Part shown: one piece after another, positions 1-64,000 of the stretch
How positions within the stretch are numbered: the first letter of the stretch is position 1
Layout of the letters: every line of letters starts with the position of its first letter
Assembly: GCA_030248065.1 (NCBI GenBank)
Contig: JASAMV010001041.1
Span: 116,537-180,536 of the forward strand
Length of the DNA: 64,000 bases
From: Rhynchonema sp. JSB1_4
Lineage: Eukaryota > Nematoda > Chromadorea > Monhysterida > Xyalidae
Direction: 5' to 3'
Translations under genes and position numbers: made by a program
Notes under the pieces: generated by a model
Seen by the model: only the letters and a program-made list of their open reading frames with translations
Told to the model about the DNA's origin: nothing
The model's database searches: none

Positions 1-464
1 AAACTAAGATAAACCAAGTGTTGATTTTTCTATGGGTAACAACAGCAATCGAAATGCCACATGATAGACGGTTGGCTGCAAAATCAGAATTATTTTGAGC
101 AAAAAGCGCAGTTTTCGAAAATTTAACGCGAAAAACCGCACTTCCGTTTCACAAAATTTGAAAAAAGGAACCCTAAGAATTAATCAGAAAATGTAAAATG
201 CTTGGTGTGCGCACACATCATATGGATCGAATCGTTGTATTTAGTGGTGCAACGTATAATTTGCGAGTGGATACACAGAAGGGCGAAGAGAAAACTCATT
301 GTACAGCAGAAAAAGGCAGAGTTTCTGTGTGGAAAGGGAAAAAGTTGAGACTGGTGTTTTCGAGCAAAACGCTACTCAACTTTGGAATTAACTACAAGAA
401 CAAATATACTATGCGGACCCAAACCACACCATATGTACACAAATAAGCAGACGTGCTTGTTGAT
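1..464. other. No gene seen; downstream flank of USP3
   Basis: A/T-rich sequence downstream of the USP3 stop codon. I see no ORF with family resemblance and no obvious repeat. It may hold the USP3 3' UTR. Confidence 0.4.
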
Positions 465-1257
465 TCATGTCTTCTCCTGTCTCACATAGAACATGATGTA
501 CGCTTTCTGTTTAGCGACCACATGAGCGTTGGTGAGTCGAACCGTTGTGTCATTGAAATGGTACCATTGTCCTTGGTGCAGAGCATAAGCCGTGTAGTGG
601 CCGCTGGTAACGCTGAAATTTGCAGGACAGAAGTTTTGTGCATTGTTCCGGCTTGGACGTAAGAAGGCGGTGGAGCACGTTTTTAGCTGCAATAAAGTCG
701 TTGCTAGCCTTAGACAGAAAGCTGCACAAATTTAGTCTCTGCGACATGAACAGCGCTAGCATCAACACTAATGGTTGGTTGTGCACACCTGTACAACATG
801 TGCATAACATCAGTCATCGGCTGCGCTCGTTACACCAAATGCAATGTTAGTTTATTGCGTCGGCACCAAATGCCGACGCAATAAACTAACTAACCAAATG
901 CAATGTGATTTTGGGTTAAATTATTTATTTCGCGCGAAATCAAAATCGGAGATACGACCTCGACCATCGGTCGATATTTTTGAGAGTCAGGCCATGCTGT
1001 GCGACGACTAACCCGGATCCGTGATGCACGACTATGGCTGCCAGGTCATACAGACTCTTGTCAGGCGCTCGACGTCCACGTTTGCGAGTCACAATCTGCA
1101 CATTCAACACGATTGTAAAGCTCAGTGTTCAACGTTGGGTGATATTTTCGAAACGGCGAAAAGGGGGGGGTAACACCAACCAAAGGCGCGCGCGGCCCCC
1201 CGCGGCAACAAAAAACACCTGCCCCCCTGCGGTTGTCTCCCTCTTCCCCCCCCCCCG

Positions 1258-1309
<52 letters not shown>

Positions 1310-4300
1310 ACCCCCCCCCCACCATTGTTGTCGTCAAACATAAAATAATTAAAATTCAAAAGATCTGCACCTGCGTTTTGTGTTGTGTCGTACCCGTACT
1401 GCCACCTGGCAAGAGGAACGTGGCCATGTCCAAATCGGTCAACGGGAAGTCGACAAAAAAGTCGAGTTTGGTACGATTCGACTGACCCCAGCGGAATCGT
1501 TTCAGATGCAGACACAGTACCTGAATAAGAAGTTTTCATAAAATACTACATCACAAGCAGTGGTGTCGTTAGGGGGGGGGTTGGGGGGTTACCCCCCTGG
1601 TATGGGGTATGGGAAATCGGCCGGGGGTATGGGGTATGGGAAATTTTTCACTTTTGGAACAAGCACCCCTAAGAAATGACTTTTTGACCCCGAGAAGTAC
1701 CAAAATTGACCATTTTTCGCCTAAAAATGTCAAAAATCGCTTGCTGTCGCAAGAAAACTCTGTTTTAAGCACTTTTGGACCACTTTTTGGTACTTTTAGA
1801 AGATTTTTGGGGTCATTTTTTTCAAAACCCCCACCCTGGGTATGGGAAATTTTTGAGTTTTTGGAGAAACCCCCCCCCTGGTATGGGAAATTTTTGATTT
1901 TTGGGGGTATGTATGGGAAATTTCCCGAAAATTGGGCTGGGTATGGGAAAATTTCGATTTCTCAACGACACCACTGATCACAAGCAACTACGATTGCATT
2001 ATGCCGCTGAAAATAGCTTGTCTTGAGGCTTTAATATTAATAATAATTCGTGTGTTGTGGGAAATGAGATTCCCCGACGCAAAAAAATCAGGAATAAAGG
2101 TGTTGGAAAGAATCTGAACTGACATCAGGCAGATGAGCAATGAAGAATTGTTTGGTGGACGGTTGTCTGCAATTGCACCGACTGCAGTGGTACTGTTCGG
2201 TGAGGTCGAGCTGCTCCTTGTCGAAGAACCGACGTAGACAATCACTCAGATCGATCGTCTCACCTCGCTTCAGAACGGGAATGTCCAGGCTCAGATCTAC
2301 ACGCAAAGGGGATGTTTGGTATTTCAGTCATTTTTTATTGTTTTGAGAATGAAAACACGAGCTCACCCAAGAATGGATCCTTCTTCGTCGACACAGTCGA
2401 ACAATCGAGACACGTCACACTCGACTGAAGGTTGCCCTCGAAAATGGCGCTGAAATGAACACAGCAAATTTGTGCGACAAAAGAGGGCACACCAGCAACA
2501 AACACGTTCCTTTTTTTAGATTGCACAAAATTAACGGCAGCGCACCTGACCAGGCTGCCCCTTTTCAATCTCGTGTCCGGATACGCAAAGCCCAATTCAC
2601 AATGCAGTCTGTCCAATATGCAACGTAGAAATTCGTGTGCGTCTTGTTGTTGGAAACCTCTGCAAGCAATCAAAAATGTAAAGGAAAACTGCGTAAACGC
2701 AATTTTTAGTTAGCAGCAAAGGTGTGCTGCATATGTACTGAAAACTGAATTGCATAGTTTATGTGTGATAGACATAACAGATATATAGAGTACTTGTGTG
2801 TGTGGAAGATAAGATTATCGGTGACGATGTGAAACGGCCCACGCAGTGGTGTCGTGTGGGAGCAAAACCGGAAACCAAAAATCAAAATTCGGGGTGCCCA
2901 AAATTAACAAGCTCGGATACCACATAGCAGCTAGGGAGGGGGCTAGAGATCGGATGGGTATCCGACACCGGACACCTGAGATCCGGCATAACCCGACCCG
3001 ATACCCCACATTTGAAAAAAACCAGGCGCCCAACAGTTCTAAAAATAACCCAGACGTTGTTTTTTTGCACCAAAAAAGCCCACAAATTAGACAAATAAAT
3101 TGCTTGACAAACTCAAATCCAACCTGAATCGCGGCACGAGTTTCCAGACAACTTGAAACAACGCATCCGGCGATATGGGCACATGACCATCACGTGTGCT
3201 CAGCGCCACCAGCGTTTTACGCAGTTCTTCCGTTAAGAACCTGCAATGCAAGCACGTACGTGCATGTTGGGAAAACCGAATCAAAACATCAGCTGACCGT
3301 CAAAATGAATAACTGCATCATGCGGCTTCGAACGAACATAAGGAGCTGTTTCTCAATTAACCTAGGTTAGTATGTTCACAAAGTTTTGGCTAACAGTCTC
3401 CTGTCTATTGTGCAGGATGCAATACTTTATCAGATTTAACGGTAGGCACCATGTTATGCCCATTACCTTATGCAGCGGAATAAAGCACCAAAGTTGCACT
3501 AACGCATCACTAATTCCACTCCTGCGCGTGTTGTAGCGTCCGACAGCTGCCGTTTTCGGTGGATCAATGCGCGGCAGCTTGTTGAAATAGCAACAGAAGA
3601 TCTCGATGTTGCTGCAACAGACAACATTTTAGTTCTCTCGTTTAATCTCATGAATTCAAAACCCGTGAACCGCACTTCAAACTCTGCAGCACGGCATTCA
3701 TAAAGCAAGTGTTGCCCAGATTCCTTAGCCCTCTCAACGGCACGCCACCCGTGCCCGCAATCGCATTGGCTTCCCCATCAAAGGTACCGATTCGACGACG
3801 TTTGCTCGGGGGTGGGGTCCAGGACGACTCCTCCCGTTTGGATGGTGCACCTGAACACTGTGACAATTACCACTGGTTTCGTCAGTTCAGGCTTGCTTGC
3901 GGTTTGCTGGTGTTTTTGCGACCACGTAAGAAAAAGGATGATGATGGCTAACACCAAACGAATTTGGTGACCCTTTGTTGCTTTTGGTGTTGCATAAAAC
4001 ATGCTGCAGACCAGCTTAGTTCCGGGAGGCTAGAGTAAACTTTCTACCCACATCTTTAACCAGTGACAAATTTGGTTGTGGCAGTGGTGTCGTTACTAAC
4101 GAGAGGGCTGTTGGGGGGCTTTGTGTCGAAAGATCAGCAAGAAAGGACCGTAACTTTAAATCTGCTAGAAATCGCTTGCCAAAGCAAGCAACACCACAAA
4201 ATGTCACTTTCTGACGATCTCGAAAGTACTTTTCTTCAAATTGCTTTGAAATTGGCTCATTTTCGAGGTATTTTTAAGGCTTGTAACGCGGTATCCTTAT

Positions 4301-7300
4301 CTTTCTGGAGCCAACGCCGGGTGTCCGATTATTTGGCATCTTGAATTTTCGGCCAGGGGTATCCTGCTAATCTGACTTTTGGATCACCCAGCGACACCAC
4401 TGCACCTTAAAAATGACTGACTGAAATTTGGGTCTTCCCCCCATCATTTTCACGCCATAACAACAGAGATCAAAGCATTAGACACAAGACAGCTTGAATT
4501 TGAAAAACAAACGGCACAGCTGGAAAAATTTCAGAAAATCCAGAAAAGTGTAGCACAGATTTCATCTTCTCACTAACCAGTCGATCCGACACTGCTACTT
4601 CGTGTGTCAGCACCACTGCCATCAGTTGACGTGTCTTCATTGTCCAGCTTGTCAACATCGATTTTGATTTCTTCTTCTGCAATTTTTTTAAAATTTGTTT
4701 CGAACGAAGTGTTCAAGTTTCATTAGGACCAAAGTTTAATCAAACTCTTAATAAATATTTGGGAACAAATTTACATCAAATACACCTACGATTGCCGAAA
4801 AACCATTTGTTTATATTTTAGGAAAAAAAACCGATAAGGAACCGTAGTGCATAAGCGTAAGGAAACCCAAAACATGCATTTTGGGCACATATTTTGTGCA
4901 TTACTGACACCGCGCTTGTGTCAATTTACGCCCAAAACACGCAACTATGGCGACATTTAGCGTGATGGATTCGGGTTTGAAAAAAGTTGTCCCTTATCCC
5001 GAAAAAATTGCAGTTTTTGAAAAAAAAACCTTTGGCCCCGGGTTGGCCCGGTTTTTTCCCACACCCCAGGACCGGCAACGCTCGAAAAAACTGGTTTATT
5101 CCCGTCTTTTTGAAAAAAAAACCGTTTTTTTCACGCGGCAACTATAAATGTACCTGTATCAGACACATTCGCACTCTTGTTCGCCGGTGATAGACTGGAC
5201 AATTGTGGTGGCGGTGCACCATTCACTGACGAATTACCGCCACCGTCGTTAAGAATCGTGTTACTGCAATAGATGGTCCTGGTCAACGCAGTCACAATTG
5301 TACGATACAAATATACTACATATCAAAATGTAACCAACCGCTGTCCACCACCACCGGCAATGATATGATTTTGATATGTATGATGTGTGCTGCCGTGGTG
5401 TGCCATGACTGCAGCACTGTTGCTGACCAGAATCTTCACCGGTTTCGTTTGGTTCCTGCTGTGAACTGCATGTCTAAGCCCGGTCGTCGCAGCAGCAGAC
5501 GTTGGTGGCTCGCCGCCTTGAGCACTCAGGGTGATCAATTTGGGACTGACGCCAGTGCTCGTGGCCAGCCAGGAACGTTGATTCACACGGCACACGGGTA
5601 TCACAGCTGGGGGTGTATGACAGGAGGACGATCCTCCGCTCGACCGTTGACCATGGACCGACGTCGAAAGTGTGATCACCGGTCGTTGTTTGCTGCTGGT
5701 GACCAGCGTCCGATGACGGGACACACTCAACGGCGACACTGATCGGTAGGACGTGCTCGGTAGCTGTAATTCAAAAACAGAGAATTTGATCCAGAGAACA
5801 GAGTACTGATCCAAGCTTAATCGTCCCGATGTGGAAGTGCCAGGTCGGACACGACCCATCGCCGAAAGGGTTGACTCAATATTAATTGAGTTGGTATCTG
5901 GGGAGAAATAAATTCAGTCTTGATGGGTCTTCATTCAGTCTTTCGATGAACAGTCTTGTATGGAACTCCAGCATGGATCTAAGCAGTGCTGGTGGCTACT
6001 TTACAAAGATAGATGCCGTACCCAAGGGCCAAACACTGGGGACGCCGGGATACTTACTGTACCACAACAATTTGGGGAAGACCCGTTGGGGGAAATTTTT
6101 TAGAAAGGGATACTATAACCATACTAAACTCGTGGGGATTTTGCGAATTCATCGGTTAAAATGCGCACGATTCGTGCGCCACATAAAACGTTCAGTCGAT
6201 TTCGGCCGGTCTTCAGCAATCTTTTAGACGAAAAGAGAGTAAAAATAGGGGGGCCGAGACAGGAGAAACACGCACCAAGGGGGAGCGCAAACCGTGCCAG
6301 CAAGGGCAAGGGGGAGATACTGTACCTATTGGGGTTCCCATCCATCCCCACACCCAGCACTGTTGTGGAGGCCTCGGTCAAGTCTCAACGATTCCGCACC
6401 AATCCAACCTTTCTGTAGTAGTTGTGTGGTTGGTGAGTGCCAGTTGTGGACACATAGAGCACGCCACCGTTGTGTCGACCACCGGATTGTTGTTCAATCA
6501 ACCGGCCTCGACTCACAATACGGCTGGTCGAATCGATGTGGTGATGATGGCCTGGCAAGAGTTCTCAAATTCATTTCGCTATCGATTTCCAAACATTTTT
6601 TCTCGATACAGGGATTTCTTTTTCAAAGTCGGGGCCCATTGGTGGCTCAGTTACCTTGGTGAAAAAAGGTCTCTTTGGAACTACGTTTTTCGAAAATGAC
6701 CGGCCACTTACCCCTTGCATTGGTGTACACCAAGCACCGTTCAGTGACACTTTGTACGACCAAATAAAGCGTTTTTGAACCAAATACCAAGCAAAACAGA
6801 ATAATGCGCGGCGCGCAGAATTTTGGTACTTTTTGCACGCGCGATCAAAGCAACTGATCAGGAACAGGTGTTAATGGCTACAAATAAGCCAGGCAGGCTG
6901 TTGGGTCAGATGTCGGACGAAGGGTGTGGACAGGGCGCCGACCTGATGTTCATAAAGTCATAAAAACGCAACTGAAACGCATTTGAGAAGGCACTGATTT
7001 GGATTTTGGAGGGGGACTGGTAATTTTTGCGGACGGTGTCGATTCTGGGCGGCAGGTGATTGTACAGGTCTGCCTGGTATGTCTTGTTTGTGGGTCGTTA
7101 ACATGCCTTCATCGTCAGCAAGCGAATCTAGTAGCTCATTGTTTTGCAACGAAAGTGGCCATTGCCATTCTCTAGCTGCTACGAACATTGTAACACCACT
7201 GACACCGCAACATGTACATAGTACACATCGACCAGTAATGGCAACAGAAAATATGAGTAAACGCGCGTAGCGCAATTTTTTTTGGTTTTTTGGCTGTTTG

Positions 7301-8324
7301 CTTCTTTTGAAAACTTTTACTGGCTTATTGAAGTTCTCATTTCATATTTATAGTGGCAGATTGAGCCATCTGGTGGCGAAAAACGCTGTTTCGCTACCTT
7401 TTCTCACAACGGGACTCTGCACGGCTCGACGCGATTCGGTCACATCATACGCATCACCGTCGGCACTGATCTCTACCTCGAGATCCTGGTCTGAGTCGAA
7501 TGGCGGTATCGGCGTCAACTCAGGTGGGGGACTGCGTGGCAGACTGAAGTACGTGTGGTCCGACCATCTGCAAACAGAACCGCAATACAAATAGGTGCAC
7601 GAGCAAGCAGGCAAGACACTCAAAATTGTGAAAAAATGGATCAACGAACGCACCTCAATTCGTTATAGTACTGCAACGACTGTTTGACGGCCTCGAGTTT
7701 GCCGTCGTCGGTGTCATTGAACACGAAATCATCGCACGAATAACTGCAAACAACAATTAGGGGGCCAGTTCGTTATTTATCGATCCTGCTCGTACTCGGT
7801 CAGGCGGCAGCACGAAATGAAAGCAATAAACCACACTCACCAGAACACCGAATAATTGTGACAGTCCATGCAGATCGAGTGTTCGCGACAGAAATGGAAA
7901 TGTTTCAGACCGTCCTGATGCACGTAGCTGCAACAACGGACATTATGAAGACAAAAGGAACGCATGACCAAAGCAAGGCCTTGATACCAACCGGCCACAG
8001 TGGATGAGTCCGCAATAGAGACACAGCCATGGACTGAGCGATGTGCCGCACTCTGCAAGAAAAGGAAATTATGACAATAAAAACGACAATCACGACATTT
8101 CTGGATGTTTCAATCCAGCACAACTGACCAACACAGTTCCAATTGGTCGGCTCAGTGGTGGTTTCAGCCGAGTTGTTGTGTGTGTGCACGCGTGTCGCTC
8201 GGCTCACGGCCACATGTCTGCCGTCTTTGTGTTTCTCGACGCCGCTTTTCGACACCGACTGCTTGATCAGGTCGATGTCCAATTTCGAAATCCGAACCGA
8301 ATACGCCACATGCGCACAATTCAT
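465..8324 (-). CDS. USP3: Ubiquitin carboxyl-terminal hydrolase 3 (USP3), multi-exon
   Basis: Cysteine protease expected to remove ubiquitin from histones H2A/H2B in the nucleus (family knowledge). Exons read, 5' to 3': 8324-~8208, 8052-7992, 7927-7841, 7743-7654, 7567-7398, 7178-~6995, possibly ~6572-6414, 5763-5339, 5263-5154, 4676-4578, 3850-3676, 3611-~3467, 3240-3124, 2659-2546, 2450-2367, 2296-2124, 1520-1371, 1095-1013, 612-465. The start [10 protein letters not shown] matches the USP3 N-terminus. ZnF-UBP follows ([28 protein letters not shown]). A long Ser/Thr/Gly-rich linker precedes the Cys box [18 protein letters not shown] with catalytic Cys, then QQQDAHEF, the CxxC pair of the zinc finger (CLDC, CSRC), VLCLHLKRF and the His box TSGHYTAYA ending at HFND. 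Joins such as CGR|YVHQ and HHGSG|VTSGHY restore the family sequence. Uncertain: exon 1 end, exons 6-7, and the 3611/3240 junction phase. The linker is longer than in vertebrate USP3. Confidence 0.93.
834..905. repeat. Perfect 19-bp-arm palindrome between 13-bp direct repeats
   Basis: In the last USP3 intron. Bases 847-865 and 871-889 are perfect inverted repeats (core TTTATTGCGTCGGCA) with the 5-bp loop CCAAA. The insert is flanked by ACCAAATGCAATG at 834-846 and 893-905, an exact 13-bp direct repeat. This looks like a minimal foldback insertion with target duplication, or a templated insertion, since the loop repeats part of the flank (CCAAATG). Confidence 0.85.
1135..1322. repeat. Repeat terminus plus long poly-C tract
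   Basis: Bases 1138-1158 (GGGTGATATTTTCGAAAC) match the end of the foldback repeat at 46,281. They are followed by a C-rich stretch of about 70 bp (from about 1245) that is nearly pure C. It lies in the USP3 intron between exons 1520-1371 and 1095-1013. The C run may have an unreliable length in the assembly. Confidence 0.7.
1558..1976. mobile_element. hAT-type MITE, 419 bp, TSD ATCACAAG
   Basis: Terminal inverted repeats CAGTGGTGTCGTT and AACGACACCACTG with perfect 8-bp direct repeats ATCACAAG at 1550-1557 and 1977-1984. An 8-bp TSD and CAGNGGTG-type termini are the hAT signature. No transposase ORF; the body is rich in GGGTATGGGAAAT-like units. It sits in a USP3 intron (2123-1521). Confidence 0.9.
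2843..3116. repeat. Probable diverged MITE, one terminus visible
   Basis: CAGTGGTGTCGTG at 2843 matches the terminus of the 1558-1976 element. The following sequence is repeat-like (GGTATCCGACACCGG), but I could not find the matching far end. It lies within a USP3 intron. Confidence 0.4.
4082..4402. mobile_element. MITE of the same TIR family, 321 bp
   Basis: Starts CAGTGGTGTCGTT and ends AGCGACACCACTG, the same terminal inverted repeats as the 1558-1976 element. No clear target duplication in the flanks. Internal sequence unrelated in length and content; no coding capacity. USP3 intron. Confidence 0.7.
4980..5135. repeat. AAAAAACCG / CGGTTTTTT repeat fragment
   Basis: Alternating poly-A, CCCGGG and poly-T runs resembling the larger 36,614-37,039 element and fragments at 37,680-37,860 and 38,270-38,330. 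In a USP3 intron. Confidence 0.5.
8101..8118. other. Small hairpin with the GATGTTTC motif as loop
   Basis: CTGGAT and ATCCAG are perfect 6-bp arms around GTTTCA, so the motif GGATGTTTCA (9 of 10 match to the window's iterated decamer) spans one arm and the loop. It lies in the first intron of USP3, about 50 bp upstream of exon 2. Confidence 0.5.
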
Positions 8325-8635
8325 TGTCGAAAGTCGACTTCACTTTATTCGATATTGATGGATTTCCTCTGGGGTCGTCCTCGTCCGTCAACGAAGCCGA
8401 AATCTCGAATCGAATGACTTCCGTTTTTCAGTCTCAGTCTCCGGCTTAGGCTGCGGCCTACTTTTCAACTCAGACTTCCCGGCCCGATATTGCCCAAAAT
8501 ATTATAAAACTCGTGGTTTTTTTTATTAAAAACCGCAAACCGCGGTTTTCGCAAGAATTTGGCACTGGATTTGGTCTTATTTGCAATTTTTAGTTTGCAG
8601 CGGTCAATTTTGTGTCAAAAACCTTGCTTCTCTGA

Positions 8636-9099
8636 CAGTGTAGTACTTGGTCAGGGTGTTGACGATAGATAGATTGGGACCCGAAATGTGTTGACGATAG
8701 ATAGATGACCCAAGTCCGAAATCTGGGGGGGGTCGACCCAAACTTGTTGACGATAGATAGATGGTGGGGGGTCGCCAAAAATCAAGGTATAGTATAGTGT
8801 ACTAAGTTGGTAATAATGTGTAAATATTACTGAAAATGTACTTAGATGCACTAAATCCGCGCGTAGCGCGCGATTTTTTGCCCATTTGAGACAAAAAATA
8901 CCGATTTTGAGCCATTTTGAGGCAAAAATACTCATTTTGGGGTCGAAATGTGTTGACGATAGATAGATTGTTCCCAGAATTTGTTGACGATAGATAGATT
9001 TGCCCATAAGTGTTGACGATAGATAGATGAAATCTAAAAGTGTTGACGATAGATAGTTGAATTTGGGGGGGGGGAACCCACCCCCCAAGTACTACCCTG
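8636..9099. mobile_element. hAT-type MITE copy A with GATAGATAGAT units, 464 bp
   Basis: Left terminus CAGTGTAGTACTTGG, right terminus CCAAGTACTACCCTG, flanked by a perfect 8-bp duplication TTCTCTGA (8628-8635 and 9100-9107). Inside are two clusters of TTGACGATAGATAGAT units (three at 8658-8762, four or more at 8948-9055) and a GCGCGTAGCGCGCG palindrome near 8860. About 95% identical by eye to copy B. No transposase. Confidence 0.9.
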
Positions 9100-9135
9100 T
9101 TCTCTGAACAAACCAAAACGTCATCAGAAAATTGG

Positions 9136-9690
9136 TCAAAAAAATCGTGCCGGGCCGGGCTGGCCAAACCCAGCCCGATTGACAGCTCTACAAGCATGCA
9201 AACGCAAAAGCGGAACAAAAACCCGTGCCACGTGCGGTGCCGGTGCGCTGTGTAGTTCCTGGAAGGGTCCCTCCTCGGGTACGTCTGTTCCCCCTCCACG
9301 GTACGCCTGCCCCTCTGTTCCCCTTCCGGCCCCGCCCCGGGTACGTCTGCTCCCTCAATTTTTGCCTGAAATAGGCAAGTTTTGGCCTTAAACAGGCATT
9401 TTTAGGAGGCGTAAAATGAGTGATTTTTAGGTCAATGTTGTCAAAAATCGCCAAAATACCCCTCTTATATTGAGATTTTTTTCCAAAAAGGGGCAAAATC
9501 GCCTTCAAAAAATGACTTTTCTCCAAATCTGGGTCCTCCCCCTTCCCCCACCCCCAAGTGGGTACGTCACGTCTATTCTCCCTCCGAAAAAGGGGGTACC
9601 GCCTGTTCCCCCTCCGGACTCCGGACCAGTGCTGTGGCTGGGACCTGGGAGGGGGAAGGGGGTCCTGCAGTGTAGTTCCTGGGGGGTCCC
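9136..9690. repeat. Repeat nest: GGGCCGGGC segment and CAGTGTAGTTCCTGG-type elements
   Basis: Bases 9148-9178 carry the GGGCCGGGCTGG motif also found at 13,375-13,500 and 38,350-38,840. From 9250 on, sequences match the TGTAGTTCCTGG / GGTACGTCTGTTCCCCCTCC family (see 11,976-12,381). Elements are nested and I could not separate their ends. Confidence 0.6.
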
Positions 9691-10020
9691 CCCAGTGTTG
9701 GAGGTGGGGGGGGGGTTTTGGGGTGGGGGTAGCCCCCCCAGTACAGTAGGTATCCCCCTCGCCTGGTACAGTAGGTATCCCCCCCCCCGATGTTTGGCAT
9801 GGTACACTAGGTATCCCCTCCCCCCCGATTTTCACCCCGGCACAGTAGGTATCCCCCCCCCGATATTGCCCCAAAAGTGCCAATTTTTGACCAAAATGGC
9901 CAAAATTAGTGCAAAATCAGTGGTTTTTACCTCAAATTACCCGAAATTCAATACTACGTTTTCACACGATTCCACACATAATAAACACATAAAAAATTTT
10001 CACCCCAAAACCTAACCCCC
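9691..10020. repeat. C-rich repeat module, inverted copy at 11,494-11,830
   Basis: Begins CAGTGTTGGAGGTGGGGGG and contains repeated GTACAGTAGGTATCCCC units, then sequence ending in AAACCTAACCCCC. The same sequence occurs in reverse orientation at 11,494-11,830. The copies differ mainly in homopolymer length; the second contains an extra GCGCGTAGCGCGC palindrome. Confidence 0.75.
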
Positions 10021-10082
10021 AACCCCCAAACCCCTCCTAGCAGGTACATAACCCCCCAGGCCATCAGCTCTGGTACAGTAGG

Positions 10083-10553
10083 CAGTGTAGTACTTGGTCA
10101 GGGTGTTGACGATAGATAGATTGGGACCCGAAATGTGTTGACGATAGATAGATGACCCAAGTCCGAAATCTGGGGGGGTTGACCCAAACTTGTTGACGAT
10201 AGATAGATGGTGGGGGGGGGGTCGCCAAAAATCAAGGTATAGTATAGTGTACTAAGTTGGTAATAATGTGTAAATATTAATGAAAATGTACTTAAATGTA
10301 CTAAATCCGCGCGTAGCGCGCGATTTTTTGCTTATTTGGGACAAAAAATACCGATTTTGAGCCATTTTGAGGCAAAAATACCCATTTTGGGGTCGAAATG
10401 TGTTGACGATAGATAGATTGTTCCCAGAATTTGTTGACGATAGATAGATTTGCCCATAAGTGTTGACGATAGATAGATGAAATCAAAAAGTGTTGACGAT
10501 AGATAAATGAATTTGGGGAGGACCCCCCCACCCCCCCCCCAAGTACTACCCTG
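10083..10553. mobile_element. hAT-type MITE copy B, 471 bp, TSD ACAGTAGG
   Basis: Same termini and internal GATAGATAGAT clusters as copy A. Perfect 8-bp duplication ACAGTAGG at 10,075-10,082 and 10,554-10,561. The TSD sequence is itself part of the older TACAGTAGGTA repeat, so this copy inserted into an existing repeat. Confidence 0.92.
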
Positions 10554-10578
10554 ACAGTAGGTATCCCCCTCTCCGAGC

Positions 10579-11014
10579 CAGTGTAGTGGCAGGCAAATGG
10601 TTGCAAGGTACCCTTGGGGGGGGGGATGGATCCAGATGGTTGCAAGGTACCCCCCTACCCAGCCTCCGGGAGGTTGCAAGGTACCCCTGAGGTCCGAAAA
10701 AGGGTGTTTTTTTCATGCATTATACTGCAAATTTGGCCGAAAAATTGGTACTTTTTTGCATTTTGGCCGAAAATTTGCCTAAAATACCTATTATATGGAG
10801 GTTTGCGCGCGGAGCGCGCGATTTTTGGGGTTTTGAGGTCGAAAAACACCCATTTTTGCCTATAAAAACCATAAATTGATGGTTGCAAGGTACCCTCCGG
10901 GGTGGTTGCAAGGTACCTACCCTTCCCCCCCCCCATCCCCCCCCCAAGGGGTGGTTGCAAGGTACCTACTCCTTGGCCCCCCCCCCCCCATCCCCCCCCC
11001 CAGCCACTACACTG
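10579..11014. mobile_element. hAT-type MITE, 436 bp, TSD CTCCGAGC
   Basis: Termini CAGTGTAGTGGC and GCCACTACACTG; perfect 8-bp duplication CTCCGAGC at 10,571-10,578 and 11,015-11,022. The body has repeated GGTTGCAAGGTACC units at both ends and a GCGCGGAGCGCGCG palindrome at about 10,805. A second, inverted copy lies at 63,569-63,949. No coding capacity. Confidence 0.93.
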
Positions 11015-11022
11015 CTCCGAGC

Positions 11023-11493
11023 TACTGTACTGGGGGGCAATGGTGTAGCTGGGGGGGGGGGTTGGGGGGTCCCCCCCCCCCGAGGTACAGTGGGGTGGTT
11101 GCCGCCCCTCGCCTGGTACAGTAGGCAGGTTGCCGCCCCTCCCCTGGTACAGTAGGTAGGTTGCCGCCCCACCTAACTTTTCACCCAAAACATTCATTTT
11201 TGGCTTAAAATTGCATAAAATTAGCATATTTGTCTGCAAATAGGCGAAAAATCGCGCGCTGCGCGCGAAATTAGTGTTTTAGGCCACATTTTCTTCAGTA
11301 TTTAGACATAAAAAATTTCGGTTTCCAGATGACCCCCCCCCCAAGTGGTACGACCCCCCCCCTAGCTCGGCTGGTACAGTAGGTAGGTTGCCGCCCCGCA
11401 TTTTGGGTGGTACAGTAGGTTGCCGCCCCGCCTGGGTAGCTGCACCACTGCTGGGGGGGCTACCCCCCAAACCCCCCCCCCCCACCTCCAACA
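11023..11493. repeat. G/C-homopolymer repeat with GGTACAGTAGGTAGG units
   Basis: Repeated GGTACAGTAGGTAGGTTGCCGCCCC units separated by poly-G/C runs and one GCGCGCTGCGCGCG palindrome at about 11,252. A terminus resembling GTAGCTGCACCACTG is at 11,436-11,450. Probably one or two further MITEs whose ends I could not define. Confidence 0.6.
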
Positions 11494-11830
11494 CTGGTTG
11501 GGGGGGGGGTTAGGTTTTTGGGTGAAAATTTTCAATGTTTTTATTATGTGTGGAATCGTGTGAAAACGTAGTATTTGCGCGCGTAGCGCGCGAATTTTGG
11601 GTAATTTGAGGCAAAAACCACAGATTTTACACTAATTTTGGCCATTTTGGTCAAAAATTGGCACTTTTAGGGCAAAATCGGGGGGATACCTACTGTACCG
11701 GGGTGAAAATCGGGGGGATACCTACTGTACCATGCCAAACATCGGGGGGATACCTACTGCACCAGGCGAGGGGGATACCTACTGTACTGGGGGGGGCTAC
11801 CCCCCAAACCCCCCACCTCCAACACTGCCG
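11494..11830. repeat. Inverted copy of the 9,691-10,020 module
   Basis: Reads TTAGGTTTTTGGGTGAAAA through GGGGGATACCTACTGTACC units to CCACCTCCAACACTG, the reverse complement of 9,691-10,020. Contains a GCGCGCGTAGCGCGCG palindrome at about 11,578. Confidence 0.75.
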
Positions 11831-11975
11831 AGGGGGGACAGGGACCCCCTCCTCCCAGGAACTACACGGCCTTTACCTCGGGTCAGTGTAGTTCCTGGGG
11901 GGGAAGGGGGGTCCCCCCTAAGGTACATTAACCGCCGCAACCAAGGTACACTAGTACACTAACCGCCGCGCCAGG

Positions 11976-12381
11976 CAGTGTAGTTCCTGGGGGGGGGAGG
12001 GGGGGACCCCCCCTCGGGTACGTCTGTTCCCCCTCCGAGGTACGCCTGCCCCACTGTTCCCCCTCCGGGTACGTCTGCTCCCCCAAGTTTTTCCTAAAAT
12101 GGGTAAATTTAGGCCTAAAATAGGCATTTTTAGGCCAAAAATAGGTAAACTTTAGGTGAAACCTTCAAAAAAACGCCAAAATACCCTTTTTATAGGGGAT
12201 TTTTCGCAAAAGAAGGCAAAAATAGTCCAATTTTTCGACCTCAAAAAATGACTTTTTTCCTTCCCCCCCCAAATTGGGACTTCCCCCCCCCCTTCCCCCC
12301 CAGGTAGGTAGGTACGTCTGTTCCCCCTCCGAAAATAGTGGAGGGTACGTCTGTTCCCCCTCCGGACCAGGAACTACACTG
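11976..12381. mobile_element. hAT-type MITE, 406 bp, TSD GCGCCAG(G/C)
   Basis: Terminal inverted repeats CAGTGTAGTTCCTGG and CCAGGAACTACACTG. Direct repeats GCGCCAGG (11,968-11,975) and GCGCCAGC (12,382-12,389) agree at 7 of 8 bases. The body has GGTACGTCTGTTCCCC units at both ends. Related fragments at 9,250 and 39,190. Confidence 0.85.
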
Positions 12382-12989
12382 GCGCCAGCCAGGTACACTA
12401 CCGTACTGTCGGAAATAGAACCCCCCCATTAATTGAACCCCCCCTAAATGGCTCGAAATCAAAACATAGAACCCCACCCCCATCAATTGACCCCCCATTA
12501 ATAAAACCCCATCCCAACCTTCACCGTACCACAGAAAGTGCTGTGGCTTCTTTTGCGGGGCGGGTAGGGTACATAGGTGGAAAAATCCGGGGCGGGTAGG
12601 GGGGTAGTGTACCTGGGAGGTTGGGGGGGGGGGAATCCGGGGTGGGGGGGGGGGGGGGGGAAGATTTTTCGGGGCGGGTAGGGTACAACACAAGTTTTTT
12701 CGCGTGCCTGTTTTTATGTACTAAAAAGTACATATATCGCGCGCAGCGCGAAATTTTTTGCACTTTTTAGGGTTTTCGGTCGAAATTTGGGCATTTTTGA
12801 CCGAAAAATGGGCATTTTGGGGGTAAAAATCGGGGCGGGGAGGGTACCAGGGCGGGGCGGGGAGGGGGGTAGGGTACAGTGCACTGGTAGGGTACAAGAG
12901 CGGGGCGGGTAGGGGGGTAGCGTACCAGGCCGGGGCGGGTAGGGTACCATTGGGGGGGGACCCCCCCCCCCCCCCCCCCCCCAGCCACA
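12382..12989. repeat. G/C-rich repeats (TACCGTA terminus, GGGGCGGGTAGGG units)
   Basis: Bases 12,408-12,500 (TACCGTACTGTCGGAAATAGAACCCC and further CCCC(A/T)TTAATTGA units) match 38,893-39,000, 39,855-39,895 and the window's last 50 bp. Bases 12,555-12,940 contain repeated GGGGCGGGTAGGGTAC units and a GCGCGCAGCGCG palindrome at 12,739. No gene. Confidence 0.65.
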
Positions 12990-13142
12990 GCACACTGCCA
13001 CAGATTAGTGGTATGGTAAAGCTGTGTTGTTGTGTCAAACGTTGTTTAAGCTTGAGTTTTCAGCAGAATACGGCTTTTTAAGCATAATTAACGCTGTTAA
13101 AGGTAGAAAATACTGAAAACAACCCATTTTTATGGGCATTAT
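12990..13142. repeat. Repeat module, inverted copy at 39,025-39,190
   Basis: Contains CCACAGATTAGTGGTATGGT, TTGTTGTGTCAAAC, GCTTTTTAAGCATAATT and CCCATTTTTATGGGCAT; the same segments occur in reverse order and complement at 39,025-39,190. About 80-85% similar by eye. Confidence 0.7.
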
Positions 13143-13368
13143 TAAGCCATTTAAGCCATTTTGAGGCAAAAATACCCATTTTGGGGTCGAAAATGTGTTG
13201 ACGATAGATTGATTGTTCCCAGAATTTGTTGACGATACGATAGATAGATTTGCCCATAAGTGTTGACGATAGATAGATGAAATCAAAAAGTGTTGACGAT
13301 AGATAGATGAATTTGGGGGGACCACCGCCCCTCCCCCCCCCACCCCCCAGCCCCCAAGTACTACCCTG
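13143..13368. mobile_element. Truncated copy C of the GATAGATAGAT MITE
   Basis: Shares the right half of copies A and B, from the GCCATTTTGAGGCAAAAATAC segment through four GATAGATAGAT-type units to CCAAGTACTACCCTG at 13,368. The left half and left terminus are missing; it adjoins the 12,990-13,142 module. Confidence 0.85.
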
Positions 13369-15666
13369 TCTGGATCGGGCGGGATCGGATCGGGCCGGCA
13401 AATTTCGGCTTTCTTTTCTTACCCTTTTTCCTTGGACCCCAAAATCGGGCCGGGCCGCGATTTTGGATTTTCAAATCGGGCCGGGCTGGGCCGAGGTCAC
13501 TCACCCCACCGGGCCTAATTTCTGGTGCAAAAAAATGAGAAAATTTCTTTGTCATTGGCTGACCACGGCCCGGCCGGACTCTGAAATGTTTTGTGCGTGT
13601 GCGATGCTCAACACACACATTCGAACGAAAGAAGACTGGTGAATCGACGACAATGCTAGCAGTGTGCACCCCCATGCCCTGGCTCGGGGACTATGTCCTG
13701 TTAGACTCCGGGCCGAGCACAGAGATGGGGTGCACTCTCGGCAGCATTCCCAACATTGCATGTGCGTCACTGAGTGGCATCGTCGTGAGCGATGCGCGAA
13801 CTGCAAACGTTACGGTACGGCACCTTACCGAAATCCAAAAGCAAGCCCCAGGGATCACACACAGGGGGGGCAGGAGATTTTGCCCGCTCTCTTGCGACAC
13901 GATGTTGCGCTTGTATTTTGGCTGTTTCGTTTGCGCGTGAAACGAGACAAATTGATGGTACGAGCACAAAAAATAAAACAACTTGACGCGCCTGTGCAGA
14001 GGTGGGGCCAAGGCATACCTATTCCTCAATCTGAACCGTGGATTTGCGGTTAGTCCGATCGTCATTTTCGTTCTGCGGCTGCTGCACTTCCATCGGCCTG
14101 CGTGATTATTGTAAAAACAAGAAGTTGAAAGTGAATAGGATTCCCAACGAAGAAATACTCGAAAATAATTGGCAGCTCACGATGTAGTACGCGGTTATCA
14201 ATAGCCGACTGGTGCTCACATCGGTCTCGCAATGGATGGAGAAACAATTAATCAGAGAAATATTTCGTTCAGATGACTGACTATAAATGCGTTCAAAGAT
14301 GCCTTGAAAATCAGAAATACTAATGTTGAGCGGATAACAGATGAAGCGGACAAGTGGATAGAAGCGCGCAGAATGCACTGTTCATTTGAAGCCAACGAAT
14401 GCTACCTGTACCTAAAGCCGCAATACGTCAGCAACGTCTACAAAGGCGTTACCCGAAGGTAAGATCAACACCAATGTTGTATTTGGGCCAGCCTACACCC
14501 CGTTTATTAGCTGTTTGTGAGTTCCATATGATCTTATGTCCCCTGCCCCCAACCATGTTTTGTTCATTTAAAATTGTTTGTTTTTTGTTGAATTTCCTAA
14601 GTATTTGATATTTGTTCATTAATACCACCTGGTGGTTGATCTTAGCCTTAATTATGAGTGAAATCTTTGTTCATTTGAATCCTTATCTCTACATATTACT
14701 TGTCGAGAGTTGTATGTATGTTTATCGGTTGACTGTCAATTGTAGTGAGATACTAGACATTCGTGTCCAATGTTGAAACATTCTCCTCCGTTACATAATT
14801 TTGTGATGTCGTCTTTTATTTGGATTTGGTATTGATATGATCGAGTCTCCCATGTGCCTCCTATGTCGTCAATAGGCTTATGATATCGATGCACTTGCGC
14901 TGTGTTCAAATATACCATATTTTTGATTGTGAGTTACAGATTGTGTTTACTGTAGGGTTTAGGTTGTAGAATGCTTTGGTTTATCAATTTTCTATATTAC
15001 CTGAGAGTTGATCCCAATCCACTGCACACGTTCATAAGATAAATCTGTCTGCACATGTTTGTATTTTAAGCCGAGCTTTAAACACTTGAATAAATTTTAC
15101 TTGGCAAAAATGATCCACTGTGGTTGAGGTTAGAATATTTCAGTGCGAACATTCACACACAGAAAAAATATTGAGAATACTACGCAAGAAATCGGTTGAT
15201 ACGTGAAGACTTGGAGCGCTGATTATATGAAATCCAAACAAGGTTCTATAAAACAACAACGCATTCGTAAATATGATCACAACAGTAAACAATAACCAAG
15301 CAAGTACAAAATAATAACAACTCGCCTAAACAACACTTCGATAAAAAACAGTCAATTGCAGCGTAGTCACACAACAAGCAAACAATAGGCGCCTATACGG
15401 ATTCAGTGAGGAACCAACCAAATTGTAAATAAATATAAGTACAAATACAATATTGTGATCATTTAATCATCAATCGCTGATAATCATAACTCATACACGT
15501 ACACTCGGTTGAACAAAATATACCCAGATTTTATAACATTGGTTTTTTATCTAAACTATGCAGTTTCAAAAAAGTCCATAGCTGTTTGTGATCGGGCACT
15601 TCTTGCCAGGATACTTCTCCAAAATGTACTCAATCACACACGCACATTAGTGGACAAGAGCAGGCG
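13369..15666. other. Intergenic; one possible small terminal exon
   Basis: Bases 13,375-13,530 are GGGCCGGGC-type repeat. Around 14,093-14,012 on the minus strand a short open stretch (starting PMEVQQPQNE, ending QIEE and stop) follows an acceptor-like AG and could be a terminal exon of PP4R1 or of another gene. ORFs at 13.6-14.05 kb run on both strands in overlapping frames and show no family resemblance. 14.4-15.6 kb is AT-rich with nothing recognised. Confidence 0.35.
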
Positions 15667-18600
15667 TCAAGTGACATTATTGATATCGTTAGTGTCTTTA
15701 GTGTCGGTGTTGGGCAGGTAGTTGCACGCGTCCCTGTGCGTTGTTTCGTGCTCTTCCGTCACCGAGTTGTGTGCATGTTGTTGTCCGCCGTCGTCTCCAC
15801 CCAGTCCCATCTCAACATCGGCTGCCGGCTTGTCCTCTTCGTCCCCCTCTTGTGGTTGATGGTCATCGAACGCCAGTCGCAAATCGTAGTACGTACCCGC
15901 CTGTGCACCGGCTGATGTTTCACACATCGTGCTGGTCGTCTCGTCCGTCTCCATCGCAAACACACCACCATTCGTGTCGTCATTGTTGTTGTTGTTATGA
16001 CCCGGCTGTGAAACATCACCCGTTAGGCAGTCAACGTTGATCGGCGGGTGTTCGCGTTTCGGCACGGCGATCAGGCACGAATCGACGTTCTCGCCTGAAG
16101 TATAAAGGCACAGTCATCAATAGTCACTCAGCAGTTAGGTACAATGACCAACGCACCAATAGCGCGTTTCGCGGCATAAATGCACTCAATGTCGGGATCA
16201 TGACGTGCCAGCTGTGAGGCGGTGTCGAGCAGGGACTGGAGCAGCAATGGGGACACTGCGTGACCAACACTGTTCACGGCCACTGACAGGGCACGCAGAC
16301 ACACCAGACGCACGTTGCGGATGGCTGCAAATACAGAGGGCCTGCTTGTTCAAGGCATGAAAAATGCAAGAAGCAAAACACAAAATTAAAAAGATGGAAA
16401 CTGACGATCTTTGGCCAACGCGAGCAGCGACGGCAACATCGTATCACAGAAATGCTGTTCGGACATGGAATGATGTTTCAACACTTGTTCGCACACGTAC
16501 GCATAACTGGAATGGGAATGGTGCAATGCAAAGTATGATACCACAGCAACGTTCGAAAATCGTGTGAAACCCAACAACGTGATAGGTTCTCTTTTTTACT
16601 TTGACAGTGATTACCGCATTGAACTAGGAGTCGATGGAATGAAAGTGGCCCACTCACGTTTGTCTGCGCGACCATCGCTGCGACTTTGCGAATCCCTTGA
16701 CGATGTCCTGCACGAACTTGTCGGTCGTCTCGAACTGGTCGACGGCCGGTGTCGGTCGACTGCTTTCAACACGATAGAACGACGCCAAGATCGTCGCCAG
16801 CAACACACCCGCACTTTGACGAATCTGGGCCACTCGGTCTGAAATTGGCATTGCAATCATTCACTGCACAACACGCCTGAATATTCGATAAAAATTCGAA
16901 CGCGTTCATACCAATAGCTAAAGTGAGGCCGATCGCAGACAGATAGAGGTTGATATCGTTCATTTCATATAGTTCGCATAGTAAGGTGCATTGACTGCAA
17001 GAAGCACAATAAAATTATGAGATAAAATCGGCAATTAAAACAAAGACCAGCGAAACCGACTGAGCAAATTCATCCCTGAATCGCCAGTTGCGCAGATTGT
17101 CGCACTGTAGGAAGTCGGCAAACTGCGACAGAAGACAGATTCGACGCGACTCGTTCAACAACTGCAAGGAAGAAAAATTGAGATCAAAAAATGGTGTCAG
17201 TCATTTCACAAACTGAAACAAACAAACAAACAAACCAATGAATGATAATTTGAGCTACGCAAACGCACCTTCACAAAATCGTACAAATGTTTGAGTATGC
17301 CTATCCGAACTTCGTCCAAATCGCGCATGAATCCCTGGAACACCGGCAACAAGTCCTTGATGGTCAACTCCGGGCCGAGGATGGCGGCCAGTTCGTGAAT
17401 GCTGAACGCCAGCGTACGTCGCACTTTCCACTGTAACGACGACATACACACATGGCGGTGCGCAGGATGCAGACAACGGGCACGATAACAAACCTGCAGA
17501 TCATTGGCGAGTGTGATGTAGGTGGGTTTGAGCTGATGCCAATGTTGTCTGCCCAACGTGTAGGCGACAGCGGGCATGTTGAATGCACAGTGTCTGCCCA
17601 TGTCCGTGTCCAACACCTGTGCTTTGTGAGGGTCGACCATCGATACAAAATACTCGAGCAGTTTGGCCGGCACGATGTTCTGCAAATGAGATGGATAACA
17701 TTGAATAAAATTAAAGAACAACAGGATCAAACCGCTGTACAACCTGATCAGCTTGAGTGGTTGCATTCGTGCTGTCATCATCCGCGGACTGGTGCTCTTC
17801 ACTCTCACTCAACTGCAATGTCTGTTGTTGCTGTTGGTCGTGGTCTGAGCCCGAAGTCCGCGTCTGCGACTGGCCGCCGGTCGATTTGCGCACATTGAAC
17901 ACAAACGGGCCGTCATCGTCTTCTTCAGAGTCCGAGTCTGACCCCGGCTGAAACATCACAACATTCGCACATTGTGATTGATTGTGCTCGTCTAAGTCCG
18001 AGTGCTGCGTGAGTGGACGTCTATTGGTTGCGGGCGGAGTCGCAGTGCTGTTATTGGCTGCAATTGCTCGGTCGACGGCCGCACGACGCGCTGATTGGTC
18101 GGACATCGACACCGGCGGATTGCTGCAACAAACAATGGACGCATGTGAATTCAGACGACAAGCCAGATGAGGCTTCAGGTCACTAACACTCAACGCAGCT
18201 GAAGTTGAACACAAACTGAGTCCAACAACAGTTGGAAAGAATGTGAGGTTCCGATGTTAAGTCCACCATTTAGAGGTCCCGTGAAACATAACCATACGTA
18301 AGCGGTGGGGGCAAAACAGGAGCCAAACTAGAGCCAAACTACATATATCATGCTTTTTCTCTGCCGAGCGTGAGAAAAACGGCCAGAAATCCAGCACGAT
18401 GTCAAACACCACTGTCAATTACATATATCAAGTGAAACATCCTCAATCGACATTGAGCAACCCGAACGATCAACAATGTTGGAAGACTGAACAATTGTAT
18501 ATTGGACTACATGCACCCCCCAATACAAAACATCGTCCATCCAAGCCAGCTATGTACACACCTGAACCTCCTTTCCATGAAGTGTTGCACATCGGGGTCA

Positions 18601-21600
18601 TCCGCAGTGGGACTAGTGACCAGATTGGCATTGGCCGTCGACGACTCGGACACGGGAGATTGCCAGAATTGGAACGCCGTGAATCCGATCATGTCGTTGT
18701 CGCAAGGCTCTGCAATACTAATTGGCTGCACACCAAACAGTTATACTCTGGCAATTCTTTTGGGAGAAACTTTTCAACCGTGTTGCCTGATCCGTAAAGC
18801 CCATTGTGCGTGCACTGGCTATGGAAGTCACGTGACCGCTATAGCCAGTGCACGCATCATGCGCTTTACGGATCAGGCAACGCGTTTGAAAAGTTTCTCC
18901 CAAAAGAATTGTCAGAGTATATCTAGATCATAGCTTCCGTGGTTCGGCTTTATTGGTGACCCGCTAACAGTGCACCAAAAATTGAAAGCTATGATCAATA
19001 ACAAAAACCACCAACCATTATCACCCAAGTCCAATTGATTGGGTTTGTGGCGCGTCTGTTCCACGGTGTGCACCATGTCCGGTGAAACATCACTGCGCTG
19101 ACTGTCCTCCAACTGCAATGACTGCATGAGATCGTTGAACGTTTCGTTGATGCGCTCATTCTCGCGCTGTCTCTCCGTCTCCGTCTTCGTGTCGGCCGCC
19201 GACGCATCAGTCGATTTCTGCGCCGACTCCGCTGATGTTTCATTGTCACTGCTGTTGTCGCTTGATGAAGATAGGAGGCCATCGTCCAACAGGCCACCGA
19301 GCTCCGTCATTTCCCTTCAATAAAAACAACAACAAACTGTAAAAAGCTCTTCTCATTCCAGTGGTGTCGTTGGGTATCTGGCACTCGAAAATTTTGGAGC
19401 TCTGGTACTTGGTATCCTGAATTCGTTATTTCCCGACACGACACCTATTGCCTAGCCTGACGCACTTGAGTCAAACCAGCGCGTCAGGCCACTTTTTCTG
19501 AACATACATAAGCTATGCGTACTGTTGGTGACTGAAAAAATAGAATCACAAAAAATCGGAACGCACTCGCTCTCCGACACCAATCGTTTACGAGAACCGG
19601 GACTGGACGGAGCAGCCAGCGCCGGCAGCTCGGGGACGACAAGGCCTGATGGTAATTGCACTTGTAGAGGTTGTTGCGTGGCGCTGGACTCGGCCGCATC
19701 GCTGAAACATTAGAATTGGGAACGATCAATGCAAGTTACCGTAATTCAGACAGAATACGGACTAAGATTTGGGACAAGCAGAAAATACCATTCGGCAGTG
19801 GCGGATCCAGGTTTCGCCCAAGGGGGAGCAAATTCTAAAAGTCATTTTGCCTAGTGCATGTTTGATTTTTCAAAAATGGTTTTTATCCAGTGCTTGCTTC
19901 AAAAATGGTTTTTATTCCGTGCTTGTTTATAATTGGACAATCTTAAACCAAATACTGCACAAAGTAAAGGCATGCGCGCGTACCGCGCGAAAATGTTGCA
20001 CATTGTACGCGCGCGACAGCCAATGGAAATGGGTGTGTCTGAGGCGCGAAGCGCGCGATTTTTGGACCTTTGAAGCGTATGAGAGTGAAAATCCTGCGAT
20101 TTGGCGGTCCTTTTTCCTTCTTTTCTCCGAAATGGTGGCCATCTTTAGGGGCCCAGGCCCCTGGATCTGCTAGTGCCATTCTGACTCCCATTGTGCGGTC
20201 GCTAGTAGTCACCAAGTTATCGTTCACACAAAATTGTCTCTGGCAGCACAGTCAATTTGCTGCGCGAATGAAGTCAAACATATATACTTCGAGCTGACTG
20301 CTTTCATCACGTAACAAAACTGTTCACATATCCGGTACGCAACTCACGGTTGGTTGTAGGTCAATGTGCCGTCATGGTCATAGCGCAGTCCGGTGCGTTG
20401 CGAGTCGGCGAACGTGGCGATGAACGGACCGAGTGTTTGGAAGGACTGATTGGTGACCCAACGCGACGAATCGCCCAGCAGACTGACGAACACCGGTGCC
20501 AGGTACTGACGACGCGTAGACATCGAACACTCTTTCGATACCTGGCTCGGCCAATAGTTGGTTTAGTCTTGGTCTCCAGTTTCGTATGTACGTGATAACG
20601 AAGATGACGCCGGAGTGGCCAGCCTTCGGACTTGTGCTTGTCTTGCTGCACAGCATTTTGGTGCACTCGAATGTTTCAAGCACGTTTCACATTCAGTTAC
20701 TTTCTTCAAAGAATTACAAGCAGAACGAGTCACGTGCTCCACCCAACAATGTATACCTGAGTGTAGCTCTCTGCACAACATTTTCTCACGCCCCACACCG
20801 AATCGTGACTGAGCGCTATGAGATGAGGCACGAGCACGTTTTCGGTCACGTATGGGCCAAGAATCGTCGCCAGTTCGCCAAGTGCCGACGCGCAGATCTG
20901 ACAGCAGCATAATTGATTTTTGTTTCGCTTTTTTGTTAAATTTTGTAATAAAAATTTAAAAACACGACCAACCTTTCTGACGTGAAACACACTGTCGGCA
21001 CAGAGTTTGGTGTAGGCGGGTAGAAACGTCGATAATGTCCATTGTTGCTCTAATTGTGACGAGGTGACGAATTTACACAGTAGCTGAAACAAGAAAAACT
21101 CGTGCAGTTTCGATTCCGAGCAGAAAATATGAAAATTGAAATATGCACGATGAAAATGGAAATATTGGAATATCATAGCAGAATTCCGACTCTGAATTGT
21201 CTGGCGAGCTTTGTATCACCTGGATAATCGAATGCAATGTTTCGCCTACAAGGCAGGATACAAGAACAGTGACAATGAGCGCGCAACGCGTTTGAATGTG
21301 AAAAGAACAATGAAAGTTGAAAACGGATTAATTTTCATGAAAAAACCGCCAGTTAAAAAATACAATAAAGCAAGAAAGACAACGCATGCCGACAAGCTGA
21401 AACACAGAAGATAAACAAAACCGGAAAAGAAAGCGTGCAAGTGAAGGTGGTGACTTACCCGAAAAGATGGCTGGGGCGTGGCGATTGAAAAAAGGTCAAT
21501 AACTTAACCCGACAGTAGAGCAGCAGCACAGAAGAATAGAGTGCACGTGAAGCACATCAAAGCTGGCTGTGATATGAGCATGTCACCGTATCAGATCGAC

Positions 21601-24600
21601 ACATCACGAACCACTTCGATGCCTCCACGCGCCTCAGACTCGCACCAGCCCCGTTCCAGACCCTGAGTTAGTAGTACGTTGCCTGATTTAGCAAGCCCGA
21701 TTGTGTTTCGTCGGTCTATGCACCCTCCGTGCTCATCAAAGCTGGCTGTGATAGCTTGCGAAGTGTGTGGGTTATATGATACTGCCGACCGCCCGATGAA
21801 GCAGAAGCAAATCATACGACACTACTATCGGACAGCAAGCATTGACGGCACGGTGGTGTGCGTGGCTCAATCGGTCACTCATTGCGGGACGGGTTCGAAT
21901 CCACTCGGTGACTAGCCCCTTTTACATAATAGGGACGCCAAAAGGTTGTAATAAATCAAGTTTTTGTCGATGATTCACGAGTTAAAAATAAGGATTGCAT
22001 TCAGTCAGAGTCAGGCGGAAGGCGTCGCTTTACATTTTTTTCGTTGGATAACATTCCACCACGCGGATGATTCACGGGTCGTAAAATAAAGTAGCATTAC
22101 TCATTGGTACGTTCACAATAGACCAGACCGCATTGGGGCTTTGCGAAGCCGATAACTGGCCGTGGCACAATTGAATGTGCATATCATTTGTTGAAATCGT
22201 TGGATGAATTAGGTTGATTTGGCGCATGTTGCGGCGAAAGGCAGAATAGTGAGACGATTTGAAATGGGCGCACCACAGGCAACTGTGGCAGCCACCACGT
22301 CTCACTACCCATGTCTTTCACCGCATCATGGCCTTGCCCTGATTATTCAGGATTTTTAAGTTCATCTGAAATCCCTGAAAAAAGAGTTACTGAAAATTTT
22401 ATCTGAAATGTGATATGTCGTGCACGCACAAGCAAAGCATGCAACAGAAGAAACTTTGAGAAAGGGCAACCAAACGAAACTAAATCAACTCAGAGAACTG
22501 ATGGAGAAGGTATGCAGCATGCAATAAGTGGTTTAGAATTACAAAACGCCAGACAAGCCCAGACCAAAGTGGATACATTGAACCAAAATACAAAACATCC
22601 AGAATTTAGACCAGAATATGCAAATGGCGATTTTATTTCAATTCCAGAATAAAATTCAAGCGCCAATATCTACCACATGGCAGCCCAGCCGCTGCAATGT
22701 GTAGACAACACAAACATATTGGCTCGGTTTCAAAAACGCATCAAAATAGCAAACAAAGAACTGGGCTACGCGCCAACAATTCGGAACAGAGATGGGAAAA
22801 TATGGTTGGAGCTGCGCAGCTAAACCAAGCGAACGCGTTAAAAAAGCCATTCACTTGAAAGACACCAGTCAAAACACAAACCAAGCTAGTCAAGCGGACC
22901 GTCGACTCGCAGACAGACGCCGCAGAAGAACCAGCTAAACAAAAACGACTGCATCTGTGCACTTGGGTGCAGCAGCAAGACCACCAAGCACACACGTGCA
23001 TCTGGGGGTGGGACCAGGCCCGGCGGGCAGCTGGAGGAACCGATCATAAAAAGATAATGCATCAGAAACAATCAATTTCAGGCCAAGCTGCAGCGGCTAA
23101 AACACAAGCCGTAAATCTGCAATTTTTCACAAGCGAAACATACAGCGGCTGCGAAAGCACATTATCTTGGTCATACATCTATAGAGCCAGCCGACGGACA
23201 GGACAGGGGTGCACTGCAGACTGGGAGAGCGTGCGACACGCAGAAAACATATCGCTGGCAACGGCAATGACCGTCCAACTGAAGCCAGCGCACCAAAAAC
23301 ACACAGCTAAGCTTGGGTTGGGTCATAGCTAAGCAAGTGGTGTTGAGAGGATGCTAGTGGAAGAGCACGATGGCTTACAGCAAACACTCGTCACTTGAAC
23401 CAAACGCAAACCACCCGGCCAACGCGTAAAATACGTCGCGGGGCACTGTTTCGCACAAAAAACTGTCCATATGAGACCAAGCGCAGCAGCAAAGTGGTAT
23501 CGTTGCAGCAGCAGCAGCAGCAGCATAGCACCCATATATGCGTGCACGACGATGCAAAATAAGTAAGTATAACCAACCCAACCTCCATACATTACATATC
23601 GCATACCAATACCAACAGACGCAACCAAACGCCAGCCGTTTGGTGCAGCAAGCAGCCACAGCACATCACACTAAAATGTGCAACACCATCGAAGAGCAGT
23701 TGCAGTGCCTTTGCTTGCAGCACACACAAACCAGGCACGCAACTACGACCAAACTACGTGTGACACAAAGAGAGAGACAGAAAGAGACAGCCAAGCCAGC
23801 GAGCTGACTGGTGTGTGAGCGCGCGTTTTCTGCTGATACGGCTGACTGTGTAGGCACACAAGGGAAGAAGGGGTACGTACTGTAACGTGCGTACACCTAC
23901 AAGGGCACACACATCACATATACACTTTGTGCGCGTCGCTATGTCTTACAGTGCAGGCAGCTGGCTGGCGGCAACGCATCAAGCTGATTGGTTGGGCGAA
24001 ATGCCAACGCGCCAACCAGCCAGTGGTCCGGACAAGACAGGGCTGTGGGCACACAAAAACTACTATGTACACATTGCGTTGGCTGGGCAAGCACACATGT
24101 GCACGTACAGTGAGCGAGGGTCGGACACATGTGCAAAGACAGAGCAGCGGATCGATAGAAAACAGGCCGGTTGCCAGCGCCAGAGGGGCCGTTGCCAAGT
24201 CCGCAGGCAGCCAGCTGATTTTGCACTTGCGCCAGTCGCTCGCACGAACCAAACGATTGCATAAGGGGACTTTTGACTCGGAACACAATGTGCACATGCA
24301 AAGGTCGACTGCATCACTCATTGCTCTCTCATGTCTCTCTTGCAGGATGGGTGGGCGTCAGCGAGCGCTTTGCGATCGCGCGTGCAAACGCATTTGGGAC
24401 ACCACGCCACACTGAACAAACTCAGTGAAATTAGAATTAAAATGTAAATAATGTTTCCATGAGTTTACACGCTGGGCACCTTACGCCGTGTTAGAACTAT
24501 CTAGGGTTGTGGCTCGGTCATTCATCACAGCGAAAACAAAGAGGCATGGAGCAAAAATATTTGTGGAAATACAACTATTCCCAGGCACACTGCTACAAAG

Positions 24601-27600
24601 AAGAGTGTGTTCACTGCAATAAATCGTCATGATCAAAACAATAAACACATGGCATGTTGTGTTGTGTCTGGTCCGAATAAATTGTCAACATCAGCAAGCT
24701 AGCAGCTGTGCACTGCGCTGTATCAAAAAACAAAGAAACATAAAACATAAAAAACAACCGAGAAAAACAGCGAGCCAGCTGCAAAAAGAGAGCATCTAAA
24801 AACAGCACTCATTTATATCTCGCACCAATACCGACCGTATAGGGGGTATTCAAAAAGCGTAAGAATCGTCCAACAAAAGTGCACATTCAGACCAAGAGTG
24901 CTTTTCTCTTGGATGCTGAAAAACAGCTGTCCCTCAAGGAAAAGAGCAAACTTTCCAGCTGAAAAAGTGATTGCGCCGTCAAGCGACCAACTTTCCACCA
25001 TAATGTTCAAACTGGTACATAGTCACCTAAACGTGTAATCACATAATATTCATCACGTGCCAAGTAGCCAACCAGCGGGAGAGTGCAGTTCGCTTTGAGA
25101 GCACAAAAACTAGCTAATAAAGAAAGAACAACCTTATCTTCAGTTCGGTTATGTACCAAGTTGCGGCAGCTCAGCCAGTGGTGACAAAAAACGACGCAAA
25201 AACGCGCCACAACAACAGTTGTCGTCAGTAACCCAAGCAAATACGGAAAGTTCATGGGGACGACTGGGTCCACCACCACCACCAGTCAATGAGAACAGGC
25301 AGTGGCAGGCACCCAACATAAGTTTACACAAAATTATTGAGAATGGAACCTAGCTCAGTTATACTGTACATCTACCAATGTTGCACCCGAAGGAACGTGT
25401 ACATATACGAGAAACAAAAACTTCACAATGCGGTAGACCAGCGCGTACCTGTTTAGGTAGCTGGTTGGTGGCGCTCAAAAACTGGTGTGCTCAACGTTGT
25501 CAAACACTAATGGAACAAAATGTTTTGCTTCGACGCAACCGGAGTGAGACCAAAACTTCAGCATTACAGTAACTAAGTTCTATGCTTGGCGTGGGGGGAT
25601 GCTAAGTTGCGGTCGTCCCTCACCGGCAGCAAAAAAGCACCAACAGAAAGCTACTAAACAGCTCACTAGAGTAATGAATGGGCTTCAAGTGAAACGTTAC
25701 AATACGCAGACGGGTGTTGGGGCTGCGTGCGAATGAGAGAGGTTGTGGAGACAGCATTATTTTGTGAACGTTCTGCGTTCGATATTGGTAATACACACTT
25801 GGTACTGAATAACAGAGACAATTGACTTATAAAATCGGGTGCAGCAAAGACAAGCTGAAGAACCGAAACGACTACAAAATGCTGACTGATTGCTGCAATT
25901 TGTAGCCGGAAGGTGAAGGAATGGTGGCTGGGTGGAACGGACAGAAAACTAATGATAAAACCTTGACTTTGATATGAAAGAGTCAATAAGAGGCAGATGC
26001 AGATCCACAAATCGATGTCGGTGCACACAAACGAACCGTGATCGCGTCCAATCGTAGTTCGTCGGCGGCAGTGGCGTTGGTGCCGAGATTGATGCTGCCA
26101 GCACTGCCGGGCAGACTCGACGTATGGTCGGAGCTGTTGTTGCACAGATTGAGCAGCGTCGGACAGATGCGAGACTCGAGCACGTCTGAAAGTGAGCGCA
26201 CATGTGCCTATCACTGGGTCTGAATGGTCACGTCCTCACCACCAAAACTGTGCCCCGCTCGCACCCAGCTATGCCCCACTTCAATGAGCCAACTTTACAG
26301 CGTGCAATCTACAAACAAGTGCACCGCCGACATTCCAACCACTCACGCAAGTCCACTTGAACGGTAACAATGTCAGGCTTTGTTTGCTGTGATTTAGAGG
26401 GTCTGCCTACTCAAACAATACAGCACAATCGGCTTGCACAGCTCAATCTGACTTTGAATTCTAAGCGCACCGTCTTATTTGTCCACGGCTTCCCATGTTG
26501 CTCCGATTAAGATTTCATCGGTCTTGGGTGCAACTCAGTATTGAGACGTGTACTTGTCTGCCACTTCACTAGCTAACAGATCAGGCCCAGCAACTTAAAT
26601 TCATTCACGGCAAGTGCTCGACAACTGCACAATGACTTGGTAAAACTGACAAATATTTGCAGAAGTGACTAAATTGCGCTACTACGTACTTGAAAAGTAG
26701 CAATCACGCAACAACGAAATCGTAAGATTACGCGATCAACTTGGTTAATATGCTAACGCAGTAAGTACTGCCCAATTCCCATAGCAGTCACTTAAGTGAC
26801 ACCTGGATTACTGCCAACCTTTCTGATATATGTATACCAATAGACAGCACGGATACGTACCTTTGCCAATTAAGTCTTGCTCGAGTAAAATTAGAATAGC
26901 GGCTTGGCACGTTTTTCGCACCTGAAAAAACAGACGGGATCATTTGCATTTCAAAAGGAAATAACTAAAACGAGAACCTGAAATTAGATTAAATTCAGAT
27001 GTCTGCAAAAAAGCGAAGCAGAAATCCGTTATCGTCTGAACCAACAGGAAATTCATTCACTCAACGAACAAAGAAAGCCTAAATGTCAGATCCAAAGCCC
27101 AAATTCACACCTTCAAGGTACGTGCACAAGGATTACGGTAACAAACAACAAAACTAGAATCAAAATACCAAACAATGAGGACGATAGAATTACCCAAAAA
27201 CCATCACCGCTGCCTCTGTCTCCCGCCGGGCAGGCAGATTGATAGACGAAAAAACTGGACAAAGTGTTTGCTTCCAAGCCTTAGGCATGAATATGATATG
27301 AATACATGACGCCTATGATCAGTCACAATCATAAAAGTCACAGGTGTTTCACTGGTTGTTGAGTGCCTGCACTGATATCATCACATTCAAATACGAAAGC
27401 AAAACGCCCGGCCAACCCAACAACGGCAACAATACCATTCCGAGACTGGCGTCCAGGTTGTGCACAAAAAAGCAACGCACAACCGACTCGCAGGACGGCA
27501 ACAAATGCATGCCGATTGTAAAATACCAGCGCCAGAAAAAACAGCGTTATACGATTGTGCCTTGTTGCTGCACACAAACGTAGCGGCACAAAGATCACAT

Positions 27601-30600
27601 GGTTGTACTATGTGCATGTTTGCATGAATAGCAGCCGACCAGCTGCACACAAAGTATGAAGCAACCAATCCGCCTGGGACGCACCCACAGGGTCAAACAC
27701 GCTAATCAAAAACAACCATTCGTGGCTGGCTGACTGGCGGCCAGAGTCAACCCAAACAAACGCACAGCCAATTCTTGTCATTGCGACCATGTGTGCATGT
27801 CATGTAATGACGCTACGAGCGCAGCCGACACAAATGCCCAGCATTATCGAGCGGAGGGAGACAGTTTCATTTCAATTTCACAAAAAACGACAATCATAAA
27901 CCCGGACAGCAGTAGCACGGGTAGCAATCCCATTGCGACCGACCCATCGCGCACAAAAACGCCACCACAGAGACATGTGTACTACCACATCGCATCATCG
28001 TGTGCGTGCGTCCTGGGAGACGTCGGTAGATGCGATACAACCAAGTTGCTAGGCACCAGCTGCCTCAATAAGAGCGCTTGTAACCATACTTGCATATCAA
28101 CACATTGCAGGCACCCAACACCTGCGCTGCGCACTGGCGAGACAAAGACAGTGGCGCATATGCACAGGCAAACCGATGTAAAAAACCGGCTTCTCTGTCT
28201 CTCACACCACCACACGGCTGCATCTGTCCCAGGCCGGGCTGGCAGAATGATGTGACCGTCGTCGTCGACGTGCGCACAAAAACCGGTCTTCGAATGAAAA
28301 TTGCGAACGAGCGCGAGCATTTGCGCACTATCAGTGGCACAAAGCGCACTTGCCGACGACATTAAATGATCGCACACACAAGCACGACGACCGGCAGGTA
28401 GCAAAATCACGCTGTGCACTCGCATACCGTAGCACACATACTGGTTTTGTACACCGCCGCTGCTCTAGGTGCTGCAGAGATTAAACATCATCGCTGCCAT
28501 CATTGTCACCATATCATATTTAATATTAGCACCGGTATGGGGTGTATCGCGCACAACGCACCTGTTACACCAACTTGAAACGATCAGAAGATGGCTACAT
28601 TGTGTTGTACCAAGCAATTGACGATAAAAATGCGAGTAAGGGCCGCCAAAACACACATGTTTTCGGGACACGTTGCTGTGCTGTGTTATCACAGTCGTAA
28701 CCTTTTATGACAATCTGCAACACACTCAACGACGATAAGCAGCACACTCTTGTGTGTGTCGTTGTGATGAGGAGGGAATTGTGCACTTGGCTGGCTGCCG
28801 CCGATGCCAACCGAACCTCAGAAGATTTCCTGAACAGTCTCGAACGTTGAGCAGTCTCGATTTGGCAGTGTGAGTTTTCACTATCCATAAAGTAATGCAG
28901 CCGGCATAAACGCGTTGCAACCTTCCGCTCCAGCACTCAACTGCTAGCCTTAGCTTTGTTTCCTAACAGAAGGGTGCAGCACAGTGACAAAGACAAATTC
29001 ATTAATTTTCTGCCAAACAGACAACCGAGGGAGCGACCGACCGACAGACAGCTCGCATTCCAAGAAGCACAGATCGTGTACAACAAGTGGCACGCAGAGA
29101 ACTTTGGTGATCGAAACAACAGGTCGATTTGGACTGAAGCACAAGTTCCGACCAGCCTTGTTACCTAACTCGTTGGAACCAGAAGAATGTCATAAACCAC
29201 TTGATGCAACACGGCTAACATTCACACTTTTGGTATCACAGTCGTCACTTGCACACAGCTGCGCACATAGCAACAGTTGCGGCCTGTCACTATCAAACCA
29301 GGCCGAGTGTAAAATATGGTTCAATGTTTGAGAAAAAGCCCCAGAAAAAGTCCGCTGAGCGCGTGGGGACATCGACCGAAAAGGAATGTACGAAAACTGG
29401 ACACTATTTGTCTTGTTTCCTGATGTTCTCACTGGATTGCAGAACTCAACAATTTTGTTGCAGGGTACGGTGGGCTGAAACATTATTACCAAGACTTAAG
29501 ACTTCATTGGGCACAACTATAATAGTCACCCTTTCTTTACAAAGCTTAACCAGTTTACAGCCTGCAACCAAATGCACAGAGAACCAAGGAAATTGAACCT
29601 GCTGTCACACAGCGACTACCGAGGCGGAACTAAAAAATTACAGCCCATATATTGAGGGTGGGAAAGCGCAATTTGTTACGTCGTTTTTTGGGACACAAAA
29701 ACAGGATCTACATAAAAAATGACGACGGTCGAACGATAATCGCATAAAAATGGGAGAAATTTATGCGGGGCTATTTACGCCCGAATGCCGATAAGCGATA
29801 ATCAATGTCATTTTTGCTCACTACGACGATGGGAAAATAAATGCTAACGATCCAACTTGCTCTTTGATTTATGATCAAATTGTTAGCAGGGAGAAATAGG
29901 CTGAAGAAAAAGCGATGTATTGCAGAGATGGCAGAGACACAAACACACTTCGCTTCATAGGTACCAGCACACACTGATCTTTGCACGTAACCTCGGCTCG
30001 ACCAAGCGTTGTCCAATGGAGAACGATACGTGCCGACCACCCGTAGTTCCAAATACTGTGCGCCAGAAATACAAACGACAACGTAAGACACATAGGTGCG
30101 ACGCCCAAACGGACATCTACAAACACAATTATCACCATCTGTTGCTGGCCAAGAACAGCACCAACCTCCACGTGCACATTTACCAAACCAATGTCCATAT
30201 GCGCGCGCATGTACTGGATGTAAGTACCTGCGTTGTGCACAGGTAGAGCGCGTGAAATGAGTTTCCTGAAGTGAAAGCAATGCATGCATGCATACGTTTT
30301 CACTGCTTGGTCACAAAACAAGTTGCCTGTTTTCCTAAAAGTTCGGACTTGCCGTTTCTAGCAATAACAGAGCACTGAACCGTGGCGATTTCTGTCCAAA
30401 CCTGTCCTGGACAAAATACGCACAGCACGCATACAACCTTGCTGATGCGCATGTGCACAGCGAAGTTTACACTGCATCATCAATCGAGTTAGGTAGGTGG
30501 TTGATAGCAACATACCTAGAACGTTAATGTGCCTTTTTCTCTCACTCACACGCATGAAAGTGAAAGTGTGCACGCACTACCTGTGCAGTGCATTGGCCAA

Positions 30601-33600
30601 ACTCGTTTTTATCACGCGCGGCGATGGACAGAGCGTACAACCAGGTTACACCGGCAGCAGCACATGGCCGTCATAAAACGCGCAACAACGACGACGACCG
30701 GCAGGCAGACAACAACTGGTTCAGCAACCAAAGATTTTGCATGACAATTTGCCCATGTGAACCTGCGACACAACATCAGACGATTCTATTCGACATGTCC
30801 GTTGATGCGAAAATTCTTCGAATGGCTTTGCAGCTCACGAATAAAGGAAGTGGCCATAAACATCCACCTAAAATACCAGCTCAGAGGCAGGCGCACTGTC
30901 TGGTTTAGTCCTACACCGACGTTGCTCAAGGGCGCAGAGCAATACGAGCGAACATCATCAGCCAGCCTACCTGAGAGAAGGTGACTAGGCTGACAGTGAC
31001 ATCTGGTAGAGTATCCACACCCAACAACCTGGTACTATACGTGTGTTCGTTGCTTGTCCAACTGTTTAGCACACGCGATGCGCATACATGCATGGTTTTC
31101 TCTTTCTTTTCATTTGTAATTACATAAACCCAATTTGTTTCCACGTGGCAGACATCGAAAGCCGTGAGCGAGCTGTCTGGGGAGAGACACGTCGTCCACG
31201 CCCAGGCAAAAGATGGTGATCAATGTGCCACTTGATGACAACGAAATGAACAAACGCACTGCGACAATGTGCCCCATTTCGAACAGCTTGGAAGTGAATC
31301 AAGTGAAGGTGTTGTCTTAGCTTGAGCACGGTGGGTAACACTGTAGCAGCAAGCCAACGGAACTGCCAGTCTGTTGGTGGCTGTACGGTACTACGATTTA
31401 TCCCTTATGCCACGCTCACTGCAAAAATGAAACGATGATAATGTTGGGTGGCCGTCGAAAACCCCGAAAACGAAAAACCCCGAAAAAAACCCGAAAAATA
31501 AAAAAATGTCAGGGATGAAAAAAATTCTTCCTAGAGGTGGGCATTCATTTAGCTCGTGGCCCACGAGTGAAACATCACCCGTACACTTGACAAATTGGTT
31601 TCGGATCAGACTTGAACATAGGCTTGGGCTCTGCTTGTTCATAGGCTAGGCTGCCAGCCAGGAAGACATGTCCATATGAAAGAAACATCCACAAAAACCT
31701 AACTGCTCAGGCTTTCTTTCGGGGTTAGGCTTAGGCTTAGGCTGCCAGCCAGGAAGACCTGTCCGTTTGAAGAAAACTTCCGCAAAAACCTAACTGCTCA
31801 AGCTTTCTTTCAGGATTAGGCTTTGACTTAGGCTGCCAGCCGGGAAGACCTGGCCACATGAAGGCAACATCCACAAAAGTTTGAAGGAATAGGCCTTTTC
31901 CAAGTTAGGCTTAGGCTTAGGCTGCCAGCCAGGAAGACATGGCCAAAGGAGACTTATCTGAACTTGAGCCCGAACTGTACCAGTACCCATTTTTCGGTGC
32001 AAGAGCTACATGAATACCCTTCTCTTAGAAAAAGAAGTGTTTTCCACACATTTTATATTTTTCGGGGTTTTCCGTTTTCGGGGTTTTTCGTTTTCGGGGT
32101 TTTTCCTAGGGCCCCGACCAGACCCGAAAGTGATTGGTGGCAACAAAACGCAAACTGCCTATAATCAATTTCCGGACAAAACCCGCTGAGTGTGTTTACC
32201 TCAAGCAACACACTTTTTGACGTTAACGGCGGCAAGAAACCAAGTCTTTACGACAGGCAGTCCAGTCACACATACCTTCTTGATGCCCTCCGAAATAATT
32301 CGCCTAATCGCATTCCTAACCTGACTATTGGTGTCCAAGAGAAAGTTGGGCAAGATTGGGGTGAGCGAGTCGTGTACGTGATGCGACAACATTGGGTTCT
32401 GTGCACAATGCAGACACAGAATCGGCAGTTGTTCGAGCAGGTCGGCTCGGATTAGCGGGTCTGCAAATTATGACCAGGTAATCGCTGCTGACACATTGCG
32501 GCGCCTACGTTACCTACATATGTATAATGTTGCCTTGATTGAAGGATAACCATAGCATAGGTGAGCAAAAACCCCCAAATGGATGGTTGAATACAGACCA
32601 TGTTCAATTGAAACTCTCTGAACGGTAAGCCAACAGATAAAGCATGCTGGTAAGAAAGTTCAAATGTAATCCACACGATAGGGTGGAGAGTTTATCGGAA
32701 AACATAAAGACCAATTATGTGCCATTCTTAATTAACCGCAGTGTCTTTTCTCCACACCATCATTGTGGCGAGAACGAAGCGCATAATTCTTGCCTACATT
32801 TGTATGGTACATTACCTTCATCAACAGCGAATCGATTTCGAATCAGGTCAAATATGGCGGTCGATGCGACCGGGTCGTGTTCAACCGACTGCAACGCCTT
32901 GAGCGTGTGACGCACGGCCACCTGTCTGAAAAACAATCGCTGCGCGTCAATTTTTACAAAAATGTAAAGGCAAACTACACCAACACGAGCTTGATTTCGG
33001 ATCTGCCAGAATAGTGAAACATTCATACGTGGCTGCTGATTCGGGAAATGTTACGCGTTGAAGAACACAAAACGGAGCATGATCATTTTCTCTTTCTTTT
33101 CGTTTGAATACACACCACCTTCGTTGGTGTAGTTTCCCTTGTATGTGTCATCATATCCACGCAACGCAAACCAAACGTTTAAGTGACTTCATAAGGCTTG
33201 CAACATGCTTCAGATTTGCTATTTTATGCATGTGGCAGAGGCAGGCAGATGATTAACACAAACTCGTGATGTCTGCTAAATACCCAATAATTGTCCCACC
33301 GTTCAGCAACATTGTTCGACATGCCATAACGTTGCAGACACGCGTCCAACGTGTTGGGTACTTGTGTGGCGACGGGCGCATCGGTCTCGTTGTCCATGTT
33401 CTCAACATCACCCGAACCCGAACTCGGTGAATCGGGCGTATCTGCAAATGTGAATCTCGATTTGCGCACAAACTATGTGGATGAACTTTTTGGACTCACA
33501 GTTTTGCGTGTGTTATAATCACAGCATGTGTCGCCCTGGCCCAGTTGTTATCACACAGAGAAAATTGAGAACATAAAATGAAAAACAGAATCCCCGGTTC

Positions 33601-34318
33601 AATATCAAATTTTGAGGATCTTTCTTTCGGAACGGACCCGCCCAAAGCCCACAAGCATTGAAGCTTGCCTTGGAAATTTGTTACTTGAAAGTCGGTAAAA
33701 CGAAACAAATAAATGATCGTACAAACTACAGAATAGAAAACTTATGAGCTAGAAGCGACTGAAATAAAAGAAACATGAAGGGCGCATAAATAGAAACAGC
33801 AGCATAAGCTAGCGCTCAGACAATATCAGATACTACGGAAGCTGGTGCACAATTTTAAAAGCCGTTTTCTTTCCGGAATCTAGGATTTGCAAACTACCAA
33901 CTGCTTTTGGAGCAAACAGTGATTCTTGGTTGCTGCGTCTCCACTGCGAAATTAAATTACCAGATCATAAAGTTGTTTGCGCACCGCGTCGGGCTGAACT
34001 CGGTGTCAAACACAACACAGCCTCCCAAAGCGTAGTCCAGAGCACAGCACAACCATAGTTCGAAATCCAATCAGAAACAGCGCATCGCAGATCACACGAA
34101 CGCATCACATCAATCAGGGACACAAACACGTAAAGTCAGGGAGACCAGCACCAGACAAGACAGTAGTGGGGTAAGCAGGTTTAGATTGACAGACCGGGCT
34201 GAGCGACGATGGTGCGAATGCCGAACACCAGTTCGCTGCGAGTCGATGCGTAGCTGGCATAGCGATTCGAATGCACCAACGGCAGGTCGCTCACTGAATC
34301 CTGCTGTTCGTTGTCCAT
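15667..34318 (-). CDS. PPP4R1: Protein phosphatase 4 regulatory subunit 1 (PP4R1), HEAT repeats
   Basis: Scaffold subunit binding PP4 catalytic subunit (family knowledge). Exons read, 5' to 3': 34318-34195, 33441-33300, 32925-32816, 32460-32321, 26921-26861, 26185-26037, 21083-20973, 20897-20757, 20529-20348, 19701-19567, 19314-19016, 18709-18568, 18123-17744, 17679-17494, 17430-17269, 17161-17061, 16994-16912, 16838-16658, 16506-16406, 16324-16157, 16094-15667. Family anchors: LLDTNSQ|VRKTCQAAILILLEQ, SVFHVRK, DSVWGVRKCCAES, FQTLGPFIATFAD, HCAFNMPAVAYTLGRQHW, WKVRRTLAFSIHELAAILG, DLDEVRIGILKHLYDF, NLRNWRFRDEFA. A long acidic Ser/Asp/Gln-rich linker (19.7-17.7 kb) divides the HEAT blocks, as in vertebrate PP4R1; the C-terminal tail is acidic and Asn-rich. 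Start chosen at the Met in the first exon whose splice phase fits; an upstream open stretch could extend it. Six copies of the iterated decamer lie in its exons. Confidence 0.92.
18740..18923. repeat. Foldback repeat, arms about 85-90 bp
   Basis: The left arm from TATACTCTGGCAATTC runs to about 18,830. Its near-perfect reverse complement (TAGCCAGTGCACGC ... AGAATTGTCAGAGTATA) ends at 18,923, with almost no loop. It lies in the PP4R1 intron between exons 19314-19016 and 18709-18568 and would form a long hairpin in the pre-mRNA. Confidence 0.9.
19359..19447. repeat. Short degenerate MITE, CAGTGGTGTCGTT terminus
   Basis: Starts CAGTGGTGTCGTTGGGTA, like the 1558 element, and ends with the imperfect CCGACACGACACCTATTG. 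About 89 bp, in a PP4R1 intron. No clear target duplication. Confidence 0.45.
19796..20175. mobile_element. hAT-type MITE, 380 bp, TSD CCATTCGG/CCATTCTG
   Basis: Starts CAGTGGCGGATCCAGG and ends CCTGGATCTGCTAGTG, imperfect inverted repeats of the widespread CAGTGGCGGATCCAG hAT type. 8-bp flanks CCATTCGG (19,788-19,795) and CCATTCTG (20,176-20,183) differ at one base. Contains GCGCGAAGCGCGCG-like palindromes at about 19,975 and 20,045. PP4R1 intron. Confidence 0.88.
21084..26036. other. Large PP4R1 intron (about 4.95 kb), no gene recognised
   Basis: Between the PP4R1 exons 26185-26037 and 21083-20973. Contains the SINE-like element at 21.85 kb and a short (CAG)n run at about 23,505-23,525. 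Many ORFs of 60-160 codons overlap on both strands from 23.9 to 24.4 kb, but none resembles a known family or shows splice continuity. No copy of the iterated decamer was found in it. Confidence 0.5.
21846..21915 (+). repeat. tRNA-derived SINE head (A and B boxes)
   Basis: TGGCTCAATCGG at 21,863 fits a pol III A box and GGTTCGAATCC at 21,892 is a canonical B box. Their starts are 29 bp apart, shorter than in a functional tRNA, and no cloverleaf can be drawn, so this is a tRNA-derived repeat rather than a tRNA gene. In the large PP4R1 intron. Confidence 0.6.
31440..32112. mobile_element. Foldback-like element: inverted CCCCGAAAA ends around a tandem array
   Basis: Left end 31,455-31,500 has repeated CCCCGAAAACGAAAAA units; right end 32,058-32,108 has the reverse complement, GGGGTTTTCCGTTTTC units. 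Between them is a tandem array (31,649-31,945). This structure (inverted repeats enclosing tandem repeats) recalls Foldback/Galileo-type elements; no transposase ORF. One exact TGAAACATCA is at 31,568. Confidence 0.6.
31649..31945. repeat. Tandem repeat, about 90-bp unit, four copies
   Basis: GGCTGCCAGCC recurs at 31,649, 31,740, 31,831 and 31,920, each followed by (A/G/C)GGAAGAC(A/C)TG. Between them lie similar CTTTCTTTC and TTAGGCTTAGG segments. Unit spacing 89-91 bp. Confidence 0.85.
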
Positions 34319-36613
34319 TCCCTGTCGATGATTGGCGTTGAATAGTTCCACTGCGACGATGAGTTCAAGAGCGTCCTACAGACATGACAACAGTCAATAC
34401 AGCACGTACGCATTCTTGTCAATCATTATGGGGAGAATTTGGGTATGATGGTTGTTATTGTTAATTATGCATTCCCTGGCCCAGCAGCAATTACTACGCC
34501 TAAACACAGGGGCATGCGGCGCTGTTGCACAAACACCCAAGCCTTCTAAAAAGCTGAAAGGAGCAAAACGAAATCCGACGGGTGATCGAAATTCACGAGT
34601 CAAAAAAGGCTATTTTTCAATGGAGGAATGGCATTTACGGTAGGACCAGGCCAGACAGTTTGCATTCTCAAATGCTCGATTCTCGACAGATTGCCTACGA
34701 TACGGCGCGCTTTATGACTGGACTTTGTTCCCAATTGAGTTGAACCACACGTCGAAAGTCTTTTGTGGCTCTGGATCCAAATGTCAATGCCCCTCATTAA
34801 TGAGCTCATGCAAGATTCGCATGCATATTCGGATGTGGGGTAAGTAACCTCGGCCCGGCCCCAGCCCGACTTGCAAAAACTCGGCTGTAGTGAAAGTGAC
34901 CGTTATCTTCTGCCCTGTTTTGCTGATAGTGGTGGTGACAGATGACCTCTCGCAATATTTCTGTACAGTTTCGTGCAAAAATGAGTTTTCGTGAAAAACC
35001 ACGAATGAGTATGGCGTGACGCGTGGTTCCCCATGTGTGTTCCATCCCAACGCCAGTGTCGTGTTGGCGAGAGGCAGACAGGTCGAAATTCAGTGATCCA
35101 TCCAGTGTGGTTGGTTACCACCTCCATCAAGACGTCGATCAACACATGGCACAGCCGCACCCATGACTTGGCCAATTGAATACCAGCAGAACGTGCCCTC
35201 GAGGTCCAGGCGGTTTCTCCACTTGAGATTTCAGTCACCAATTGGATTTTGGACCAAGTGCCAATTGTCGTGCAGGCGTGAAAGGTTCTACCAGCATGGA
35301 ACTGACTTAGATATAAGTCCCGGTGCGCTACCACGAAACGCAGCCCGCGCAGAGCTCTAGCAAAAATCAAACCTCAAAGTAAAAAAAAAACAGCCCAAGC
35401 TTGAAAACAAAAATAACATACCGCTGCCACCGGCTTCAAGCTCTGCTGATAATGCTTGGAATGCCATGAATGCACTGTATGCTCCTGAAATGAAAGAAAA
35501 TTAAAAGTGTAGAAGGACCAGTGATGTAATTACTGGGGGAGGCAACTCAAAACTGTAAGGTAGCTTTCCTGCTCCCAAACCCATACCCCAACACTGGCTA
35601 GCTAGCTTTCTTATTCCGGTAATCAAGTCAAAAAAGTGTTGATTTTGGTGCCAAAATGACTATTTTATGCGCCAAAATAGTCAAATGCGCTCAAATTTTC
35701 TCACACGTGCACAAAAAGCCATTCAATAGCCCAAAATGGTCAAAAGCACAGGAAGTTACCCTTTTTAAGGCTTATTTTAGCATAAATTTTCACCTATTTT
35801 TATGCCCCTGATCTTGACCTCTGGACCAATCGCCCCAAATCGGCATACCCGACCAGCTATATACAGTCTTCAGAGCTGGACAACACTCCAGCTATCTTGC
35901 CGCCCGGACCAACTGCATCACTGCCACCAGCCAGCTAACTTTCTTGCTTGGACCAACTGCATCACTGAGGACTCGGTAGGTAACAGAAGCGGGATTTTTC
36001 GGACTGGACCAGTGCTGTGGCTGGGGGGGGGTGGCGGTAACCCCCAAAGGTACAGTAACCCCCCTCGCCGGTACGGTATGTGGTCCCCCGCGCTGGGGGT
36101 GTCTCCCCCTCTCTGGTACGAAGTCTCCCCCGATTTTTCCAAAATTTCACCCCAAAAGTACCCTTTTTGGTCCAAAATGGCCAAAATCGGTCAAAATCAA
36201 CTAAAAGTGCAAAAATTTGCGCGGAGCGCGCTTTATGCACACTTTAAATTATGAAAATTGAATTCTCGCGAAAGTAGTATGGTACAGCATCTCGCCCTAA
36301 AATTTCTTCCCCCCCCCAAATTCCAAGCACAGTACCCCGGTATCTCCCTCTCTTTCTGGCCGCAAGCTACAGTATCTCCCCTCGCATTTAGCCACAGCAT
36401 TGGACTGGACATGCGTTTTCTCATCGTCTTGAAAAGCAAGGTTTTGGACAGAAAATTCACAGCTGGAATCGAATCATTTCGTAATTGCATTGATTAGTTG
36501 GAGCCAAGTCCGCAAGAAATTTTCGTTTTTGCCCAAAAACCAACAATTTTTTTCTTAATTTTGGCAAAATCAGGCACGCCCCGCGCCCGACACGGCGAAA
36601 ACTCTGCCCGGTC
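34319..36613. other. Upstream of PP4R1: possible exons and C-rich repeat
   Basis: Minus strand 34,378-34,319 is open in frame with the PP4R1 start exon, and a further open stretch at about 35,487-35,425 (KHYQQSLKPVAA before a GTATG donor) would join it in phase, so PP4R1 may begin further upstream. 36,000-36,250 is the GGTACAGTAACCCC / GCGCGGAGCGCGC repeat type. No other gene recognised. Confidence 0.35.
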
Positions 36614-37039
36614 TATACTTGCGGGCCGGAAAAAAAACCGTTTTTTTTTTCGGGAAAAAAACCGAAAAAAAACCGTTTTTTTCCGAGGCCCGGAAAAATA
36701 CGTTTTTATTTTTCCGGAAATTTTTCCAAGTGGCAACTTTTGGAAAAAAACGGTTTTTTTCCAAAAATTTCCGAAATATTTTCAAAGGTTGCGAAAGAAT
36801 GTTGTCAAAACCAATGTAAATCGGTGCTAAACAGTTCAAAATGAGCACTTTTTAATCTCCAGGTGCATTTTTAGCCTGTTTCAGGCCATTTCCCGACAAA
36901 ATTTTCTCCAAAATAGACGTTTTTGGACCATGGGTATCCTTAAGTACTGGAAAAATATTTGGAAAAAAAACGGTTTTTTTTCCCGGAAAAAAACGGTTTT
37001 TTTCCAAAAATATATTTTGCGGAAAAATACGCAAGTATA
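36614..37039. mobile_element. DNA element, 426 bp, TIR TATACTTGCG, TSD GCCCGGTC
   Basis: Begins TATACTTGCGGGCCGG and ends CGCAAGTATA; flanked by perfect 8-bp repeats GCCCGGTC (36,606-36,613 and 37,040-37,047). The interior is dominated by poly-A/poly-T runs joined by CCG/CGG (AAAAAACCG, CGGTTTTTTTC). No coding capacity. The termini do not begin with the CA of typical hAT ends. Partial relatives at 37,810, 38,270 and 4,980. Confidence 0.88.
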
Positions 37040-37047
37040 GCCCGGTC

Positions 37048-39024
37048 AAAACCAGAAGTGCACAGTTGGGGAAAACATTTCGGGCAAATCGTTTAGCAAG
37101 CTGTGTCTTTTCTATCAGCCAGCGTGACGCTGAAACATCTGACCTCGAACTTCGACGGTGAGGTTGACGGGTAACTTGACTTTGTGACTTTGGAACTGAA
37201 GACAGGAGCAAACGCGCCCAGCGCTAAATTTTTTGTTTTTTGCAGTTTTGCCGCCTTCGTGAACAACCTTTCTAGGGTTTCAGACCAAAAGAGCCCCTAA
37301 ATCCCGCTAGTGAAGTAAAATAGATGCGCATGGGAACCTCAAATTGAGTGCGCGCACCTGACCAGGGTAAGGAGCCCAGCCCAAATGACAGCTGCTGTTG
37401 CGCCCCTGTCCTGATACAGAACCATACAAATCAAGAACCAACCTTCGGTGCTCATTGTTGTTTTTCTTCGCTGTGCGCAAATGACTTGTTGAGCAGCATT
37501 TGTGTCTGCAAGATTTGAAATTTACTGGTTGATAGGTAACAGAAAACAAGGAACAATCGCTTTTGTTATTAACTCTTTTCTTAGTAAGTAAGTGCGTATT
37601 TCTAGACTTAACCCTAAACTACCGTATTGTCGCAAATGGCAATAGCAAATCTATGGAGCCAATAGCCAATCTATGGAGCCCACCGTGAAAGAAACTGTTT
37701 TTTCCCGGTAAAAAAACAGAAAAACCGTTTTTTTCGGAGTCCGACAAATTTCGAAAGTCGATAGGAGAAATTAAGGCCGGAAGCTTCTGAAGTGTCTCGT
37801 TTTACTAAAAAATATACTTGCGGGCCGGAAAAAAACCTTTCCCGAAAAAAAACCAAAAACTCCAAAATTTTTTCCTTCAACAAAACACACCCCAAAATAC
37901 TAAAAAATACGGATTTTTGTCAAAAATACTAAAATTTCTGACGAATTCGGCAAGTAAGTGATCAGTACTGGTTCATCTGACACCTTTCTTGTTAAAAATA
38001 ATGAAATTCCACCAAAATATAGGTTCAGTCAGAAAAATCGCAAAAATTATGACAAAAACCGGGTGCACATCAACAAAAACATAAAGTGCCGAAATATGCC
38101 GAAAAACACAAAAATGCTGCGGATCGCATCGAATCGGTGAATCCCAGCTTGATCCCCAGCATTTTTGTTTTTTTCGGCATGTCGTAAAAACGCCCCCCCC
38201 AACTTGAAGGAAGGTTCTCACTTGGGGGGGGGGGGGGCGTGAAGCGTATAATTGCGTTTTGCGTACTTTTCCGCAAAATATATTTTTGGAAAAAACCGTT
38301 TTTTTGGGGAAAAAACGTTTTAAGGCCGTGATTTGGGGGTTTTGGTTCGGGCGATCCCGATCCGGGCCGCTGATTTGGAGGATCGGGCCGGGCCGGGGTA
38401 AAGCTTTTGAAGTGACTTATCATATCAAAAAACAAAGATTTTTTTGCCAAAAATACTAAAATTCGTGACAGATTCGGCAAGTGAGTGATCAACACTTGTC
38501 TATTGACACTGACAACATTTTCATCGAAAGCAATAAATTTTCGGGCGGGGCCGAAATTTTGGACTTTTGGCTCGGGCCGGGCTAGAGGTTTGGAGGTTCG
38601 GGCCGGACCAAAAATTTCCAAAAAAATCGCGCTTCGCGCAGAGTGTATGCACATTTTTTGTGGGACCCAAATGGACCCGGTTTACAGAAAGAAACCGAAT
38701 CACAAAAACATAAACATGGTATGGTTCCCCAAGAAAATTTTGCAAATTTTGGACGATTTTTTTCTTTGACCACAAAATCTGGCCGGGCCGGGCCATGCCG
38801 GAGTTTTGGTCAGTCGGGCCGGACCCCGGGCCGATCCTAATCTCGGGTACTGTGAAAAAATAAAAAATTGAAAAATGGAGGACAAATGGAGTTACCGTAC
38901 CGTGGGGCCGGAACCCGGGGGGTCTATTTTTTCACTGGGGTCATTTTGGGGGGTTCAATTTATGGGGGGGTCAATTATTGGGGGGTTATATTTTTCATTT
39001 GGCCCCCCGGACGAAAAAAATCAT
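37048..39024. other. Repeat-rich intergenic DNA; one possible minus-strand exon
   Basis: Minus strand about 37,211-37,045 is open (KSQSQVTRQPHRRSSRSDV...) and contains TGATGTTTCAG at 37,141-37,131, but it has no family resemblance. 37,680-38,840 holds AAAAAACCG-type and GGGCCGGGCC-type fragments (several copies of CGGGCCGG between 38,340 and 38,840). 38,893-39,010 matches the TACCGTA/GGGGTCAATT repeat at 12,408. Confidence 0.45.
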
Positions 39025-39190
39025 TGTTAATGATGCCCATAAAAATGGCTTGTTTTCGGGATTTTCTAACTTCAACAGCGGCAATTATGCTTAAAAAGCT
39101 GTATTCTGTTGTGTACGCAAGTTTAAACAACGTGGTTTGGTTTGACACAACAACACAGCCACAGCCCTACCATACCACTAATCTGTGGCA
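39025..39190. repeat. Inverted copy of the 12,990-13,142 module
   Basis: Reverse-complement match described at 12,990-13,142. Directly followed by CAGTGTAGTTCCTGG at 39,190, the terminus of the 11,976 family. Confidence 0.7.
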
Positions 39191-39555
39191 GTGTAGTTCC
39201 TGGTCCGGAGGGGGAGATAGCGGACCCCCGTTTTTTTCGGAGGGAGAGATAGTGTACCCCCGAGGGGGGAAGGGGGGGAAGACCCAAATTCGGGAAAAAG
39301 TCACTTTTTGAGGTAGAAAATGAGACCTATTTTTGCCCCTTTTTGGAAAAAATTCTTCATAAAAAGGGTATTTTGGCGACTTTTGAGAACATTGACCTGA
39401 AAATCACACATTTTAGGCCTAAAAATGCCCATTTTTGCCTAAATATGCGTAGCGCGCGATTTTAGGCAAAAATTGGGGGAGAAAAACGGGAGGGAAAAAA
39501 GGGGAGAAGACACCACGGGGGGAGAGAAGAGCCGGGGGGCCCCCCCCCCCCCCCC
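39191..39555. repeat. Diverged relative of the 11,976-12,381 MITE
   Basis: Starts CAGTGTAGTTCCTGGTCCGG and continues with the GGGGGAGATAG, AAAGTCACTTTTTGAGG and GCGTAGCGCGCG segments seen in reverse at 12,120-12,380. The right end is not clear. Confidence 0.65.
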
Positions 39556-39854
39556 AATTGCATAGTGTACTAAGTTGATAATAATGTGTAAATATTAATG
39601 AAAATGTACAGATACAAATCCCCAGCGCGCGATTTTTTGCCTATTTGGGGTGAAAAATGCCGATTTTGAGCCATTTTGAGTCAAAAATGTCAATTTTGGG
39701 TTCGAAATGTACGGACGATAGATAGATTGTTCCCAAAATTTGTTGACGATAGATAGATTAGCCCATAAGTGTTGACGATAGATAGATGAAATCAAAAAGT
39801 GTTGACGATAGATAGATGAATTTGGGGGGGACCCCCCCCCCAAGTACTACCCTG
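39556..39854. mobile_element. Truncated copy D of the GATAGATAGAT MITE
   Basis: Matches copies A/B from the ATAGTGTACTAAGTTG segment through four GATAGATAGAT units to CCAAGTACTACCCTG at 39,854. The left terminus and first unit cluster are missing. Followed at once by the inverse TACCGTA repeat terminus (39,855-39,895). Confidence 0.85.
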
Positions 39855-39945
39855 GGGTCAACTAATGGGGGGTTCTATTTCCGACAATACGGTAGGTTAG
39901 AGTTTCTTATTCATTGCATCGTTACTGATCCTCCACTTCAGAACA

Positions 39946-39969
39946 CATACCGTAAAAACCTAAATAGAG

Positions 39970-40000
<31 letters not shown>

Positions 40001-40375
40001 AAAACAACCCTCGTTCAGAACACAAAAAAAAAAATAAAGAGGCTCCACTTGTATTTAGGTTTTTACGGTAAGGGCTCCACTCCACCAGACAGACCCGAAC
40101 CGAAACCCGAAACATAAATTTTTTCTATGTCCATGTTTCGGGTTTCGGGTTTTGAAAAAAACCGAAACCCGACACACGAAGCATGATAATCGAAAATGTT
40201 TCGACTAACTGTATAAATTGTTCGCGTCAGCTACAAGTGGCAAGACCGAAACATTTTCGATTATCATGCTTTGTGTTCGGGTTTCGGGTTTTTTTTCAAA
40301 ACCCGAACCCCGAAGCATGGACATGGAAAAAATTTATGTTTCGGGTTTCGGGTCTATCTGGTGGAGCCCTAACGA
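39946..40375. repeat. Nested foldback: CCGTAAAAACC arms, poly-C, and a second hairpin
   Basis: ACCGTAAAAACCTAAATAGAG at about 39,949 is the reverse complement of the TATTTAGGTTTTTACGGT segment ending at about 40,070; between them is a poly-C run of about 29 bp. A second foldback follows: 40,072-40,202 (AGGGCTCCACTCCACCAGACAG ... ATAATCGAAAATG) against 40,245-40,375, arms about 130 bp with a loop near 45 bp. Arms carry CCCGAAACCCGAAAC runs. Confidence 0.8.
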
Positions 40376-40379
40376 AACA

Positions 40380-41206
40380 CACACAAGAGTCTTCAGGAGC
40401 TTCATTAGCCTGCACAAAAGAAGAAAAACAATGACTCGGTACGAGTATAGCATTTAGCCCATCATGCAGATATGTGTATAGTCCAGCCACCAGCTCAGAA
40501 CGACGAAAGCTTGCGGCCGCAAAAAGCCCAAACACGTCGCAAACAAAAGAAAGAACAGGGAAAACAATCCACCCCATTTTCCAACCCACAAAAAACCACG
40601 GGAAAAAACTTTTCTTCCTTCTCCTCCAAAAAAACCCACAAAAAAAATAATAAAACTTCGGTTTCGTGAACTTTGTTTTTATACTGTGTCAAAGTAGCGG
40701 CCAGCAACGTTACTCACTTCATGTGAGGTCCTGTAAATATATAGAATCTTCCAACATGCGATTACCTCGACGATCATGTGACCACAATCAGATGGGCGTT
40801 GCGAATCGATGACAACCGACAGACACGGCACAGATACGACCCACACGTGTTTGCTCGACGACTCCTTGCAGCACACCAATCCAACGCGATGGTGGCCTTA
40901 TCCAGCAACAATGTCGTTGATTGACATCGATTGCAGCGGACATAGTTCACGACGTTCTGAACATGGAACACAGGGGCCTCAATCGAAGGCCTTGCACACC
41001 GATCGTTTTGCTCTTTTCAGAATTTGGACAATCGGAATTTGAATTTTTGTCAAGCGTCACTTTATTTACGTGGAGAAGTCAGCGTCAACTGCTAGATAAT
41101 GGCTGGGAGATTTCTCCAAAGATTCATTCATTCTTTTACACAGAAGCAGCAAGCAATCGCATTTTTCAACCATTTGATTTCGCCACATACAACATCAGAT
41201 TGCATC
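40380..41206. other. Intergenic upstream of the RS-domain gene
   Basis: No gene recognised. Likely contains the promoter of the gene starting at 41,207, but I see no clear TATA or other core element. An upstream in-frame ATG exists at 41,099. Confidence 0.4.
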
Positions 41207-43650
41207 ATGTCTGCGGACGATATTCAAGTTGTGTCCTTCAAACCACAAACGAAGAACGACGATAAATCACAGAAATCAGAAAGCAAAAGTAAAGTGAAAA
41301 GTTCAACTTCGCCGCAAACGCCGCTCAGCGCTAGCGGTTAGCATAACAGGAAAATTAGATGAAAGATTACACAAACTCGTCTGAAAAAATTTTAGGCAAT
41401 TTATTTGCAGAAAGTAAAGAATCGACGGCGTCAAAGGATAAAGACGACACGAAAACGGCCGAATCACGGACGCGAAGTGGTGAAAGGAGATCAAGATCAG
41501 GGTAGGTTGATACTTATTGTTTGTGCTTTGCCAACCACTGCATGTGGTACATACATTGTATGTACAATTTCGTCATTCAGCGAAAAACACAAAAGGAGAG
41601 ATAAAGAGCGCGAAAGAAGCAAGGACAGTCAGCGCACCGCGGTTGAGGGCAACAACCGAAAGGAGCATCACAAACGAAAACATCATCATCACAGATCGAG
41701 ATCGAAAAGTCGAGACGAACCAAGACGACATCATAGATCGAAGTCGCGATCGCGCAGCCGGTCACGTGCTGATGACGAAGATGAACATCATCACAGACAC
41801 AAAGGTGCGCATGTTGTTGTTCGCTTTCATTACATGCCATCGCTAAAAGATATTAAGTTTGTGAATTTGAAAATGATCGAGCAAATTTGCAGAACGAAGC
41901 AGCAGTCGTCACCATCGTTCGCATTCGTCGTCGAAACATCATCGACCAAGTCGCACGCACAGCGACGAACCGGCGGATCGACGATCCAGACACGGACATC
42001 GCGATGATGATGACAGGGTATGACTGGAGGGGGCGACTGACACCAGGCATTAACCCCCTTGACATTTCAGGGTAGTGGCCGTAGACCGCCGCCACCGCCC
42101 CCGCCCAAAGAGGTCACCCCTGAGTTGATGGCCAAACGTCTGGAACGGTGGCGGGTGATGCGAACGGAGATGCAGCAGACGATTGTGTTCATTGAATATT
42201 ACGTCAAATTGCTAAAGGTTATTCCAGTTTGTGTGAATTTAGGAGCTGATCGACGTTTCAAACGATTTCTATCATCGACTTTCGACAGACCCATTTCATC
42301 GACAAAATCGACAGCCGCGTGTATCGCAAGGATCAGCTGAAACGTCGTGACCAGGTGTTCGCGCCGGCGCTGCAACTGCCCAAGGTGTCGCATGCCTGGT
42401 GGTACGACGACAAACCGGAAATGGTCAGGGTCAAGGTTGGTGTGATCGGTCGGTGCACCCGGACATCTTCAGTAATAACCATTATGCGCGCCCAACTTGG
42501 TCAGGACAAGGACCGTCAAGTGCACGTGTGCTCGGCCCTGGTGCCCATTCTCAATCGACTCACTCTGCTCAACGACCAATTGACCGAACTCAACAACCAG
42601 GTATACTGCCTGCTTAGGCTGCTTTTCAGGCTGGTTCAAGCGCTGCTAAGACCCATACATACATATTTTTAAGGTGTTGGTGCCCATGTCCGATTTCGCA
42701 TCCAGTCGGGGCAACCGGTAAATACGTTTTCCAGAACTGTCATGCAGTATTTCCGGTTGGCTATCGCAGTTTTTCTGCAAATTTCAGGGATTTTGCGAAT
42801 GTGTTGCCGTACTGGCCGAAACAGTGGCATGCGCTTAGAAAGGTAAGGTCATTTGAGGCATACGTATGTATACTTATAGTTTAATACCATGAAAGAAAGG
42901 TACTAATTGTGTGCTTTGCAGCGCCTGGGTCTGCTGTCCGACATCTGGAAACTACCCGAACTAAACGACTTTGACGCGTGCAAAGACTACCAACCGATAC
43001 CGACCGTGGAACTGCTGGGTGAGGCAGAGAACAAAAAGGTGATCACGAGGAAAATGCAGATGTTGCAGGTTGGTCTTCGCTAAGCTAATAAGTATTTTAT
43101 GATGGTATACCAACCACGGACTCTTGACAATGACAACACATTGCCCTTGAACATCAGGGTCGCTGCAATATGACCATTGCGATGATGACGTTGGTGACAT
43201 CGGACGTGCAACTCATGTTGGGTGGCGTGCCGCAGGAAGTCAAGAACTTGGAACCGGCAAAGAAAGGCGTTAGTGCCAACAATTCTTGCACTTTTTATGA
43301 AATCAAGAAAACTGCGCGCTCAGTACATTTCAAATGTGCGCACTGTAGGCGCTGTCAATCGAGCGCAAGCTGCCGCCGCTGTTCCAATTCCCGCTGATCG
43401 CCGACGTCACGGATCGTACGTTGCAACAGCTGCGTGTCTACAAAGACTTTGACCAGAAAGGTTGGTTTTGTGCCGTCAACGCGCTGGCACTATCAGCGAG
43501 GATACAAGTAGAAAGTTCTTACGAAGCTATTTCACACTTTTGATTTCATTTCAATTCACGTTAGATTTTCATGTTTTTCTAACAGGATTTGCTACATTGC
43601 CTGCGGGCGTTTGCATTCACCTGGCACTGGAGGTGCAAAAACTCAAATAA
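41207..43650 (+). CDS. RS-domain protein of unknown family, multi-exon
   Basis: I cannot name this gene. Exons read: 41207-41336, 41411-41501, 41581-41804, 41893-~42017, 42071-42217, 42289-42423, 42505-42600, 42674-42717, 42788-42842, 42922-43068, 43158-43268, 43349-43460, 43586-43650. The N-terminal half is Lys/Ser/Arg/His-rich with Arg-Ser dipeptides (HRSRSKSRDEP, KSRSRSRSRA), suggesting a nuclear RNA-processing role by analogy only. [16 protein letters not shown] linker leads into a likely helical C-terminal half (RVMRTEMQQTIVFIEYYVK, VSHAWWYDDKPEM, ALVPILNRLTLLNDQLTEL, VLPYWPKQWHALR, LLSDIWKLPEL). Short introns (about 70-90 bp) keep the frame throughout. The 3' end is unsure: the frame stops at 43,648-43,650, yet an open Pro/Gln-rich stretch (PTTEMLRESVSRSF ... 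ELPQKPPTF) follows to 43,874 behind an acceptor-like AATGTTTCAG, so alternative terminal exons are possible. Confidence 0.7.
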
Positions 43651-43916
43651 AACAAATAAAACATCTTCCCACCACCAGTCTATTCAATGTTTCAGTGGCT
43701 GGTGGTGGTTTCACGCAACCGCAACCGACCACTGAAATGCTGCGCGAGAGTGTGAGTCGCAGTTTTCGAGCTGAGGGCAGGCCACCAGCTGAAACATCAC
43801 CGGGCCAGCAGCAACAGCCGGCAGCTGCGAGCGACAGCGAACCAGAATTGCCACAGAAACCACCGACATTTTGATTGATTGATTATTGCGATTGTCGATA
43901 ATTCACGATACACTCA

Positions 43917-43973
43917 GTTGTTGGGTACAACGATTGTTGCTGTCATTGTGCAATCATGCGCGTACCCAACAAC
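43917..43973. repeat. Inverted repeat after the RS-domain gene
   Basis: GTTGTTGGGTAC (43,917-43,928) and GTACCCAACAAC (43,962-43,973) are perfect 12-bp arms around a 33-bp loop. Position suggests the 3' UTR or flank of the RS-domain gene. Confidence 0.6.
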
Positions 43974-44419
43974 TGTGAACGATTGATTTCTAACAGATAA
44001 GTGTAAATGTGATTGAACTTGCGAATGACCATTTAATGAGACGTGTAATGCTGCTCGCTGTGCTGCTATTGAACTCGATAAATGATTGGTGAATGCGTTG
44101 GTCTCGCAACAGCAAAAGTGACTAGGAAAGTTGCTTTTCAGCTTTTATTCTGCAAAAATATGAATACACTGTTTATGAAAGTTGCCTGCCAACAGAAACT
44201 ACACACAGCATATCACGACCAATACTAAAAGCTACACAGGTGAAGTTCCTATTCTTATGTCAACTATACCATCAAGAACAAAGATTTAAGTTCACAAACA
44301 AGTACAAAGAGCGTTTTTAACAGGACAAATTTCTCTATTCCTCCATTTGTCGTCCTCATCGTCGTCTTAGTCGCCATGCATCTTTTTCTTCATTTTTTTC
44401 ATTTTCTTTTTCAATTTTT

Positions 44420-44733
44420 TCATGGAACGCTGCAATTTGAGGCCACGTTCGAATCAATGAAAATGGGCTTCACGACGTTCACAATTTGACCAACCTTCGG
44501 TCTGGCGCCCTGAGTGTCCATCTCCGTCGGTGGTGTGTTGCCACCAAACATTGGTGCTGGCGCCTACAAACGGGAGTTCAGAACAACGCAAAGACACGAT
44601 AATAAGAAAATTAAAAAAAACAATTATGATTTAAAGTAATGCGCACCTGTGGTCCGTTGTTGTCCTCTTGTGCGAGCACCACACAAACGACCACCGCCAA
44701 CGACAGCAACAACAGGGTTACGGTAATGCGCAT
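44420..44733 (-). CDS. Small secreted peptide, two exons, 76 aa
   Basis: Exons 44733-44647 and 44563-44420. Starts with a strong signal peptide (MRITVTLLLLSLAVVVCVVLAQ) and continues EDNNGPQ|APAPMFGG to a C-terminus ASNCSVP and stop. The mature part is about 54 residues with a single Cys near the end. Splice sites are CAG|GTGCGC and TTGTAG|GCG, in phase. I do not recognise a family; it could be a secreted peptide or a short precursor. It lies between the RS-domain gene and the PAN/sushi gene. Confidence 0.65.
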
Positions 44734-45169
44734 TTGGGTGATGTTGGGACTCCGATGACTTGAATGTACTGAAACTAATGTTTCAATTGAGAGATCAATG
44801 TAATTGTAATAACAAGAATGACCATTCAGTGCGAATATTGGTTCGTTGGCTTGGGCTCGTTCGTTTCATTTTAAAACTACAGCAGCTAAACAACGGAAAA
44901 ATCAACCACTCGATCAGTATGCGTTTACTTTCGCGAATCTTTGATGATTGCATCATACTGTAAGTATGTCATAATCATTATTGGAAACCAGCGCCTGTGG
45001 TCAATTTTCAATTATGCGTGTTTGAGTAGAGATTTGTAGGTAGGTGTATGTATATTGATGTGTACAGCACATAGGTTGTTGTGATCGCCAGAAATTGCTT
45101 TTGTGCTAAATTGCTTGCTTTTTGGGATTGCACCATTGTCATTAAGTGCTGCATTGCTTTCATGGCGAC

Positions 45170-47897
45170 TTATGTTTGGTCATTGTTTAGTGCTGATTCG
45201 GTCTTCTCCGGACCGCCGCCAATTGACAATTCCATGAATTCATCCTGCAAACTTTTGTACGTCTTCTTTTTTTCGGTGGTCGTCTTTTTATCGGGGTCGG
45301 GAACGTACACGTAGTGAGTTTCGCCTAAATATTCAATCACAATTAGTTTGACATGGGTATATTTCGGGCAAAATGATCAGTCCTTCAAACCTTTCACTTC
45401 CGGGACTTTTATTTTTCGTTCGTCACTTTCGCTGCCGAGCGTTCTTTCGTCTTCGATTTTTGTTCCCCTTCGATATTGGCCGTCAATTGCCTGGCTCCTG
45501 AAGCATACAGCTGATTTGGTTTTGGTCGCTTGTACAATGCATAATTATCCTTATCCGGATGATGTTTCACCTGGTTGCAACCAAATAGATGACCACCGCT
45601 GTCAACACGAGCAGCAGGACGAGCTGCAGTGCGTTGCAAGCGATCAGCGCGAACACCAGGATTGAACTAGATGGAGTCTTTCGGTTTGCAGTTTCGTCCG
45701 GGATACCTGGGGATGCAGAAAACAGTTCTGCATGCAAGTTAGGAAACATTATAAAGCTATAACACACTAGGATCTCTACTTTAGTTCCAATTCGAACACC
45801 ATCGTTCACTAACATTCCGTTGGCCATTGTATGCTCCATTGCGGGTCGTGACCGAGTTGGAGCCAGGTGCAGTCGTGTTGGCACAGATACTCGATGCGGT
45901 AGTGATCGGTGAGAAAGGCATGCAGTCGATTGACGGGCTGGGCCAGTCCCAGCACCGGATGCACACTCGACAGTGTCGTCCCGTTCCATTTGTAGCCGTT
46001 GGCGCATGAAACATCGGCCAGATCGAGCACAGGGCTGTGGTTGAGCATTGAGGTTAATTGATGGAAACGGTAGGTGACGATGGTGTTGGATGGAAGGTTG
46101 GCTGGTGGACGGGGGCATGCTGCAACGATGCATTGGTTGTTTCCATATTAAAGACTATGAATAAATGTTCTATCGTTGTTCGATTGGGATATGCGCATAC
46201 TGTTGGAAAGGAATCTGTTGATGTTGTCCAGCACTGTCTGAATACCATGATGTTCTGCTAACAACTGCCAAGCGACACATTGGGTGATATTTTCGAAACT
46301 GTGTGAAGGTCAGTTGGGCGTAAAGGTCGGTGTAAAGTTCGGTCGAAAGCTCGGTCGGCGTAGCTCGGTGTAAACGTGAAACATTTCCTGTTATTAATGT
46401 GGAATGTTTCAAGTTTACACCGAGGTCTATCACACTGAGCTGTCGACCGAGCTTTCCACCGACCTTTACGCCCAACTGACCTTTACACCGTTTCGAAAAT
46501 TCCACCCATTGTGTGATTTCTATGCATCAACCAACCAGTGACGCATTGGCGAGCCTGCTGAGCCGATTGCCAGACGCCATTAACGCACTGGAATCTCTGG
46601 ACGGGATATCCCTCTGTGCCATAGATGTACCCCGTTGGATTGGTGCACTGGAAATCATGTTCATCATTGTTGGGACTGTAGTCGCCTTCGGGTTCGAGTC
46701 GGTACCATTCTGAATAGCTGGCCGACGGCACGCTGATCGGTCGGTAGCAGACTGCGGCGAAATCAAGGCGGTTACGCAAGATGAGTGGAATGGAGAGAAT
46801 TCTCGTCGCAATCTTGCAAGGACTGACCTTCCGTGATTGCACTGCATGGGCCATCACACACCCCACATTGCTTCAGGGGATCGGGATCGCTCTTGTTGCA
46901 AAAGTCCGCCGGCTCCGTACCCTTTCTGTCTTTGGTGGTGCCTAATTTCCAACCACACATAACAGGATGTGATGTGTAGTAGAACTTGCACTGAGTGGCA
47001 TCAGAGCTCTGTAGACATCGAGAGTTGAAGTTGTCGAGATCTGCAACCAAGAACGTAGACACTCGTGGGAGGGCTGTTGGCCGTGTGATATTTTGGCTGG
47101 GAATCTTTTTGGTGTCATGTGGCACGTGCGTGAAATGTGTTGTGCGTACATATATTTTTATGTTTTTGCAGAGGCTCGGCTAGCTGATGTTTCACAGTCG
47201 TTGAGATCATATTTAACCTATATAATATGTGACGGCATATTTTGCGGCAGACGTGCCTCAGTCTCGTACATTGTTGTCCCTATCGACCCTTACGAACGAA
47301 ATAGAATCATTCTCACCGAGCAAAATTCGGTAGTATTGGCACGAAAAATCCCCATTTGTATCGGTGTACTCGTAAGCGGTCGGCCCTTGTCCCCCATGCG
47401 ATCCAGGGACTAGGTAGCACTTGTGTTGGACTTGATTGAATATAATGCCGCAACATACGGTGTCGTTCAAACAAAGGGACTGGCATGTGTGCAGGTCTAC
47501 TGTTGACACGTCACCAGTTGTGGGGCAGTTGACATTTCTCCGCACCAAATTGTTTTTGTGCACATAGTCACCAAGGTATTCCATGCTTTCGTTGAAAATG
47601 AATTGTTGATTCTTCGGAATGGACTTTCCTCCTGAAAGTTGTTATAATTGTTGATGGATTTGGTCTCCCAGTTTATAAATTCCACTTCCACTGCATAGCC
47701 AACTGATGCATTATACGGCTGAAACATCAGCTAGCTAACAATTGCGCAAATGTGTAGCGTGAATCTTGACGGGGTGTGTTTCTGTAGTCATCGCTAAGCA
47801 AATCCCAAAACATACCGTAGTCTATCCAGCCTGCATTGATGGCGACTACGCTCATCAGCAATGGGAGAAGAAATCGCTGTTTTCTGTCGTCGTGCAT
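45170..47897 (-). CDS. PAN/sushi-domain single-pass membrane protein
   Basis: Probable cell-surface protein. Exons read, 5' to 3': 47897-47816 (signal peptide, MHDDRKQRFLLPLLMSVVAI), a poorly resolved part at 47.72-47.64 kb, ~47,620-47,310 (PAN/apple-like: LHTCQSLCLNDTVCCGIIF, CYLVPG), ~47,040-46,830 (Cys-rich, CGVCDGPCSAI), ~46,760-46,503 (sushi-like: DFQCTNPTGYIYG, FQCVNGVWQ), ~46,124-45,812 (second sushi-like: SCANGYKWNG, YLCQHDCTWLQ), 45706-45571 (transmembrane: ILVFALIACNALQLVLLLVL), 45497-45390 and 45324-45170 (acidic/Lys-rich cytoplasmic tail ending TESALNNDQT). The intron 45570-45498 begins GTGAAACATC; removing it restores the frame. The order signal peptide - PAN - sushi - TM - tail supports a receptor-like product. 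Ligand unknown. The first two junctions are not solved. Confidence 0.7.
46281..46508. repeat. Foldback repeat with long arms in a PAN/sushi-gene intron
   Basis: The left arm GGGTGATATTTTCGAAAC ... GTGTAAACGTGAAACATT is followed, after a short loop (TCCTGTTATTAATGTGG), by its reverse complement AATGTTTCAAGTTTACACCGAG ... GTTTCGAAAATTCCACCC. Arms are about 105 bp with a few mismatches and length differences. The terminus is shared with 1,138-1,158. Confidence 0.85.
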
Positions 47898-48530
47898 GGT
47901 GGTGTAGATGTTGAGAAAAAGTAAAGGTCGATGTGTTGGAAATGGTGTTTGATGCTGGTTGTTCCAGTGAAAGAAAATGAAATAATGGTTTCCTAAAACA
48001 CTTAAAACAATCTCAAGCGATCTGCCCAGGGGTTACTGCGTTATTAATTCATGATTGCACTGTTGGCGTTTCATGCTTTGTTATCGTAGAGACGCAAATG
48101 CATCACTTTCTGAAGTTGACTTTTGCAACTGCGAAATGCCACCGGACAAATGTACAGTATATATCAAACTTGAGGAGGTTTATCGAGGCACTATGAAGCA
48201 AATTCGATCACGAATAATCTCACAACAGTAAATTTACAAAAAGGATGACATTTTCAACATGATTTGTGACTAGTTTCGAGTTCAAAAGATACAAAAATTT
48301 TAAAAATATACATTTTTCGACCAAACATGGCATCTCTACAAGGTACTTTACAATAATTGTTGTACACGTGACACCGGGGTGTGGAGGACCAGAGAATTTA
48401 TGGCCCATTTCGAGTAGTTACCATTTTGTACAAGTATTGTGAAAGGCGCCGCACTCTTGTTGGTTTACGTTATATTTGTCATCAGAGGTGCAAAGCAGCG
48501 CAATTCATATAACGTTTCGAATCGTCTTGA
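47898..48530. other. Intergenic, no feature recognised
   Basis: Lies between the start of the PAN/sushi gene and the end of the TMEM255-like gene, which read in the same direction. It may hold the promoter of the former and the 3' UTR of the latter. Nothing else seen. Confidence 0.4.
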
Positions 48531-48533
48531 TCA

Positions 48534-51500
48534 CTGTTTATCATCCGGATTTATAGTGAGCACCGTAACAAACATGCCTTTCGGCACCGGCTCCCTGCTA
48601 GAGACGGGCGGCTGTTGATCATCAGGTTTGTTTGCCTGATCCTCCAAGGGATAGATGGGTTTGGGTGGTTCCCTGCTTCTGCAAGGAAGTGACGAAGCGG
48701 TCGTGGTTGAGGTACGACTCCTCGATGTGCCCTGAGGAGGCAGGCAGGCCTCTGAGTAGGCCGGAGGGGGACTGACGTGCAGATGATCTGCTGATCGACT
48801 GGTCCGATCACGGTTACGGTAATCGGCCTCAGACGTGTCGTAGCTGGGCGGCAGACGCACGTGACGCAGCTCGTCGATGAATCTGCAACGTCGCCGCACG
48901 AGAATCAAGACTGCGGTTCTACGTTTCAAAATTCGCTCGTTATAATGGGCTGTTTTCTGACAACCTTTGTTATTAAATTCTGATTCGTACACAGGATAGC
49001 ACCAACCTTGGTGTTTTTTTTGAATTAATTGTTCGAGATGTACTGAGGCCTCACTTTGTAATTTTGGCCAGCATAAAAAAGTTGTTCTTCAGCAGCTTGG
49101 AACTTGGCGCGATCAGTAAATCTCGAATTATCCTTGATGCGAAACATCACGCGACCGATCACCAGGTTTGGTTTGACGCGCGAACCCGAGTCACCGACCT
49201 GTGCAAGAACGTCTGGCTGTAGAGCCAAGTGTCCCAGTCACTCTGTGCGCTTGTGCCACGCGCCATTGTGCCACTGGTGAATCGCAGCTTGGCTCTGTAC
49301 CACAGTTGGTAGTAGAACAGGATACTGACGATGCACACAAACACGGCCACTGAATGCACGGCCACCGTGACTATCTGCCAGTGGTAGAGCTTGTCGAGCG
49401 ACTCGCATGACGACACGCCTTCGAACACGTACCAACCCGTCTCTGAAACATCATATGGCTGCGCCTGGGCAGTTGTAGATTCATGGGTGTCTATCCGGTT
49501 TGGAGCTTGCCGACAGGAAGCACGAGATGCGTTGTGCGGTATGCGGTCTTTTGGCTGTCCGTTTCGACTTGGTTTCACACATTTCACAGTGTGGTGATGC
49601 GCCAGGTCATCATCAGTGCTAATGCACCAAATAACCAAAGGACACGCACTATACATAGCTATACCATTATGTAATGCTTCCATAAAACAACGCTAAACGA
49701 TGTTCAGGCTACACACAGATCTGGAGACGGAAGAGCGCGTGGTGCACCGCTGGTCGAGACAATGACTCACCGGATCGTGTGGCATTGTTCCTACGGCACG
49801 CACACCGCAACATTCGCCCGTTGAACACACAAATGTTGTATCGTTCCTGTTTATCTGCCAGCCAACACGAGCTGACGATCGCCACCACAAGCAGAACGGT
49901 GGCAATACCTAGACAGGGAATCGGGTGAATTTTTGACAGAAACAATGCCTAACCTAAAATGGTGTGTGGGCGGGGATGGTTTGCTCACCATAAATGGCGC
50001 CAGCGAACTTGATGGCCGTTTTGTGTTGACGAAATGAGGCCCGGTTGAAGAGCAGCATCACACCACCACACAGCAGTAGCTGGAAATTGAGGCGTATGAG
50101 GTTGGGATCATGCTGGATCTATTTATATTGACATTGAAACATCAACCAGACTTCAGAAAGAAAGCATCAGCTGTGTAATGGAGATGAAGCTGACTGGTGT
50201 TGCACAGCCCACACAATGCGCACTATCATCGCTTCTCATGTTTCGAGGTTGATCCCCAGATACAGTACCTACAGTATTATGCGTCACAATCTCGTGTTCC
50301 CACACACAAACAAATACACGCACAATCTTTTCTCCATTTACTGCACTCTAAATCAATTCATGTACACTTATATGTTCGGTCGTCGTGTCATTCCGTTAAT
50401 CGATTTACGCAAAGCGAACACTGGTTGCACTCCAAACCGCAGTCCCAATATTGAAATTGTGACCAGATAATGCCATTTGTCGAGCGTTCAATTATCACCA
50501 GACGTGCAAAAAAGAGAAACCAGCGAAATGGCAATTGGGCACTATGTTCTATACCTACTTTTGAGTTTCCGTAATTCCAATTTGCCAGGAAAGTCCTGTC
50601 CTTGAAATAATATGCGCGCGTTTATTTCCACCCGTGAAACATATATCATGGTAGATGTCTTGATAATAAACCGGGATCAGTAACATCGTTGCCAAAAATG
50701 TTATGATGAAGTTGTCTTGTTCTGCACACAACAATATTGAAATGTTCGGCCGCCGACAACAACACGCCCCCCCCCCCCCCGATGTGTAACACGTTAAGAT
50801 CAAAAAATCCTGTTTTTCACTTCGCACAAAGATGCGCTCACACGGTTGTTGTATGCATAGTATCGCGCGGATTTCCCTTTTTGCCAAAAACGTGCTGCGT
50901 ATGCGAATTTTATAGTGTAAGTTTTTGTAATGATCTGTATCTTTGTTTTGTGTCTTACTCCTGGATGATTGTGGCCAACGCGGTTATAAGGTACCACAAA
51001 GCTAAAGTACACAAGAGCAAATGGACAATCTAAGATTATGAGGCTCCATAACCTGAGGATTTCTTTGTGAACGCATCAAACTTTCATTAATACTTGTGAG
51101 ATGGGCATTTTTTTCCTAAACAGATTTTTGCAAATTATAAAAATTAGTGCATGATGTAGCGCATTATGAAAATAATAATTTCCTTTCGCACGTTTTGTAT
51201 GTTAGTAAACCAGCCATATTAACTGCACAACAGCCGAAAAATGAATTGTTACGTAAGAGAGAAAAGAAGTGCATCAGTCAACTTCATCACGAATCGCCCT
51301 GAAAAGATACAAACTTGCACACGGCTCACACATTAATTGTTTGTTGCACGTACACACACAGGTGCGGCATATTACATATCTTGACAAACCAAGTTACTGT
51401 TTTTTTCATAGGTTGGGAAAAAAGTAACTCATTTTATAAGAGGTTTCATGGTGCCGTGGTGTTCTGCACAATATGAAGCTTAGCGCTGTCGCCAAACATA

Positions 51501-52550
51501 CTGGAAGTACAACCAGTGTTTGCAACCAAAACACGCAACTGCAGGTTGCTCCCCCGCAAAGCGATGATAACAAAAAGCAGAAAACGGAGAGAAAAACCGG
51601 TTCTACCGCTTATTTCAATCGGTTTGTGTGACCCAGTGAAGAAGGAAGTGCGCAGCACAGCGTGGCCAAAAAGTGACACCGCGGTGCGCGTAAAGTTACA
51701 GATAATGTTAGCTGCTTTATAATGAATTTTTGGACCACGTTGTGAACGCAATAAGTCTCTGCTGCAAAGAAAACCACGCGGCACTATTATACGTGTACAT
51801 CGTCGGCTGCTTGCTTTGTGTCGTGATTTATTTTGGAAAACGACAAATTTGCTCGTGTACAAAAACTCGTTTGACCTGCCAACATGGCATGGTGTATGTA
51901 CCTGAATGCACGTGACGGTACCGGGGTGAGTGAGACATGGAATTTCAATGCAAAGAAAATTTAGGGCTTTTGCCTGTCTTAACGATCGATAATGACGCTC
52001 ATGAGAAGATCCGTTGGCATGGCATGACATCACACGTGCACTACTGATACTGACGCAGAAAATATGAGCAAACTGTATCTAATGTATAGCAGTAGACCAG
52101 GTATTCTCTGTTTGTGAAACATCAATCAACAATTAAACACAGCGCAAGCAAAAACGATGTCATTCAGGCATAAGAAACCAGCACTCACACGTATGGATCA
52201 ACTCCAAAAGTTCAAGCCAGTTTCTGAAAGAAAGTCTTCACCTGCAAGGCCACAATGTAGCAGGGTACGGCTTCGAACTTTTCGGTCGACAGCGTAATCC
52301 TCCGCATCATGATGTAGATCCAAACAATCGATGATGTCAATATGACGAAGCAGGTGGCCAATGGGATCGGTAACAGACCGACACTCAACCGAATGTATCC
52401 ATCTGGGCACGTGCGACTGCGATCTGGAGCTGTAACCGTGCCAGAACCGGGACTCGGAGGAGACACATGACTGGCACTTTCTGCCATCGCCGATCTCGAT
52501 GGTGCAGCCCGTCGCTCCTCAGTGCTGTGGTGTGACAGTCCACTGATCAT
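48534..52550 (-). CDS. TMEM255-like four-span membrane protein with PPxY tail
   Basis: Exons (approximate), 5' to 3': 52550-~52254, ~50,120-49,990, ~49,925-49,770, ~49,451-49,200, possibly 49,200-49,040, 48,882-48,534. Hydrophobic segments: LSVGLLPIPLATCFVILTSS, LIRLNFQLLLCGGVMLLF, CLGIATVLLVVAIVSSCWLA and VTVAVHSVAVFVCIVSILFY. Before the last one, VSSCESLDKLYHW closely resembles the Cys-containing VSSCQDIIHLYH element of vertebrate TMEM255A/B, which also have four spans and a PPxY-rich tail. The tail here carries PPSY and PPAY, expected to bind WW domains such as those of NEDD4-type ligases (family knowledge). The start ATG lies directly after a TGAAACATCA copy. Exon order is inferred; the junctions at 50.1 and 49.2 kb are unsure. 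Confidence 0.62.
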
Positions 52551-52562
52551 ATTGATGTTTCA

Positions 52563-54308
52563 CGCACAGTGTACCCGTAGAAGAATGCGTTATGACATGA
52601 GTTTCTTAACGATATTGGCAGTACATAAAATGGTAATAATTTTTCTGAAAATGTGCACATTTCGGCAGACACGGTGTGTAGGCTTTTCCTTTCAAATGTC
52701 AAACTGCATCATTATGGTCTTCAAAAAGCTTTTTCACCGCAATTAGACTGACACATATTCACTGGTAAGTAAACAGAAAATTAGCACAAAAGTCTTTTCG
52801 TTGCATTTACCTGCTCACAATGCAAATGGACTAACACTGCTGGTAACACAACAGAAACTGGACTTTAACTGAAACCAGCTCATGGCAAAGTTCAAATGTG
52901 AGTTGATAAAAAGATAAGATCACGATTGGCGAATGCTGGGTGATTGCATCGCCACAGCAACTGATATGATGACAAAATTTAACACGATCAAAAAACAGCA
53001 TCGGAATGACACCGTGAGAATTTTTACAAATGCACTTATGCTTGCACTGATCAGTTTTGCATTGCATAATTTGCAAGTCGTAACTGCTGCATGCCTGCTT
53101 CTGCTTACAAAGCATTGTAACCCGCTTGACAAACAACCATCGTGAGATGCGCGCGCTCGTCCGCATATTATCAGGACGCTCATTAGAGGGGCATCCGAAA
53201 ACACATTTTACGACAGAAATGATAGCACAAAGTGTCACACACAATTACTGTAGTTGTGCGCTAAGTTTGTCTGAGTACACAGCACTCCAGAAGTACATTG
53301 AAAAGTTGCCCATGCCCATGAATATTACATAAAATACAATTTATTCTGGAAAGCATTGTACGCTCTGCAGAAGACCAAGCCAAATTTAGAGCACAATAAT
53401 AGTGTAGAGGAGTGCTGTACGTACGGGAAGAGCGAAAAATACACATATTCAAACATACGCAAGACGCCCGTATTTTCTCTTTCTATTCATGTTGCGGAAA
53501 AACCAGCTGATCACCACTGTTGAACACTGCAATGCAACTCGGCTGTACTTTGTGATTGGGCTGGGGGACAAGTTTTGTGCGCGCGCATTGCGCTCACCGT
53601 CTGTATAATATGAACATTTTTAAAATCATTTAATGGGTTTTTGGGTACAGGCATTGGTACAATAGTGCAGTCATCTTCGTTCATAATCATCTCGGGATCC
53701 ATTTATTTGAGCAGAAAAAACTAGAAACTGTAGCAACTCAGTTTTAGTTAGGGACACATTGTGTGACTGTTTGCCCTCTTTGCCTTCACTTCGGCGCGAT
53801 TAAGTGCAGAAAACCAGCGGGAGGTGGGTGGGTCATCGTGTTGGTTTTTGGGCTCGTCGAAATGTACATCCCGTCGAACTGGCGTGAAATTGAGATCTTT
53901 TTCCCCGACCTTATTTGTTGATCAGATTCATGTCTCTTTAGGGGCACAAAAGCGGCTTTCAAGCCGGAAGATTGTTGTTTTCAACCGGAAACATCTTTGA
54001 CCGACGCCGAATTATGTTTGTCCATAGACTAATTGAGAAATGTCTTTATGTTTATCTACATAGGTATGTATATAGGTCACACAAAATCCAAAAAGTAAAC
54101 TGTAGGGATGAGTAAATTTGCAGCGGGCAGCATAACGACTGAGCACATGGGGTGATGATTCAACACCCCATTGCTTATAACGAAACGCACGGGTACGAAA
54201 TCGCATCAGAAAGATACAGTTATCATGAGCGGCAGCGTTACGAAATGTACTTTTGCTATTCGATCACAAGAAAATAATCGCAAAACGTAGAGTTAGAAGA
54301 GCTCTATA
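52563..54308. other. Mostly unassigned; one small possible exon
   Basis: Minus strand 53,702-~53,600 reads MDPEMIMNEDDCTIVPMPVP... up to a GTGAGC donor and could be a first coding exon, but the phase does not fit the TMEM255-like exon at 52.5 kb under the acceptors I tried. The rest shows no recognised gene or repeat. Confidence 0.35.
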
Positions 54309-55225
54309 AATCTAGGTGCAATGATAGGCGAACGCATAGAGTCCATTTCTCCACGGTTCGATGCCGGGCAGTTTGGAGTAACCATCGTCGCGTTCACAAT
54401 GACAGAACGTCAATGTCTTTGTGTATGTGTCCATGTAGCTGGTCGCTGCCGGGTCGAGTGTGACCGAGCCTTTCAGCTGACCGATCACTCTCAGCACCGG
54501 TCGTTTGGCGCGACCGCATGGTTTCGACAGTTGTTCCTTGACCTGATCGCAGAAGATCAACGACAAATAGCTGTCCAACGTCGCTGTTTGATTGTTGTTG
54601 CGAGCATCCGACTCACTGGGACAGTCCTGTCCGTTGGCGCATGAACAAAGCTCGATCGTGTCCGTTGTCGTGCCCGTGCTGTTCTCACGCGCTGCCGATT
54701 GTTCGAACTGTAAATTTGGGTTGGGATCCCGGTACGTAATAGTGAATGTCAGGTTATGCAAATGCGTCATTGATCAATCGCCGAAATATATTTCATGAGG
54801 TTAAGCAAGCACTGAAGGCTGTCGCCTGCGTTTCAAAACCGAATCCAAGAACTTTTTGAAACTGAGACACCAAGCCGCTAAATCGAACATTGTTGTTACA
54901 GCAAACTGTTGCGCACCTGTATTTTATCCAAGTACACCTCATCATAGACAGGTATGGTGCGTTCCGCAACGAAGTCCACATTCACGACGTCGTTGTCGTC
55001 GGGTCCTTGCCCGCTGCCTTCGCCTGACCCGCCCATATCGATGAAATCATTAGCTCGATCGATGACCCCGTCAAACGTGGCGATTGATGTCAACGGTAGT
55101 CCTGTTGTTGTTGTTGTTGTGGTGGTGACGTCATCAGAGCCTTCGAATTTGGTGGCGATCAGACGACACGCTTCGTAGCGACCACATGAACGCAGACACA
55201 GACATGGGCGAAAGACCAGCAGCAC
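54309..55225 (-). CDS. Unknown extracellular-type Cys-containing protein, two or more exons
   Basis: I do not recognise the family. An exon from about 55,225 to 54,918 (VLLVFRPCLCLRSCGRYEAC, then a Thr run and the acidic segment GSGEGSGQGPDDNDVV) ends at an IQ|GTGCGC donor. A second exon from about 54,770 to 54,309 contains ELCSCANGQDCPSES, LIFCDQVKEQLSKPCG, LTFCHCERDDGYS and ends FAYHCT before the stop. The C-x-C and C-x(n)-YxC pattern suggests a secreted disulphide protein. A related open stretch just upstream (55,942-55,679, with FCSCNRRYKSRTA and a YHC-like end) may be a paralogous module or further exon. No signal peptide located. Confidence 0.5.
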
Positions 55226-55269
55226 CTGATGGAATAATGCAGATGTTTGAGTTCAATGTTTTAGTTTGG

Positions 55270-55942
55270 TCACGTTGAGCGATCAATGCAGGACGGCATG
55301 AAAGGCCAGGTTGCAAGAGAGTTTCGGAGACAGCTTTTGAATGACTTGCGGCTGTTGACAAAATTCCAAAACTCCACGTACAGTATGCTCAAAACTTGCA
55401 TTGCGCTGAATTTTTGTCCACAGTTACATATGCAACAGAATGAATTGTTATCCGTGACATTTTTGGGTAACCCAACAATGACCTGTAGTACATTGCCCGT
55501 CTGTGAAAGAACATCAAAGCACAAACATCAAACGATCCGAACTTACTGAGATCAAAGCAACTGAGATGAGACGAGGCATTGCCAAAGATGACTTGGGGTG
55601 AAACCCTTGGGGTCGAATGTTATTTGCGAGGTCTTTGAAGCTCAAAACTTCCTTTGGAGGACCATAATGCCCAACTTATTACGATTTTATGCGGCAGTGA
55701 TATTCTGAATATCTGAAATGGATATTGTTAACGGGGAAATCGGTCAAATAAAAGTGCAATCTTACAGTAACATGGTTTTTAGCAGGCCGTGACAGCCGGT
55801 GACTCGCCAGTGAAACTTCTAACTCATTATTGGCAGCAGTTCTGCTTTTATAACGACGGTTACACGAGCAAAACGTGTTTACAACTTGTGTGGGTGACTC
55901 AGAAAACATCATGCCAATAACAAGGTCCTTATTTGATACCAA
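55270..55942 (-). other. Two open stretches resembling the neighbouring Cys-containing protein
   Basis: 55,524-55,270 (NSFCCICNCGQKFS) and 55,942-55,679 (VNTFCSCNRRYKSRTA ... RYSEYHCR) share the C-x-C motif and a late Y-x-C with the protein at 54.3-55.2 kb. They could be upstream exons, tandem paralogues or pseudogenised copies. No clear start codon or signal peptide. Confidence 0.3.
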
Positions 55943-57945
55943 ACGAGGACCGGCTACTGAACTGATTCATCAAAATAAGTTCTGAATTGAGTCAAGTCTT
56001 CGACAATATAACTTGGGCACAGAATATGTCCTGAACGTTAAACCCTTCTGGAAGACCCAATGCTTTCTAAACAGTGCAAATGTAGTAAGTTTATTATTAC
56101 GCGGTCGTAAACTTTTTACAACAGCCTTTCGTTCCACACAAGCACTTTATTTCCAATTGCAAAAATAGGCTCGAAACAGAATGGCGGTGGTTTAGTCCAC
56201 GAGAAGCTTCATATGTTTGTCTGGGCAGTGCACAAACTGGCGATGACGTTGCATAAAATTTAGCACTTCAAAATGCAAACATTCCTAATTTTGACGGACG
56301 GGACAATTTTGGTGAAACAATAACTGACAGATAGGAAACGCACAAGATGACAGCTACGGGTGTATGCGCTTCCACCTAATGTAGAGTTTCACACCTCAGA
56401 CGGACGTTAAACAAAGTTTAGACACCACCGGGATAATGTATCCTCCTGACAAACGTTAGGCATACTTTCGATGTGCACACTTGGCATAAGGAAACCCTTG
56501 ATGTAAGACAAGCTGACCAAGAAATGTTACACGCGAACTGCGGATGTGACGCGTGATTTGTGGGTGACCAAATCACTGGTGTAACAAGAGCAACGGACAA
56601 GCAGCATCACCGCGATCAAAACACGGTACCTACACAGTCCATAACGTACAGGTGTGGTACCCAAAAATCTGTCCATATTTTGTGTGACGCATTTTTGTCA
56701 CAGAAATGACCTGAAATGAAGACACACAGCTTAACGAGAATGTTGTATTTTGATCTTTTTGCCAATTTTTGAGTACTGAACTGATCCCCAGTTCTATACC
56801 CCTTGCCAGAGTGGTACCCACATTCTCCACGGACAAGTACATGTATGTACATAATTTCGGCCCAATTTTTGGACAAACTGGGTTTTATTATTCACGCAAA
56901 AAGCGCAGTGGCCGCGGGCATTTTCGCACTTTTGTTTTAGCAGAGCAGCAAACACACAACGCATATGAGCAGCTGGATGTTTTTGTGTTTGTGACCCTTC
57001 GGGTTCATAAAATGTCAGCTCGAAACGATCTTTTTATTATGTGACCAGAGTTGCCTTCCGGCTTCTTTCAACTGAACAACCAGAAAATGTCCAGTGATGC
57101 AAAAACACTTGGGCTGTTTTGCTGGCATGTTTATCGGTCATTTTGGGGTTTTCTTGTCGCGGAGAAATGTGGAATTTGCTGGAGACGGAACCAAGTAAAA
57201 ACAAAACTGCCACACAAATGCTTCCTGCTGTTGCTGTATATCACGGCAGATAAAAAGACGAAAGCTTGAGATTTCTCCGCCGATAGTCTGTCTTGATTTT
57301 GAAAAACAGATTTCTTTGTCAACGCGCACATTATGGCTGTAGTGACGGAGTATAAATCCAGGGGCCAGATATTCGAAAATGCAGATCACCCGATCGATCC
57401 TCATGTGGATCGGACAACACTAAAACCGATGATAAAGACAGTGAAACACTGGGAGCAAACGACTTCAGGTGCCCTCGCCCATCTGTAAAACAACTAAGGG
57501 CAGCCCAAAGCAATTTCAAAGGTGGCCGAGCAATTGAGCAAAGCCAGTTTGAGCAAGACCACTTTGAAAAAATAGCAGAACCAAAGTATATTTTGTTCAT
57601 GGCAAAGGCATTCGAGCTTCGTGTAGTGTTTGTGTTCAAGCCTAATCGTGTAGAGGTTCTGCTCTCATGGACTCTGCTCATTTTTCTTGCTCAAAGTGGT
57701 CAATCTTGCATAAACGAGGCTTTGCTGAATGCTGAAGGCTCCGCGTTTCAAACACCTTCAAATCTTGACCATGCCACTCTTTTGCCATCGATCACTAGAC
57801 AGCCTAATTCCATGCTTGATTGACCCAATCTCACCCAGTAGCAGTAACCAACCCGTTTGGCCTTCACATTTCAATCGTTAGTGGGGAACGCAATCTTCCA
57901 TTTCATTCCACTTCCTACCAACTGATTAACGCTTGTTTCTCAATC
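55943..57945. other. No gene recognised
   Basis: ORFs are short and overlap on both strands without family resemblance. The last few hundred bases precede the CAP gene start and may include its promoter. Confidence 0.4.
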
Positions 57946-59045
57946 ATGGCCAATCACCGACTAGTGCTGATATCAGTCATCATCCTTCTCTCTATCACCG
58001 ATCGTGTGCTGTTGGTCGTCTCAGATGATGTTTCGGACATGACACCTGATTTGGACGTGATGCGTCGTCAGGTTTGAGTGGAAAGTATCTTCGATATGGA
58101 AAAGCACTGTGGCGTACTTTAGAAATCGAAACAGTTCCACATTCCGCAGATTTTGCACTACCACAACGAATACCGTCTGAAACGTCACGGTGTGCCGGTA
58201 TTGACTTTGACCACAGCACTCAACGACTTCGCACAAAAGTGGGCCGATCATTTGAGCACCATCGGCCAACTTGAGCACAATCCAGCAGCGGCAGGGAAGT
58301 ACGGCGAGACGCTCTATTCGTACGAGGCCGCGTCCGGTGTGCCAAATGGTCAGAAACAATCCAGCTGTCATTTTTTCATAAAACAGAGAAAAGCTCATTA
58401 TTTTCGATTTCCAATTTCCAACAGTACCATTTTGCTGAACAGGTTCTATGGTCGTGCAAGAGCTGTACAACAAGATCAAAAACTACCACTTCGGACCACC
58501 GCAAATGGGCTACCACAAATACACAGGTTGCAATAATCTAAAATATTAAGCATAACGGCAGACTTTGTAACATAGAGTGAGTAACAACAATTTTAGACGC
58601 CTCACAATTTGCAGCCGATTTCACGCAGTTGGTGTGGCGCGGCAGTCGTGTGTTGGGTGTTGGCATGTCGAAGGGCCGCGCTGCCAACGGGCTCCTCACG
58701 GTGTACATTGTGATGAACTACTCGCCCGCCGGCAATGTCAAGTCCGAACTGTACTTTGATGCAAATGTGAACGCCCCGATCAACGCACACGCACCGATTC
58801 GACCGTTCGATCAAGCAGACAACGACACGTTCACTACTGATCACATTTGGCTTTGGCATCCGACAACCGACACTGACAACAACAATGAGGGCAAAGGGAC
58901 GAACGCCGCGCAAAGCGCAACCACAGACCTGATCAACCACCTGTCCTTGCCAAAGGCAGAACATGGGGGCAGCGCCCAAATGATGAAACTCGAAATCACA
59001 CTGATCTGTATCCAACTGATTCTCATTCAACTGATCCTCATCTGA
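57946..59045 (+). CDS. CAP/SCP domain protein, GAPR-1 (GLIPR2)-like, secreted
   Basis: Exons 57946-58071, 58150-58348, 58443-58526, 58597-59045, all in phase. Exon 1 encodes a signal peptide (MANHRLVLISVIILLSITDR). The CAP domain follows: HNEYRLKRHGVPVL with the conserved His, LNDFAQKWADHL, LEHNPAAAGKYGETLY with the conserved His/Glu, YHFGPPQ, FTQLVWRGSRVLGVGMSKG with the CAP1-like element (Gln-Leu-Val-Trp), and VYIVMNYSPAGNV, which matches GAPR-1 rather than the Cys-rich venom/CRISP subfamily. After the domain comes a polar extension and a C-terminal hydrophobic tail (LICIQLILIQLILI) that could be a membrane anchor or GPI signal. Function in this animal unknown; CAP proteins bind lipids or act in secretion and immunity. 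TGATGTTTCG at 58,026 lies in exon 1. Confidence 0.88.
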
Positions 59046-59460
59046 TCCCCCATACTGAACACATAAATCTGAATAGTGCATTTATTGAATGACAAGCGCT
59101 GATTAGCGCCGTTTCTGATCGATCACTGAAGGCTATAAAACAGTTGTGCTGGGATGTATCTGGTGGCTTTAATTGTCAGTAAGAACCTGTATGATTCCGG
59201 GAAATTGCAGAGTATTTCTGAAGTAACGAAGAGCACTTCACAATTTGCTTTTGTTGGGTGTACCTACCACATCACGTCAGTGCTTTATGCCAAATTTTTA
59301 ACTGATACATTCTGACGACATGCAGAAGTAGATATTCGGCTATATTTTCAATTTAAAATCACCAGAATTCGAAAATCAGAATGAACCAGTCAGTAGGCAA
59401 ATGCAGGGTTGATTCAGACGTCGTTTTTAGCTGGCCCTTCTTCGTCGTCTCTTGTGTCAA
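59046..59460. other. Convergent intergenic region
   Basis: Lies between the 3' ends of the CAP gene (plus) and the serine protease gene (minus). AT-rich, nothing recognised. Confidence 0.4.
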
Positions 59461-61248
59461 TCAGTTTGTGCGTATTAACAGAATTGAGGCCAGCGCAAGG
59501 ATCCCATAATTCGATTTGGTTTGGGCGCAGACTTGAACCAAGTCAGGTTGTTGTGCTACTGTTTCAACGGTGGTGTTTTCGGTCGTTGATATCTCGTACT
59601 TTGGTTTCAATTTTGTGTGGCTCTTGATCCAGTCCGTGAAGTGATGAACCTTTGGAATTTTAAACTTGCACGAACTATACTTTCTTGCCATCCCATTATG
59701 CTCTATACTCACGTGCTAACGATCACTTGGTTCAAACATTATGTATTTGGACCACTCGTTCCTCAAATGTAGCAAAAATCATGCATCCTAACCTTTGCGT
59801 AGTACGATGTGCCGTGAAAACAGTTAGTTTTGGTGCCGTATGACACAAGACCATGTAGTACCCAATGTTTGTCTTCTAGGCACATCACCGGGCCACCCGA
59901 GTCGCCCTGATTGAAAAAGGTGAGTTATACATAGTTCACATATTCCCACAAACGTGATCGTCGCGAACGTTGCACGTGTTTGATGGCGGGTCACCATGAC
60001 GTGACGAACAGAATTCCCTCGTTGTCCTCATACCCATCAGTCCTTTGAGTTTGTACTCAGCCTCAGCAAAACACCGACTGTTGTCAGCAATGGTCAACAT
60101 GGCCTGTCGCAATGGGCCTTGGTACTGCACTGGATGGCCATCTGCAACAATTGCCATAATCAGGCAATGACTTTTGTCAACTTGTGGCTGTGAGATTAAT
60201 TGACTTTGTCGAAACATCAGCGATAAAACGTGATGGTCGATGACCATAATGACAGAGTGTATAAACAGCAGGGTTGCAATTGCCATACCTTTCCAAATGT
60301 TGCCCCATCCTGATACGTAACAGTTCGTGTTGGGCTTGACTGGTCTGTTGGGCAGGCAAATTGGTCGGATATGGTTCGTGAATTGGATTGCATCGTCGAA
60401 CACCAGCACTGAAACATCACAATGTCGATAGTCGAATCGAATTTCAGCGCAAGTCAGTGAAACAAGAGTGCTTGGTGGCCAACATGCAACGTCGTCCGTC
60501 ACAAAGTCCTTGTGATATGCGTAAATGATGATTTTATTGGGATGGAGCGCCACGGGTCGGGTGGTGGTGTTGAATACAGGCTTGGAATCGTGCAAACCAA
60601 CGTAGACATCGACGTGCTCGGGAATCAGTGATTGATTCAGGTACAACCACCAAATCGAGCTGAATGAATCAATAAGTCGATGAATTAATCAATCAAGAAC
60701 CACCAACTTACACACAATGCGCTGCCGTGATCACGTGATGTCGATCAATGATTGATCCCCCACAATATCCCAAACTCAACCGCTCCCCCGTGTCTGGATG
60801 CACATAATGATGATTCACAGTCAGCAACACTTGCCATGGCCAGCTGTGAGCAATTGCCGGCCGTCCGTCTGAGTGAAAACCGATGAATCTCATCGAACTT
60901 GACACAAAGAAAGCGAAGAAAAAGTGCGCCAACAGTGAACCACAAACTCACACACGATCAATCCTTCGCCCTCAACGTCGGAGCGGGGCGGGTGTTTGAT
61001 TTCGTCAATGTAGTCCGGGTTGCTCAGTCCAGAAATATCCGGCTCGACTTTGGGATTGCCACACAGTCGTTCTGAACTCGGTGTCAGCGCATGTAGCATG
61101 TACATAGCAATTATCAAGCGCACGTATAAATTTAAGTATTTACAAATTGACTTCCAGAGCCCCCAAAAAACGAACCTCTACTTTGCTTTGCCGGTCTCAC
61201 GCCGGTCGCGAGCAATAATACAAACGTCACCAGGATCGAGGTTTCCAT
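59461..61248 (-). CDS. Trypsin-like (S1) serine protease, probably membrane-anchored
   Basis: Exons read, 5' to 3': 61248-61176 (signal peptide METSILVTFVLLLATG), ~61,075-60,955 (pro-region with a Cys), ~60,893-60,713, ~60,660-60,486, 60409-60292, ~60,140-59,945, ~59,908-59,794, ~59,712-59,461. Catalytic His in SIIDRHHVITAAHC, Asp in DDVA|LLVFDDAIQF, Ser in GDSGGPV, so the full triad is present. IRPICLP and CYVSGWG are also conserved. The intron before LVFDD ends exactly at TGATGTTTCAG (60,420-60,410), shown by the trypsin consensus and by the same intron position in the plus-strand paralogue. After the domain (FKIPKVHHFTDWIKSH) comes a Thr-rich stem and a hydrophobic end (GILALASILLI) typical of a GPI or membrane anchor. 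Activation site is unclear (R|FIG-like). Confidence 0.88.
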
Positions 61249-61586
61249 GTCGGGTTGATGATTATAATTACTGTACAGTCGAAGTAAAAAAGACCAGTCC
61301 AAAAAGTAAAAAGCCAGCATTTTATGCAGCATATATTGTGTACGATAGTGAAAATCATTTTTTACACTGACTCCAATGTCCAAAAATTCTGCCTCATCTT
61401 TCCATAATCATACACTCACTACTGACCGCCATGCAACAAACCTGTTCCGTGCTGTTGGTGGGTATCGGCATCGGGCTGTGCAGGAACAACAAACGAAACA
61501 CCAGAGATTCAGGTTGCTTTTTCATTTAAAAAGTTCAGTGAGAGAAATTTCCTTCAAGATAATAATTTAAAAAATAAAGATTTGCA

Positions 61587-62494
61587 GAGCTTAAATGCGG
61601 CGTGCCGCCCATTCAACCGGAAGTGTCTTTCGATGGTCCGACGAACACAAGTTATCATGGTATCAAAATATTTGTTGCCTACGTCTAGAAACGCTAAAAT
61701 GTCAACAATTTTCGAAATACTTCTTAATGTATCTGTTTGTCAGGTATCGACGAAGCAGTGGCGCACAGCCATCCGTGGCATGTGGCCATTTGGACCGTCG
61801 ATCGATACGTGCAAGATTACAAATGGGTTTGCGATGGCGCCATCATCGGACCACATCATGTGATCACTTCGGCGCACTGCCTGTCAGTTGGTGTATTGAG
61901 CATGACCAAGCCCTCGGGATTTCCAAAGCTTTCATCTGTCCTGCAGCGAAACAATCGCGTAATTATCAGTGGTTGCTATGCTTCAGTGCGCACTGGTGGC
62001 TGTTGCACGATGTGAGTCTGGTGTCGAGTCAAGTTAATGTCTGGGTCGGTGGTCACGATGCGTACAACGCAAATGAAACATCGATTGTGCTCCGTCCGGT
62101 CAGGTTCTACATTCACGAACGATACGACGAGTTCGCGGGCAAATTCGATAAAACCAACAAGTTCACCAACGATATTGCGGGTCAGTCGACCTTGCTCGAA
62201 CCAAACGTAACGTTTGAATATACGTTTGAGTTTTCGGATCAGTGCGAATCATGCACAAAGTTAGGAAATGTAATGAGATCCGTAGATCATCCACCTGTAT
62301 TCCATCTGCACGGACATTGTGCTACGTTTCTTTGAAAAAGCGGGGAAGGTCTAGGTTGCGGCATTACTTTTCAGTGCTCATATTTGACAAAGCAATCGAA
62401 TTCAATGCACACGTGCACCCAGTGTGTTTGCCGGAGGCACCCATCGTAGAAGGAACCCCTCACAACTGTGTCACCGCTGGATGGCCACGTTCGG
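61587..62494 (+). CDS. S1 serine protease paralogue, catalytic Ser exon not found (partial)
   Basis: Divergent to the minus-strand protease. Exons read: 61587-~61,659 (LKCGVPPIQPEVS), ~61,745-61,889 (SHPWHVAIW ... GPHHVITSAHC with catalytic His), ~62,005-62,177 (VNVWVGGHDAYNANETS ... NKFTNDIA with catalytic Asp), 62374-62494 (VLIFDKAIEF, VHPVCLPEAP, CVTAGWPRSG before GTAAGG). No signal peptide exon was identified and no GDSGGP-like stretch is visible from 62.5 to 64 kb, which is filled with repeats. Either the last exons lie beyond the window or the gene is broken. TGAAACATCG at 62,074 encodes part of NETSI. Confidence 0.78.
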
Positions 62495-63337
62495 GTAAGG
62501 ATGCTCTATCGTTCTGATGATCACAGTCATGATGATGGGTGACCAACATCATTTTTCCGCGATATTGCCAAATGTGGTAGCGCGCTGCCACGAGATTATA
62601 CCTTGATTTTTTAGAACAACGCAAAGTCAAATTGTGCTTTACTTCTAAACAAATCAGTTGAAGCATCATAAGGGCGCGTGTAGTCATACCGGGAACTGGG
62701 AACTAATAAAATCTTTTTTCTAGGTCCAAGATTCCAGTTCCTGGTTCCCGATATGACGAGACGCACACCAGGAACTGTGAACTTTTCAATACATTTTCTG
62801 CGTAATATCGATACGTAATATCTGCGACCGAGACGTAAGTGGCACATAAATTTTTGTAAAAGTTCCCAGTTTCCGATGTGCGTGTGGTCATATCGGGAAC
62901 TGGGACCTTAGACTAGAAAAAAATTAGCGGTGTGACTAAGCGAGAAACATAAGACAGTAAAAATATTGTATACCAGCAACAATACGTTCACTGCACACTT
63001 GCGGATATTGCGGCAATAGGTTTGAAGGCAAAAGCAGTTTTTCTCACACAAATTAGCAAACAAATATGCATTGACTAAAACGGGTCGAGTCGAATTCCCG
63101 CTAGCGCAAACGTGCTGCAATTTAAAGGGGAAATTGCGCATTCCTAATCGCTTTTCAAACTCCACAGGTGTTTAGACAGTCGTGTGGGCATCATGAAAGT
63201 CAAATCACTTGGTACAAACTCTCAGACGTGTACCCAGGAGAAGCAGTTTAAAGGAAACAATCGGGAAGAAAATTCAGCGCGGACCGGCCGAATTTCTACC
63301 TGCGCATTCAGGCAAACTGCCTGATCAAAAAGCTGTC
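62495..63337. repeat. Repeats around CCGGGAACTGGGAAC, three copies
   Basis: GTCATACCGGGAACTGGGAAC (62,683), its complement GTTCCTGGTTCCCGATATGAC (62,737) and GTCATATCGGGAACTGGGACC (62,887) form an inverted/direct set. Copies 1 and 2 make a foldback of about 75 bp. The rest of the interval, downstream of the plus-strand protease exons, shows no further protease exon. Confidence 0.65.
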
Positions 63338-63560
63338 AAGGCGATAGAATGCTTCGCATGATTCTTGAAACTCACTAACTATAGAATTTCGCTTTTCTTT
63401 ATATTTCGAATTTCGACGAATTGTTCCAGCGTGACAAGCAGAGCATGAAACATTTAGCAGACACGTTGGAACAATTCGTTGAACTTCGAAATAAAAAGAA
63501 AAGCGAAATTCTATAGTTAGTGAGTTTCAAAAATCTTGCGAAACATTCCATCGCCTTGAG
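63338..63560. repeat. Foldback repeat, arms about 85-100 bp
   Basis: GCGATAGAATGCTTCGCA ... GAATTGTTCCAGCGTG is followed after a loop by CACGTTGGAACAATTCG ... TTGCGAAACATTCCATCGC, its reverse complement with few mismatches. Core arm: AACTCACTAACTATAGAATT and complement. Confidence 0.85.
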
Positions 63561-63568
63561 AGCTTTTT

Positions 63569-63949
63569 TGTACCTTGCAACCACCCCTTGGGGGGGGATG
63601 GGGGGGAAGGGTAGGTACCTTGCAACCACCCCGGAGGGTACCTTGCAACCATCAATTTATGGTTTTTATAGGCAAAAATGGGTGTTTTTCGATCTTAAAA
63701 CCCCAAAAATCGCGCGCTCCGCGCGCAAACCTCCATATAATAGGTATTTTAGGCAAATTTTCGGCCAAAATGCAAAAAAGTACCATTTTTTCGGCCAAAT
63801 TTGCAGTATAATGCATGCAAAAACACCCTTTTTTCGGACCTCAGGGGTACCTTGCAACCTTCCGGAGGCTGGGTAGGGGGGTACCTTGCAACCATCTGGA
63901 TCCATCCCCCCCAAGGGTACCTTGCAACCATCTGCCTGCCACTACACTG
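63569..63949. mobile_element. Inverted copy of the 10,579-11,014 MITE, one end truncated
   Basis: Reverse complement of the first element: GGTACCTTGCAACC units, the GCGCGCTCCGCGCGC palindrome at about 63,710, and terminus GCCACTACACTG at 63,949. The other terminus (left end) is missing; the sequence joins the foldback repeat at about 63,569. Nearly identical to the 10.6 kb copy, suggesting recent activity. Confidence 0.88.
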
Positions 63950-64000
63950 GGTTCTATTAATGGGGGGTCAATTAATGGGGGGGATTCTATTTTTGATTTC
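63950..64000. repeat. GGGTCAATTAATGGGG repeat, cut by window end
   Basis: Matches (inverted) 12,420-12,500 and 38,930-39,000: alternating poly-G and TCAATTAAT / TTCTATT units. Confidence 0.6.

Follow-up and report, generated by a model that had tools for sequence, protein, structure and literature searches.

The window, by which we mean the whole 64-kb stretch of DNA analyzed here, carries 16 exact copies of the decamer TGATGTTTCA/TGAAACATCA. They are given below with the strand on which TGATGTTTCA reads, together with the open frames that they meet and a TATA box that follows one of them.

15913..15922, + strand: exact decamer in the open frame 15667-16113 (-), translated ETS
16009..16018, - strand: exact decamer in the same frame, 15667-16113 (-), translated DVS
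16471..16480, + strand: exact decamer
17949..17958, - strand: exact decamer in the open frame 17711-18256 (-), translated MFQ
19083..19092, - strand: exact decamer in the open frame 18912-19316 (-), translated DVS
19233..19242, + strand: exact decamer in the same frame, 18912-19316 (-), translated ETS
31568..31577, - strand: exact decamer
43790..43799, - strand: exact decamer in the open frame 43512-43874 (+), translated ETS
45560..45569, + strand: exact decamer overlapping the TGA stop of the open frame 45567-46154 (-)
47185..47194, + strand: exact decamer
47720..47729, - strand: exact decamer
49444..49453, - strand: exact decamer in the open frame 49159-49692 (-), translated DVS
50122..50127, - strand: TATA box (TATAAA), placed 7 nt downstream from the exact copy at 50135-50144
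50135..50144, - strand: exact decamer of the TATA-bearing class (place C648:166658-166680)
52115..52124, - strand: exact decamer
52553..52562, + strand: exact decamer
60410..60419, - strand: exact decamer in a trypsin-domain frame, DVS standing where relatives have the catalytic Asp

Shuffling the window gave an expectation of 0.44 copies, with a maximum of 4 in 100 shuffles. The sequence-only reading of this DNA had reported the 16 copies on both strands, and they are found at the same positions here, with TGAAACATCA on the plus strand ten times and on the minus strand six times. It had also reported at least nine one-mismatch copies; we count 19, of which about half are attributable to chance, and they carry little weight. 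Sites within one mismatch of the decamer number 35, against 9.0 expected. No exact copy lies at 8.4-13.4 kb, as had been stated, or at 19.3-31.5 kb of the window, a gap that includes the 20-31 kb described as almost empty.

The decamer is prominent beyond the window too, and the concern that its frequency might fall near a Markov expectation is dispelled in both the genome and a 264-kb sample. In the whole genome (203.9 Mb) it occurs 37,556 times (18,727 + 18,829), or once per 5.4 kb, while the same word read backwards occurs 345 times (173 + 172). The sample, consisting of the window and 20 pieces of 10 kb picked blind to content (four of them from the window's own contig), holds 56 copies against 1.8 under a third-order Markov model, and the excess amounts to some 27- to 109-fold according to the baseline. 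Among all 10-mers of the sample, the decamer shows the largest excess and is the most widely spread, being present in 33 of 76 bins of 4 kb when 1.8 copies are expected in all. Its 30 one-mismatch variants together reach 64 occurrences (2.1 each), as compared with the 56 exact copies. The word is not wholly isolated, as the shorter cores ATGTTTCA (52 versus 21.6) and GATGTTTC (34 versus 15.6) are still in excess once decamers are masked. Copies are clustered, with a mean of 1.06 and a variance of 2.13 per 5 kb (52 bins), which rules out even spacing. Of 48 papers that contain TGATGTTTCA, none of the 20 listed has a title about a genome-wide motif, and further literature searches showed no paper on this motif among the titles and abstracts listed.

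The claim that the copies lie mainly in exons holds as a tendency. Coding-like sequence, scored by a measure trained on the long frames of the same 264-kb sample, surrounds 47% of 78 decamers, whereas the figure is 25% for 6,000 positions taken at random and 26% for 1,853 neighboring ones; about half of the decamers are thus outside it. The proposed use of at least three reading frames is confirmed and extended, as all four stop-free frames are used (DVS 15, ETS 7, KH 5, and MF 5 among the 32 of 78 decamers with an open coding-like frame). Relative to the inferred coding strand, 20 of these 32 are oriented with it and 12 against it, and both orientations occur inside one open frame, which speaks against the splicing element that had been suggested. 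Coding-like sequence shows no clear asymmetry between the upstream and downstream sides of the decamers. When 29 of 175 open segments and one peptide read by eye were submitted to Pfam, six of the decamer segments matched a family: the decamer lies inside a laminin G domain (L024), at the edge of the trypsin domain in the window, and outside the domain in EGF (L022), cuticlin C-terminal (L037), zinc knuckle (L004), and endonuclease (L035) segments. The Asp aligned with DVS in the trypsin frame is, we presume, the catalytic residue. In the alignment to relatives this decamer stands ungapped against NDIA of enteropeptidase, contrary to the idea of a scar left by a short mobile sequence.

The flanks of 75-78 distinct copies do not align beyond about 5 nt, local duplications apart, and 76-78 copies show no conservation past +10. 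The preference that does exist, CTnGC-TGATGTTTCA-C, fits the upstream regions of the snRNA genes. Some decamers have been duplicated together with their surroundings (the C3 and C9 pairs, and another two copies with near-identical flanks). Apart from these few local duplications the flanks are unrelated, and the decamer is therefore not a repeat family; a transposable-element family was likewise rejected for want of common sequence beyond the decamer.

The resemblance of the decamer to the upstream element of the snRNA genes is new here and, like the TATA spacing described below, was missed by the sequence-only reading. We examined 28 snRNA upstream regions (from 8 of 9 U2 matches, 9 of 10 U1, 8 of 8 U5, and 3 of 9 U6), with the start of the Rfam match taken as the start of the gene. 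In 18 of the 19 distinct U1, U2, U5, and U6 regions, 7 to 10 of the 10 letters match the decamer in one orientation, with the first base at -44 to -48, or at -56 in U6. The mean match is 8.47 as compared with 5.2 for the reverse complement, and not one word in a random set of 2,000 from the genome reaches it. From its position, this upstream block is probably the proximal sequence element (PSE), the site of SNAPc. The agreement in sequence, orientation, and distance concerns the word and the element themselves and does not extend to the start distance of the dispersed copies.

The decamer also differs from the element, as it has G at position 2 where the U1 element mostly has T. The exact decamer occurs in only 2 of 9 U1 upstream regions, and the element is absent from two U1 genes that share one upstream sequence. 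The usual U1 form, TTATGTTTCA, is one base off the decamer and hardly enriched genome-wide (2,024 versus 1,728 reversed). With a pattern of the U1/U5 type, too narrow to capture the divergent elements of U2, of U6, and of most U5 regions, the full element was found at only 10 places (at most 3 mismatches), five of them regions already known. The dispersed decamers, 37,556 in number, therefore do not carry the downstream half GAAYGACTACC of the bipartite element.

A subset of decamers is coupled to a TATA box. The string TGATGTTTCA-N7-TATAWA occurs 407 times in the genome against 18.4 expected from the density of TATAWA in the sample, so that about 1% of decamers have TATA at a 7-nt gap. Letting the gap vary between 0 and 30 gives 1,261 matches genome-wide, and among the first 100 of these listed, gap 7 accounts for 38, gap 9 for 14, gap 11 for 7, gap 8 for 5, and any other gap for at most 4. 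This arrangement resembles type 3 polymerase III promoters, described as PSE plus TATA (PMC6004067), in that a PSE-like word and TATA stand at a fixed spacing in some 400 copies. It is unlike them in that the gap is 7 nt rather than the roughly 15 nt read by eye in the U6 regions of this genome, and some 99% of decamers are without TATAWA at that gap. The sampled sequence contains three TATA-bearing decamers. Read by eye, L016 lies within an open frame (without a Pfam match), L019 lies just before a possible intron end, and the copy at 50144 (-) of the window has a possible exon downstream. These varied contexts, with the lack of a clear coding-like asymmetry, led us to reject an mRNA promoter.

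Signals of a transcription start are faint. The dinucleotide CA at +44 to +47 ranks top of 90 four-position windows (37 versus 24.2, P 0.009, 75 copies), raised CA having been seen before the test was made; this peak sits where snRNA spacing would place the start, which is suggestive only. In 77-78 copies, the T fraction is 0.12-0.32 at +38 to +59 (background 0.27), being low at +46 to +51, and reaches 0.37-0.38 at +60. Over +38 to +56 the same copies show no rise in YRNT, with very low values at two positions, +43 and +45 (1 of 78 each). At +57 it reaches 13 of 78 versus 5.5, a value equalled at +14 and expected about once by chance among the positions scanned. A 21U start signature was therefore rejected, as no convincing 5'-U or YRNT was found.

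Taken with its abundance, these features lead us to favor, with modest confidence, the decamer as a promoter element of the SNAPc/PSE type. It would form the core of an element that is dedicated and directional, and that either descends from the snRNA PSE or is its sister. A SNAPc-like complex of changed specificity (G for T at position 2) would bind it and recruit TBP and polymerase, and short transcripts would then begin about 36 nt downstream, within genes and on both strands. Very small internal promoters, flagged by the decamer, may in this way be spread over the whole genome.

The most likely user of such promoters would be the PIWI pathway, because the genome appears to encode a PIWI-type argonaute and by analogy with the Ruby motif. 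The argonaute assignment is drawn from one 52-residue exon at C1663 and C4595, whose closest solved relative is Drosophila Piwi (E 1.9e-15; argonaute-2 3.5e-4); in a genome search with a PIWI fragment, the top four places are of AGO type and the PIWI-type loci come fifth to seventh. Surveys, for the nematodes that they describe, place Piwi in clade V and plectids only (PMC4323106, PMC6436959). As to the placement of the present genome, a CAP query gave no relatives, and one PP4R1 frame proved too conserved to be informative. The Ruby core CTGTTTCA belongs to nematode genes for type I piRNAs (21U-RNAs; PMC9683057) and has been traced to a SNAPc motif, ancestral GTTTC (PMC6436959); in Caenorhabditis elegans, the Ruby-binding complex is reported to contact TBP-1 (PMC11262695), and there are over 15,000 piRNA loci (PMC7917550). 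As a dispersed, short, SNAPc-related motif, Ruby (PMC6436959) also shows that the earlier statement that no such signal is known in animals was too strong.

The decamer shares TGTTTCA with the Ruby core, both exist in very many copies, and the decamer, which bears GTTTC, is related to the species' own snRNA element. As in Ruby systems, the genome would supply a PIWI-type argonaute, and as described for P-type species, the copies are dispersed and gene-associated. Unlike Ruby, the decamer is a longer word, has a fixed-spacing TATA in a subset, and lacks a convincing YRNT or 5'-U at a fixed distance. Ruby loci are described in introns for P-type species and in H3K27me3 clusters for C-type species, whereas decamers are enriched twofold in coding-like DNA. 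That the element makes piRNAs is a tentative and rather doubtful proposal by analogy. Were the favored explanation right, a SNAPc-derived dispersed promoter motif would be joined with a PIWI-type argonaute in a genome in which the exact SL1 sequence was not found, with a bearing on the origin of nematode piRNA transcription and its replacement.

Several observations count against the promoter and piRNA readings, namely the rarity of TATA, the unconvincing 5'-U start, the scarcity of the exact word in U1 regions, the two U1 genes without the element, the excess of shorter cores, and the single exon behind the PIWI call. The coding-like preference also contrasts with the intragenic piRNA loci of Pristionchus pacificus, given as 97% intronic (PMC6436959). 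A bolder version, which we hold to be speculative and unlikely, is that some 37,000 minimal SNAPc-type promoters lie in exons and introns of this nematode-like genome, held by weak selection on the ten-base word, and either give rise to short RNAs that follow no 5'-U rule or flag genes for the PIWI/argonaute system. To our knowledge, no such route has been described in any animal.

It is conceivable, if rather unlikely, that SNAPc or a SNAPc-like factor binds the decamers mostly without transcription, as chromatin, pausing, or chromosome-organizing anchors, the roughly 400 TATA-bearing copies being a minor transcribed class. Such anchors would agree with the weak start signature and rare TATA, and with clustered copies in coding-like DNA without clear asymmetry; the exact TATA spacing, which shows some of the copies to function together with a TATA box and in one orientation, and the CA excess at the predicted start argue the other way. 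Were the PSE likeness coincidental, an unrelated sequence-specific factor (in meiotic pairing, recombination, replication, or another process) could be at work, and the non-dispersed main U1 form and the missing downstream half are in keeping with this. We consider it improbable, since nearly all distinct snRNA regions match in one place and orientation where random words do not, the flanks agree with those regions, and the TATA spacing is fixed.

A mutational or gene-conversion process generating a functionless decamer would explain why most one-base neighbors are near chance, as their conversion into the decamer would also give; we know of no process that does this, and it would leave the PSE likeness and TATA spacing unexplained, so it is very unlikely. 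Least credible is an origin of the copies as scars, or as members of a single family of short repeats: some copies were duplicated with their surroundings, but flanks are otherwise not shared, the 24 N7-TATA strings among the matches listed differ from one another, and the trypsin copy is ungapped.

Bacterial genomes contain iterated signals such as uptake sequences, Chi, and HIP1. Like these, the decamer is an exact word at about one per 5 kb that runs through coding frames; unlike them, it resides in an animal genome, is clustered, resembles a promoter element, and is coupled to TATA. Its close kinship to the snRNA upstream element and the fixed-spacing TATA subset favor transcription initiation over the uptake-, Chi-, or recombination-type role first suggested, which could still apply to TATA-less copies. 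The broader proposal of a DNA-level signal beyond protein coding is supported, and the decamer is so numerous and exact that protein-coding sequence must be constrained by it, a rare case in animals.

The decamer TGAAACATCA/TGATGTTTCA is a real, exact, genome-wide DNA signal. All 16 exact copies claimed for the window by the sequence-only reading were recovered by counting, against an expectation of 0.44, and 35 sites lie within one mismatch, where 9.0 are expected. The window belongs to contig C648 of a genome of 203.9 Mb in 5,747 contigs, in which the exact word occurs 37,556 times, equally on both strands, and 345 times when read backwards. Comparison with a Markov expectation upheld the excess: a 264-kb sample (the window and 20 pieces of 10 kb) holds 56 copies where a third-order model gives 1.8, and within it the decamer shows the top excess among all 10-mers and fills the most bins of any (33 of 76). 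All 30 one-mismatch variants together reach 64 copies in this sample versus about 39 expected; G to A at position 2 is among the largest excesses (8 versus 1.2), and others are A to G at position 10 (6 versus 1.4), C to A at position 9 (3 versus 0.8), and the first T changed to A, C, or G (5, 5, and 3 versus 1.0 to 1.4). As the shorter cores ATGTTTCA (52 versus 21.6) and GATGTTTC (34 versus 15.6) remain in excess with the decamers masked, weaker forms of the decamer exist. The word is about 26 times as frequent as its average neighbor, which, given a balance of gain and loss, would imply a scaled selection near 3 at each site.

An origin of the copies in one repeat family is contradicted by their flanks, as 78 distinct copies have no common flank beyond single-base preferences at five positions (C at -5, T at -4, G at -2, C at -1, and C at +10; 0.42 to 0.55), and the decamer as a repeat is therefore rejected; local duplication is seen for a few copies. 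The DVS encoded by the copy at 60410 falls where a trypsin domain has its catalytic Asp, and since the alignment with enteropeptidase is ungapped there, this copy arose by substitution. Exact decamers also lie in a zinc-knuckle open frame (L004:764-2875, plus strand) and a retroelement-type endonuclease open frame (L035:2-526, minus strand) of stretches fetched from the genome, so the decamer may extend beyond host genes. The copies are clustered. Codon usage learned from 28 long frames of this sample, with the decamer masked, served to score sequence as coding-like, and on this score 47% of the 78 copies fall in coding-like sequence, versus 25% of 6,000 random positions; neighboring positions, taken as a control, give 26% of 1,853. 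No clear asymmetry of coding-like sequence was found between the upstream and downstream sides. The 32 copies in an open coding-like frame read DVS (15), ETS (7), KH (5), or MF (5). A tandem repeat (91 nt, 3.4 copies; window 31642-31945) lies close to the decamer at 31568.

Most probably, the decamer is a promoter element of the SNAPc type that carries a one-base change of its own. We fetched the upstream regions of 28 snRNA genes (8 of 9 U2 matches, 9 of 10 U1, 8 of 8 U5, and 3 of 9 U6), in which the block TTGGC-TTATGTTTCAC-GCGYGAAYGACTACCCC precedes U1 and one U5, with relatives of it in the U2, U6, and remaining U5 regions. After nine near-identical regions were dropped, 18 of the 19 distinct regions carry a decamer-like match of 7 to 10 of 10 letters that begins at -44 to -48 (-56 in U6), and two U1 regions (L064 and L067) contain the exact decamer. 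The mean match is 8.47, versus 5.2 for the reverse complement; in a test of 2,000 random genomic words, none scored as high, whether in the same band or as the best of eight bands. The exception is a U1 region, L062, with the same upstream sequence as L066; these two (contigs C5667 and C1907) are without the block resembling a proximal sequence element (PSE), and one of them shares its contig with a U1 gene that has it. The dispersed decamers might in principle be scattered strays of the snRNA element, but the full U1/U5-type element (at most 3 mismatches) occurs at only 10 places in the genome, five of them these snRNA regions, and the predominant U1 core TTATGTTTCA, which differs from the decamer by a single base, has 2,024 copies versus 1,728 reversed. 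We therefore reject this explanation and regard the decamer as a separate specificity.

A candidate SNAPc-type role is accompanied by a preferred TATA spacing. In the sampled sequence, TATA starts 7 nt after three copies, and genome-wide TGATGTTTCA-N7-TATAWA occurs 407 times where the TATAWA density of the sample predicts 18.4; the N7 bases differ in all 24 such strings among the matches listed. With gaps of 0 to 30, there are 1,261 decamer-to-TATAWA matches, and the first 100 listed have gaps of 7 (38), 9 (14), 11 (7), and 8 (5), any other gap occurring at most 4 times; gaps 9 and 11 are inflated because TATATA runs on the minus strand count repeatedly. From the usual TATA-to-start distance, transcription would begin near +45 to +48, the same place as predicted from the snRNA spacing. 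Over 75 copies, CA peaks at +44 to +47, an interval given by the snRNA spacing, which ranks first among 90 four-position windows (37 versus 24.2; P = 0.009); as raised CA values were known before the test, this start-site signature is suggestive only.

We found no description of the decamer as a motif among the open-licence PMC papers listed, at most 20 per search. For the Ruby motif, the nematode piRNA promoter motif, PMC6436959 places the transcription start two bases ahead of the mature piRNA, ascribes YRNT initiators to SNPC-4-motif loci, and gives 97% of P. pacificus intragenic piRNA loci as intronic. In contrast, the 78 decamers show no YRNT excess at +38 to +56 and favor coding-like DNA, and thus two tested features of the Ruby class are lacking. 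YRNT at +57 (13 of 78 versus 5.5) is equalled at +14 and is near chance over the positions scanned; T is at 0.12 to 0.32 over +38 to +59 (background, 0.27), low at +46 to +51, and at 0.37 to 0.38 at +60. The reading of the decamer as acting in the manner of a SNAPc-type promoter element is unaffected by this.

Piwi-domain matches number 54 in the genome and are spread over 17 contigs. A search with a PIWI fragment returned 13 places, the top four AGO-type, followed by contigs C1663, C4595, and C3368, three related PIWI-type loci that are paralogues or haplotypes. The exon at C1663 and C4595 (the sequence analyzed comes from these two) reads SYDFYLIPQFV.QGTVTPVSYNILCDETQLKPWQQQLWAYKLCHLYYNWQG, and its closest solved relative is Drosophila Piwi (1.9e-15; argonaute-2, 3.5e-4). 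The locus on C3982 best matches argonautes 1, 2, 3, 4, and 10, and two argonaute fragments (L085 and L086; contigs C971 and C4966) end in ...NLAKRG and ...NLARRGRD, as is typical of nematode WAGO proteins. According to PMC4323106, PIWI is missing from nematode clades I to IV and did not turn up in a nematomorph transcriptome; PMC6436959 counts plectids among the PIWI holders. Set against these surveys, the PIWI-type loci of this genome are a lead.

The exact SL1 sequence is absent from the genome, which speaks against Rhabditida, given the distribution of SL1. A cuticlin C-terminal domain is encoded, and the only Rfam matches above the gathering score in the window are two microRNA precursors:

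21548-21626, minus strand, mir-2 precursor (Rfam)
22228-22326, minus strand, mir-71 precursor (Rfam)

These lie about 600 nt apart within a stretch without exact decamers, and their mature parts are those of C. elegans; together with the cuticlin domain, they point to a nematode. Related repeats form a nest at 8.6-13.4 kb, 39.0-39.9 kb, and 63.3-63.95 kb of the window. They contain GTTGACGATAGATAGAT units, G/C homopolymer runs, and inverted arms of some length; 10619-10941 and 63590-63912, for instance, agree at 96%. Long poly-C tracts lie at 1246-1320 (75 nt) and 39970-39998 (29 nt).
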